Source: Myxococcales bacterium (GTDB lineage Bacteria > Myxococcota_A > Polyangia > Fen-1088). Taken from it: a DNA stretch of 41,965 bases. Below, in pieces: positions 1 through 41,965 of the stretch. The DNA lies in contig PMLB01000386.1 of NCBI GenBank assembly GCA_003158735.1, positions 21,806-63,770 of the forward strand. The letters run 5' to 3'. The notes under the pieces are model-generated. The model saw only the letters and a list, made by a program, of their open reading frames with translations. It was not told the origin of the DNA and ran no database searches. Made by a program: the position numbers and the translations under genes. Every line of letters begins with the position of its first letter. Positions within the stretch are counted from its first letter, which is position 1.

Positions 1-554
1 GGCTCGTCGAGCAGGAGCAGATCGGGCTGACGGACCAGAACCTTGGCTAGCTCCAGCCGGCCGCGCTCGCCGCCGGACAGCGTGGCCAGCGACCGGCCCA
101 GGTCGGCCTGCGACAGCCCCACGTCCTGGGTAAGCTCGCGAACGCGGGTCTCCAGGTCATAGCCACCCTCCAGGCGGTAGCGCTCCTGCAGCTCACCATA
201 GTGCTTGAGATCCGCCTCGGAAGCTTCGGCCAGCCGTGCTTCCAGGCGCTGTAACTCTTCGTGCATGGCTTGCACGTGGGCAAATGGCTCCAGCAGGGCA
301 TCAAGCACAGTGCCTTCTCCGCCCAGTTGGTGCGACTGGCGCAGGTAGGCCACCGTCTGTCGCCCCAGGATGCGCGCGTCTCCCGCATCCACTTGCAGCT
401 CACCGGCGAGCAGCTTGAGCACGGTAGATTTGCCCGTGCCGTTGGGGCCGAGCAGGGCAAGCCGATCACCTGGCCGGATGAGCAGCGAAGCGCCGGCCAG
501 AATCTCGGTGCCAGGATAGCTGAAATGTGCGTCGGCGAACTGGGCGAGGCTCAA
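1..554 (-). CDS. ABC-F family ATPase, N-terminal part (runs off window start)
   Basis: The first 184 codons of an ABC-F protein, a soluble family with two ATPase domains that acts on the ribosome in translation or antibiotic protection and does not transport. The translation shows a Walker A motif (LGPNGTGKST), a charged helical stretch, the ABC signature (LSGGERGRLELAK) and a Walker B motif (LLLLDEP), all of the first ABC domain. The second domain lies outside the window. I chose the TTG at 552-554 because it overlaps the serC stop codon in a TTGA arrangement and puts the first beta strand at the N terminus; no in-frame ATG lies just upstream. The overlap suggests translation coupled to serC. 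The Uup/EttA/YdiF-type subfamily cannot be assigned from this fragment. Confidence 0.85.
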   Translation of the reverse strand, partial: MSLAQFADAHFSYPGTEILAGASLLIRPGDRLALLGPNGTGKSTVLKLLAGELQVDAGDARILGRQTVAYLRQSHQLGGEGTVLDALLEPFAHVQAMHEELQRLEARLAEASEADLKHYGELQERYRLEGGYDLETRVRELTQDVGLSQADLGRSLATLSGGERGRLELAKVLVRQPDLLLLDE

Positions 555-1630
555 CCGTTGGCCTTCATGAACTCGCGCATGTGGTCGGCCAGGGCCTGGC
601 ACCCTTCCACGGGCATGCCGTTGTAGACCGAAGCCCGGATGCCGCCCACGGTGCGGTAGCCCTTGAGAGCCAGCATGTTCTTGCCCGAGGCCTCCTTGAG
701 GAACTTCTCGGTCAAAGGCTCGCTGGGCAGCTTGAAGGTAATGTTCATGTGGCTGCGCACTGCCAGATCGGCCACCGTGCCTTTGTAGAAGCCGCCCGAG
801 CCGTCGATGGCATCGTAGATGAGCTTGGCCTTGTCGGCGTTGCGCTTCTCGATGGCCGGCAGGCCGCCCTGGCGTTCCATCCAGCGGAAAGTCTCGAGCA
901 ACACATACACGCCGAAGGTCGGCGGCGTGTTCAGGCAGCTCTTGGCCTCCGCGTGCACTTTGTAGTTGAAGATCTTGGGCACGCTCTTGCCAATTCGGTC
1001 GTAGAGGTCCTTGCGGACGATGATTAGCACGAGGCCCGCGGGGCCCAGGTTTTTCTGGGCGCCGCCGTAGACCATGGCAGTGCGCGCGATGGGGTGCGGC
1101 CGCGACATGATCTCCGAGCTGGCGTCGACCATCAGGGTCGGGTGCTTGGGCCACTCGACGAAGCGGTTGCCGTGCACGGTTTCGTTCGAGCAGATGTGCA
1201 GGTAGGCGGCGTTGGGGTCAGCGGTCCAGCTCGTTGGATGTCGATCAAAGCCAGTCGATTCGCCCGACGCGATCACCCGCACCTTGTCGGGGGCGATGCC
1301 CTTAGCGGTATCGGCGGCCTTCTTCGACCACTCGCCGGTTATCAGGTAGTCGGCCACGCCGTTGAGGAAGTTCATGGGAATCAGCGCGAACTGCTGGGTC
1401 GCGCCTCCTTGCAGGAAGAGCACGTCGTGCGTGTCAGGGATCTGCAACAGGCTGCGGCAGCGGGCGATGGTCTCATCCAGCACCGCATCGAACTCCTTGC
1501 CCCGGTGACTACACTCCGCGATGCCAAAACCTTTGCCCTGAAAGTCCAGTAGGGCGGCAGCCGAGGCCTCGAGAACCTCGTAGGGGAGAGTGGCAGGACC
1601 AGCGGCGAAGTTGAACGCACGTTTCTTCAT
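551..1630 (-). CDS. serC: Phosphoserine aminotransferase
   Basis: PLP-dependent enzyme of serine biosynthesis that converts 3-phosphohydroxypyruvate and glutamate to phosphoserine and 2-oxoglutarate in the cytosol. The 359-residue product begins MKKRAFNFAAGPATLP, the typical SerC start, and has family landmarks such as FLQGGATQQF near residue 75, GEWSKKA, and YGGAQKNLGPAG with the PLP-binding lysine. Length matches the family. The frame stays open to 1810, but the upstream part is low-complexity and overlaps a tandem repeat, so I start at the ATG at 1628-1630. The ABC-F gene follows with a 4-base overlap. purA is divergent, 367 bases away. Confidence 0.96.
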   Translation of the reverse strand: MKKRAFNFAAGPATLPYEVLEASAAALLDFQGKGFGIAECSHRGKEFDAVLDETIARCRSLLQIPDTHDVLFLQGGATQQFALIPMNFLNGVADYLITGEWSKKAADTAKGIAPDKVRVIASGESTGFDRHPTSWTADPNAAYLHICSNETVHGNRFVEWPKHPTLMVDASSEIMSRPHPIARTAMVYGGAQKNLGPAGLVLIIVRKDLYDRIGKSVPKIFNYKVHAEAKSCLNTPPTFGVYVLLETFRWMERQGGLPAIEKRNADKAKLIYDAIDGSGGFYKGTVADLAVRSHMNITFKLPSEPLTEKFLKEASGKNMLALKGYRTVGGIRASVYNGMPVEGCQALADHMREFMKANG

Positions 1631-1997
1631 GGGGACTCCGTTGGGTTGAGGGACCACAAAGATAATCGATTCCGGGCGCCATGGGGAGAGGAACCGGAGG
1701 TTTGGTGACAGGGGCGGTGACAGGTACGGTGGCGGAGTCAGGTACGGTGGCGGTCGGCAGGCACGGTGGCGGTCGGCAAAGGGACAGTCGATCGAGGCTG
1801 TCACCCACACCGGCTCCGACGCCGATCCTCGTCTGCGACGTTTGGATTGGACCCCGAAATGAACCTGTACTAGAAACCCTCAGGCCCAAGCCGGGCTGTC
1901 TTCCCCCGATGCTCGAACTCCTCTGGCCAACCAATGATTGTCATGCCCAGCGTCGGCAATTTCATAGGGTGATGCTCACCCGGACGCGGAGAAACAC
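1631..1997. other. Intergenic region between divergent serC and purA
   Basis: There are 367 bases without a convincing gene. The stretch holds a short GC-rich tandem repeat at 1721-1776 and must contain the promoters of both flanking genes. No close match to a sigma70 promoter stands out; the best on the plus strand is TTGTCA at about 1939 with a poor -10. Reading frames that cross it are biased and repeat-derived. Confidence 0.6.
1721..1776. repeat. Short tandem repeat, three units of 18-19 bp
   Basis: Three consecutive units begin at 1721, 1739 and 1758. They share CAGGTACGGTGGCGG (CAGGCACGGTGGCGG in the third) and end AGT, TCGG and TCGG. Degenerate partial units flank the array (CAGGGGCGGTGA before it, CAAAGGG after it). 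It lies between divergent serC and purA. Function is unknown; copy number could vary between strains. Confidence 0.8.
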
Positions 1998-3305
1998 ATG
2001 GCCGTCGTAGTTGTTGTCGGAGCCCAGTGGGGCGATGAAGGGAAGGGGAAGGTCGTCGACCTTCTGACGGAGCACGCGGACGTGGTGGCGCGCTGGGGAG
2101 GCGGTGCCAACGCCGGCCACACCATCGTGGTCGAAGGAAAGAAGTACGTCACACACCTGATTCCCTCGGGCGTGCTCAGGGCCGGCGTGACCTGTGTGTT
2201 GGGCGAGGGTATGGTCATCGACCTGCGCACCCTGGTCGAGGAGATGCGTGCCTTTCGTAGTCACGGCCTGCTGGCACGGAACACCGACTTGGTGGTCGCC
2301 GGCCGCGCCCACTTGACCTTTCCGTACCATCGCGAGCTTGACCGCCTGCGCGAAGAGGAACCGGGCGCCATCGGCACGACTCGTCGTGGGATCGGCCCGA
2401 CCTATGAGAGCAAGGCCTCGCGCACCGGTGTCCGCGTCGATGATCTTCTGCGGCCGGAGCGGTTTCGCCGCAACGTGGAGCGCAACGTGGCCTATGTTTC
2501 GGGCGATCTGGTCCGGCATGGAGCCGCGCTTCCCGATGTGGACGCCTTGGTCAAGGAATACCTGGCGCTGGGTGAGGAGATTCGGCCCTTTGTCCGGGAC
2601 GCTTCTCGCTTTCTGCACGACGCGATTCGAGCGGGCCGCAACGTGCTGTTTGAGGGCGCCCATGGTGTGTTGCTCGATCTGGACCACGGCACCTACCCGT
2701 TCGTAACGTCCTCGTCGACGACTGCCGGAGGTGCTTGTACCGGATGCGGCATCGGGCCGACATCCATCGACACGGTCATCGGAATCGTGAAGGCCTATGC
2801 CACGCGCGTGGGCAACGGGCCCTTCCCGACGGAGCTGAACGATCAGATGGGCGAGCGCCTGCGCGAGGTGGGGACCGAGTTCGGGTCCACCACGGGCCGG
2901 CCTCGTCGCTGCGGGTGGTTGGATATTCCGGCCTTGCGCCTCACCTGCCGGCTGTCCGGTATTCAGGCCCTGGCGCTGACCAAGCTCGATGTCTTGGCCG
3001 GTCTCGATCAGGTCAAGCTTTGCGTCCAGTACCGGCTGGCAGGCCAGACGCTCGATGAAATGCCGCTGGATCCCGACGACTTGGCGGCGGTGGAGCCAGT
3101 CTACCAGACGCTCCCGGGGTGGCCGGCCCTATTCGCCGCTGGTGCGTCGTCGGCTGGGAAGATGCAACTTCACCCGGCGGCCGAGCGGTATGTGGCGCGG
3201 ATTTCTGAGCTGGTCGGCGTGCCGTTGGCCCTAGTTTCGGTCGGGCCAGGGCGCGACGAGACCATAGTCAAGGACAACCCATTCGTAACAAGGAATGCAC
3301 GCTAA
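1998..3305 (+). CDS. purA: Adenylosuccinate synthetase
   Basis: Cytosolic GTP-dependent enzyme that joins IMP and aspartate to form adenylosuccinate, the committed step to AMP. The 435-residue product opens with the diagnostic GAQWGDEGKGKVVD motif and GGANAGHTIV. It continues with GTTRRGIGPTYESKASR near residue 130, FEGAHGVLLDLDHGTYPFVT, and the C-terminal GTP-site region (SVGPGRDETI). Length is normal and there is no frameshift. The ATG at 1998 follows a GCGGAG ribosome-site-like sequence. It is monocistronic, with a 165-base gap before the next gene, and complements guaB/guaA further along at the IMP branch point. Confidence 0.98.
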   Translation: MAVVVVVGAQWGDEGKGKVVDLLTEHADVVARWGGGANAGHTIVVEGKKYVTHLIPSGVLRAGVTCVLGEGMVIDLRTLVEEMRAFRSHGLLARNTDLVVAGRAHLTFPYHRELDRLREEEPGAIGTTRRGIGPTYESKASRTGVRVDDLLRPERFRRNVERNVAYVSGDLVRHGAALPDVDALVKEYLALGEEIRPFVRDASRFLHDAIRAGRNVLFEGAHGVLLDLDHGTYPFVTSSSTTAGGACTGCGIGPTSIDTVIGIVKAYATRVGNGPFPTELNDQMGERLREVGTEFGSTTGRPRRCGWLDIPALRLTCRLSGIQALALTKLDVLAGLDQVKLCVQYRLAGQTLDEMPLDPDDLAAVEPVYQTLPGWPALFAAGASSAGKMQLHPAAERYVARISELVGVPLALVSVGPGRDETIVKDNPFVTRNAR

Positions 3306-3398
3306 CTCATCGCACGCAACCGACCGCGGCGGGCACGTCGCGAATCTGCCGTCAGGGTCGTGCGCAGTGTTACGTGTGGAAATGGGACAGAAACCGTC

Positions 3399-3426
3399 TT
3401 GCCAGGCGGAGACTGATATCTATAAT
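3399..3426 (+). promoter_or_regulatory. Sigma70-type promoter for the GltJ-like gene
   Basis: TTGCCA at 3399-3404 and a perfect TATAAT at 3421-3426 are separated by 16 bases. The start codon at 3471 lies about 38 bases downstream of the expected transcription start. This is the clearest -35/-10 pair I found in the window. Confidence 0.7.
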
Positions 3427-3470
3427 CGCGCCGTTGCTGTCTCTTCGTGGTACGCGTAAATGAGGGCCCA

Positions 3471-5159
3471 ATGAAAATCGTCTGTGACGCTTGTCAGGCA
3501 AAGTATTCGATTGCGGACGAAAAGGTCCAGGGCAAGGCCTTCAAGATCCGATGCAAGAAATGCAACCACATCATCGTGGTCAGAAGCGGCGGTGAAAGGG
3601 CCGTCGGCGCTGCCACAGAGCCCAAGCCCGCACCGGCCGAGGCCCAAGGTACCTGGTACGTCGTGGTGGAGGGCGAGCAGATGGGACCGTTGGCTGAGCC
3701 CGATATCGCGGCCCGCCTGCGGCGTGGTGAGATCACGGGTGAGTCATTGGTCTGGAAGGAAGGTCTTGCCGATTGGGTGAAGCTGTCGGCCGTCCCGGAA
3801 CTGGCGCAGATGTCATCGTCGCAGGCGACCCCGGGTACTCAGCCGACTTCAGCCCCAGCGGCAGAGCCAGCGCCTGTTCGGCGCAGCTCAGCCGCCATGC
3901 GCGCGCACGGCTCTTCCAGAGAGGCGGCGATGGCGGCGGCTCCCGGCGAGGACATTTTTTCCAGGCCGGCCCCGGCAGCCAGTGCATCTGCTGATCTGTT
4001 CGCCTCGCCGGCCGTCGCGCACTCGTCCGCTGCGGCCGAGGCGCCAGCCAGCGCATCGTCGGCGTTTGCCTTTGGCGCGGCGTCTGCCCCCGCCCCTGAG
4101 CCCGCTGCCAGGGCCCCCGGCAACGGCGCAGGGGAAAGTCACATGACCGGCCAACGCAATGAGAACTCGGTCCTGTTCTCGCTGGCCAACCTGGAAGCAC
4201 TTGCGGTGCCGAGTTCGTCGACCAGCGCGCGGGCGCCATCGACAACTTCGACCACAGAGGGCTCTGGCCTCATCGACATTCGTTCGATGGCCGCAAGAAC
4301 CATTGGAGAGTCGGGCCGAGACGATGCTTTCGGCGGCTCGGACGCCTTGCCAACCTTCTCGACGCCGCAGTTCTCACCGGTGGCTCCGGTGTTTCTTCCT
4401 ATGGCTTCGAGCGGCCCGCCCAAGTGGGTGTACCCGGTTCTGGGGGTACTCGCCCTTGGCATCGTCGCCCTTGGCTTGGGCATCTACAAGGTGGTGTCGG
4501 TGCCTCCTCCGCCGCCCCCCGCGCCTCCGCAGATCGTCGTGCCCGCGCTGGTGACACCGCCAGCGCCGGCAGCGGCGTCAAGCCCTGGTGCCCCGACGGC
4601 TGCTCAGCCGGCCAAACCTGCCACGCCCGAGGAGAAGCCGGGCGAGGAGAAGGCGGCGACCGAGAGGAAGAAGCCGTCCGGCAAGAGTGGCAAATCGGTT
4701 GCCAAAGCCCAGACCGAGGCGGCATCGTCGGCCAAGGGTGCGCAGCCAGCGTCTGAGCCGGTGGCTGCGCCAGCCCCAGCCCCAGCCAAGCCGAAGAAGG
4801 GTGGCTCCATCGATGACTTGCTCGATCAGGTCAACACCAACAGGCGCGGCGGCGGCGAAGAGCCGAAACCCAAGAAGGTGGTCGCCGCGGCGGCGCTGCC
4901 CTCACTTTCCCAGAGTGACATCGTCAGTGCGATGAAGGCCGTGCAGCCCAGAGTGAAGGAGTGCTACAATCAGTACAAGCTTGCGGGCATCGCGAACGTG
5001 AGTATCTCGATCTCCAAGGGAGGCCGTGTTGCCTCGGCGACGGTGACGGGCAAGTTCGCGGGTACGCCTAGCGGCACCTGCGTGGAAGCGGCGGCCAAGA
5101 CCGCGAAGTTCCCGCCTTGTGAGGCGATGAGCTTCCCCTGGCCCTTCCAACTCCACTAG
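3471..5159 (+). CDS. GltJ/AgmX-like zinc-ribbon, GYF and TonB-C-like membrane protein
   Basis: A 562-residue single-pass membrane protein. Residues 1-36 form an MJ0042-type zinc ribbon with two CxxC pairs (CDAC and CKKC). Residues about 60-112 form a GYF_2 domain (WYVVVEGEQMGPL, LVWKEGLADW). A long Ala/Pro linker with the motif ENSVLFSL at 231-238 leads to one membrane helix at about 318-341. Then come a second Pro/Lys/Ala-rich linker, a SIDDLL motif near 446-451 and a C-terminal AgmX/TonB-C-like domain at about 476-562. The same order occurs in GltJ (AgmX) of Myxococcus xanthus, part of the Agl-Glt gliding machinery whose cytoplasmic zinc ribbon and GYF domain face the regulatory side. Myxobacteria carry several such paralogues and no other gliding genes are nearby, so a gliding role is only inferred. 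I start at the ATG at 3471, where the zinc ribbon begins, rather than the GTG at 3447. Confidence 0.88.
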   Translation: MKIVCDACQAKYSIADEKVQGKAFKIRCKKCNHIIVVRSGGERAVGAATEPKPAPAEAQGTWYVVVEGEQMGPLAEPDIAARLRRGEITGESLVWKEGLADWVKLSAVPELAQMSSSQATPGTQPTSAPAAEPAPVRRSSAAMRAHGSSREAAMAAAPGEDIFSRPAPAASASADLFASPAVAHSSAAAEAPASASSAFAFGAASAPAPEPAARAPGNGAGESHMTGQRNENSVLFSLANLEALAVPSSSTSARAPSTTSTTEGSGLIDIRSMAARTIGESGRDDAFGGSDALPTFSTPQFSPVAPVFLPMASSGPPKWVYPVLGVLALGIVALGLGIYKVVSVPPPPPPAPPQIVVPALVTPPAPAAASSPGAPTAAQPAKPATPEEKPGEEKAATERKKPSGKSGKSVAKAQTEAASSAKGAQPASEPVAAPAPAPAKPKKGGSIDDLLDQVNTNRRGGGEEPKPKKVVAAAALPSLSQSDIVSAMKAVQPRVKECYNQYKLAGIANVSISISKGGRVASATVTGKFAGTPSGTCVEAAAKTAKFPPCEAMSFPWPFQLH

Positions 5160-5428
5160 CGAAGCGCTTGTCTGGAAATTCGGGACCGCGGTATAGGCCG
5201 GGTCGCGGGTTGCGGTTAGCGTGTGCGAGGGCGTGAGCGAGTTCGTGTGGGGTACGCGGGCCGCGGGCCGCTCACGCGAGCCGCCCACGCAGGCCGCTGC
5301 ACGCTGGTCGCTCACGCTACCGCAGCCCCCACAGGGGCTTCGGGACGGACAGCCCACCCTGCCCACCCCTCGCGCTTCGCGCTCGCTCGTCGCGCTCACG
5401 CTGGCCGATCTGCGCCAGCCACGAGTTC
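5157..5428 (+). repeat. Dispersed stop-codon-linked repeat, copy 1
   Basis: Homologous to 27130-27355 on the opposite strand. Similarity begins exactly at the TAG stop codon of the GltJ-like gene (TAGCGA in both copies) and runs to GAGTT. The best blocks are 39 bases with three mismatches (5219-5257 against 27250-27288 reversed) and 19 identical bases (5280-5298 against 27192-27210 reversed). It contains one GCGTGAGCG (5231-5239) and three complementary CGCTCACGC arms (5269-5277, 5309-5317, and one near 5394-5402), so alternative hairpins can form. Compared with copy 2 it has an extra segment of about 65 bases near 5321-5393. Reading frames inside are short and biased, so it is most likely non-coding RNA or DNA structure. 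Confidence 0.85.
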
Positions 5429-5453
5429 TCTGAGAGATCTCTAACTTTGCGTT

Positions 5454-5897
5454 TCAGTGTGAGGCGCCGGCGTCTGGCTCTGCTGGCTCGGGCTTGCGGG
5501 GAGGCGGCGGTGCGGGCGAGCCGTGGTCCTCGCGCAGCTTGCCGGCCAGCTTGTCGAGCAGAAGCTGCTCAAGGTAGTGGGGCAGGTCGGGCAGGGTGGC
5601 CACGACACGTGTGATGTCGCGACCGTCGCCGTCGCTGACTCGGATGAGCTCGAGTGACCCTTTGTGGAGCTTCTGGGCTTCCGGGTAGTCAAACAGGATG
5701 TAGCCGGCGGTCTCGTCCTTCTCGCGAATCACGCAATTTCGGTCGATGCGCAAGAAGCGCACAGCTGTCGGCCACACGTCGGCCATCGAATACGGGACCG
5801 TGCTCACGCTGCGCGCCTCAGCCGCCAGCGGCGCGATGCACAGCCCCGCCAGGAGGAGTACGAGTAGCGGCGTCCGGCGTGGCAAGCCTCGTGTCAC
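5454..5897 (-). CDS. Small exported protein of unknown function
   Basis: A 147-residue protein with an N-terminal signal peptide (basic MTRGLPRRT, hydrophobic LLVLLLAGLCIAPLA, cleavage likely after AEA). A compact mixed domain of about 90 residues follows, then a Pro-rich tail ending in acidic and histidine residues. I do not recognise the family. The mature part (WPTAVRFLRIDRNCVIREKD, then GYILFDY) has the feel of a small alpha/beta domain, but I assign no function. Its ATG overlaps the stop codon of the upstream flippase-like gene by four bases (ATGA), so the two are probably translated together. It converges on the repeat element after the GltJ-like gene. Confidence 0.8.
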   Translation of the reverse strand: MTRGLPRRTPLLVLLLAGLCIAPLAAEARSVSTVPYSMADVWPTAVRFLRIDRNCVIREKDETAGYILFDYPEAQKLHKGSLELIRVSDGDGRDITRVVATLPDLPHYLEQLLLDKLAGKLREDHGSPAPPPPRKPEPAEPDAGASH

Positions 5898-6943
5898 GAG
5901 GGCTCTCCCTCCTCAACCGCACGTTTGGATTCGACAACCATGGTGCGCAGTGAGCGGGAGCCTTCGCCCACCGCCCAGAGCGCGAGAAATCCCCATCCCA
6001 CGTACCACACAAACTGGATTCCATGGAGAGCGATGGCGTAGGCCCCGCCGAAGTGGCTGACCGTGGCCGCAGGCAAGTAGGCGCCCAAAGCAATGAGAAC
6101 GCCGGCATGAAACTGGCCCACCAGACCTGGCGAATTGGGCAGGGAAATGAGCACGCCGGTAAAGGCCATGGCCGCGAACGCACCCGTGAGAGGGATGGCA
6201 AGCTGCATGTCGCGTGCGAGCAGCCACATTCCAAATCCGTTGCTGAACCAATAGAGCACCGTCTGGGCTAGGAACGGAATCATGTCGCGCGCTTCACGCA
6301 AGGCTCGAAAACCTTGGATCAAGGCGCGCAGCTTGTCGGCCAGGCGTTCGGCCGTGGCAGGCGCGAAACGTCGCAAAAGGGTTGCCGCCAGAACCAGCCG
6401 AATCGTCTTTTCGGGCCAGCGCAAGGCGCAGGCCAGAAAAATCGTGAGAGAGAGGAAGCCAATCAAGGACAACCAAGCGGCGCCGGCCAGAACCGAGGAG
6501 TAGCCCGACCCACCCGCCCGGAAAGCCAGCATGTACGTGGTGAAGAAAAGGATGGAGATCACAAGCCCGTCCACGATGCGCTCCACCGCGACCGTACCCA
6601 GAAGGGCGCTCATGCGTGACTGCCCGCCGCGCGCGACATAGTACGGCCGCGCGAATTCGCCCAGCCGGAAGGGCAAGGCCAGGATGGCCATGAACCCCAC
6701 GGTTGAGATGATCATCAAGCGGCGAAAGCTCAGGGACACGCCGATGGGACGCAAGAGGTACTTCCAGCGCCACGCTCGGAAGAGATGCGTGGGAACCATG
6801 GTGGCTGCGTAGATCAGAACCGCCGAAAGTGGCAAGCCTCGCAGCACCGATGCCGTGGCTGAAAGGTCCATCTTGCGAATGGCCAGCCAGAGACACAGCG
6901 TCCCCACCAGCAGGGACAGGAAGACTTTGACAAAGAGTTTCAA
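5894..6943 (-). CDS. Flippase-like integral membrane protein (LPG synthase TM/UPF0104 family)
   Basis: A 349-residue polytopic protein with about eight hydrophobic segments, opening MKLFVKVFLSLLVGTLCLWL. Conserved family signatures are visible: the arginine-rich region RAWRWKYLLRPIG near residue 58, FRLGEFARPYY near 96, VERIVDG near 120, and NSPGLVGQFH near 275. Members share the membrane half of lysylphosphatidylglycerol synthases and are thought to move lipids or polyprenyl-linked intermediates across the inner membrane; the C-terminal aminoacyl transferase half is absent. The downstream exported protein overlaps by four bases. The PHP phosphatase gene ends 29 bases upstream, suggesting one transcript and a link to envelope polysaccharide or lipid work. 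The substrate is unknown. Confidence 0.85.
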   Translation of the reverse strand: MKLFVKVFLSLLVGTLCLWLAIRKMDLSATASVLRGLPLSAVLIYAATMVPTHLFRAWRWKYLLRPIGVSLSFRRLMIISTVGFMAILALPFRLGEFARPYYVARGGQSRMSALLGTVAVERIVDGLVISILFFTTYMLAFRAGGSGYSSVLAGAAWLSLIGFLSLTIFLACALRWPEKTIRLVLAATLLRRFAPATAERLADKLRALIQGFRALREARDMIPFLAQTVLYWFSNGFGMWLLARDMQLAIPLTGAFAAMAFTGVLISLPNSPGLVGQFHAGVLIALGAYLPAATVSHFGGAYAIALHGIQFVWYVGWGFLALWAVGEGSRSLRTMVVESKRAVEEGEPS

Positions 6944-6972
6944 GGGAATGGACCTTTTCGGCGCACAGCGCC

Positions 6973-7692
6973 TCAGGGAAGTTCGCCCATCAAGATACGG
7001 CGGGGATTGTCGCTGAGCAATCGCGTGACCACTTCGGCACCCAGACGCTTGTCGATCCAGGCCAGTCCCGCAGCGACAGACCGGTCGTCCTCCGGGGCGT
7101 GCATGTCAGAGGCTGCGGCATGGGCCAGGCCCTCCTCGACCAGTCGTCGGGCCGTCTTGACTTCGGCGCGGTCGCCGGTTCCCGACAGCGCAGCCAGGTC
7201 CACCAGCAAGGCGGCTTGGCGGCTCAATCCCTCCGCCACGGCGGGGTCGCGTTGTACCGCCGAATACCGTTCGGGGTGGGCCAGCACGGGAAGTCGTCCG
7301 GAAACACGTATGTCGAAGAGGGCTGCCTCCAGCCGAGGCGGCAGGACCACGGGGCTGATCTCAAAAAGGAATGCCTTGCCACCATCGTAGCAAGGTGGTT
7401 CCCCTTGGCGCAGTCGGGTGGCGAGGATGTCGTCCCAGTAGTTCTCTGCGCCGAGGAGCAGACGTACCTCAGGCATGAGCTTCGCAATTTCGCGGTTTGC
7501 TTGGTCAAAGGTCAGCCTGACCTGGTCGAGCGGGGGTTGAAACCTTCCCGCGAATTGGTGGGGAGTGGCGCACAGGTCAGAGAAGCCCATCTCGGACAAG
7601 GCACGCACCATGCTGAGACAGGTGGGAAAGTCGTCGGCTCCGTCGTCGAGGCCGGGAAGGAAGTGCGAGTGGAGATCGACGTAATGCGCCAC
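6973..7692 (-). CDS. CpsB/YwqE-type PHP phosphatase (phosphotyrosine phosphatase family)
   Basis: A 239-residue PHP-fold metal-dependent phosphatase. The metal ligands are visible in order: DLHSHFLPGLDDG (H8, H10), ATPHQF, GAENYWD, the diagnostic LAHPERY, and SDMH near residue 200. CpsB/Wzb-like members dephosphorylate the tyrosine kinases that govern capsule and exopolysaccharide export. No such kinase or export gene is in the window, so the target is not known. The frame is open up to 7812, but the extra N terminus overlaps the divergent gene. I start at the GTG at 7690-7692, just before the first metal-binding motif, which gives the usual family length. The flippase-like gene follows in the same direction. 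Confidence 0.87.
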   Translation of the reverse strand: MAHYVDLHSHFLPGLDDGADDFPTCLSMVRALSEMGFSDLCATPHQFAGRFQPPLDQVRLTFDQANREIAKLMPEVRLLLGAENYWDDILATRLRQGEPPCYDGGKAFLFEISPVVLPPRLEAALFDIRVSGRLPVLAHPERYSAVQRDPAVAEGLSRQAALLVDLAALSGTGDRAEVKTARRLVEEGLAHAAASDMHAPEDDRSVAAGLAWIDKRLGAEVVTRLLSDNPRRILMGELP

Positions 7693-7819
7693 GGCGTTTG
7701 CCGGGAGACAATAACTAATCTGGCGCTGGGTTGAGTGTTTCTTTTTGTGGCGTACGCTTCGGACTTGCACAAAGGCGAAAAGAGATCGCAGAGTGATCGT
7801 GCTGGGAGGCAAAAATTTG

Positions 7820-8329
7820 ATGAGCGATAAGGTCGTGCTGCCACGTCTGGACTTGCCGGGTCAAAAGACCCACTGGGCCGTTGTTGCCGTCATCGGCGGG
7901 GGTGTTCTCGTGCTGTTGATGGCAGCGATTTTCCTCATTGTCGTGCACAAGCAGCAGGCCGGGCAAGAAGCAGCAGCTCGGGCAATGGAAGCCCGCGCCA
8001 AGGAGGCCGCCTCACAGGTCGAGAAGTTGAAACTTGAGGCGGCGGTTGCCGTTGAGAAGGTCAAGGCAGCAGCAGCGGCTGCCGCTGCCGAGAAGGCGAA
8101 GCCCGCGGCTCAGGTCGCGGCCGGCGATGACGCCAGCAAGGCCGGATCTGCCGGGTCGGCGGCGACGGATGGGGATTCGGGCAAGGCCGGACAGAAGAAG
8201 AAGGCGCGTGGCAAGTCATCGGGGCGCAAGACGGGAAAGGTGGCAGGAGCCAGGGGTGGCGGAGAGCCATCGGAATCGACCAAGAAGACTGATGCGTCCG
8301 TTGATGCATTGCTGCGCGGTTTGAAGTGA
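7820..8329 (+). CDS. Ala/Lys-rich coiled-coil membrane protein of unknown function
   Basis: A 169-residue protein with a short cytoplasmic N terminus, one membrane helix at about 18-42, and then an Ala/Lys/Glu-rich helical stretch (about 45-105) likely to form a coiled coil. A Gly/Lys/Ser-rich basic tail ends in SVDALLRGLK. The tail resembles SIDDLL in the GltJ-like protein. I do not recognise a domain. The ATG at 7820 is chosen because GGAGG at 7805-7809 lies at proper ribosome-binding distance; the frame is open further upstream but without such a site. It is co-directional with the next coiled-coil gene and pyrE. Confidence 0.75.
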   Translation: MSDKVVLPRLDLPGQKTHWAVVAVIGGGVLVLLMAAIFLIVVHKQQAGQEAAARAMEARAKEAASQVEKLKLEAAVAVEKVKAAAAAAAAEKAKPAAQVAAGDDASKAGSAGSAATDGDSGKAGQKKKARGKSSGRKTGKVAGARGGGEPSESTKKTDASVDALLRGLK

Positions 8330-8475
8330 ACTCTGTGAGTCGCGCGGGGCGCGAGCGGCCAGCGTCGGTATTGTCGAGGTGCCACCGTTCGCGCTGCGCG
8401 CACGCGAATTTGTGTTAGATACTAGATTGATAGGTCAGCTTTCCCCAGTGAACACCGCACATCGCAAGGAGCTAC

Positions 8476-9222
8476 ATGGCTGAGGCACAAGAGAACTCGG
8501 TGCTGACGTCTCTCAAGGAACTTCGCAGGCAGGAAGAGGAGCGGGTCAGCCAAGAGAAGGCAGAGGCTGCGGCAAAGGCAGAGGCTGACCGGCGGGCGAA
8601 AGAGGAGACCGAGCGACGGGCGAAGGAAGAGGCCGAGCAGGCGCGCCGCGAGGAGGAGAACCGCAAGAAGCGCGTCGAAGATGAGAAGCTGGCGCGTGAG
8701 CGCGAGGAAAAGCTGCGCGTCGAGGAAGCCGAGCGCCGGGCGCGTATCGATGCTGAGATGAAGCTGCAGCACGAACGCATGCGGCTCGAGGTTCAGGCCA
8801 AGGCGGCGGTTCAGGCCAAGCCCGCGCCCAAGGGCCTCATCATCGGCATCGTGATCGGCGTGTTGGTCATCGGAGCGGGCGTGGTGGCGAAGATCAAGTC
8901 GGACCACGCGGCCGCCGAGGCACAGGCCAGGATTGTCGCCCAGAAGGAACGCGACGAACTGGTGCGCAAGCAACAGGAACAAGAGATGGCTTTCCAGGCA
9001 CAGATTGCCAAGCTGACCAAGCAGCTAGGCGAGGCCAAGAGCGATGCCGACCGCGAGGCGCTGAGGCAGCAGATTGAGCTGGCCAACTCGCGTCGTGCGG
9101 CCAGCGGCACCGCCAGCCACGCGCGATCTCCGAAGGAGACCTCGGCCAAGCCCGAGGCGCCGCAGAAGTTCATCAAGGACAAGAAGAAGATCTCGGACGA
9201 CCCGCTCGACGGGCTCCAGTAG
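8476..9222 (+). CDS. Coiled-coil protein with internal membrane helix and ENSVLxSL motif
   Basis: A 248-residue protein. Residues 6-13 read ENSVLTSL. A long highly charged Glu/Arg/Lys coiled coil (about 15-112) follows, then one membrane helix (about 120-138, GLIIGIVIGVLVIGAGVV), a second coiled coil (about 145-205) and a Lys-rich tail ending ISDDPLDGLQ. Topology is probably N-terminus in, with the second coiled coil in the periplasm. No enzyme domain is visible. The ATG at 8476 is preceded by AAGGAG. The ENSVLxSL motif matches one in the GltJ-like protein, which hints at a shared partner. It may act as a scaffold or polar/envelope organiser; that is inference only. Confidence 0.78.
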   Translation: MAEAQENSVLTSLKELRRQEEERVSQEKAEAAAKAEADRRAKEETERRAKEEAEQARREEENRKKRVEDEKLAREREEKLRVEEAERRARIDAEMKLQHERMRLEVQAKAAVQAKPAPKGLIIGIVIGVLVIGAGVVAKIKSDHAAAEAQARIVAQKERDELVRKQQEQEMAFQAQIAKLTKQLGEAKSDADREALRQQIELANSRRAASGTASHARSPKETSAKPEAPQKFIKDKKKISDDPLDGLQ

Positions 9223-9295
9223 GCTTCGGCGGACGTGGTTTTTCCATGTTGCGAACGGCCCCTCTTGCGGCCGGAGCCGTGGTAAAAATGCCGCC

Positions 9296-9862
9296 ATGAG
9301 CGGCCGTGAGCTTTTTGAACGAAACCGGGCTCGACTCCTCGATCTGCTCAAGCAGCTCGCCTACGAGGAGCGCGAGGTCATCCTCGCGTCGGGGCAGAAG
9401 AGCAATTTCTACATCGACTGCAAGCAAGCCGTGTTGAGCGCCGAAGGCCACTTTTTGGTGGGTTGGTTGTTCAACCGGGTAATTGCCGAGCATGCCCCCG
9501 AGGTGGAAGCCGTGGGGGGATTGACCATGGGCGCCGACCCGCTGGCCTCGGCGGTGGCCACGGTCAGCTACCTGGGCGGGCGACCGCTCGACGCTTTCTA
9601 CGTGCGCAAAGAGGCCAAGGGCCATGGCACGGGACAGTGGTTGGAGGGACGCAAGCTGCTTCGGCCTGGGATGCCGGTCGCCATCCTTGAGGACGTGGTG
9701 ACTACGGGCGGCTCGGCTCTCAAGGCGATCGTGCGCGCGCGCGAGTTCGGCCTCAAGGTCAGCCTTATCCTCGGTCTGGTGGACCGCGAGGAAGGTGGCC
9801 GCGAGGCATTGCAACGGGAGGCGCCGCTGCATACTCTCTTCCGACGGAGGGAGTTCATCTGA
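9296..9862 (+). CDS. pyrE: Orotate phosphoribosyltransferase
   Basis: Cytosolic enzyme of pyrimidine synthesis that transfers ribose-5-phosphate from PRPP to orotate to make OMP. The 188-residue product has SGQKSNFYIDCKQ near residue 32, GGLTMGADPLA, FYVRKEAKGHG, and the PRPP-binding loop ILEDVVTTGGSALKAI near residue 135. The frame is open upstream to 9074 only as a shadow of the coiled-coil gene; the ATG at 9296 gives the usual family start and length. Its TGA overlaps the ATG of the next gene by one base (TGATG), so the lipoprotein gene is probably translationally coupled. Confidence 0.96.
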   Translation: MSGRELFERNRARLLDLLKQLAYEEREVILASGQKSNFYIDCKQAVLSAEGHFLVGWLFNRVIAEHAPEVEAVGGLTMGADPLASAVATVSYLGGRPLDAFYVRKEAKGHGTGQWLEGRKLLRPGMPVAILEDVVTTGGSALKAIVRAREFGLKVSLILGLVDREEGGREALQREAPLHTLFRRREFI

Positions 9863-10500
9863 TGCCAGCGCGGAGGACGCGGGGGTTTGCCTTGGCCTGT
9901 GCTGTGGCGCTGGTCGGGTGTGCCCAGTCGGCTTCCAAGTCTGTCAATTTTTCCGACGCCACTCGCAACTATCGGCCGTCGGACTATTCATCGGTTTACG
10001 AAAGTTGGACACGACACGCGAAGCTGTGGCAGGAGGTGGGCACAGTCATCGAAGCGTGGGCGACCTACAAGAGCTGGGATTTTCGCCAGGCCTATGTGTC
10101 GTACTACGCCAGCATCTATGACTTGTCGGACAGCGATCGCGCCACGCTCCTGCGCTCGCAGCTCGAGGCGTCGCGGGCCAGTCACGAATTCCATGTGGCG
10201 GTACAGATGACCACCGACAAGTGGAACGATCTCGATCGCAAGAATTCGCCCTGGCGGGTCACTCTGCTGGACGCCAGCGGGGGCGAACTGGGGCCCACTT
10301 CGATCCAGGCGGTGAAGCTACCTGAGCTGTACGAGAGCCAGTTCTACCCCAGCCGCACCGAATTCACGCGCACCTATGAGATCAGCTTCGCCCGCACCGG
10401 CAGCGGCGGGCAGCTTTTTTCGGGCCCGGCAAGCGGTCGTCTCGTCTTGCGGTTTGCCAGCCCTGCGGGTCGGATTGAGCTAGTCTGGGATTCGAAGTAG
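9862..10500 (+). CDS. Putative lipoprotein of unknown function
   Basis: A 212-residue protein with a lipoprotein signal peptide: basic start (MPARRTRG), hydrophobic core, and lipobox VALVGC with Cys20. The mature part is rich in Trp and Tyr (YESWTRHAKLW, WATYKSWDFRQAYVSYYA), then a beta-rich second half ending in ELVWDSK. I do not recognise the family. The start codon overlaps the pyrE stop. It probably sits in the outer or inner membrane facing the periplasm. The next gene converges from the minus strand after 51 bases. Confidence 0.8.
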   Translation: MPARRTRGFALACAVALVGCAQSASKSVNFSDATRNYRPSDYSSVYESWTRHAKLWQEVGTVIEAWATYKSWDFRQAYVSYYASIYDLSDSDRATLLRSQLEASRASHEFHVAVQMTTDKWNDLDRKNSPWRVTLLDASGGELGPTSIQAVKLPELYESQFYPSRTEFTRTYEISFARTGSGGQLFSGPASGRLVLRFASPAGRIELVWDSK

Positions 10501-10551
10501 GAATTGTGCCGGCCGTTCGGAAAGCTGCGTCGGAGATCTGATAAGGGGGGC

Positions 10552-12951
10552 TTAGGCGTGTCGCTTGGATGGCCTGCCGCCGGGCGAGATCTTCCCGTTT
10601 CGTTTGCTGGCAGGCTCATCGAGGTCAGCAAAGTTGTCCTCGGTCTCGCGCTTGTAGAGGTCGGCCTCGCGGGCAAAGAAGTCGCTCTCGATGGCGCTGA
10701 AGGCACCGCTGATGCGACGCTTGCCGGTCTGCGCTGCGCTGTCGTCTGACGAGCGGGGCGTCGGCCGGGCGGCGGCAGGGGCGGTTCGGTCGTCACTGGT
10801 TCCGCGGACCTGGCCTTGGCCCGAGCCTGCGCCCTGGGAAGTGGTTCGTGGCTCGGTCGCGTCGCCCAGCCCGTGCGTCGTTGCGGTCACCGACTCAGGC
10901 TTGGGCTCTTCGAGCTTCTGCACCTCCGCCACCAGGGCCGGATCGAGTGCGACGGAGATGCGCTTCGCGGAAGTCTTGAGCGCGTTTGCCGACCAGCGCG
11001 AGGACGACGAAACGGAAAGCGTGCCGGTTACCCTGGCGGCGTGGCCTGACTTTGGTGAGGCGGAGGCCCCCACGGGGGGCGCGGCGCTGCTGGCGTCAGA
11101 CGGTGCAGCCATGGGCGGCGGGCCAAATTCAGCCTGCAGCGGCCCTGCTGACGTCGGGGGACCGATGGGTGTGGTGGCCTTTTCCAGGCGGCCGAGCTCA
11201 GCCGCCAAGACAGGATCGAGCTCGACGGAAACGCCCTTCTTCATGCTCTTGGCTGAGCCTGATCGCTGCGCAGGAGCGACAGAAAGGGTGCCCGTCATCC
11301 TCGCGGTACTGGCCCCATCGCCTGGGCTGGTCCCGGCCGTCACAGTTTGCGCAGCTACGGAAGATGCCGCCAGAATGACCGACGGTGGGAGGGAAACGAC
11401 AGGTGAAGCCATCTTCGCAATCGAGTTGGTCTCGGAGGGTAGCCCTGGATCGACCTCGATGGAATTGCCACTGCCCGTGACACGCGGGCCCCTGTTTGAG
11501 CGTTGTTGCCCAGAGGAGGGAGCTACCTGCAGTGTGCCGGTCACACGACCGCTGCGTACCGGAGATTCAGCAGGCACTGACTCGACCGGAACCGCAGCTG
11601 AGGCTGGCGCGGGTGCGGCTTCCACGAGGGCCACGTCGATGGTAACCGAGGGCCGGTCTCGCCTGTCAGACTTGACCTGACGTCGGTCAGCGGCCACGCT
11701 CACGTCAATGCTGCCGGAGGCCCTGGCCGTGCTTGCCCCGGCAGCTTGCGCGAGAGACGCTGCAGCGGTGCCAGGCGCGCCAGCCGCTGGCGTCCCGGCC
11801 ACCGCCCTGCCGACGATGGGCGTGCCCAGGGCCGGCGTCTGAATCGCTGCGCGCCGTTGGCCTTTTCGGCGATTCGGCTCTCCGCTGCGCACGTCGGCTT
11901 GACCGAGGCGTAGGGGCGTCGGTCGTTGCGACAAGGGAAGCACCTGGCTGTCCTCGGAACTCGCGATGCGGGCCGTTTCCCAGAACTTCTCCAAGGGTGG
12001 GGTGGGCGCGGGGGAGCTCTCCTGGGGCTGGCACCGGGTCAACCCGCCGAGATCCACCAGGCGGGTGAGGATGCGTACGGTGTCGAACACGCGGAAGGGG
12101 CTCTCGTCGATGATGTCAGTGAGTGTGCGTCGTCCATCGCACAGACGAAGCACCGGCGTGACTTCGGAGGGCACCGTGGACTTGGCCAGCTTGTCTTCGT
12201 TCTTCCCGTACACCGACGAGGCAGGCCCGATTCCTTGCATAGCGTGGGTGTAGTCGCGCACAAAGCGTTCCGCCTCGTCCATGATCTGGTCAAATCGCTG
12301 GTTGAACTGTGTCCGTCGGGCCACGGCGCGCAGGCGCAACTCGATCTTGGCGTCTTCCCACAGCAGGAGATGGTGAATGGCGGGCGGGCCTTGCAGCGAC
12401 CCCAACTGGGCTCCAGCTATCTCGCCCTCGGAGAACAGGATCTCGCCCCGACGATTCGCGCGTTCGACTTGCAGCACACCCGAGCGCAGCAGTCCACTCA
12501 TCACGCGGATGAGAGAGAAGAATCCAAATTCGGCCAGCGAGCCGTCGATTCTTGCCTCGCGGCCTTGCGCTTGCGCATCGTGGTCGTCCAGCGACACGAG
12601 AATTCGGCTGGCCGCGATCACGTCACGTACAAAGACCGGCGTGGGCAGAAAATCGATCGACCCGCATTCGAGCACGCTTGGGCGCAGGCTGGCAGGGCCG
12701 AGCACCAAGAGAGGCAGGGTGCGAGTTTCTTCGCTGGCGCGAAGCTGGCGAAGCAGTGTCAGGGTTTTGTGGTAGGGCGCGCGCGCGGCAACCACCGCGA
12801 TGTCCGCAGCCGACGCCTTGATCAGGAAAGCCGCTGTTTCCGGAGCCGCGCACGCGGTGCTGCGCCAGGAAACGCCCTGGAAGCCGTAGACAAGCGATTC
12901 GAGTCCCTTGAGATCTGAGTCAACCAGTAGCGCTGCGAATGTGCGGGCCAT
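10552..12951 (-). CDS. DUF4388 (PATAN) protein with degenerate receiver domain and repeated tail
   Basis: A 799-residue cytoplasmic signalling protein. Residues 1-125 look like a response-regulator receiver (LLVDSD at strand 1, then a Rossmann-like pattern). The phospho-acceptor Asp is absent (IAVVAARAP) and the conserved Lys is Thr (IDFLPTPV), so it is a pseudo-receiver. Residues about 130-340 match DUF4388/PATAN (IDGSLAEFGFFSLIRVM, GEILFSEGEIAGAQLG). The rest is Ala/Pro/Ser-rich with three units of R(V/M)TGTL followed 24-28 residues later by (V/L)DPxL, near residues 468, 550 and 640. It ends with RISGAFSAIE and an FFAREADLY segment. Such proteins are frequent in Myxococcota and their partners are mostly unknown. 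The ATG at 12951 starts the receiver strand. tRNA-Cys lies 140 bases upstream on the same strand. Confidence 0.82.
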   Translation of the reverse strand: MARTFAALLVDSDLKGLESLVYGFQGVSWRSTACAAPETAAFLIKASAADIAVVAARAPYHKTLTLLRQLRASEETRTLPLLVLGPASLRPSVLECGSIDFLPTPVFVRDVIAASRILVSLDDHDAQAQGREARIDGSLAEFGFFSLIRVMSGLLRSGVLQVERANRRGEILFSEGEIAGAQLGSLQGPPAIHHLLLWEDAKIELRLRAVARRTQFNQRFDQIMDEAERFVRDYTHAMQGIGPASSVYGKNEDKLAKSTVPSEVTPVLRLCDGRRTLTDIIDESPFRVFDTVRILTRLVDLGGLTRCQPQESSPAPTPPLEKFWETARIASSEDSQVLPLSQRPTPLRLGQADVRSGEPNRRKGQRRAAIQTPALGTPIVGRAVAGTPAAGAPGTAAASLAQAAGASTARASGSIDVSVAADRRQVKSDRRDRPSVTIDVALVEAAPAPASAAVPVESVPAESPVRSGRVTGTLQVAPSSGQQRSNRGPRVTGSGNSIEVDPGLPSETNSIAKMASPVVSLPPSVILAASSVAAQTVTAGTSPGDGASTARMTGTLSVAPAQRSGSAKSMKKGVSVELDPVLAAELGRLEKATTPIGPPTSAGPLQAEFGPPPMAAPSDASSAAPPVGASASPKSGHAARVTGTLSVSSSSRWSANALKTSAKRISVALDPALVAEVQKLEEPKPESVTATTHGLGDATEPRTTSQGAGSGQGQVRGTSDDRTAPAAARPTPRSSDDSAAQTGKRRISGAFSAIESDFFAREADLYKRETEDNFADLDEPASKRNGKISPGGRPSKRHA

Positions 12952-13033
12952 TTTTCTGCTGGAAAGCCAGGACCGAGAAGCCGACCGAATCCAGTATAAC
13001 CAGAGAGTGGAGCCAGCACACGCTGATTAGGTC

Positions 13034-13081
13034 GTGACGGGCCTACACGGACGGGTGCGCGTAGTGTGTGATCCCCGTCAC
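13034..13081 (-). repeat. Inverted repeat just downstream of tRNA-Cys
   Basis: Eight-base arms, GTGACGGG (13034-13041) and CCCGTCAC (13074-13081), are separated by 32 bases. On the minus strand it begins 10 bases after the tRNA 3' end, so it could stop or process the tRNA transcript. No T-run follows, so a standard intrinsic terminator is not supported. Confidence 0.4.
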
Positions 13082-13090
13082 TCTTTCTTG

Positions 13091-13162
13091 AGGTGCCGCC
13101 CGGATTTGAACCGGGGAATAAGGGTTTTGCAGACCCTTGCCTTACCACTTGGCCACGGCACC
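13091..13162 (-). tRNA. tRNA-Cys (GCA anticodon)
   Basis: Read on the minus strand, a 72-base cloverleaf folds. The acceptor stem pairs GGTGCCG with CGGCACC. The anticodon arm is AGGGT-CTGCAAA-ACCCT with anticodon GCA. The T arm contains GGTTCAAATCC, and the discriminator base is U, as expected for cysteine. The CCA end is not encoded. It stands alone between the DUF4388 gene and the hydrogenase-like operon. Upstream on the minus strand, TAGATA may serve as a weak -10. Confidence 0.96.
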
Positions 13163-13369
13163 GGACTTCCTCGCCCGCGTATCTAGCACAAACTCAGCGG
13201 AAAGCGGCAAACCTATCTCTGGGCTTGCCGAGCGGGCCGCGCAACTGGCGGTCGGTCTGCACGGGTGAAGGGGGTCGCGATGCCTGAACATTTGAGTAGC
13301 CGCGGCCATGGCTCGCAAGAGGGGCGAGCGCGGCCTGTGGCGCTCCCGAGCGGAGCCGAAGGTCAGGGG

Positions 13370-14119
13370 CTACTCGATACGGCCTAGCAGGCGGAGCAAT
13401 CCGTCGAGGATGGTGAGCGGGTGGGGCGGACAGCCGGGAAGGTAGAGATCCACAGGAATGTCAGCCGGGATGCCGTCCCCACAAGTAGATGAGCCAGCAA
13501 ACGGGCCGCCGCTGATGGCGCAGGCGCCGGCGGCGATCACCAATTTGGGTTCCGGCACCGCTGCCAAGGTCTCGCGCAGAGCCAGCGCCATGTTCACCGT
13601 GATCGGCCCTGTGACCACGACGCCGTCGGCGTGGCGGGGTGAGGCCACAAATTGAATCCCGAAACGCCCGATGTCGTAGACCACGATGCCGGTGACGTTG
13701 AGGTCGGCCTCGCACGCGTTGCAGCCTCCGGCCGAAACCTGGCGTAGCTTGAGAGAACGGCCGAAGATCCTGCGCATCTTTCGGTCAAGCGCGGCGGCTA
13801 GCCTCATCTCGCGGCCGGAAAGCAGCAAGTCGCCTCGCGTGCGTGCGGCGAGTCGGAAGTCGTTGGTGAAGCTGATGGCGCCTTGGTCACAGGCCGCGGC
13901 GCAGGCGGGGCAGAAGAGGCAGGCGCCCAGATCCAAACGCAGCGGATCGGTCTTGATCGCTGCGGTTGGGCAGGCATCCGCGCAGCCACGACAGCCAGCC
14001 TGGCAGCGAGATGGGTGGAGGGCGGGCCGGCCGCGGAATCGCGGTGGTAGCTCGCTCTGACCTTTGGGAAAAGCGATCGTTCGGTAACCTTGGCGAAGTC
14101 GCTCCCACAGACGACGCAT
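13370..14119 (-). CDS. Ehr/hydrogenase-4-type small subunit fused to a 2x[4Fe-4S] ferredoxin
   Basis: Last gene of the operon, 249 residues. The N-terminal part is ferredoxin-like with two four-Cys clusters (C39, C43, C46, C50 and C67, C70, C73, C77). The rest is the NuoB/HycG-type 20-kDa subunit with its four [4Fe-4S] cysteines: GGCNACEADL (C133, C136), GACAISGGPF (C199) and PGCPPHP (C230). It thus combines HyfH-like and HyfI-like functions, passing electrons along three iron-sulfur clusters towards the large subunit. The first cluster spacing is CxxxCxxCxxxCP, one residue longer than the common form. The ATG at 14119 overlaps the TGA of the upstream gene by one base. It faces the cytoplasm. 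Confidence 0.9.
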   Translation of the reverse strand: MRRLWERLRQGYRTIAFPKGQSELPPRFRGRPALHPSRCQAGCRGCADACPTAAIKTDPLRLDLGACLFCPACAAACDQGAISFTNDFRLAARTRGDLLLSGREMRLAAALDRKMRRIFGRSLKLRQVSAGGCNACEADLNVTGIVVYDIGRFGIQFVASPRHADGVVVTGPITVNMALALRETLAAVPEPKLVIAAGACAISGGPFAGSSTCGDGIPADIPVDLYLPGCPPHPLTILDGLLRLLGRIE

Positions 14120-15660
14120 CAGAGATCGTGCCCCGCGTACGACAGGTTGAAGCTCTTGTTGCACAGCGGGAAGTCGGAAATCTGACCGCCCCGCATGGCC
14201 AGGGCCAGACCCAGCCAATTGTGAAAGGAAGGATCGACAACTTTGTACGCGGCGAGATGGCCTCTGTCGTCGGTAGCCGCCATATGCGCGATCTCGCCCC
14301 GCCAGCCCTCGACCAGGGTGACCGCCAGCGCGTGCGGGCGGGCTTGGCCAAGGGCGACGTTCCGGGCGCCGTCGGGCAACGTCTCCACCAGCTCGCGAAC
14401 CGAGGCAATCGAGTGGTCGGCTTCGCCTCGTCGGATCTGGGCTCGTGCCATCACCCCGCCCGAGGACGTGGCGGCGGGCTCGATGCTCGCACGACGGTAG
14501 ATTCCCGCAGGATGGTCACGCCGCACGTCGCGGTCACAGCCGCTGGCGCGGGCCGCAACGCCCACCAAGCCGAGTGTCTCGGCCATGGCGGTGGTCACCA
14601 CGCCGGTACCCTCGAAACGCGATACCACGGCCGAGCTTTGGAAAACCACGTCGGCAATGTGGCGCAGATCGGTGCCAGCGGCCCGCAGGCGTAGCAGAAA
14701 GGCTTCGCGGCCCGCCACCGGCAGGTCGAAACGCACGCCGCCCGGGATGACCAGGCCGCGGCCAAAGCGGCTGCCACAGATCTCCAGCGAGAGATTGAGA
14801 AACTCGCCGCGCAGTCGGCCGAACCAGGAGGCGCCGGGCAGGTAGCCCACGTCGTTGCATAGGGCGCCGAGATCGCCGACGTGGTTGGCCAGTCGCTCCA
14901 GCTCCAGCGCGATGCCTCGCATGGCCTCGGCTTGAGGCGGCGGCGCGGTGCCGGTCAGGGCCTCCATCGCCATGGCGTACGCCATGGCGTGACCGACGCT
15001 GGTGTCGCCCGCAATGGTCTCCGCGATGACCAGACGGCGCGCCGGCGACGAGTGGAGCAACAAGGCTTGGGCGTCCCGGTGTTGGTAGCCGAGCTGGATC
15101 TCCAGGTGCAGGACGGTCTCGCCGTGACACTGAAAGCGGAAGTGGCCGGGCTCGATGATGCCGGCGTGCACGGGGCCTACCGCCACTTCGTGGATTCCGG
15201 GGCCGTCCACCCGGAAGAAGGGATACCCGTCGGGACCCACGCGTGCGTCGCAAGGCCCTTCTAGTTCGGCGTGACGGCGGAGAGGCTTGGGCCAGGGGTG
15301 GCCTTCGGGAACAATGCCGTGTTCTTCCAGGATCTCGCGCTCGAAGGCCTGGGCCTGCGGCAGGTCCGGCGTCAACGCTGGGTAGCGATTGTCGAGAGGA
15401 ACGTCGGTGCAGAGCAAGCCGAGGAGTTGGCTCTTATCGTCGGCGAGCACGGCGAGCAGCACCCGGCCGGGCGTCCGTCCAGGCAGGACCGCTATCGCGG
15501 CCAGCCGCGCTTTGGCCGAGCAAGCACTGAGAACCGCCCGTCGAAAGCTGTCCATCGATACCGAGGGGACATCAAATCGTGCAACGGCTTCGCCGTTGCG
15601 GACGGCGCGCATGGGCGGGGCCATGGCCGAGGGAAGTACCGTGCGCGCGTCGCCGTCCAT
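14119..15660 (-). CDS. Large subunit (fused NuoC/NuoD-like) of an Ehr-type complex, NiFe cysteines missing
   Basis: A 513-residue homologue of HycE/HyfG. The first 120-150 residues are NuoC-like (FEREILEEHGIVPEGHPWP). The remainder is NuoD/large-hydrogenase-like (EVAVGPVHAGIIEPGHFRF, LHLEIQLGYQHR). Catalytic NiFe hydrogenases carry two CxxC motifs. Here the first site reads ETIAGDTSVGHAMAY (about residues 213-230) with no Cys. The second, C-terminal site reads DFPLCNKSFNLSY with one Cys near residue 497. It therefore cannot hold a normal NiFe centre and fits energy-converting hydrogenase-related (Ehr) proteins. The ATG at 15660 overlaps the preceding TGA by one base. The long open frame upstream of it overlaps the preceding gene and is a shadow. 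Confidence 0.88.
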   Translation of the reverse strand: MDGDARTVLPSAMAPPMRAVRNGEAVARFDVPSVSMDSFRRAVLSACSAKARLAAIAVLPGRTPGRVLLAVLADDKSQLLGLLCTDVPLDNRYPALTPDLPQAQAFEREILEEHGIVPEGHPWPKPLRRHAELEGPCDARVGPDGYPFFRVDGPGIHEVAVGPVHAGIIEPGHFRFQCHGETVLHLEIQLGYQHRDAQALLLHSSPARRLVIAETIAGDTSVGHAMAYAMAMEALTGTAPPPQAEAMRGIALELERLANHVGDLGALCNDVGYLPGASWFGRLRGEFLNLSLEICGSRFGRGLVIPGGVRFDLPVAGREAFLLRLRAAGTDLRHIADVVFQSSAVVSRFEGTGVVTTAMAETLGLVGVAARASGCDRDVRRDHPAGIYRRASIEPAATSSGGVMARAQIRRGEADHSIASVRELVETLPDGARNVALGQARPHALAVTLVEGWRGEIAHMAATDDRGHLAAYKVVDPSFHNWLGLALAMRGGQISDFPLCNKSFNLSYAGHDL

Positions 15661-17138
15661 CACGGTAGTGGCCTCACGATCCGGGCGGCCTGTTCCAGAA
15701 TGTCGCGCAGGGTTTGCGGCATCCACACCCCCAGAAGCGCCAGCAGGGCCAGCGGGAGCACGACTGCGACTCCGTCGAGAAGCCCCGCTTTTTCGGCCAT
15801 GGCTTCGCGTGGAGGCGTGCCCCACGCCATGGCCATGGCGTGGCCGAAAATGCCGATGAACGCCGTGCCGGCGGCGGCCAGAAAGACCACCAGTACCGCG
15901 ATGGCGCGCGCATCGACTGCGGCTTTCGCAATTTGCAGTTCGCTCATGAATGTACCCGAGGGCACCACACCGATGAGGCCCAGCAGAGCCAGCAAGAGGC
16001 CGGTACCCCACAGCGGCGCGGCCCGCAGAGTGCCGCGTAGCGATTTCATTTCGTGGGTTTCGTAGATTTGGCCCAGCCGGCCCGCACAGAAAAAGCCTGC
16101 GGTCTTACCCAGCGAATGGTTGGCGGCGTGAAACAGGGCCGCAAAGGTGCCCAGCCCGCCCAGGCCCAGCCCGATCGCGATGATTCCCATATGCTCGACG
16201 CTGCAGTAGGCGAGCAAGCGCTTGGCGTCGCGCTGAAAGAGAATGAAAGCGGCCGCGACCACCATGGAGATCGCCCCAAAGAGAGCGAGCAGCCGCAGCG
16301 ACCAGCCGGTCCCGCCCGTGGCGGCTTCCACCACCGGGATGTAGCGCATGATGCAGTAGAGAGCGGTGTTCAGCATCACGCCCGAGAAGATCGCGGACAC
16401 CGGCGCAGGCGCCTGGCTGTGGGCATCGGGCAGCCAGGTGTGCATGGGTGCCAGACCCACCTTGGTGCCGTAGCCGACCAGCAGGAAAATGAAGCCGAGC
16501 TTGAGCGGAGAGGGATCGAGCAGCGGCGCCACCTCGCGCAGCCGCGTCCACAGCATGGCGTCCGATGGAACCGGCAAGGCGCGGGTGGCCGACGCGCCCA
16601 CCAGCAGCGTGCCCATGAAGGCGATGGCGATGCCGACCGAGCAGATCACCAGGTATTTCCAAGTGGCCTCCAACGACTCGCGCGAACGGTGCAGGCCGAT
16701 GAGGAAGGTCGTTACCAGCGTGGTCGACTCGATGCCAACCCACATGAGCCCGAGGTGGTTGGATAGAAACACCAGGGTCATGGCAGCCAGCGAGCCAAAC
16801 CACAGGGCGCCAAAACGGCGTGCCGTGCGACGGTCCATTGCGTGTGAGCTGCAACGAAAATAGCGACCCGCAAACACAGTGCTCAAGGCAAAAACCAGCG
16901 CCAGCAGCAAGAGGTGATAGGCGGAGAGTGCGTCGACAAACAGCCAGCCGCCCACGGCGTGCAAGGGCCCGGAGCCGAACACCACAGCCGCCAGGCCGGC
17001 CATGGCCAGCGCCGTGGCCAGCACGCCGGCCGTGAGCACGGCGAATACCGCGCGCGCTGATCTCAGAAGCAAGCACAGCCCCGCGCCGGCCATTGGCATC
17101 GCCAGCACCACAACCAGAAAATTTGCCGGTTGCTCCAT
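15660..17138 (-). CDS. Proton-pumping membrane subunit, NuoN/NuoM/HyfF-like
   Basis: A 492-residue antiporter-like membrane protein with about 14 hydrophobic segments. Family signatures include YGTKVGLAPMHTWLPDAHSQAPAPVSAIFSG (given here in parts: GTKVGLAPMH, TWLPDAHSQA, PVSAIFSGVML), HLGLMWVGIE with the conserved Glu, and RLLAYCSVEHMGIIAIG. It belongs to the membrane arm that moves ions in complex I and group 4 hydrogenases. The ATG at 17138 begins two bases after the stop of the NuoK-like gene. The gene's TGA overlaps the large subunit start. Order and coupling match hyfF in hyf-type operons. Confidence 0.9.
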   Translation of the reverse strand: MEQPANFLVVVLAMPMAGAGLCLLLRSARAVFAVLTAGVLATALAMAGLAAVVFGSGPLHAVGGWLFVDALSAYHLLLLALVFALSTVFAGRYFRCSSHAMDRRTARRFGALWFGSLAAMTLVFLSNHLGLMWVGIESTTLVTTFLIGLHRSRESLEATWKYLVICSVGIAIAFMGTLLVGASATRALPVPSDAMLWTRLREVAPLLDPSPLKLGFIFLLVGYGTKVGLAPMHTWLPDAHSQAPAPVSAIFSGVMLNTALYCIMRYIPVVEAATGGTGWSLRLLALFGAISMVVAAAFILFQRDAKRLLAYCSVEHMGIIAIGLGLGGLGTFAALFHAANHSLGKTAGFFCAGRLGQIYETHEMKSLRGTLRAAPLWGTGLLLALLGLIGVVPSGTFMSELQIAKAAVDARAIAVLVVFLAAAGTAFIGIFGHAMAMAWGTPPREAMAEKAGLLDGVAVVLPLALLALLGVWMPQTLRDILEQAARIVRPLP

Positions 17139-17140
17139 GG

Positions 17141-17794
17141 TCAGCCCTTGAGCGTGTTGAGCTGATCCACGTCGATGTGATCGAACTCGTGGTTGATTTG
17201 CAGGATCACGATGCCCATCACGAAGACGCCAACCAGCAGGTCGAGAAGTAGCCCCAGCTCGACCACGAAAGGCATCTGCGCGGCCAGGCTCTGGCCGAAA
17301 ACATAGGCGCCGTTTTCGATGAGCAGGTATCCGATCACCTGCGTGATGGCTTTGCGCCGGCTGACCAGCACGAAGAAACCAATCAGGAAGGTGGCGAAGG
17401 CGGTGGGCACGAATAGGTGCGTGCTTCCAGCGGCGGGCAGGGCAAGCACAGTGGCCAGCCAGAACGAGATCCCGATCAGGACACCAGCCAGCAACACCGA
17501 AAGGTGAAGACTGACGAAAGGCTCGACGTCTCGGCGCACCCCCGCATCGCGCAGAGCGCGCATGAGCAAGCGCGGAATGAGAATTGTCTTCAGCGCCAGC
17601 GCGCTGGCCGCCATGATGAGGACGTGGGCTAGATGGGCCGAGGGCGTCTCCAGATAGTGCACCACGGGCAGAAGCGCCAGCGCCGCGCCCTGCAACGCAG
17701 AGGCGCGCACGCAAGCCGCCAGACGGCTGGTGTAGACGACATAGAGATCGAGCGCTAGCACTGCGAGCAAGAGAAAATCCGCGTATCCGGTCAT
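17141..17794 (-). CDS. NuoK/HyfE-like membrane subunit
   Basis: A 217-residue membrane protein with about six to seven helices, corresponding to HyfE, a NuoK-like subunit. Recognisable parts are SALALKTILIPRLLMRAL, RRKAITQVIGYLLIENGAYVF (the conserved Glu-containing helix, given without its last residues) and VELGLLLDLLVGVFVMGIVI. It ends with a polar HEFDHIDVDQLNTLKG tail. It forms part of the ion path between the NuoH-like and antiporter-like subunits. The ATG at 17794 overlaps the stop of the NuoH-like gene (ATGA), and the next gene starts two bases after its stop. A longer frame reaching 18688 is a shadow of the NuoH-like gene. Confidence 0.87.
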   Translation of the reverse strand: MTGYADFLLLAVLALDLYVVYTSRLAACVRASALQGAALALLPVVHYLETPSAHLAHVLIMAASALALKTILIPRLLMRALRDAGVRRDVEPFVSLHLSVLLAGVLIGISFWLATVLALPAAGSTHLFVPTAFATFLIGFFVLVSRRKAITQVIGYLLIENGAYVFGQSLAAQMPFVVELGLLLDLLVGVFVMGIVILQINHEFDHIDVDQLNTLKG

Positions 17795-18711
17795 GGCGTG
17801 CCTCGATACAGCAGCACAGCCAATCCCAAAGCTGCGATGACCGAGGCCCCGACCAAGAACTGCGGCACCCGCAGCAGGCGGATGCGAGCGGTTACCGATT
17901 CGACGATGCCCACTAGCACGGCCACCGCGACGGCTCCGGCCACGAATACGAGGGTACCCAGTGCACCTCCGGCAGGCGGCACGGGAAGAACCATGTGCAC
18001 CAGCAAGCTGGCGAAGAGAAACAGCTTGAGCGCGCTGGCGTAGAGCACGAAGGCCAGGTCGGGGCCGCCGTGATCCAACACCATCACCTCGTGAATCATG
18101 GTCAACTCGAGGTGGGTGGTGGGATCGTCGACGGGAATGCGTGAGTTCTCCGCCAGCAACACAGCGAAGAGAGCAACCGCGGCTGCGGGCAGGGCCGGGT
18201 GCGCGGGCCCCCAGGTTTGCCACGGCAGGGAGGCCCACGCCTCGGCGAAGGAGGCGCTGCCCGCGGGTAGGCAGACAATGGCGAGCGCCAGAAAAAGCGC
18301 GGGTTCCGCCAGGGCCGAGAAGGCGGCCTCGCGGCTGGCTCCCATGCCCTCGAAGCTGGAGCCGGTGTCGAGTGCGGCGGCCATGGTGAAGAAACGGCCG
18401 AGTCCGAGCAGATAGGCGAAGAGAATGACGTCGCCCGAAAATCCCAGGGGCGCGGTCGCGGCGCCCAGTGGGGTGAGAAGCCCTGCCGCCAGTGCGGCGG
18501 CCAAGGTCACGATGGGCCCAGCGCGGAAGAGCCAAGTTGTGGTGCGGCTGTAAACCGCGCCCTTGTGCAGAAGCTTCCACAGATCGAGGTAGGACTGCCA
18601 CAGCGGCGGCCCCTTGCGACCGGCGAACCAGGACTTGGTGCGGGTAATGATGCCGACCAGCAGGGGCGGCAGCGCGAGCAAGATGCATAGGTGAAGGACG
18701 ATGGCGGTCAT
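17791..18711 (-). CDS. NuoH/HyfC-like membrane subunit
   Basis: A 306-residue membrane protein with about eight helices, the quinone-site/proton-input subunit of complex I-like enzymes. Conserved loops include RKGPPLWQSYLDLWKLLHKG near residues 32-51, GMGASREAAFSALAEP near 122 and the acidic loop ENSRIPVDDPTTHLELTMIH near 200. It anchors the soluble arm to the membrane arm. The ATG at 18711 lies one base beyond the preceding stop, and the gene's TGA overlaps the NuoK-like start. Whether this subunit binds a quinone here is unknown; in group 4 hydrogenases it does not. Confidence 0.92.
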   Translation of the reverse strand: MTAIVLHLCILLALPPLLVGIITRTKSWFAGRKGPPLWQSYLDLWKLLHKGAVYSRTTTWLFRAGPIVTLAAALAAGLLTPLGAATAPLGFSGDVILFAYLLGLGRFFTMAAALDTGSSFEGMGASREAAFSALAEPALFLALAIVCLPAGSASFAEAWASLPWQTWGPAHPALPAAAVALFAVLLAENSRIPVDDPTTHLELTMIHEVMVLDHGGPDLAFVLYASALKLFLFASLLVHMVLPVPPAGGALGTLVFVAGAVAVAVLVGIVESVTARIRLLRVPQFLVGASVIAALGLAVLLYRGTP

Positions 18712-18712
18712 G

Positions 18713-20674
18713 TCAGTGCCTCATGGCTCCGGACAATTGCCACAAGACCAGCGCCACCAAAGTGGCCAGGATGTAGACCAGATAGAGCTGCATCCGTCCG
18801 TGCTGAATCACTCTCAGACGGCGGGCTGCGCGCAGAAAATGGCGCCAGGCCGGCACCAGCATGCGCTCACCCGCCATGTCACCCACGTGCTTTTCGAAGT
18901 GAGCCTGGGTGGGAAACATGCCGTCGGGCAGTCCGCCGTCGGTTCGGATGTGCAGCACGCTGGAGAAAGGGGCGAGCACGGGGTCGGCGAACGATGTGGC
19001 CGTGTACTGCATGCGCGCTGTCGCGTGAGGGTAGGCGCAACCCCAGGTCGCGGCTTGGGCAACCGGGCGGGTTTTGAGCAGCCGGGCTCGCAGCAAGGCC
19101 AGGGTGGCGATCAAAGCGACCAGCACTGTGGCCAGCAAGCTGATGTTGAAGAGCGGGCCCAGGTCGGCGGGCAGGGCCTCTCCGCTCAGACACACGGCCG
19201 CGGGCGCCACCAGGGCAAGTGCGCCGGCGGGCCACAGGCCGATGGCCAGGCAAGCCAAGGCTGCGGCGAGCATGGGCGCGCGCATGGCGAGTCCGACTTC
19301 GTGAGCGTGGCGGGCGTGGTCGCTGCGCGGTTCGCCCAGAAACACCACGCCAAAGACCTTGACGAAACAGGCCGCCGCCAAGCCGCCGATGAGAGCTAGG
19401 GCCGGCAAGGCGACCAGCGCCACCACCGCGCCGGTCGCGGGCAGGGTGGCCCCGGCGCGGAATGCGCCTAGGTAGATGAGCCACTCGCTGACAAAGCCGT
19501 TGAGCGGGGGCAGGCCACAGATGGCGACCGAACCCACCAGAAAGGCTGTTGCAGTCTCCGGCATCCGTCGGTAGAGCCCACCCAGCGAGTCGAGATGCCG
19601 CGTGCCCGACCCTTGCAGCACGCTGCCTGCGCCTTGAAACAGCAGCCCCTTGAAGAGACCATGATTGAGGGTGTGCAAGAGCGCGCCCGCATAGCCGAGC
19701 GTGGCCAACGCGGGGTGGCCGTAGCGCTGACCCAGAAGGCCGAGCCCGATGCCGAGCGCGATGATCCCGATGTTTTCCACGCTGTGATAGGCGAGCAGGC
19801 GCTTGAGGTCGTGCTGAGCCAGCGCGTGGATCACGCCCGCCACGCCGGAAATCGCGCCCACCAGCACGAAGACCGCGCCCCACCACGCGGGCGGCGGGCC
19901 GAGAAAAGGCAGCACGCGCAGCAGGCCGTAGATGCCCATCTTGATCATCACGCCCGACATCACCGCCGAGACGTGACTGGGCGCGGCCGGGTGAGCGTCG
20001 GGCAACCAGATATGCACCGGCCAGAAACCGGCCTTGGTGCCGAAGCCGCCCAGGGCGAGCAAGAAGGCAAGGTTGGCCAGACCGGCCGCCGCGATCCCGA
20101 TTCTCTTCATGGCGGCGAAGTCAAACGAGCCGGCCGCGCGTCCCAGCAGGGCGAAGAGAGCGATAAGCAGAATCACGCCCACGTGGGAGGCGATGAGATA
20201 GGTCGTGCCCGCACGCCGGACTTCGTCGCGGTCGTTCTCAAAGGTCACCAGGAAGAACGACGAGAGAGACATGGCCTCCCACGCCAGCAGGAACAAAACC
20301 CCATCCCGCGCGAGCACCACGCCCAGCATAGCCGCCAGCAGCAGGTTGAAGAAGACGACGGCCGGTGCCACCCGCCGCTTTCCCAGGTAGGCGCGCAGAT
20401 ACCCCGCGCCGTAGACCGCAGCCAGGCCCGACACGACGCAGATGCACAGGGCGAAAAAAGCTGACAGCGGATCGATCCCCACGCGCAACTCGCCAAGCGG
20501 CAGTGGAACCCGAGCCCGCCAGACCAGCGTGGCCCCGCTGCGCAGGGCCACGAGTGAAGCCGCCCCGCCCAGCAGCGAGGCCGCCACAGCGCTCGCGGTG
20601 CCTACCGCCAGGGCGGCGCGGTCCCTACGCCCCAAGATCGCGGCGAGTAGGGCGCTTCCAAAGAGAAGCGCCAT
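18713..20674 (-). CDS. Proton-pumping membrane subunit, NuoL/HyfB-like; first gene of Ehr-type operon
   Basis: A protein of about 653 residues with some 16 helices. Motifs of the antiporter-like family include FLLAWEAMSLSSFFLVTFEN, GGFGTKAGFWPVHIWLPDAH, VSAVMSGVMIKMGIYGL and LLAYHSVENIGIIALGIG. The C-terminal part carries extra hydrophobic segments and the cytoplasmic HIRTDGGLP segment, as in HyfB. The start is uncertain. The ATG at 20674 lacks a ribosome-binding site and removes part of a likely first helix. An in-frame ATT at 20701 has AAGGAA at good distance upstream and would add nine residues. A promoter candidate lies at 20730-20757. Confidence 0.88.
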   Translation of the reverse strand: MALLFGSALLAAILGRRDRAALAVGTASAVAASLLGGAASLVALRSGATLVWRARVPLPLGELRVGIDPLSAFFALCICVVSGLAAVYGAGYLRAYLGKRRVAPAVVFFNLLLAAMLGVVLARDGVLFLLAWEAMSLSSFFLVTFENDRDEVRRAGTTYLIASHVGVILLIALFALLGRAAGSFDFAAMKRIGIAAAGLANLAFLLALGGFGTKAGFWPVHIWLPDAHPAAPSHVSAVMSGVMIKMGIYGLLRVLPFLGPPPAWWGAVFVLVGAISGVAGVIHALAQHDLKRLLAYHSVENIGIIALGIGLGLLGQRYGHPALATLGYAGALLHTLNHGLFKGLLFQGAGSVLQGSGTRHLDSLGGLYRRMPETATAFLVGSVAICGLPPLNGFVSEWLIYLGAFRAGATLPATGAVVALVALPALALIGGLAAACFVKVFGVVFLGEPRSDHARHAHEVGLAMRAPMLAAALACLAIGLWPAGALALVAPAAVCLSGEALPADLGPLFNISLLATVLVALIATLALLRARLLKTRPVAQAATWGCAYPHATARMQYTATSFADPVLAPFSSVLHIRTDGGLPDGMFPTQAHFEKHVGDMAGERMLVPAWRHFLRAARRLRVIQHGRMQLYLVYILATLVALVLWQLSGAMRH

Positions 20675-20729
20675 CGAGACGAGTAGAAGTTGCAGAGAAA
20701 TCGACGGTGTTTCCTTGAAAACGAAGGTA

Positions 20730-20757
20730 CTTGTACGCCAAGTTATCGGCCTGTCAA
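20730..20757 (-). promoter_or_regulatory. Candidate promoter of the Ehr-type operon
   Basis: On the minus strand a perfect TTGACA (20757-20752) is followed after 16 bases by TACAAG (20735-20730), four of six matching TATAAT. Transcription would start near 20723, about 50 bases before the ATG and 22 before the ATT candidate start of the first gene. Confidence 0.5.
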
Positions 20758-20818
20758 GGGTGGACTGCGGTACAAGCGACGCTGCGAAACACGCGTTGGT
20801 GGAATATGATGCAAAGTC

Positions 20819-22636
20819 GTGCCTTCCTTGCTTCGCCTCGGGAAGTACCAACTAGACCGCCGGCTCGGGCCCGAAGGAGTGGTCGAGAGTTTCCGCGCCC
20901 ACCCGGCTGATTGTGTTTCACATGCGGCAGGCGACTCCGAGCTGTTCGTGGTCAAGCTGCTGCGTGCGGATCGCGTGCAGCGGCAGGCCTACCCGCGACT
21001 GGCTTCGCGCTTTCTTGCGGCAGGCCGGCGGCTGCTGGCCATTTCACCTGCGCACTCGGGTCGGGTATTCGACGTCGGCGAAGAAGCGGCGGGTGCCTTC
21101 GTCGTCTCGGGCTGGGTGGCCGGCGTGGATCTCGTCGGGCTGGTCCAGGCGGCTCAGCAGCAAACAGCACCCGGCCGCACGGGGGTGGACGCCGCCGTGG
21201 TCGGCGTGGTTGGCGGTCAGATGGCGCGGGTGCTCTCGCTCGCGCACGCGGCCGAGCCGCCGTTTTTTCATCTGGGTCTCTGTCCCGGGAACGTCCTGGT
21301 CACGCCCGCGGGCGAAGTCGTGCTGCGGGATTTCGGCTTGTTTGCATCCGTGCGCGGGCTGGTCGACCACCCTATCGAGAAGTGGTTGTTCGTCGCGCCG
21401 GAACTCGTGGGTGCGGCGATCGGCCCCGACACGCTCAGCGGCTGCGCGGCGGCGGACTTCCATTCTTTGGGCGCTCTCTTGCACTTCCTCCTCGGTGGCA
21501 AGCCTCCTTTCGAGGCGAGGTCGCTGGCCGAGCTTTCCGACCGCATGCGCGAGCCCGTGCACGAACTTGCGGGCGTACCGGCCGCTCTCAGCGCGGCCAT
21601 CCGCGCCCTGACCGCGCTCCATCCCGAGGACCGGCCCCGCGGCGCCAGTCTGTTGAGCGAAGCGCTGGCAGGCCATCCGGCCCCGGCCGAGGCCGAGTCC
21701 CCTGTCACCACTAGGAAGCTCAAGAACGATGGGGCAGGGGACCACGCCGCTGTTTTGGCGCCAGCGGGTCACGTGGCGAAGCGGCCGGGTCGAACGGGCG
21801 TCGCCGCGCGTGGAGCGGCCGCTGGGCACGGCCGCTCGGTGCGTTCGGGCTGGCTGGTCGCACTGGTGGCATTGCTGGGCCTTCTTCTTGTGACGGTGTT
21901 CGGCTTGCTTGCCTTCCGGCTGGCTCGCACCTTCTCTGCCAAGCGCGCCGCTCAGGGTGTCGCCATCGCACAGCGCCGAGCTGGCGAGACTCCGCCCGTC
22001 GAACCCCAACTCAAGTCGCATTCACATCAGCGCTCCCCGGAGTCGTGGCTGCCCGCTGTTCCCACCCCTCTGCCCGACGCGGGCGCGAGACGCGTCGCGG
22101 ACGCCGCTCTGGCGCGGGCATCCGCGAGCGATGACATACCGGTGTTCCCGGCCGGGCGCTTTGTCGTCGAGGAGTCGAACACACCGCAGCCTCAGCGCGT
22201 GCCGAATCACCTGTTCGTCGACACCCAGCCCCACGGCGCGCAGGTCTGGGTTGAGGGCGTTTGGAAAGGTAACACGCCGCTCGACGTGCTGGCCGGCGCA
22301 GGTGGCAAGCGGCTGGTGCTGGTGGCTGCGGGATATCACATGTTCCGCACTAGCATCGATGCGCGCGAGGGAACTCTGATCCGCCTCGCGCTCGATCCGG
22401 TTGCAGGCCCGGTGCGCGGCGACGCTTTTCTCAACGTGGTTTGTCGCACATCGGGAAGGTACCCGGTGTTTATTGACGAGGTCGAGACCGGGCTGCTTTG
22501 CCCCGTCCACCTGGTGCCGGTGGCGGCCGGAACACACCGGGTGGGCGTGTTCGTACCGGCGGAGCGCAAGCTGGAGGCGGTGGAGATCACGGCTCCTGCC
22601 GGCCCCAAGCCCCTCGATGTTCATCTCGCGCCGTGA
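20819..22636 (+). CDS. Serine/threonine kinase-like pseudokinase with membrane helix and PEGA domain
   Basis: A 605-residue protein. Residues about 8-270 have a Hanks-type kinase fold: a degenerate Gly loop (LGPEGVV), the ATP-anchoring Lys in FVVKLLRAD (about residue 46), and DFG at 171. The HRD-x(4)-N catalytic loop reads HLGLCPGN, so the catalytic Asp is Gly153. A low-complexity linker leads to one membrane helix at about 344-366 and an extracytoplasmic part with a PEGA domain at about 464-527 (VDTQPHGAQVWVEGVWKG) and a second beta-rich repeat. It probably senses or scaffolds without normal kinase activity. The GTG at 20819 is the only start that keeps the kinase N terminus; nearby ATGs are out of frame. 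It is divergent from the Ehr-type operon. Confidence 0.84.
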   Translation: MPSLLRLGKYQLDRRLGPEGVVESFRAHPADCVSHAAGDSELFVVKLLRADRVQRQAYPRLASRFLAAGRRLLAISPAHSGRVFDVGEEAAGAFVVSGWVAGVDLVGLVQAAQQQTAPGRTGVDAAVVGVVGGQMARVLSLAHAAEPPFFHLGLCPGNVLVTPAGEVVLRDFGLFASVRGLVDHPIEKWLFVAPELVGAAIGPDTLSGCAAADFHSLGALLHFLLGGKPPFEARSLAELSDRMREPVHELAGVPAALSAAIRALTALHPEDRPRGASLLSEALAGHPAPAEAESPVTTRKLKNDGAGDHAAVLAPAGHVAKRPGRTGVAARGAAAGHGRSVRSGWLVALVALLGLLLVTVFGLLAFRLARTFSAKRAAQGVAIAQRRAGETPPVEPQLKSHSHQRSPESWLPAVPTPLPDAGARRVADAALARASASDDIPVFPAGRFVVEESNTPQPQRVPNHLFVDTQPHGAQVWVEGVWKGNTPLDVLAGAGGKRLVLVAAGYHMFRTSIDAREGTLIRLALDPVAGPVRGDAFLNVVCRTSGRYPVFIDEVETGLLCPVHLVPVAAGTHRVGVFVPAERKLEAVEITAPAGPKPLDVHLAP

Positions 22637-22640
22637 TGGA

Positions 22641-25600
22641 CTACTCCAGGACTTCGGTCCAGTTGAAACGTGAGAACTGACCAGAATAGGGCGATGCCTG
22701 CACCGCACTGCCTGCGCTGATCGCGTCCGGGAGGAAGGGCGTGACGTCGTCGAACGTGGTGGTACCGCCGAACACGTAGACGCGGCCGCCTATGATCACA
22801 GGCGAGGTGGCCGGGTTGGTGCTTGTGACCAGGTAACCCAGCCGCTCGGTGACCGCCCCGGACGTCATTTGGTGGATGGTCAGGTAGGTCTTGCCTACAC
22901 CGCAGACATCCGACGGGGCGGCGTACCACATGGTCACTACCTCGAATCCATTCCCGTCGGCCTTCAGTATGCCCAATGGCGTCGAGGTGGGCCGGGCGGT
23001 GACGGGCATTTGCGTGTCGCAGACCACGCTGCCGTCGGACGCCAGGTGAGTCACGCCGCAAATCTGGTTGGTGCCCGTGGTGAGCACGATTTGGCCACCG
23101 GTGCCCCACGTGGTGTCCTTGACCACGCCCGTGATGTTTCCGTTGCTGTCGGCTTGGGCCAGCTCCTTGGCAAAGATCATCTGCGAAGCCGGCAGGCTGA
23201 CCGTGTCCAGGTCGAGGTTCGAGTTGGTCACCTGGACCAGGTAGATTTCGTGCGCGTGACTGGAGGCCACGCTGTCGCGGTCGAGTTGCACCACCGTGGG
23301 GGAGAAGTGCAGCGGTTGGTTGCAGGTGAAGTTGTAGGCCAAGCTGAGGCCGCCGGCCAGGGTGTAGCGCCAGAGCTGTCCCGCCGTGTCGCCGAAGTAG
23401 GCTGCCACGAGCTTGTCGTTCTGGGCCCTGGCAAAGTCGCGCGCGGTCGCCACGTCGGTCAGCGCCGCGTATTCCTGCGCGCAGGTGGCGCCCGGCGACA
23501 CGCTGTTGGTCGCGATCACGTTCCCGGTGATGGCCGACGCCGTGACCAGGGTGCGCCCCTGGGTTGTGCTTCCATCGGAGACGGCGTAGCCAGAACTGAA
23601 GATGAGACGGTAGTCGTTGAGACTGGTGGTCTTGTTGAGCAGGAACGCAGGCAAAGAAATCGTGTCGCCCAAGACTTGGTTGTAGGTGTCTGCGCTGGCG
23701 CCGACACCGGTGTGCCATTGCACGGTGACGGGAGGGTCGTTGAGTGCGTTGGTGCCGAATGGGTTGGTGACGTCGAGCATGAAGGTCTCGGCTCCACCGT
23801 AGCCCTCTGGCATCAGGAGCAGTGTCTTCCACACCGCCGTGCTGTCGTCGGTACAGCCCGAGACACACAGGCTCTTGACCTTGGGCGAGTCGGCCAATCC
23901 GAAGATGTGATTGTAGGGGTTGAGATCCTGTCCGCCTTGTGCGTACAGCCTGCGCAGGTTGGTGAGAAAGTCGGGTGGGATGAAGGCAAAGGCTTCGCTA
24001 CCAGCGGAATACGTGGTGGTGCCCACCTTGGTGTCTTCCAGGAAGAAGGCGTGCAACATCATGTCCGACGAGCCCACGTAGATGAGATGGGGTCGGTTCA
24101 TGCACTTGAGGAAGAAGTTGTGTCCGCCCGGCAGCGCCACATCGCCCGGGCTGGCCACGTCGATGGGCGTGGAATTCACGATGGCGCCTAGGATCGCAGG
24201 GTTGTTGGAAGCCGGATTTCCCAGGGCCCACTGCGCCACGGCCTGGGCTTCATCCGCGGTGGCGCCCATGCCCAGCGCAGCCAGCGCCGCCGCGTTGGTG
24301 ATGGCCCCGGTCGAAGCGTTGACCTGGATCTTGACCATGTTGGTGCCGTCCCAGGTGTAGACCCTGCGGTTCATCCAGTTTGCGGTATTGGAGAGCTGCG
24401 TGCCCGCGTCCCAGGACAGCACAGGTGTGGTGCCCGCGACGTTGTAGGCGTACAGGTGCCCCTTCCAGGAAGGAAACTCCATGCGCGAATCGAGCGCGTA
24501 CTTGCCCTCGACCACCGTGATGGCTTGCTGAGTGCCCGCCGAGGTGCTGCCAGCTGATGAAGAATAGTTGCCCTTAATCGCGGTGTAGACAGCCAATTGC
24601 AAGGCGTCCTCAAGCTGGTCTTCACTGGTGGCCAAGAAAGCGGTGCCGGAGCCGCCGGCCTTGGCCACGTTGTTGTTGGCCGCCGCGGTCGGGCCAGCGC
24701 TGGCGTCGCCCGAAAATCCCACCACAAAGACCGTCACGCCCAGGTTGTGCTTCAGATCGTAGGCGGCCAGGACCGACTTGCACTTGCATCCGGCGGTGGC
24801 CGGGTTGTCGGCGGAGCAGGGTGTATCGTCGCAGATGTTGTTGCCCTGGCTGTCCACGTCACCTGGGCCGTTGGCCTGGCCGTCGGTGATGAGCAACGCG
24901 AAGTTGCTACGACAGGAAACGGAGTCAGCTGGGATGGTGAGGGACGGGCTGGCGCTGGTGTAGCCGTTCTTGACCGCCTTCATGTAGTCATAGGCGCTGG
25001 TTTGCGGGGTCTTGGCCACGTCGTTCTCCAGCGTGCAACCGGTGGGGGTGCCGTAGTAGGTAATCAGCCCGCCGTCCGCAGCGGGGGCCATTTGAGCGGT
25101 GATGGCCTGGGCTGCAGCCAGTGCGTTTGTCGGGCTATCAGAGGTATCGAGGAAGGGCGTGAGCTGCGTGTCCCAGCGCGCGCCGCAGCTGGAGCTACAA
25201 GCAGAGCCACAATTGGCTACGCTGATAGGAGGAGCGTCCCCGCCGTTGTAATAGTTGGTCAGCGGCGTGTAGTAGGTGTAGTTGCTGCCATTGACGGTGA
25301 TGTCGTGGCCGTCGTAGGTGTCACGCACGAGCAGGGTCGACGACGTGGTCTGGGTGGTTCGGTCGTACTGGTAGTAGCTTCCTTGGTAGGCCCCCCAGCC
25401 CAGGTTGTTGGGCATGTTGCACGAGTCGCCACAGAAGTCGACATCGTAGCGATCCCAGGAAGACCAGCCCTTGCGCACGCGATAGCGACTGTCAGCGGTG
25501 GCCCGCAGGGTCATCTGGTGGCCGGAAATCGTGCAAGTGGCGGAGGGGCCGCCTATGTGCGTCTGGCGATTCCAGGTATAGCAACCCGCTCTGCGCAATT

Positions 25601-26906
25601 GGTCCTCAGTCTCATACACAGTAATGGTGTTTGTCGAACTGCTCCCGGAAACTTTGTAGTAGGGGTAGTAGTTGTCCTGCCAGAAGGTCATGAGCCCAAA
25701 GTTGACCAGCGGGTAGTTGTCCATCACCAGCTTGCTGATGGCGCGTTTGGCGATCACCGTGCGCGAGGTGGCTGGCCCGCACAGGTCGCCGCTGCCGCAG
25801 TCCGAGTCCTTGGAGCACACCACCTGCGAACTCTTGCACATGCGGATGGGACCGGCTGTCCCATGCGTGTTGGATACGCAGGTGTCAGTCGCGCTGGCCG
25901 GCAACTGGCAGTTGTTGGCTGGCGGCAGGTTGCAGGTGTTGGTCGGGATGGAACAGGTGTTGGTGGTGCCCGTGCACTTGTTGTCATTGTGTATGGCGCA
26001 CGTCGCCGACGGCAGATTGCACACGTTGGGCGTGCCGGTACACTGGTTGAGCGGCGGGGTCACGCACTTGTCGTTGCCATGACAGTGAGCGCTACTGGAA
26101 CATGGTGTGAGGTGGTTGGCTGGTGGCCAGTAAGAGGTGTCGCCGTAGCAGATATTGCCCGGGTACACGAGGCAGGTTGGTTGGCCGGTCGCCAGCCCGC
26201 AAGAATCGCCGCTTACCTGGCAGCTCATGTTCGAGGGGCAGTCGCTGGTCTGGCTGCAGCCCCCCCATGGCGTACTGCCTTGCGAGCAAGTTCCGCCGCT
26301 GGTGACCGGGGGACAGGTGCTAGCGTCCTGGCAGGTTTGGCTGCTTTGGGTGGAGCAGGTGCCGATGTTGGGACAGTAGCTGCCGGGATTGGTGCACAGG
26401 ACGTTCGTCCCGTACTTGCAATAGCCGACTGACGCGCAGGCAATCTGGGCGCTGCACGTGGCATTCGTCGTCGTGCAGGTTCCCATCTGAACCGGGCAGG
26501 GCGAGCTGGCGGTGCACGACCCGCCGGTGTAGGAGCAGACGCCCGGGTCTTGGGCGCAGTCAGCGTCGCTGACGCAGATGGTGATGTTGTCCTTCGAGCA
26601 GTAGCCGTGACGACAGTCATCATCCGACAGACAGTTGCGCGTCGTCCAAGCCTGGCAGATCCCCAGCAAGCCACCCTGGCGGCAGTTGACGCCGTTGTCG
26701 CAGTCGACGCCGCACTCGGCGTTGTTCTGGAACTGGCCGCCCGGCACGCCGTTCATCGAACCCGAGGTGTCGAGCACGATGAGCATGTTGGCCTTGCGGA
26801 TCTGGCGTTCGATGATCGCCAGCGGGTTCACGCGGGCATCGGCCAGCTGTGGTGCCGCAGTCCAGGTCAGCGCTGTGGCCACGGCAACCAGGACAAAGAA
26901 CTTCAT
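22641..26906 (-). CDS. PilY1-like type IV pilus adhesin with vWA domain and Cys-rich insertion
   Basis: About 1421 residues, exported. The signal peptide MKFFVLVAVATALTWTAAP is cleaved probably after ADA (residue 24). A von Willebrand A domain starts at about 41 with the MIDAS motif DTSGSM (46-51) and continues with NFGLMTF and LLITDGQ (near 672). Between them sits an insertion at about residues 65-375 with 43 cysteines in SxxDC and NxC patterns. Residues about 930-1421 match the PilY1 beta-propeller (YVGSSDMMLHAFF, GQLWRYTLAGG). PilY1 proteins cap or prime type IV pili and act in adhesion and mechanosensing. No pilin genes are nearby. An ATG at 26978 would add 24 residues before the signal peptide; I prefer 26906. 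Confidence 0.85.
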   Translation of the reverse strand: MKFFVLVAVATALTWTAAPQLADARVNPLAIIERQIRKANMLIVLDTSGSMNGVPGGQFQNNAECGVDCDNGVNCRQGGLLGICQAWTTRNCLSDDDCRHGYCSKDNITICVSDADCAQDPGVCSYTGGSCTASSPCPVQMGTCTTTNATCSAQIACASVGYCKYGTNVLCTNPGSYCPNIGTCSTQSSQTCQDASTCPPVTSGGTCSQGSTPWGGCSQTSDCPSNMSCQVSGDSCGLATGQPTCLVYPGNICYGDTSYWPPANHLTPCSSSAHCHGNDKCVTPPLNQCTGTPNVCNLPSATCAIHNDNKCTGTTNTCSIPTNTCNLPPANNCQLPASATDTCVSNTHGTAGPIRMCKSSQVVCSKDSDCGSGDLCGPATSRTVIAKRAISKLVMDNYPLVNFGLMTFWQDNYYPYYKVSGSSSTNTITVYETEDQLRRAGCYTWNRQTHIGGPSATCTISGHQMTLRATADSRYRVRKGWSSWDRYDVDFCGDSCNMPNNLGWGAYQGSYYQYDRTTQTTSSTLLVRDTYDGHDITVNGSNYTYYTPLTNYYNGGDAPPISVANCGSACSSSCGARWDTQLTPFLDTSDSPTNALAAAQAITAQMAPAADGGLITYYGTPTGCTLENDVAKTPQTSAYDYMKAVKNGYTSASPSLTIPADSVSCRSNFALLITDGQANGPGDVDSQGNNICDDTPCSADNPATAGCKCKSVLAAYDLKHNLGVTVFVVGFSGDASAGPTAAANNNVAKAGGSGTAFLATSEDQLEDALQLAVYTAIKGNYSSSAGSTSAGTQQAITVVEGKYALDSRMEFPSWKGHLYAYNVAGTTPVLSWDAGTQLSNTANWMNRRVYTWDGTNMVKIQVNASTGAITNAAALAALGMGATADEAQAVAQWALGNPASNNPAILGAIVNSTPIDVASPGDVALPGGHNFFLKCMNRPHLIYVGSSDMMLHAFFLEDTKVGTTTYSAGSEAFAFIPPDFLTNLRRLYAQGGQDLNPYNHIFGLADSPKVKSLCVSGCTDDSTAVWKTLLLMPEGYGGAETFMLDVTNPFGTNALNDPPVTVQWHTGVGASADTYNQVLGDTISLPAFLLNKTTSLNDYRLIFSSGYAVSDGSTTQGRTLVTASAITGNVIATNSVSPGATCAQEYAALTDVATARDFARAQNDKLVAAYFGDTAGQLWRYTLAGGLSLAYNFTCNQPLHFSPTVVQLDRDSVASSHAHEIYLVQVTNSNLDLDTVSLPASQMIFAKELAQADSNGNITGVVKDTTWGTGGQIVLTTGTNQICGVTHLASDGSVVCDTQMPVTARPTSTPLGILKADGNGFEVVTMWYAAPSDVCGVGKTYLTIHQMTSGAVTERLGYLVTSTNPATSPVIIGGRVYVFGGTTTFDDVTPFLPDAISAGSAVQASPYSGQFSRFNWTEVLE

Positions 26907-27129
26907 CCTTGGCCCGGTGGCTACCTGGCCTGCGAAGGATCTCACGCGATGAACCATCGGCAGAAGGGCGAGCTTCATTGAGAATACGCACACCAGGGGC
27001 TCGCGCCTGCGCGCGCTGTCCGTGAAATCTTTTGTATGCTCTGAGGAGTAGTCTACATTACCAGAAATGAAGTTGCAAATGTCCCTGGAAGATTGCCGGT
27101 TGCCGGTGTTGGCCATAAGCCTACCGGGG
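26907..27129. other. Upstream region of the PilY1-like gene
   Basis: Together with the repeat at 27130-27355 this makes 446 bases without a gene. It holds the candidate promoter at 27050-27078 and an alternative in-frame ATG at 26978 for the PilY1-like gene. The segment around 27020-27080 is clearly less GC-rich than its surroundings. I see no RNA gene or further open frame with support. Confidence 0.5.
27050..27078 (-). promoter_or_regulatory. Candidate promoter of the PilY1-like gene
   Basis: On the minus strand TTGCAA (27078-27073) and TAGACT (27055-27050) are spaced by 17 bases in a locally AT-richer segment. The predicted transcript would have a leader of about 65 bases to the ATG at 26978 or 137 bases to the ATG at 26906. 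Confidence 0.4.
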
Positions 27130-27355
27130 AACTCCGGGCCAGCCCAGGTCGGCGAGCGTGAGCGGTAGCGGTAGCGTGAGCGGCAAGCGGAGAGCGGCCT
27201 GCGTGGGCGGCGAGCGTGAGCGGTCAGGCACCACAGCGCCCCACCTCCCGCGTATCCCACGCGAACTCGCTCACGCCCTCGCCCACGCGACCCGCGAGCC
27301 GCGGCCCGCGACCCGGCCTGCCCAGCCCCTCGAATCTTCCGACGAGCTGTCGCTA
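27130..27355 (-). repeat. Dispersed stop-codon-linked repeat, copy 2
   Basis: Homologous to 5157-5428. Read on the minus strand it begins with the TAG stop codon of the double-ACT gene (27355-27353, TAGCGA), followed by GATTCG, GGCCGGGTCGCGGG, GCGTGAGCGAG, GCCGCCCACGCAGGCCGCT and CGCTCACGCTACCGC, and ends at GGAGTT. Like copy 1 it has one GCGTGAGCG and three CGCTCACGC arms. It lacks the extra segment of copy 1 but has about 20 bases of its own after TACGCGGG. It lies between the double-ACT gene and the promoter of the PilY1-like gene. Confidence 0.85.
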
Positions 27356-27904
27356 TCTGGCTCGGCCTTTGGCTTCCAGAGCGGTCTCTACCAGCTTGAT
27401 CTCGACCATCAGATCGCTGGCCATGCGCTCCAGCCCGGCGCGCAGGCGGGCCAGGTCAGCATGGGGCGGCAGCCGGACGCGGGTCTTGGCGGAGAAGAGC
27501 ATCTCGCCCGACATGGGCGCGCTCGAACGATTGGTTGCCAGCTCCTCGACGTTGGCGTCGCTACGGGCCAGGATCTGCGAGATCTCACGCACGATCCCGG
27601 GCCGGTCGAGCCCGACCAGCTCCAGGTCCATGGTGCGCGCCTCGTCCGCCGCGGGTTGCTCGCTGCCATTGCTGGGCTCGGCCACCACGCGCAGACCATG
27701 CTCCTGCAAAGCAGCCAGCGCGGCGGAAAGCGGCACCACCTGGGCGGCTGGGACTTCGACGCGAAGAATGCCAGCAAACTTCCCGGCCAGATGGGCCATG
27801 CGGCTTTCCAGCCAGTTACCCCCATGGCCCGCGATCACCTCGGCCACCGCTTCGACCAAGCCGGGTCGGTCAGGGCCGATGAGTGTGAGAACCAGATCGG
27901 GCAT
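27353..27904 (-). CDS. Double-ACT-domain protein, GcvR-like
   Basis: A 183-residue cytoplasmic protein of two ACT domains: residues 1-80 (LVLTLIGPDRPGLVEAVAEV) and about 92-175 (LELVGLDRPGIVREISQILA). ACT domains bind small ligands, mostly amino acids. The arrangement matches GcvR, which restrains the activator of the glycine-cleavage genes in enterobacteria, but GcvR-like proteins outside that group have unproven roles. No DNA-binding domain is present. Its ATG lies one base after the stop of the acidic protein gene, so they form an operon. GlnD, also with two ACT domains, is encoded divergently. Copy 2 of the dispersed repeat begins at its stop codon. Confidence 0.87.
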   Translation of the reverse strand: MPDLVLTLIGPDRPGLVEAVAEVIAGHGGNWLESRMAHLAGKFAGILRVEVPAAQVVPLSAALAALQEHGLRVVAEPSNGSEQPAADEARTMDLELVGLDRPGIVREISQILARSDANVEELATNRSSAPMSGEMLFSAKTRVRLPPHADLARLRAGLERMASDLMVEIKLVETALEAKGRAR

Positions 27905-27905
27905 C

Positions 27906-28379
27906 TCAAACCTTCAGGTGAAGGGCCACATGCTTGTCCAGCGCCTCGCCACAGGCGTCGAACACGAGTTGCCAGATGTTGCGGAGTTGGGCTTCGATGA
28001 CCGTGCCCTCCTCAGTGTCTTCCTCTTCGTCTTCCTCGTCGTCGTCCTCCTCGTACTCGTCGTCCTCGATGGACAGCTCTTCCTTCATTTCTTCCAGTGT
28101 CTCGGACAGGGAAACCGCGGAGGCCACGCGCAGGTCGCCCACGTGCAGGCGGCCGTCGAACTCCACTGGCAGAAAGATGTCGGCCGCCATGTCGTGCGCC
28201 TCGAGGCGGTCGAGGAATTCGGTCATGGCGTCCTCGGGCAGGCGTTTTGCGATGGTATGCGTGGTGCGATCGTCGATGGCCGCCAAGCGGGCGCCGGCCT
28301 GCTCCACCAACTTGTGAAGCATCTTCATCTCGTCATCGTCAAGGCGATCAGAGAGGGGACCGAGCTCGATTTCAGCCAT
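27906..28379 (-). CDS. Acidic protein of unknown function
   Basis: A 157-residue soluble protein, no signal peptide. Residues about 1-100 look like a small folded domain (LSDRLDDDEMKMLHKLVEQA, then a beta-type segment FLPVEFDGRLHVGDLRV). A run of Asp and Glu at about 105-125 follows and then a helical C terminus (IWQLVFDACGEALDKHV). I do not recognise the family. The ATG at 28379 or that at 28385 could start it; neither has a clear ribosome-binding site. The frame is open further upstream only as a shadow of glnD. It shares a 78-base divergent promoter region with glnD and is followed after one base by the double-ACT gene. Confidence 0.7.
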   Translation of the reverse strand: MAEIELGPLSDRLDDDEMKMLHKLVEQAGARLAAIDDRTTHTIAKRLPEDAMTEFLDRLEAHDMAADIFLPVEFDGRLHVGDLRVASAVSLSETLEEMKEELSIEDDEYEEDDDEEDEEEDTEEGTVIEAQLRNIWQLVFDACGEALDKHVALHLKV

Positions 28380-28457
28380 CTGCATACGGTGCCGCAGCCA
28401 AGGCCATCCGTCAACGTCCGGTGTTTCATCGGGTCGACATTCTTGCGTCCAGCGGGT

Positions 28458-31181
28458 ATGGATTCGCCACACGCCATGACCGAACCGATGCAACCCACGG
28501 CCACGTGGATTTCCGAGCAAATGAGCGCCGCCCGCGACCATGCCGCTGCTGGCTTGCGCGCCGGCCAGCCTGGCGTGGCGCTGGCCGAGCGCATCTCCCA
28601 GGAGGTGGAAGGGATCGTTGTCGCGCTGCTGGCCTTTCACCTGGCTCGCGCGCACAAGGGGAGCGCTTCCGAGATCGCTATCCTGGCCACCGGCGGATTC
28701 GGCCGGCGTGAACTGGCGCCGTATTCTGACCTGGACTTGCTCTTTCTCTGTGCGAAGCCGCCCGACGGCGCGGTGGAAGACCTGGCCCGCGCGATTCTGG
28801 TTCCCTTGTGGGACGCCAAGGTGGACGCCGGACATGCGGTGCGTTCGGTTTCCGATGCCTTGGCTCTGCCCGCCAACGATTTGGCTGCGGCCACGGCCTT
28901 GCTCGATGCGCGGTTTCTGACCGGCGACCGAGGCCTAGCCGATCGGTTTTTGTCGAGCTACCAGACGCGAGTGGCCAAGGCCTCGCCTGATGGCTTCGTA
29001 GCGCGTCTGCGCGCGGAGCAATACGGCCGCCATTCGCGTTTCGGTGACACGATATTCATGCTCGAGCCTGACCTGAAGAACGGCCCGGGCGGGATTCGCG
29101 ACTTGTGTGTGGGGCGCTGGGCAGCCCAGGTCCGTTTCAAGACCGCTGATCCGCAGAAACTCTGCGAGATGGGGGAGATGTCGGCCCGCCAGGCTGCGGC
29201 CATGGAAGCGGCCCGGGAGTGGTTCCTGCGGGTGCGAGCGGCCGTGCACCTGACCGCCGGGCGACGTCAGGAGCAGCTCCGATTCGATCTGCAGGAGAGC
29301 ATCGCGCCACTTTTTCACCCCGACGCCACGTCAAGGCCAGGCGAGGTCAGGCCTGCCGTGGCTCCTGCGGTGGAGGCACTGATGCACGATTTTCAGAAAC
29401 ATGCGCGAGCGGTTAGCCGGGAAACCGAGCGCCTGCTGCTGCGGGTATCCGGCGACCGCAACCACCGGTCGACGCTGCAAACCAAGCGCATCGAGAAGGC
29501 CGGCAAGGCGGACCCGAGTTTCGAGATAGCGGACGGCGCGATTGAGGTAAAGAACAACATCATCTTCGATGAGAAACCATCCGAGATGATTAGGCTTTTT
29601 GTGCTTGCGGCGGAGTCTAATCTTGCCGTGGGTCGGCGCACGGCCGACCTGGTTTCCGAGAACGCAGCCACCCGAGGCGCGGCCCTTCGCGAGGACCCAG
29701 AAGCGGCGGCGTGCTTCCTGCAGGTTTTGTGCGACATCCGCGACTCCGGCACGCCTTCGCGGTTGGAGCAGATGCACGATCTGGGACTCATCAGCGCGCT
29801 GATTCCAGAGTGGGAGCCGCTGGTGGGCCGTGTGCAGCACGACCTGTATCACGTGTATACGGTGGACCAGCACTCGCTCTATGCGGTGGCCACCTTGAAG
29901 GCCGTCGCGCGGGGCGAGATGGGGACGGACTACCCGCAGGTGTCGGCCGAGTTTCCCGCGGTCACGCGCAGGCTGGCTTTGTTCGTCGCGGTGCTGTTGC
30001 ATGACGTGGGCAAGCCGCTCGGGTCGCCTCACAACGAGCACGGCGCCGTGCTGTCGGAGCGCATTGCCGCGCGCCTGGGTCTCAATCCAGCAGACGTGCG
30101 CTTGGTGGAGTTCTTGGCGCGCGAGCACCTCTTCATGAGCCACACCTCACAGCGGCGCGACCTGGAGGACGTCAGCCTGATCGTGCACTTTGCCAAGGGC
30201 TGCGAGAACGAAGAAAAACTGCGCCAGCTCTTCTTGCTGACTTTCTGCGACCTGGCCTCCACGGGTCCCAAGACCATGACCCACTGGAAGAGCGAGCTGC
30301 TGGCCGAGTTGTTCGAACGCACGCTCAAGTTCATGCGGCGAGGTGCGGATCTTTTGCAGGCCGAGCAGGCCGAACTAGTGCAAGAGAGGCAGAAGCAGGC
30401 AGCGTTGCTTCTGGCCGGGGAGGTGGAGGGGCCAGCGTTGGCCGACCTGTTCGCGGGCCTGCCTGACCGCTACTTCACCGAGAACGAGACCGACCAGATC
30501 GCGGCGCACATGCGTCTTTCGCTGGGGCGCAAGGGTCCGTGTGCGATCGCCGTCAGCCACTCCCCGCGGGGAACCTCCTCGGAACTGGTGCTGGTGGCCC
30601 AGGACGTGCCCGGCCTGTTGGCCCGTGTCGCGGGTGTGCTTTTTGCCAACCGCATCGACATTCTGGACGCGGCTATCTACTCTCGCGAGGCGGTGACAGG
30701 CCGCGACCGGGGCGAGGCGCTGGACGTGTTTCGCATTCGCAAAGAGCCCGACGGTGCGGTGACCGACGAGCGCCGCATAGCCGCCATACGGGACGACTTG
30801 GAAGCCGTACTGGCCGGGCGCGTGACCGTCGAGGTGCTGCTGGCGCGTAGGCCGCGCGCACCGTCTATCGTCGATCGGGCCAAGCCAGAAGTGCCACCCA
30901 CCGATGTGCGCGTGGACAACGAAATCAGTCCGATCTTCACGGTGCTCGACATCTTCACCGAGGACAAGCCGGGCGTGCTTTACACCATCACGCGAACCCT
31001 GGCGGAGCAAGGCCTGGACATCCACCGCTCGCGGGTGGGCGTGGCCGGCGACCGGGTGGCCGACATTTTCTACGTCCGGGACATTGCCACGGGTGGGAAG
31101 TTGACCGATCCGGCGCGATTGAATGCGCTGGCTGACGCGCTCAAGAAGGCGCTGCCGACGTCGGCGGGACGCAAGGGGTAG
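28458..31181 (+). CDS. glnD: PII uridylyltransferase/uridylyl-removing enzyme
   Basis: Bifunctional nitrogen sensor that uridylylates PII proteins when glutamine is low and removes UMP when it is high. About 907 residues with all four parts: a nucleotidyltransferase domain with GGFGRRELAPYSDLDLLFL near residue 79, a helical linker with the GlnD motif FMLEPDLKNGPGGIRDL, an HD domain (VAVLLHDVGKPLG near 514, after the conserved HDLYHVYTVDQH), and two C-terminal ACT domains (about 708-790 and 827-900; DVPGLLARVAGVLF, DKPGVLYTITRTL). The start is ATG 28458, with 28476 as alternative; both lack a strong ribosome site. No PII (glnB) gene is in the window. Confidence 0.96.
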   Translation: MDSPHAMTEPMQPTATWISEQMSAARDHAAAGLRAGQPGVALAERISQEVEGIVVALLAFHLARAHKGSASEIAILATGGFGRRELAPYSDLDLLFLCAKPPDGAVEDLARAILVPLWDAKVDAGHAVRSVSDALALPANDLAAATALLDARFLTGDRGLADRFLSSYQTRVAKASPDGFVARLRAEQYGRHSRFGDTIFMLEPDLKNGPGGIRDLCVGRWAAQVRFKTADPQKLCEMGEMSARQAAAMEAAREWFLRVRAAVHLTAGRRQEQLRFDLQESIAPLFHPDATSRPGEVRPAVAPAVEALMHDFQKHARAVSRETERLLLRVSGDRNHRSTLQTKRIEKAGKADPSFEIADGAIEVKNNIIFDEKPSEMIRLFVLAAESNLAVGRRTADLVSENAATRGAALREDPEAAACFLQVLCDIRDSGTPSRLEQMHDLGLISALIPEWEPLVGRVQHDLYHVYTVDQHSLYAVATLKAVARGEMGTDYPQVSAEFPAVTRRLALFVAVLLHDVGKPLGSPHNEHGAVLSERIAARLGLNPADVRLVEFLAREHLFMSHTSQRRDLEDVSLIVHFAKGCENEEKLRQLFLLTFCDLASTGPKTMTHWKSELLAELFERTLKFMRRGADLLQAEQAELVQERQKQAALLLAGEVEGPALADLFAGLPDRYFTENETDQIAAHMRLSLGRKGPCAIAVSHSPRGTSSELVLVAQDVPGLLARVAGVLFANRIDILDAAIYSREAVTGRDRGEALDVFRIRKEPDGAVTDERRIAAIRDDLEAVLAGRVTVEVLLARRPRAPSIVDRAKPEVPPTDVRVDNEISPIFTVLDIFTEDKPGVLYTITRTLAEQGLDIHRSRVGVAGDRVADIFYVRDIATGGKLTDPARLNALADALKKALPTSAGRKG

Positions 31182-31231
31182 TACCGCCTATCGTAAATTC
31201 GTACTGGTTGGGCGGCCGGGTTGAGGGCGGC

Positions 31232-31254
31232 GGTGGCCGGTGGCCGGTGGCCGG
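31232..31254. repeat. Short tandem repeat, three GGTGGCC units
   Basis: Three perfect seven-base units followed by GG lie upstream of the TPR gene in a GGCC-rich stretch. Simple-sequence repeat; no function visible. Confidence 0.7.
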
Positions 31255-31277
31255 AACCGGATCCAGCTACCGGTCCC

Positions 31278-31306
31278 TTGACACCACCCCGTGCTGGCGC
31301 TGAAGT
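31278..31306 (+). promoter_or_regulatory. Weak promoter candidate for the TPR gene
   Basis: A perfect TTGACA at 31278-31283 is followed after 17 bases by TGAAGT (three of six matches to TATAAT). The expected start would fall within a few bases of the ATG at 31314, giving a leaderless or nearly leaderless mRNA. The poor -10 keeps this tentative. Confidence 0.25.
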
Positions 31307-31313
31307 TCAGCCC

Positions 31314-32381
31314 ATGCTGCTCAATTTCGCTAGCGTCGCCGCGGTCATCATGCTTGCGCAGGGCGGGGCGCCGCCCGGGCCGCAGAATCCCGCGGCGGCC
31401 CAGCTGGAACGAGGCCAGAAACTCATTCAGTCGGGCGATCTGACTGGAGCGCTGGCGGCCTTCGATGCGGCGGCCAAGGCCGACCCCAAGAACCCGCGGG
31501 CCTACTATTTGCGGGGCGTGGTGCTGGAAAAGCGGCACGATCTGGCCGGGGCGGAGAGGGCGTATCGTGAGGCCGTGGGCCGCGACGCCCGCTTCGCTCC
31601 CGCGCATAACAACCTGGGCGCCATGCTGCTGGACAAGGGCGAGACGGCTGCGGCCGAGAAGGAGATTCTGGCCGCCATCAGTAGCGACCCCAAGTACGCC
31701 GACGCTCACTCCAACCTGGGCCACGTGCGCGATGCACAGGGCAGGCCGGCCGAGGCAGCCAAGTCGTACCGAGAGGCCGTGCGCTTGCGGCCCGGCGAGG
31801 CCAGCTTTCACGTCAACTTGGGCGCGGCGCTACGCAAGACCGGTGATATCGACGGCGCGCTGACCGAGCTTCGTCAGGCGGCGCGCTTGGCTCCGCAAGA
31901 CGCGTTGGCTTTGACCTATCTGGGACTTCTGCTATCCGACAAGAAGGCCTACGACGAAGCACACGAAGCGTTGGAGAAAGCCACCCGCCTGGACCCCAAG
32001 CTGGCGGCGGCTTGGACCGAGCTGGGACGGATGGAGTTGCGGCGCAAGCAACCAGCCGCGGCTGCCGACGCCCTGGCGCGGGCGCGCGTGCTGAAACCCA
32101 AAGACACCACCATCGCCGCCGACTACTGCAGCGCGCTCGCCAAGAAGGACATAAAGGCCAAGGTGACGCAGGAAGAATGCCGGGCCGCGCTCGCCCTCGA
32201 CCCAAGCAACGCGCTGGCTCGCTATGAGCTGGGCAAGATCCTGGTGGCCCACGGCGATTGCGCCGCGGCCCAGATCGAGATCGACAAGTTCGCCGGTCTG
32301 GCCGGGGTGAAGCCCGAGGCCAAGGCCAAGGCGCAGGAGATCCTGAAGACCTGCACGCCGGCCAAGCCGGGAAAGAAGTAG
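31314..32381 (+). CDS. Exported tetratricopeptide-repeat protein
   Basis: A 355-residue protein with a short N-terminal hydrophobic segment (MLLNFASVAAVIMLAQG), probably a signal peptide, followed by about eight TPR units from residue 30 onward. These show the usual W/L/G-Y-A-P spacing (AAFDAAAKADPKNPRAYYLR, AHNNLGAMLLDKGE, AHSNLGHVRDAQGR, LTYLGLLLSDKKAYDEA). The last units contain cysteines (DYCSALAKKD, GDCAAAQIEI). TPR proteins scaffold complexes; the partner is unknown. The frame is open further upstream in a GC repeat, so I start at the ATG before the hydrophobic segment. An inverted repeat begins at its stop codon. Confidence 0.83.
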   Translation: MLLNFASVAAVIMLAQGGAPPGPQNPAAAQLERGQKLIQSGDLTGALAAFDAAAKADPKNPRAYYLRGVVLEKRHDLAGAERAYREAVGRDARFAPAHNNLGAMLLDKGETAAAEKEILAAISSDPKYADAHSNLGHVRDAQGRPAEAAKSYREAVRLRPGEASFHVNLGAALRKTGDIDGALTELRQAARLAPQDALALTYLGLLLSDKKAYDEAHEALEKATRLDPKLAAAWTELGRMELRRKQPAAAADALARARVLKPKDTTIAADYCSALAKKDIKAKVTQEECRAALALDPSNALARYELGKILVAHGDCAAAQIEIDKFAGLAGVKPEAKAKAQEILKTCTPAKPGKK

Positions 32382-32511
32382 CTAGCTATTTCGCACAGAG
32401 GCCACAGAGCCGGACCGGAGAGACGGAAGGGTTTGAATCTTGTCCGTTCCGAGCCCTTTCTTCTCTTCCGATCTCTCCGCCCTCCGTGCTCTCTGTGAGG
32501 AAAAGCTAGCT
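32380..32511. repeat. Large imperfect inverted repeat with CACAGAG motifs
   Basis: The outer arms AGCTAGCT (32380-32387) and AGCTAGCT (32504-32511) are extended inward by matching sequence of about 50 bases: TTTCGCACAGAG against TTTCCTCACAGAG, then CGGAGAG and CGGAAG blocks. About 30 bases form the loop. The left arm has two direct CACAGAG units (32394-32400, 32403-32409). The element starts at the TAG stop of the TPR gene and fills most of the gap before guaB. CACAGAG-rich intergenic inverted repeats of this kind are seen in many environmental bacteria; they may act as hairpin terminators or be miniature mobile elements. Confidence 0.75.
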
Positions 32512-32606
32512 TCCGGCCCGCGAAGAGGCCGCCTTCCACCCTGATGCCGAAACATCAATGCAGACCGCACTTGAATGAACGCCCTGCGCTCGGCTAATCT
32601 CCCGAG

Positions 32607-34076
32607 ATGCTGCCCGACGGTCCCCTGCGCGAAGCGCTTACCTTCGATGACGTGCTGCTGGTTCCCGCGGAGAGCGATGTTTTGCCCAAAGACGTCGACG
32701 TCCGTACCGAATTGACCGCGACCATTCCCTTGGCCAACCCGATTATCTCGGCGGCCATGGACACCGTTACCGAGGCGCGCACCGCCATCAGCATGGCGCG
32801 CGACGGTGGTCTGGGCGTCATTCACAAGAATCTGGGCATCGACGAGCAGGCGCTGGAAGTCAGCAAGGTGAAGAAGGCGGAGACCGGGGTGGTGCTGGAC
32901 CCGGTCACCATCGGTCCAGATCAGAAGCTCTTCGCGGCACTCGAGCTGATGAAGCGCTACGAGATCTCGGGGCTTCCCGTGGTGGCCGAGGACGGTCGCC
33001 TGGTCGGTATCCTGACCAATCGTGATGTGCGCTTCGAGCGGCACCTGGACCAGCCGGTGCGCAATCTCATGACCACCACGCTCATCACCACACGCGAGGG
33101 GCTGAGCCTGGAGCATTCGAAGGAGCTGTTGCACAAGAATCGCATCGAGAAGCTCTTGGTGGTGGACGATGCGGGCCGACTGCGCGGGCTTATCACCATC
33201 AAGGACATTGAGAAGGCGCAGCAGCACCCCAATGCGGTCAAAGACGAGCTGGGCCGACTGCGCGTGGGTGCTGCGGTGGGCACCGGGGTGGACCGGGCTG
33301 CGCGCGCCGCTGCCCTGCTGCAGGCGGGCGCCGACATCATTTGCATCGACACCGCCCACGGCCACTCCCGCTCCGTGCTGGAGGCCGTGGCGGACATTCG
33401 CAAGTCCTTCCCGAAAGCGGAGATTCTGGCTGGAAACGTGGCCACCGCCGAGGGCGCGCTGGCCTTGGCCAAGGCAGGCGCCAACGCAGTCAAGGTGGGC
33501 ATCGGCGCAGGTTCAATCTGTACCACCCGCGTGATCGCCGGCATCGGCGTCCCCCAGATCACGGCGGTGACCGACGCGGCACGCGCGCTGGCCAAGCTGG
33601 ACGTGCGCATCGTTTCCGATGGCGGCGTGAAATACTCGGGCGACGTCACCAAAGCCATCGCGGCGGGCGCCCACACGGTGATGATTGGCAGCCTCTTCGC
33701 TGGCAGTGACGAGGCCCCCGGCGAGATCATTCTGTACCAGGGCCGCAGCTACAAGGTGTACCGGGGCATGGGATCGGTGGGCGCCATGCGCGCCGGCAGC
33801 AAGGACCGCTATTTCCAGTCCGACGTCAGCGTCGACGCCAAGCTGGTGCCGGAAGGTATCGAGGGACGAGTGCCCTACCGAGGAAGTCTCTCGCAATCGA
33901 TGTACCAGCTCATCGGTGGTCTGCGTTCAGGCATGGGCTACTGCGGCTGCCGCAACATTGCCGAGCTGCACAGCAAGGCGCGCTTCATCAAGATCACACA
34001 GATGGGTCTGCGCGAATCGCACGTCCACGACGTGATCATTACAAAAGAGGCCCCGAACTACAGAGTGGAACAGTAG
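32607..34076 (+). CDS. guaB: Inosine-5'-monophosphate dehydrogenase
   Basis: NAD-dependent oxidation of IMP to XMP, the rate-limiting step to GMP. The 489-residue enzyme has the opening [10 protein letters not shown], two CBS domains at about 95-205 inserted in the TIM barrel, the active-site loop [11 protein letters not shown] with catalytic Cys at about 305, [10 protein letters not shown], and the mobile-flap region near GRVPYRGSL. Length and motifs are normal. The ATG at 32607 fits the family start. guaA begins 30 bases downstream, so they form a guaBA operon that extends into the exported-protein module. Confidence 0.98.
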
Positions 34077-34106
34077 CCACTTCGTTCGAGAGCTAGGTGA
34101 TCTCCG

Positions 34107-35654
34107 ATGTCTCACACCCAAACCATTCTCGTTCTCGACTTCGGTTCGCAGTACACGCAGCTCATTGCGCGGCGGGTTCGTGAGCAGAAGGTGTACTCGG
34201 AGATCCATCCCTTCAACTTGTCGCTCGACAAGATTCGCGCCATGCGCCCGTCGGGCATCGTTCTTTCGGGTGGCCCGTCGTCGGTGTACGACCAGGGTGC
34301 CCCGCGGGTGGGCGTCGAACTGTTCTCGCTGGGAGTACCCATTCTCGGCATCTGCTACGGCGTGCAACTTTCCAGCTTGCTCCTGGGTGGCAAGGTAGAA
34401 CCAGCGCAAAACCGCGAGTACGGTCGCGCCTCGGTCAAGCTGGAGACGCCGTCCGAGCTGTTCGCCGGATTCCATTTGGGTGACGAGATTGCGGTGTGGA
34501 TGAGCCATGGCGACCGGGTCGAGTCGCTGCCCGACGGCTTTCGTCGCATTGGCGTGAGCGACAACTGCCCCTTCGCTGCCGTGGAATCCCTGAAGCACAA
34601 GTTCTGGGGCGTGCAGTTTCACCCCGAGGTCGCCCACACCCCGCGCGGCAACGAGATCCTGGGAAACTTTCTCTTTCGGGTCTGCCGTTGCGAGCCCAGT
34701 TGGACCATGGCCAATTTCGTCGATGAGGCCATCCAGAAGGTCAAGCAGCAGGTCGGTCAGGGCCGCGTGATCTGCGGGCTCTCGGGTGGCGTGGATTCGT
34801 CGGTGGCAGCCTCCCTGGTACACCGTGCGGTGGGCGACCGGCTGACCTGCATATTCGTGGACAACGGTCTTCTGCGTGCGCGCGAGTCGGTCCAGGTCGA
34901 GAGCGTTTTTCGCGGCGCTTTCAAGATGAATCTGGTGGTGGTCGATGCGGCCGAGCGCTTCCTCGCCAAGCTGGCCGGAGTGGAAGACCCCGAGCAGAAA
35001 CGCAAGGTCATCGGCCGAGAGTTCATCGCTGTGTTTGAGGAAGAGGCGCGCAAGGCCGGCAGGGCTGATTTCTTGGTGCAGGGGACGCTTTATCCCGACG
35101 TCATCGAATCCGTGTCGCACAAGGGACCCTCGGCCACCATCAAGTCCCATCACAACGTGGGCGGCCTTCCCGACGAGATGAACCTGAAGCTGGTGGAGCC
35201 CCTGCGCGAGCTGTTCAAGGACGAGGTGCGCACGTTGGGAGAGGAACTGAATCTTCCGCACGACCTGCTGTGGCGCCAACCCTTTCCCGGACCGGGGCTG
35301 GCGGTACGCATTCTGGGGCCAGTCAACAAGGAACGCTGCGATCTCCTCCGTCAAGGCGACTGCATCATCGACGAGGAGATCCGCGCGGCCGGATTGTACG
35401 AGAGCATCTGGCAATCCTTCGGGGTGCTGCTTCCGGTGCGCAGCGTGGGGGTGATGGGTGACGAGCGCACCTATGCCAACGTGCTCGCCCTGCGTGCTGT
35501 GCATTCCAAGGACGGCATGACAGCCGACTGGGTGCCGCTGCCGCACGACCTGCTCGCCAGTATCTCGTCGCGTATCGTAAACGAGGTGCGCGGAATCAAC
35601 CGTGTGGTGTACGACATCTCGTCCAAGCCGCCGGCGACGATAGAATGGGAATAG
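34107..35654 (+). CDS. guaA: GMP synthase (glutamine-hydrolysing)
   Basis: Amination of XMP to GMP with glutamine and ATP. The 515-residue protein has the class I glutamine amidotransferase domain (GICYGVQ with nucleophile Cys83, [10 protein letters not shown]), the ATP-pyrophosphatase P-loop SGGVDSS near residue 226, and the C-terminal dimerisation domain ending [14 protein letters not shown], the conserved GuaA terminus. AGGTGAT precedes the ATG. The next gene starts ten bases before the guaA stop, indicating co-translation. Confidence 0.98.
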
Positions 35655-36313
35655 GATCTTCGCGACGCACTGTCGTGCCATTGGTCGTGGCCATGCTCGC
35701 CCACGCCCACCTCGCGACGGCCGCTTCGCTGGTTCGTCCCCTGGCCGGAGCCGAGGTGGATTGGTCGGCCGGCACGGTCACGGCCAGCGCAGGAGCGGCG
35801 GCCGACATGCGCATGCCGTCGCCCGCGGCGGCGCGGCCAGGCGCGGAACGGCGTGCCCGCGCCGCTGCGCTCGATAAACTGCGGGCGGCCTTGCGTGCGC
35901 TGCCCTTGCGAGGCAAGCAAAGGCTGGGGGAAAAACAAGTCGAGGCAGCGCTGGGCCATGCAAGCACGACGCGCATCGAGTACCAGTCGAATGGAGGCGT
36001 GGTGTTGTGGGTTGGGGTCAGGTTCACCGATCTCGTAGCAAGTGCCACGACCACGTCTACGTCCACGACCACGGGCCTGGTTGCTCTTGCCGTGGGGGCG
36101 ATGCCGTTGGAATTGGCTCCTTTGTTGGTGGCCGGCGCGAAGGAAATCGTCTTGGGACACGCGCGCTACCACCAGGGACCGCCGCCCGCAGGTGCGATCA
36201 GCGTGCGGCGCGACGACAAGGGGCGCTTGCTTCTCCCCTCGGGCTCCGAGACGACGCTGGATCAGCTCGCCGGCGGGCCGGTTGTGATCTACCTTCAGAG
36301 GGTTCTGCCATGA
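35645..36313 (+). CDS. Exported LPP20/FlgP-like protein
   Basis: A 222-residue protein with a signal peptide ([27 protein letters not shown], given in parts: [19 protein letters not shown]). The mature N terminus has the LPP20-like pattern: [15 protein letters not shown] followed by a helix [16 protein letters not shown], as in FlgP and related lipoproteins, but the mature protein lacks a lipobox Cys. A beta-rich region and a short C-terminal domain follow ([25 protein letters not shown]). It overlaps guaA by ten bases and the following gene by four. The family call rests on pattern only; the function is unknown. Confidence 0.65.
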
Positions 36314-37476
36314 CACGGGCTCTCCTACCGGCCGCAACCACGAGAATCGCTTTGGCAGTGGCGGTCCTTCTCGTCGCCTTGCCGGCGGCTGCGCAGTCCG
36401 GGGAGCACGTGGTCACCGCCGAGGCGCCTATCGTGAACGGCAACGCGGTTGTGGCCAAGCAGCGCGCTCTGGCCGATGCGTTTCGTCAGGTGGTTGAGCG
36501 TGCCTTTTCCGACCTGCTCAAGGAAAGTGGCGGTGAGGCCCAGCCTCTGGCGCCCGGTCTGGCGCAGGTCAAGGCATCGTTTGCCAACCGCGGCCAGCGC
36601 TTCGTGCGTAGCTATCGCGTGCTCGAGGAGGAAGAAAGCAAGGGCCGCTTGCGTCTGCAGATCGATGCGGATGTGGATACCGCCCTGCTTCGGCGGGAGA
36701 TGGAGCGCGCCCGCGGAACCACGGCCGCAGAGTCCGCGACCACGATTGCGCGGACCACAGGCCCCTCGATCTTCGTAGGCGGCGACCTGTCCGACGAAGC
36801 CAGCACCACGGTGGCCAGAACGCTAGCGGCTGGCGGTGTTCAGGTGCAAGCAGCCGCCGTGCGCGACGAGGCCTCGCTGATGGCGGCAGCGGGGCGCCAG
36901 GCGGCGCAGGCGCTTTGGTTGGTCGCCACCTCGTCCAGCGAGGGGTCGATTCGCGGGGCATCGTCGGTTTCCGTGCGCTGCGAGCTGCGCGCGCGGCTCT
37001 TGCCCGCGGGTCTGGGTGCAAGACCCGCTCTTCTCGATCAAACCCAATCAGAGCGGGGATTCGCGCACGACGAGTCCACCGCACGGCTTGCGTGCTGGCA
37101 GCGCGCCGCCGTGGCCTTGGCGCACCAACTGTCCAGCTTGCTGCGGCCGGTTCCCGCGGGTGCGCGCTACCTGACTCTGGATCTGGACGTGGTCGAGCCG
37201 GCCGCGCTCATGACGCTGCTTCAGGTTGTGAAGCGCCTGGGCGCGGTGAGTGCGGCTGAGGTCCGTCACGTGACCACGGGCCGGACCGAAATTCGGGTGT
37301 TCACACGCATGAGCGGTCGTGAAATTGAGTCCGCTCTCATTCGCGACATCGCAGGCCGGCTGCGCGTGACCGAAGTGAAACCGCCGGCCGATCGAGTGAC
37401 ACTCCAGGTTCGTCTGGCACAAGCCGACGAACCGCTACCGGGCGCAGGGGCCGATCCGCCTGCAACAAAGCCATGA
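36310..37476 (+). CDS. Exported FlgT/DUF2066-like protein
   Basis: A 388-residue protein with a signal peptide ([20 protein letters not shown], cleavage after AAA near residue 28). Residues about 30-130 resemble the N-terminal domain of FlgT-type periplasmic proteins (VAKQRALADAFRQVVERAF, then SYRVLEEEES and a beta strand RLRLQIDADV). A middle region (about 150-270) has an alternating alpha/beta pattern resembling the TolB/LpoB-type fold. The C-terminal part (about 280-370) ends in a Pro-rich tail. FlgT shapes the flagellar basal body in Vibrio; no flagellar genes occur here, so a different envelope role is likely. ATGA overlap at both ends couples it to its neighbours. Confidence 0.65.
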   Translation: MTRALLPAATTRIALAVAVLLVALPAAAQSGEHVVTAEAPIVNGNAVVAKQRALADAFRQVVERAFSDLLKESGGEAQPLAPGLAQVKASFANRGQRFVRSYRVLEEEESKGRLRLQIDADVDTALLRREMERARGTTAAESATTIARTTGPSIFVGGDLSDEASTTVARTLAAGGVQVQAAAVRDEASLMAAAGRQAAQALWLVATSSSEGSIRGASSVSVRCELRARLLPAGLGARPALLDQTQSERGFAHDESTARLACWQRAAVALAHQLSSLLRPVPAGARYLTLDLDVVEPAALMTLLQVVKRLGAVSAAEVRHVTTGRTEIRVFTRMSGREIESALIRDIAGRLRVTEVKPPADRVTLQVRLAQADEPLPGAGADPPATKP

Positions 37477-37772
37477 AGTCGCTGGTCCTCGTCCTGTTCG
37501 CTGTTTCCCTTTTCGCCGGCTGCGCCTCGCTCAGATCCGAGGGCTCGGTGGTGTTCCGAGTCGAATGCAACGTGCCTGACGCCGCCGTGTTGCTCGACGG
37601 CGTGCTCATGGGACGCGCTTCACAATGGGCAAAGCCGGATCGTTTCATTCGACCGGGCTTCTACCGGGTCGAGATTCGTCACCCGAACTACTACTCACAC
37701 TTCGAGGAGATCACGGTGGCCGACGGCGGCTCGGCGACGGTGAAGGCTGAGTTGCATCCGCTGCTGGAATAG
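37473..37772 (+). CDS. Small PEGA-domain lipoprotein
   Basis: A 99-residue lipoprotein. Its lipobox is LFAGC with Cys17 after MKSLVLVLFAVS. The rest is a single PEGA-like beta domain (VECNVPDAAVLLDGVLMG, RPGFYRVEIRHPNY, ITVADGGSATVKAEL). PEGA domains occur in surface-associated proteins and next to kinases. It overlaps the FlgT-like gene by four bases. Its TAG directly abuts the complementary CTA stop of the convergent gene, leaving no intergenic base. Confidence 0.8.
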   Translation: MKSLVLVLFAVSLFAGCASLRSEGSVVFRVECNVPDAAVLLDGVLMGRASQWAKPDRFIRPGFYRVEIRHPNYYSHFEEITVADGGSATVKAELHPLLE

Positions 37773-39239
37773 CTAGGCGAACTCGACCCGCGCCGGAACC
37801 TTGTGCGGTGCCAGGTGCTTGGCACAGTGGTCGATGAGCTGCTTGGGCGTGCAGGGACCGTCGCGTTGCACCCGGGCGATCACGCGCGAAGCGCCGACCT
37901 CGTCGTATTCCAAGCGAGCCTCGGCACTGCGCACGTTGGCGAAAGCCTCCAGGCAACCTTCAACCTCGCCCAAAGCCACACGCCGGCCCTCGACCTTGAC
38001 CAGGTCATCCTCCCGACCGCAAAGGGTCAGCCGGCCATCTCGATCGAGACTGCCGATGTCCCCGGTTCGCAACCAGCCGTCGCTGTCACCACGACCGATG
38101 GGTATCTCGCTGCCGCGCGTGCGCAGCCTGACCGGAGGGACGAAGGTCGATGACACGCCCGCGCCGCGCACCCAGACCGGCCCTTGCGCGCCAGCGGGCA
38201 TCTCGGTGCCCTGGCGATCGGCCACGCGAATCTCGACGCCCGCGAAAGGCAGGCCAACCGTCGTGGGATTCTTTCCCCCCAGATCAATGGCCACCGGACC
38301 TGTCTCCATGGACTGGTAGCAGGAGAGCAGGGGCACCTTGAACCGCTCACGGAAGGCTCGCGCCACGGCGGGGCTGAGCGGCTCGCCCGAGCTGATGCAG
38401 CGGACGTGGCGCGATCGGCACGGCTTGGCGGTGGGCATGCGCGCCATGGCGGCGAACAGCGTGGGCGTGGCAGTCACGACGTCGGCACCTTGCTCGGCCA
38501 GCAACTTGGCCAGGCGGGCAACCACCAACTCGTCGTCGAGGACCAACCCGGCGCCTTGGGCCAACGCCACGCAAAGGCCGAGATCGAAGCCTTGGCTGGT
38601 ATGGAGTGCGGCGGCCGTGCTCACCCGGCTTGGGGCGTCGATGTCCAGCGTTGAGGCGAGAGCGGCGCCGATGCTTTTCAGTTGGCGGCGTTCGCGTACC
38701 ACACCCTTGGGATCGCCGCCGGCGTCCAGGGTGAAGAGCACGACTTCGGGCACCGCGTGCAACTTCAACGGCGTGCGCTCAAAGGTGGAACAGGTCAGCA
38801 GTGTGCCGGAAATGCGGCGGCGGCTTTCGAGTACAGCGCGCGGTCGGTCGTGTTTCGCATCCGCGGCTGGTGCGCCGCCTGGGGCGGCAAAGGCAATCAG
38901 GGCGTTGGGACGGTTGACCAGCGCCCGCAGGTGGGTCGCCGCAAAAACCATGCTTAGGTCTCGTCCACAGAGGGTCGGGTCGAGCGGAACCACGACGGCG
39001 TCCAGCTTGGATAGGGCGAGGGATAGCACGACGAATTCCGGCACACTGCCGAGCATGAGGCCAACCCAATCGCCGGCCCCGACGCCGAAACCCTTCAGCT
39101 CGTTGGCGCGGCGATTGACCCGATGACGCAATCCATGCCACGAGAGGTAAGTGTCCCGGTAGATGAGGGCTTGGCCACCACCCATAGTCCCCCGTCGCAC
39201 GCCTGCGGCGTTGTCAAGCCATTCGTACAGCAACGACAT
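37773..39239 (-). CDS. AMP-binding (acyl-CoA synthetase-like) protein lacking key catalytic residues
   Basis: A 488-residue member of the ANL adenylate-forming superfamily. Visible core motifs are A5 (SCYQSMETG), A7 (WLRTGDIGSLDRDGR near residue 392) and A8 (REDDLVKVEGRRVALGEVE near 415). Two motifs are abnormal. The A3 phosphate loop, normally TSGTTGxPKG, reads TLDAGGDPKG near residue 170. The protein ends at PHKVPARVEFA, before the A10 segment that holds the catalytic lysine. It may have lost adenylation or work with another partner. The short C terminus is due to a real stop (TAG at 37775-37773); there is no sign of a frameshifted tail, since the convergent lipoprotein gene begins at once. 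Confidence 0.83.
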   Translation of the reverse strand: MSLLYEWLDNAAGVRRGTMGGGQALIYRDTYLSWHGLRHRVNRRANELKGFGVGAGDWVGLMLGSVPEFVVLSLALSKLDAVVVPLDPTLCGRDLSMVFAATHLRALVNRPNALIAFAAPGGAPAADAKHDRPRAVLESRRRISGTLLTCSTFERTPLKLHAVPEVVLFTLDAGGDPKGVVRERRQLKSIGAALASTLDIDAPSRVSTAAALHTSQGFDLGLCVALAQGAGLVLDDELVVARLAKLLAEQGADVVTATPTLFAAMARMPTAKPCRSRHVRCISSGEPLSPAVARAFRERFKVPLLSCYQSMETGPVAIDLGGKNPTTVGLPFAGVEIRVADRQGTEMPAGAQGPVWVRGAGVSSTFVPPVRLRTRGSEIPIGRGDSDGWLRTGDIGSLDRDGRLTLCGREDDLVKVEGRRVALGEVEGCLEAFANVRSAEARLEYDEVGASRVIARVQRDGPCTPKQLIDHCAKHLAPHKVPARVEFA

Positions 39240-39264
39240 GCATGCACCCAGGACGAAGCAGAGA

Positions 39265-39555
39265 CTAGTGTACTCGTCGCGTCCGTCGGAAACAATCTTG
39301 CAGTGCCGGGTTCATGGTCAGCTCGGCAAGACCACCGCCTTCAAGGTCGGCCACAATGCGACCACCGCGTAGCGTTGCGGTTTCGAGCAAGACTTGCGGT
39401 CCTGTTTCGTCGTCGGCTTGCGCCCGTTGGTCCCAGGTTGACTGGGCGATAACCTTAAAAGGAAGACCGACAGCCAGTCGGACTACCAACGCGAACGCCA
39501 CGCCTTTGGGAAAAACGGGGTCGACATGCAGAGGACGCATGACCACGATGACCAC
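39265..39555 (-). CDS. Possible small protein of unknown function
   Basis: A 96-codon frame, with alternative starts at GTG 39555, GTG 39546 and ATG 39540. Its composition looks more protein-like (Val/Ala/Leu, few Arg/Ser/Pro runs) than the opposite-strand frame, and it ends 25 bases before the AMP-binding gene in the same direction. No signal peptide or known motif. PHVDPVF-type spacing near the start and LLETATLRGGRIVADLEGG in the middle are unremarkable. If it is not a gene, 39240-39646 is a 407-base intergenic stretch in which I see nothing else. Confidence 0.35.
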   Translation of the reverse strand: MVIVVMRPLHVDPVFPKGVAFALVVRLAVGLPFKVIAQSTWDQRAQADDETGPQVLLETATLRGGRIVADLEGGGLAELTMNPALQDCFRRTRRVH

Positions 39556-39646
39556 GCGGTCCTACATGTAGGATAGTGTGTCAAATAACCTGACGAACTC
39601 ATGCATCTTTACCAGGTGGCGGTCCTGGCCTAACCTGAGTTTTCAC

Positions 39647-40570
39647 GTGCCACGGGTTCCGCCTAAACCAACCGACCGCCTGGTAGACTCCGATCGCGTT
39701 CGGGCGAAAACGGTCGTCACCAGTATCAACAAGATAACTGAGCAAGCGCCCGTCAAGGAGGCGTGTCTGGTGGTCATCTACGGGTCTGATCTGGGCCGCA
39801 AGTACAACCTGGAAGCGCCGGCGTTGGTGGTTGGGCGTTCATCCAAGTCTGACATTCAGATCGATCAGGAATCGGTGTCGCGCGCACATTCCAAGATCGT
39901 GAACACCGGACGCGCCATCCGGATTCGCGATCTGGGATCGACCAACGGCACCTATGTCAATGACGAGCTCATCGACGAACGCGCGCTGGAGGACGGCGAT
40001 TTCATCAAGATCGGCCGCACCATCTTCAAGTTCCTTTCAGGCGGCAACATCGAGCGCGCCTACCACGAAGAGATCTACCGGCTCACCACCGTCGACGGCT
40101 TGACACAGATCTTCAACAAGCGGTACTTCCAGGAATGCATCGAGCGGGAGATCGCGCGGGCTCTCCGCTATCGGCGTGACGTGTCCCTGGTCATGTTCGA
40201 CATCGACCACTTCAAGCAGGTCAACGACACCCACGGGCACTTGGCTGGTGATTCGGTGCTCAAGGCCCTGGCGGCGACGGTAAAGAACAAGATCCGGCGT
40301 GAGGATCTGTTCGCGCGCTATGGCGGTGAAGAATTCGCCATCGTGCTGCCCGAGATCGACGGCCACAACGCCCATCAGTTTGCGGAGAAGATCAGGCGCA
40401 TCGTCGAGGCCGCGGATTTCCGCTTCGAGGGCGTCAAGATGGACGTCACGATTTCCCTGGGCGTCGCGGTGCTGGACCAGCAAACCACAGACGCGGCGGG
40501 GCTGATCAAGCACGCAGATGAGCGCCTCTATGAGGCCAAGAACGCCGGGCGCAACTGCGTTCGCGGATAG
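39647..40570 (+). CDS. FHA-domain diguanylate cyclase (GGDEF)
   Basis: A cytoplasmic enzyme that makes cyclic di-GMP from two GTP. About 307 residues: a short N terminus, an FHA phosphothreonine-binding domain at about 40-130 ([29 protein letters not shown]), then a GGDEF domain at about 140-305 with GGEEF in [13 protein letters not shown]. An RxxD inhibitory site (RRED) sits exactly five residues before it, so it is probably active and product-inhibited. The FHA domain would tie output to Ser/Thr kinase signalling. I start at GTG 39647 because the 23 residues gained from the GTG at 39578 are unlike the rest. The gene ends 12 bases from the convergent prenyltransferase gene. Confidence 0.92.
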
Positions 40571-40582
40571 AAAAAGAGGATT

Positions 40583-41458
40583 TCACCAACCCCCGTACAA
40601 GATCGACATGATGGCCACGGCGTAGCCCAGCAGGTTGATAAGGAAGGGCGCGTCGCGGAGCATGGAGTCGGTGGGGCTTTCACTGTCCGCCTTGCCCTGG
40701 ACAATCCAGATGAACCGCAGCACGCCGAACACCACGAATGGCACAGTGAGCGCCAGGCGGCGTGTGCCAAAGAAAGTCAGGGCGTGGGGCGACTGGGTAT
40801 ACAGGACGTAGGCCAGGATGGTCAGGCCCGCCAGCAAGTAAAGCAGCACGCGTAGCACGTTGGGTGGGTAGCGGTCGAGCACCAGACGCTGGGTGCCGCC
40901 CTTGCTTCCCGCCACGCGCAGCTCATGGGCGCGTTTGCCGAAACCCAGGAACGCCGCCAGCAGCAAGGTACACAGCAACACCCAGCCCGAGGGATCCACC
41001 GAGATGGCACAGGCGCCTCCCAGCACACGCAGGAGAAAACCCGCGCTGATGCACGCCACGTCCACGAACGGCACGTGCTTCAGCCAGAAGGAGTAGGCGA
41101 CGTTCTGCGCCAGATAGCCGGCGGCGATGACCGCCAGGAGGGGGGCAATCAGGTAACTGCCGCCCAGTCCGACCAAGGCCAGAATCGCCGCGAGCGCCCA
41201 TGCGTTCCTCACCGACAGGGCGCCCGAGGCGATGGGACGCAAGCGCTTCAAGGGATGGGCGCGGTCCTTGTCCACATCGACGATATCGTTGAACACGTAC
41301 ACCGCGCTCGACAGCAGGCAGAAGCAGGCCACGGCCAGAACCGCCGAAAGCACGGCGTGCGGGTCGTCGACCCGGCGGGCGAACACCAACGGCCCCAGCA
41401 CGAAGAGGTTTTTGACCCACTGATGAAAGCGGAGGGATTTGAGGACGGCGAGGGCCAT
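40583..41458 (-). CDS. UbiA-family prenyltransferase, decaprenyl-phosphate phosphoribosyltransferase-like
   Basis: A 291-residue integral membrane protein with about eight to nine helices. The first Asp-rich motif is NDIVDVDKDRAHPLKRLRP (N57, D58, D61, D65), and the second region YSFWLKHVPFVDVACISAGF is characteristic of the Rv3806c (UbiA) branch. In mycobacteria that enzyme transfers phosphoribose from PRPP to decaprenyl phosphate, the first step to arabinan precursors. Homologues also occur in Gram-negative bacteria, where the final sugar product is usually unknown. No DprE1/DprE2-like genes are in the window. The opening RFHQWVKNLFVLGPLVFA is typical. The ATG at 41458 is divergent from the sigma factor gene. 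Confidence 0.87.
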   Translation of the reverse strand: MALAVLKSLRFHQWVKNLFVLGPLVFARRVDDPHAVLSAVLAVACFCLLSSAVYVFNDIVDVDKDRAHPLKRLRPIASGALSVRNAWALAAILALVGLGGSYLIAPLLAVIAAGYLAQNVAYSFWLKHVPFVDVACISAGFLLRVLGGACAISVDPSGWVLLCTLLLAAFLGFGKRAHELRVAGSKGGTQRLVLDRYPPNVLRVLLYLLAGLTILAYVLYTQSPHALTFFGTRRLALTVPFVVFGVLRFIWIVQGKADSESPTDSMLRDAPFLINLLGYAVAIMSILYGGW

Positions 41459-41554
41459 GGGGTAGGGGGAGCGAAGTGTAGCGCGAAGTGATCGAAGGTC
41501 TATGCTCTCGGGCTACACTAGCCTATTCTTGGCACTTCCCGCGAGAGGGACCTG

Positions 41555-41965
41555 ATGCCCCAGCATGACACCGATCACAGCCCCGACAGCCTGAAGCCGT
41601 CGGCCCTGGCCGGCCTGACCGACGAAGTACTGGTGGGGCGCGCCCGCAGCAAGGACGTCGCCGCCTTCGAGGAACTCTTGGGCCGCTACGAAGACAAGCT
41701 CTACCGCTTGGCCATGCGCTTCGTCCGCAACGAGAACGACGCACAGGAAATCCTGCAGGAGGTGTTTCTCTCGGCGTGGCGCAACCTGCCCGGCTTCGAG
41801 GGTCGGGCGCAGTTCGGGAGTTGGATGTATCGCGTGACCGTGAATGCGGCGCTCATGTTCCTGCGCGCGCGCAACCGACATCCCGAGGTCATGCTGGACG
41901 ACATCGAACCCGGCACCTTGCACAAGGTGGCGGAACAGTCGGTGCATGGCTCGTCGGAGGATTGG
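41555..41965 (+). CDS. ECF-type RNA polymerase sigma factor, N-terminal part (runs off window end)
   Basis: 137 codons are present. After a hydrophilic lead of about 22 residues comes sigma region 2: DEVLVGRARSKDVAAFEELL, YEDKLYRLAMRFVRNENDA, and the promoter-melting helix QEVFLSAWRNLPGFEG near residues 72-88, ending FGSWMYRVTVNAALMFLR. Region 4 lies outside the window. The ATG at 41555 has GAGAGGGA immediately upstream as ribosome site. The 96-base gap to the divergent prenyltransferase gene probably contains both promoters. Regulators (for example an anti-sigma factor) would be expected downstream but are not visible. Confidence 0.92.
   Translation, partial: MPQHDTDHSPDSLKPSALAGLTDEVLVGRARSKDVAAFEELLGRYEDKLYRLAMRFVRNENDAQEILQEVFLSAWRNLPGFEGRAQFGSWMYRVTVNAALMFLRARNRHPEVMLDDIEPGTLHKVAEQSVHGSSEDW

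Follow-up and report, generated by a model that had tools for sequence, protein, structure and literature searches.

A dispersed repeat at gene ends in a Myxococcales genome is very probably a MITE with a gene-sparing TAGCTA target

Among bacteria, MITEs that carry inverted repeats and duplicate their target are a familiar class of element (PMC2229807, PMC10969869). The Correia/NEMIS and RUP elements resemble the repeat family described here in that they are short, non-coding and multi-copy, are bounded by terminal inverted repeats and duplicate their target (PMC2229807). However, those elements have a TA target, whereas the present family has a 6-bp TAGCTA target, is G+C-rich and carries unrelated terminal repeats. 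The REPs are palindromes of 20-40 bp (PMC3733652), and REP/BIME sequences are likewise dispersed, intergenic and palindromic, but unlike REPs the present elements are 220-300 bp long and have terminal inverted repeats and a target duplication. The pneumococcal BOX repeats are found at the 3' ends of genes, are enriched where genes converge and encode the stop codon of 36 coding sequences, with no strong evidence of truncation (PMC3049150). The present elements share both kinds of position. They differ in that their stop belongs to the target that is duplicated, and BOX is modular (boxA/B/C). To our knowledge, the two are unrelated in sequence.

Members of the IS481 family, such as ISLxc2, duplicate a 6-bp target, NCTAGN, and the stop codon of their transposase lies within the host insertion site (PMC2516522). 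The family described here shares a 6-bp duplicated target that contains TAG, and an outward, though ambiguous, frame ending in the target in one related genome (G010) resembles the IS481 transposase stop (PMC2516522). However, the terminal repeats of ISLxc2 begin TGTG and those found here begin CGG, and derivation from IS481 as judged by the NCTAGN target was rejected because the consensus target is TAGCTA. The open-licence papers searched described no MITE that targets TAGCTA or a stop codon, and none for which TAGCTA coincides with abutting convergent stops. We regard the family as a new MITE family of a known kind, with an unusual gene-sparing target.

The window analyzed in this study is a stretch of 41,965 nucleotides of contig PMLB01000386.1, and it holds two copies of the repeat as well as one vacant target (Table 1). 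The initial annotation described these copies as homologous and as starting at the stop codons of two genes, and both statements were borne out. The copies align by blastn at E 4e-28 (72% over 190 aligned columns), with homology resuming past an insert of ~66 bp in copy 1, and each begins at the in-frame TAG of the preceding gene (5157-5159 on the plus strand and 27353-27355 on the minus strand). The gene preceding copy 1 encodes a zinc ribbon and a GYF_2 domain (Pfam). Both copies are longer than first described, reaching about 5441 and 27118 with degenerate right ends, and their right target copies are unrecognizable. The main indel between them is explained by the ~66-bp module, a repeat in its own right that many copies carry as a nested insert. 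Both copies have the same orientation relative to the gene that they follow, as had been noted, but this is not a rule, as stops were found at 24 left ends and 7 right ends across the family.

Table 1. Coordinates of the repeat copies and related features in the window, and of a contig-break pair in a related genome
Feature	Position	Strand	Remark
MITE copy 1, including left target copy	5157..5441	+	Right end degenerate, end coordinate approximate
Left target copy TAGCGA, copy 1	5157..5162	+	First 3 bases are the stop codon of gene 3447-5159
Left terminal inverted repeat, copy 1, worn	5163..5180	+	Approximate, 1-bp indel; 15/18 to CGGCTTGTCGGGAAATTC if shifted one base
Nested separate repeat module (CCCCACAGGGGCTTCGGGACGGACAGCCCACCC...CGCTCGTCG) in copy 1, absent from copy 2	5327..5392	+	Approximate boundaries
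MITE copy 2, including left target copy	27118..27355	-	Right end degenerate, low coordinate approximate
Left target copy TAGCGA, copy 2	27350..27355	-	First 3 bases are the stop codon of double-ACT gene 27353-27904
Left terminal inverted repeat, copy 2: CAGCTCGTCGGAAGATTC	27332..27349	-	14/18
Vacant TAGCTA target	37770..37775	.	Abutting TAG stops of convergent ORFs 37473-37772 (+) and 37773-39239 (-)
G010 contig-break pair, non-MITE interior	L250 2468-2553; L256 1-86 (JAFGPX01 = G010)		Candidate autonomous-transposon end

A BLAST search of the genome to which the window belongs (6.49 Mb, 467 contigs) gave 86 matches to copy 1 and 65 to copy 2, representing about 40 places, a few of which match the ~66-bp module alone. 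Complete copies without nested inserts are ~220-300 bp long, which is too short for a transposase, and their interior is a G+C-rich imperfect palindrome. They are bounded by an 18-bp terminal inverted repeat with the consensus CGGCTTGTCGGGAAATTC, which is present at both ends in C171, C424, C50, L128 and L261, and a 6-mer resembling TAGCTA adjoins this repeat on the outside. Among 63 strong ends, the outer 6-mer showed T at 87%, A at 81%, G at 78%, C at 73%, T at 60% and A at 68%. The element was present in all six of the other genomes of the genus that were searched and in G010, which belongs to another genus of the family, while the remaining genomes among the 59 searched gave no match or one marginal match each. 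A scan of 84,980 named genomes returned 26 stretches, of which those resembling true copies come from fen Myxococcales MAGs and from the Deltaproteobacteria MAG JAFGPX01; the other inspected stretches look like chance matches. One of the stretches examined, L248 (Proteobacteria), has a perfect terminal repeat but lies inside an open reading frame and was judged a chance match.

The flanking sequences support a 6-bp target duplication, as opposed to a TAG that belongs to the inverted repeat. Three copies have non-palindromic 6-mers, and in these the duplication is direct (TACCTA/TACCTA in C171, TAACTA/TAACTA in C424 and TACCTG/TACCTC in L129), with a pooled direct identity of 17/18 compared to 10/18 for inverted comparison. 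The filled L129 site in G003 reads CCCC-TACCTG[element]TACCTC-ACGTAG, and five genomes have a single TACCTC and no element at this site. Across the full set of 21 candidate end pairs, which includes many weak ones, left and right 6-mers matched no better than shuffled pairs (permutation p 0.19); the reason is that the palindrome itself is the target in most cases and that wear has affected many copies. Duplication of TA only, as in the IS630/Tc1-like Correia or RUP elements, would mean that the bases following TA, including the G of TAG, come from a longer inverted repeat. TA is indeed the most conserved part of the outer 6-mer, and G004 carries TAA at the W1 site in place of the TAG of the filled site. 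However, the 6-mers of C171, C424 and L129 are repeated directly and not inverted, and the single-copy TACCTC in five genomes also speaks against this mechanism, which we consider quite improbable; an IS630/Tc1-type MITE was rejected on the 6-bp direct duplication in these three informative cases.

Sites without the element retain native stops. The empty C50 site has convergent stops in both G006 (CAC-TAG-CTA-TTCG) and G005 (CAC-TAG-CC-CTA-TTCG), and native convergent stops are also found at the empty C194 site in G004 (CAA-TAG-ATACC-CTA-CTCC) and at the empty L146 site in G006 (TAG-TCC-CTA). Since empty sites in sister species keep the same native stops, the proteins are not truncated, and truncation by an element-supplied stop was rejected because, at the sites examined, element-free orthologues share the stop position or differ from it by no more than a few codons. 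In G010, the L261 copy has a perfect TAGCTA on both sides and lies between convergent genes that both end in TAG there.

It had also been suggested that the repeat is a switchable RNA in which one GCGTGAGCG arm can choose among three CGCTCACGC arms. The arm count is correct for both window copies, and single copies fold strongly (z -6.9 for C50, -2.9 and -2.2 for the window copies), but good folding of single copies is expected because the element is an imperfect palindrome. The consensus fold of 33 aligned copies is weak (-7.47 kcal/mol, covariation -0.12). At position 2 of the GCGTGAGCG arm (column 90), C is replaced by G in about one third of the copies, and the partner usually stays G in all three CGCTCACGC arms. 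At the first arm pair both sides were changed in 3 of 286 cells, somewhat above shuffles (mean 0.8), with the main change uncompensated. Substitutions thus largely fail to preserve the pairing, and the main one of the differing indels that had been read as selection for structure is the nested repeat insertion, so the idea of a switchable RNA found no support. An Rfam search of the window at the gathering score returned tRNA only and no match for the element, and an RNA switch or riboswitch was rejected on this result and on the scarcity of compensatory change.

A functional 3'-UTR, terminator or RNA-stability module that is selected after stop codons would fit the strong hairpins of single copies and the position of the elements after stops. 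However, this is highly unlikely given the weak consensus fold and low covariation, the uncompensated state of the commonest arm substitution, the fact that orthologous sites are often empty or occupied by other repeats, and the finding of stops with both element orientations. Individual copies could have acquired a 3'-UTR or terminator role. The case also calls for caution, as hairpins and position alone can make such repeats look like 3'-UTR regulators.

The expectation that other copies relate to stop codons was confirmed. A gene stop forms the first three target bases in 31 of 64 non-redundant ends (28 TAG, 2 TAA and 1 TGA), which is probably a lower bound because the home-made codon-usage test used to call gene stops missed some genes, compared to 13 of the 361 TAG triplets in the window (~4%). 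About half of the ends had no gene stop detected exactly there, and some copies occupy TAGCTA-like sites with no detected gene end. TAGCTA is a palindrome that reads TAG on each strand, and it is the junction of convergent TAG-ending genes with nothing between them. It occurs 198 times in the genome of the window versus 2010 times for the reversed control ATCGAT, making it approximately tenfold rarer, and among 49 vacant TAGCTA sites, 11 coincide with a gene stop. Target choice therefore explains a large part of the stop bias. Elements are at stops more often than the vacant sites are (25/53, after manual merging of three duplicate or orthologous copies, versus 11/49; p 0.013), and this excess fits selection against insertions elsewhere, though a further preference is also possible. 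Random insertion with no target preference and survival only at gene ends is the least credible reading, for although selection probably adds to the bias, as the same excess indicates, and pneumococcal repeats are likewise enriched between convergent genes (PMC3049150), the TAGCTA consensus persists without a detected adjacent gene stop (e.g. L121, L123, L128 and L169) despite the tenfold rarity of this sequence. As a separate observation, TAG was the commonest stop in the sampled background gene ends (131/247).

The data presented in this study make it very probable that the repeat is a MITE that inserts at TAGCTA or near variants with a 6-bp duplication and spares the adjoining genes. This is based on the dispersal of the family, its inverted repeats, the duplication of 6 bp, the native stops seen at empty sites and the rarity of the target. 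One of the initial suggestions, a mobile non-coding element that targets stop codons, was close to right, but the stop sits in the duplicated TAGCTA target and not in the element. The proposed model suggests that a short non-coding transposon derivative is moved in trans by a transposase encoded elsewhere, presumably of the DDE type. TAGCTA would arise from the abutting TAG stops of convergent genes, or from the TAG of one gene followed by CTA, and insertion at this palindrome or near variants would duplicate those six bases. The TAG of the left gene would then be kept in the left target copy and that of the right gene (read CTA) in the right copy; neither protein would be altered, and such insertions would therefore survive. 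The stop-codon bias would be divided between target choice and later selection. This offers a simple mechanism for repeats that start exactly at stops, with the stop in the duplicated target and TAGCTA as the two-strand stop of convergent genes, and provides a testable bacterial example of a transposon that prefers a sequence at which genes are spared. It is possible, though we put this forward tentatively, that the transposon lineage has a transposase specialized on the palindrome of back-to-back TAG stops, with convergent genes as a near-neutral safe harbour in a gene-dense genome. In such a lineage, the duplication would rebuild both stops and the scarcity of TAGCTA elsewhere would focus insertions on gene junctions.

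A complete autonomous copy was sought as paired terminal repeats 0.4-4 kb apart; no credible candidate was seen and no transposase was found. Two contigs of G010 stop 62 bp inside the same terminal repeat and share an identical interior that is unlike the MITE (Table 1), and two other G010 contigs stop inside an identical MITE-like interior; the breaking contigs end in TAGCTACGGCTTGTCGGGAAATTCGGGTAGTTGAGTCGC. These breaks suggest recent multi-copy elements that disrupted assembly, and the two interiors may represent opposite ends of a single autonomous element. Read outward, one frame of the 62-bp end stops at a TAG in the target, but the frame is ambiguous, and a 28-amino-acid query from it found a significant relative neither in plasmids nor, apart from G010 itself, in any of 144 genomes.

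Several other repeats were seen in or near the copies. A ~60-bp repeat (GGGGCTTCGGGACGGACAGCCCACCCTGCCCACCCC...CGCTTCGCG...CGTCGC), found in the window at 5327-5392, is nested in many copies and also occurs alone (G000 C192:4826, C333:800 and C34:29613). A further inverted-repeat element (GTGCTAACCACGATTC ... CACCACAGAGAGCACAGAG ...) lies inside or beside MITE copies (G000 C68, C310:12257, C46, C10 and C121), and similar ACAGAG repeats often adjoin TAGCTA or TAGGTAAC-like sequence (L208, L318, L327 and L333). At orthologous gene ends in G005 and other genomes of the genus (L184, L224, L215 and L216), the same gaps directly after the same stops are filled by a third repeat family (GGGAACCCT...AGGGTTCCC with CGCGGGAGG). 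Finally, a duplicated gene segment carries the same MITE copy at its stop (G000 C33:15662 and C34:16787; G005 C19:126648; L257), and a second match resembling the inverted repeat lies just upstream, inside the gene end.

Follow-up and report, generated by a model that had tools for sequence, protein, structure and literature searches.

A six-gene Ehr operon from a Myxococcales bacterium whose large subunit has all four NiFe ligands replaced

Energy-converting hydrogenase-related (Ehr) complexes form a family that is already in print, with members described in Geobacter (the ehr genes, GSU0739-0745 in G. sulfurreducens) and reported in M. tuberculosis (PMC6728331). We found no functional assignment for them in the literature searched. 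Their closest described relatives include hydrogenases 3 and 4 of E. coli (HycE/HyfG, group 4a), respiratory complex I (NuoCD/NuoB) and the MBS complex of P. furiosus, which likewise lacks the NiFe centre, is fed by ferredoxin and pumps ions (PMC7684303), thus resembling the role proposed below for Ehr. Here, we analyzed a stretch of 41,965 nucleotides from a Myxococcales genome (contig PMLB01000386.1), referred to as the window, whose initial annotation had postulated a six-gene Ehr-type operon.

The open reading frames of the window, together with Pfam and family-profile matches, bear out this assignment. Six adjacent or overlapping genes run on the minus strand from 20674 to 13370, in the order HyfB-, HyfC-, HyfE- and HyfF-like, large and small subunit. 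The first encodes the HyfB/NuoL-like antiporter subunit EhrA (18713..20674, minus strand; 653 aa from the ATG at 20674; PF00361, NF005086), whose true start may lie further upstream, as this ATG enters the family profile about 11 positions in. It is followed by the HyfC/NuoH-like membrane anchor EhrB (17791..18711, minus strand; 306 aa; PF00146), which aligns with HyfC, HycD and NuoH, the HyfE/NuoK-like membrane subunit EhrC (17141..17794, minus strand; 217 aa; PF00420, NF008556) and the HyfF/NuoN-like antiporter subunit EhrD (15660..17138, minus strand; 492 aa; PF00361, NF005044). The soluble arm comprises the NuoCD/HycE-like large subunit EhrL (14119..15660, minus strand; 513 aa; PF00346, PF00329) and the small subunit EhrS (13370..14119, minus strand; 249 aa; PF01058, PF12838), in which a dicluster ferredoxin domain is fused to a NuoB-like domain. 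Geobacter Ehr contains the same kinds of subunits. With the six-subunit set present, the NiFe cysteines absent and the large subunit grouping with Geobacter and Geomonas Ehr proteins, the operon is one for an Ehr complex. Sigma-70-type promoters and terminators showed no excess over shuffled sequence, and the RNA fold after the last operon gene had a z of 0.06.

The two NiFe-binding CxxC pairs of group 4 [NiFe] hydrogenases are absent from EhrL, with C241, C244, C531 and C534 of HycE replaced by A217, T220, S507 and G510, and a scan of the whole protein yielded no CxxC motif. The predicted loss of the first pair is evident from the alignment, in which EhrL reads ETIAGDTSVGHA at the place of DRVCGICGFAHS in HycE. 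By contrast, the cysteine of the DFPLC motif, which the initial annotation had regarded as a remnant of the second pair, is C500 (14161..14163, minus strand), located seven residues before the ligand column; it is a conserved Ehr cysteine at a position occupied by V or I in the intact, ligand-bearing relatives. Among 117 non-redundant ligandless EhrL relatives from many phyla, the residues at the vacated positions are nearly fixed, indicating that the site has been remodelled instead of decaying. The A217-G-D-T220 stretch replacing the first pair (15001..15012, minus strand) has A/S at 217 in 115/117 rows, G218 in all 117, D219 in 115/117 and T/S/A at 220 in 115/117, and the S507-Y-A-G510 stretch replacing the second (14131..14142, minus strand) has S507 in 116/117 and both Y508 and G510 in every row. 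The idea that a fixed set of cysteines forms a new metal site was rejected because C178 (106/117), C500 (105/117) and C509 (96/117) are not invariant, the clade of the window differing from most Ehr proteins by an Ala at 509.

EhrL also differs from HycE and HyfG in lacking the canopy Asp, which is retained in complex I and is an Asn in 104/117 ligandless rows, and the C-terminal extension, which is missing from 117/117 of these rows; the C-terminus of EhrL coincides with that of mature HycE. The hydrogenase proton route, however, is retained, with E170, R454, H260, E413 and R371 mapping onto the HycE residues named in PMC9474812. Of these, E170 (15151..15153, minus strand) corresponds to the proton-gate Glu E193 of HycE (PMC9474812) and is found in 117/117 rows, an invariance that is partly by choice, since the peptide with which 80 of the loci were found contains this residue, although the remaining rows all have it as well. 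The predicted model of EhrL (pLDDT 90.4) has HycE as its best solved match (7z0s_E, Z 46.9 over 499 residues). EhrL is under purifying selection, like the other five operon genes, with a dN/dS within the genus of 0.18-0.23, compared with 0.05-0.17 for the others.

In a tree of large subunits that excludes the ligand columns, Ehr proteins and their intact relatives form one clade (100/99), which groups with HycE/HyfG (99/94), the nearest group outside it, and stands apart from NuoD (100/99). The tree covers three Geobacteraceae other than G. sulfurreducens, and its Ech-like rows stem from the genomes behind the loci rather than from named MbxL/MbsL, CooH or EchE references. EhrL of the window falls into a clade with its Geobacter and Geomonas relatives, which are ~50% identical to it and share the AGDT and NKSFNLSY.G.DL motifs. 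A CxxC pair elsewhere in EhrL, or its placement inside NuoD or the true hydrogenases, would have spoken against the original interpretation as an Ehr relative without NiFe site; neither was observed, and both the ligand columns and the tree support it. One ligandless protein (L139, a non-plasmid row contained in the group labelled Ehr_plasmid) lies beside intact hydrogenases (99/95), as would be expected if the ligands had been lost independently, but one common clade of all ligandless rows is compatible with the AU test (p 0.37), so that the ligands may have been lost once or several times.

The iron-sulfur ligands of EhrS are intact, as noted initially. Eight ferredoxin-type cysteines between residues 39 and 77 (13889..14005, minus strand) are expected to form two [4Fe-4S] sites; each is found in 74-91 of 97 rows, and the small subunits of several relatives retain no more than 4-5 of these cysteines or lack all of them, which speaks against ferredoxin as a donor throughout the family. 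The four cysteines of the proximal cluster, C133xxC136, C200 and C230 (13430..13723, minus strand), show hydrogenase-type spacing and are each present in 93-95 of 97 rows. In the membrane arm, EhrA retains the positions of NuoM E144, K234, K265, H348 and E407, with an Asn at H322, and EhrD retains those of E144, K234, H322, H348 and E407, with Asn replacing K265, a substitution shared with E. coli HyfF. We take these NuoM residues to be the ion-path residues of the transmembrane helices.

The genomic surroundings provide few hints at a partner. The reported absence of hyp and formate dehydrogenase genes holds for the window, as judged from HypA-D and HycI queries and a Pfam search of 18 of its ORFs, but not for the genome, which has hypD on another contig (C325) as well as three ORFs that match a NiFe hydrogenase large subunit at both ends (contigs C378, C451 and C282). 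In 8 of 30 Ehr genomes checked residue by residue, HypD is absent, which speaks against a requirement for Hyp maturation across the family, although the genome studied here does have hypD. Clustering of the ORFs at 99 loci revealed no electron-transfer gene conserved beside the operon. The sole widely recurring neighbour, in 41/99 loci, is a gene with HTH and PTS-EIIA domains, located directly upstream of the HyfB gene in 33 of the 78 loci with enough upstream DNA; in contrast to Geobacter Ehr, the clade of the window has no such gene upstream, and the window itself does not contain it. At two loci (L086 and L100), the operon is followed by a GAPDH gene, with family members also found in L074 and L088.

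Most likely, the complex of the window acts as a ferredoxin-fed, ion-pumping reductase of a further acceptor. In its full form, this explanation holds that Ehr complexes are sisters of the HycE/HyfG-type group 4 hydrogenases that lost the four NiFe ligands, rebuilt the pocket and now reduce a small acceptor, a proposal whose chances we regard as evenly balanced. The donor would be of low potential, with reduced ferredoxin docking on the ferredoxin domain of EhrS as the likeliest candidate, and its electrons would travel through the two [4Fe-4S] clusters and the fully ligated proximal cluster to the pocket. There, a small acceptor may be held directly in the former NiFe site, lined by D219, N505, S507, R454 and E170, and be protonated via the retained Glu/Arg/His route. 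A conformational change relayed by EhrB could then drive the translocation of H+ or Na+ by EhrA and EhrD; in the reverse direction, an ion gradient could reduce ferredoxin. Counting against this model, the analysis identified neither a substrate nor an activity nor a partner gene. The electron transfer to some acceptor or donor with ion pumping that had been suggested initially is supported, with the correction that the mapping of residues against canonical quinone and sulfane sites narrows the range of acceptors.

A ferredoxin:quinone oxidoreductase that binds a quinone head group in the empty pocket, as in complex I, appears unlikely. Complex I has the same modular plan, EhrL adopts the fold of its 49-kDa subunit (Z up to 43.7), and complex I itself offers a precedent for a lost NiFe site turned quinone site (PMC9474812), in which a canopy Asn matches EhrL N259. 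However, the combination of loop His and Tyr with an adjacent CC that marks complex I is not found: the hydrogenase-type GPVHAGIIEPGHF stands where complex I has its quinone His loop GPxHPxTHG, only 90/117 rows have Y at the Tyr position, the adjacent CC of the proximal cluster is CxxC in the window, and the canopy Asp has given way to Asn. A UbiA-family gene is present in 15/16 Ehr genomes tested, but this test discriminates nothing because all 14 control genomes were positive too. The sulfane sulfur or polysulfide reduction carried out by MBS, a NiFe-less relative of known, ferredoxin-fed function, is a very improbable model for Ehr, given that the diagnostic features are in opposite states: MBS has lost the loop Glu, kept two of the NiFe cysteines and shortened the loop of an open-coordinated proximal cluster (PMC7684303), whereas Ehr retains the Glu, lacks the cysteines and shows the full CxxC spacing.

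A formate dehydrogenase-linked chain with formate as the donor, as proposed for Margulisbacteria and Saganbacteria (PMC6349859), would agree with the higher abundance of the G. sulfurreducens Ehr subunits in formate-grown cells than in hydrogen-containing conditions (PMC7894505). We consider it improbable for the operon studied here, since the window contains no HycB-like match and, by Pfam on 18 of its ORFs, no formate dehydrogenase, which also argues against a formate hydrogenlyase; the three molybdopterin matches of the genome lie on other contigs, one of them the NuoD contig, and a formate dehydrogenase gene is not a widely conserved neighbour at the 99 loci, where most single neighbours are unnamed. 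Somewhat less probable still is a role in pH or ion balance as a cation/proton antiporter that is redox-silent or redox-gated, with the soluble arm as a mere sensor. The intact antiporter residues, the pH role suggested for Methylacidiphilum (PMC6688271) and the upstream EIIA gene of other loci would suit it, but a pure antiporter would need neither the proximal-cluster cysteines nor the proton route that leads to the pocket, both of which are kept, and the window lacks the EIIA gene. Finally, a 2026 paper on G. sulfurreducens calls Ehr non-functional (PMC13194489). The loss of the NiFe ligands would fit this view, but drift-driven decay of a dead hydrogenase is barely conceivable in light of the new residues fixed at the vacated positions across many phyla and the dN/dS values of 0.05-0.23. 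As a tentative extension of the preferred model, which we would lean against rather than for, Ehr could have evolved, independently of complex I, a metal-free active site that is distinct within the complex I superfamily. With the proton gate and the fully ligated proximal cluster kept, the NiFe cysteines exchanged for a fixed set of A-G-D-T and S-Y-x-G, and Asn in place of the canopy Asp, it would reduce an acceptor other than H+, quinone or sulfane sulfur.

The genus of the window also harbours the NiFe version of the complex. Four of its genomes carry a ligand-bearing relative with all four cysteines (L109-L112), and one more was found in another class (L197). These relatives share the gene set and the GPIHAGIIEPGHF and DFPLVNKSF surroundings with the window, at ~38% identity, but have intact CGVC and CYSC/CYAC motifs, read PRG instead of WRG and end in CTDR. 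Within the genus, the NiFe-less version occurs in three genomes, the NiFe version in four and both in none, and three of the latter four show a clean empty site near tRNA-Cys at the locus of the window, lacking the segment 13300..20800. Because they alternate in this manner, the two versions may be energetically equivalent in function while passing electrons to different sinks. The relatives found and the tree place Ehr complexes in many phyla, and the conserved set of replacements provides a short list of residues for mutation. Moreover, a genus whose members have one version or the other, with or without NiFe, together with the empty site in three genomes, offers a natural comparison of the effect of the swap.

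The minus strand at 20674-13370 carries six touching or overlapping ORFs with family matches to HyfB/NuoL, NuoH, HyfE/NuoK, HyfF/NuoN, NuoCD and NuoB, the small subunit starting with a dicluster ferredoxin stretch, so that the six-gene Ehr-type operon proposed in the initial annotation is borne out. In an alignment of its large subunit, EhrL, with HycE, HyfG and NuoCD of E. coli, the NiFe ligands C241, C244, C531 and C534 of HycE were found to be replaced by A217, T220, S507 and G510, and a check for CxxC pairs elsewhere in the protein found none. The single NiFe cysteine previously thought to persist, in DFPLCNKSF, is in fact C500, located seven residues before the ligand column occupied by S507, at a position that holds Ile in HycE and Val in the intact same-genus relatives. 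The gene ends at the counterpart of HycE R537, after which HycE is presumably cleaved, and thus encodes no extension for the maturation protease. This extension is missing from 117/117 ligandless relatives but also from the intact loci L109-L112, so its absence by itself does not prove NiFe loss. In PMC9474812, HycE residues 182-537 constitute the hydrogenase part.

To define the replacements across relatives, sequences were read from related genomes (L004-L019), plasmid records, 30 loci from 210 same-class genomes and a further 80 named loci from one scan with at least 567 confirmed matches; once near-copies had been removed, the count covered 117 of the 125 ligandless large subunits. Residue 217 is Ala in 104, Ser in 11, Cys in one and Val in one of these; Gly218 is invariant (117/117), Asp219 is present in 115, and residue 220 is Thr in 96, Ser in 14 and Ala in 5. 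Toward the C-terminus, Ser507 is found in 116/117 and Tyr508, Gly510 and the Asp-Leu pair at 512-513 in all 117 sequences, with Cys at any ligand column in a single row (L051). The 80 scan loci were found via the peptides HAG[IV]IEPG (window residues 165-172) and EI[QSE]LGYQH (187-194), so invariance within both peptides is partly due to selection by the search; neither the ligand columns nor the C-terminal motif is part of either peptide. In pairwise comparisons with two genomes of the genus, the large subunit gives a dN/dS of 0.18-0.23 and the other subunits 0.05-0.17. The former NiFe site has thus been rebuilt under selection, which speaks against the non-functional state of Ehr stated in PMC13194489.

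The functional residues that surround the active site of HycE, as named in PMC9474812, were mapped onto EhrL. The loop Glu (HycE E193, here E170, within the first search peptide) and the canopy residue R454 (HycE R478) are kept in 117/117, as are H260 and E413 of the proton route (HycE H284 and E437), whose third member, R371 (HycE R395), is kept in 116/117 and is Lys in one. Other canopy positions have changed: HycE S283 corresponds to N259 (Asn in 106/117) and D529 to N505 (Asn in 104, Asp in 12, Ser in 1). The Pro of the hydrogenase PRG motif is replaced by W453 in 110/117. Unlike complex I, EhrL lacks the loop His, and the complex contains a CxxC instead of the adjacent Cys pair. MBS, as described in PMC7684303, has lost the loop Glu, keeps two NiFe cysteines and has an open-coordinated proximal cluster; Ehr shows the opposite state in all three respects. 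By this mapping, the pocket fits none of three types, the hydrogenase site, the canonical quinone site and the site of MBS, but its proton supply is kept.

Both the HyfB-like and the HyfF-like subunit retain E144, K234, H348 and E407 (NuoM numbering). The former also has K265 but Asn at H322; the latter has H322 but Asn at K265, a replacement shared with E. coli HyfF. Each proximal-cluster cysteine is kept in 93-95 of 97 small-subunit rows and each of the eight ferredoxin cysteines in 74-91. Ferredoxin input to the window complex is likely; relatives with none or one of these eight cysteines, including plasmid rows L120, L121, L123 and L124, argue that it does not extend to the whole family. 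Plasmid 3 of Variovorax sp. PBL-E5 carries two different Ehr-like operons ~3.4 kb apart (L119:6806-14090 and 17502-24686). A Rhodococcus plasmid operon (L121:5951-13239) has the small subunit first and the large subunit last, a gene order that we take to be that of M. tuberculosis Rv0082-Rv0087. The latter is called an EHR complex in PMC6728331.

An AlphaFold2 model of EhrL based on 72 sequences (pLDDT 90.4) found HycE as its best solved match (7z0s_E, Z 46.9, 499 residues, rmsd 2.5); the 49-kDa subunits of complex I come next, with Z reaching 43.7 over ~353 residues. A tree of 65 rows, built without the ligand columns, places all ligandless rows and the four intact same-genus relatives in one group (100/99), which joins HycE/HyfG (99/94). 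It separates every group 4 row from NuoD (100/99), consistent with the assignment of EhrL outside NuoD. By this placement, the NiFe loss in Ehr was independent of that in complex I. A single clade of ligandless rows was not rejected (AU test, p 0.37), compatible with one or more losses.

Among seven genomes of the genus (completeness 76-93%), three contain the Ehr operon (the source genome, G001 and G005), four (G002, G003, G004 and G006) a 38% identical large subunit with intact CGVC and CYSC, and none both. In a DNA search with window 9000-24000, G001 and G005 were syntenic, and G003, G004 and G006 had the two flanks side by side with the operon missing: window 13299 and 20801 are joined with 17 bases between in G003, and matches stop at 13244 and resume at 20775 in G004 and at 13162 and 20801 in G006. 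The flanks lie on two separate contigs in G002. The clean empty site (window 13300-20800; L204, L205, L206) is near a tRNA-Cys gene, which in the window lies downstream of the operon, and the three empty-site genomes carry the NiFe-bearing relative elsewhere. Rare intact relatives, L109:4110-5852 (minus strand) and L197 (CGVC, CYAC) from another class of the phylum, combine all four NiFe cysteines with the Ehr-like surroundings GPIHAGIIEPGHF and DFPLVNKSF.

The operon is flanked upstream by a PEGA-domain Ser/Thr kinase (20819-22636, opposite strand) and on its other side by a DUF4388 protein (10552-12951); counterparts of both adjoin the operon in G001 and G005 too. A predicted Cys-rich protein of 1539 aa without a Pfam match (22641-27260, minus strand) also has counterparts near the operon in both genomes. 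Only one additional gene is widespread among the 99 loci compared. It occurs in 41 of them (L027:4246-4914 and 40 others) and encodes a single protein with HTH_17 and PTS_EIIA_2 domains; this count captures recurring neighbours, and a genome-specific partner would escape it. Absent from the window, the gene lies directly upstream of HyfB in 33/78 loci with enough DNA, which suggests that a PTS-like signal controls Ehr.

The reported lack of hyp genes holds near the operon, but not genome-wide: the source draft genome (6.5 Mb, 467 contigs, with its own NuoD on another contig) has hypD along with three further ORFs for NiFe hydrogenases, so a lack of hyp genes beside the operon is not proof on its own. 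Matches at E up to 1e-40 occurred in 41/210 same-class genomes (90% completeness requested; source genome, at 82%, included). Thirty of these were residue-read and ligandless (28, the source genome and G041), and a HypD match is missing in eight of the 30 (G021, G024, G060, G067, G074, G080, G110 and G135). The remaining 11 comprise G002, which bears the ligands, and ten genomes known by match alone; HypD is also missing in three of those ten (G068, G183 and G198).

Ehr is an established family, of which the window operon is a further member; the passages naming it in PMC6349859, PMC10284858, PMC7894505, PMC8691401, PMC6688271, PMC6728331, PMC10432482 and PMC13194489 give no substrate. Judged against the non-subscription literature, our analysis adds to this family a fixed replacement set at the former ligand positions, a proton route kept together with an Asp-to-Asn change in the canopy, Ehr genomes free of HypD, and the within-genus alternation between the operon and the ligand-bearing version, with an empty site.
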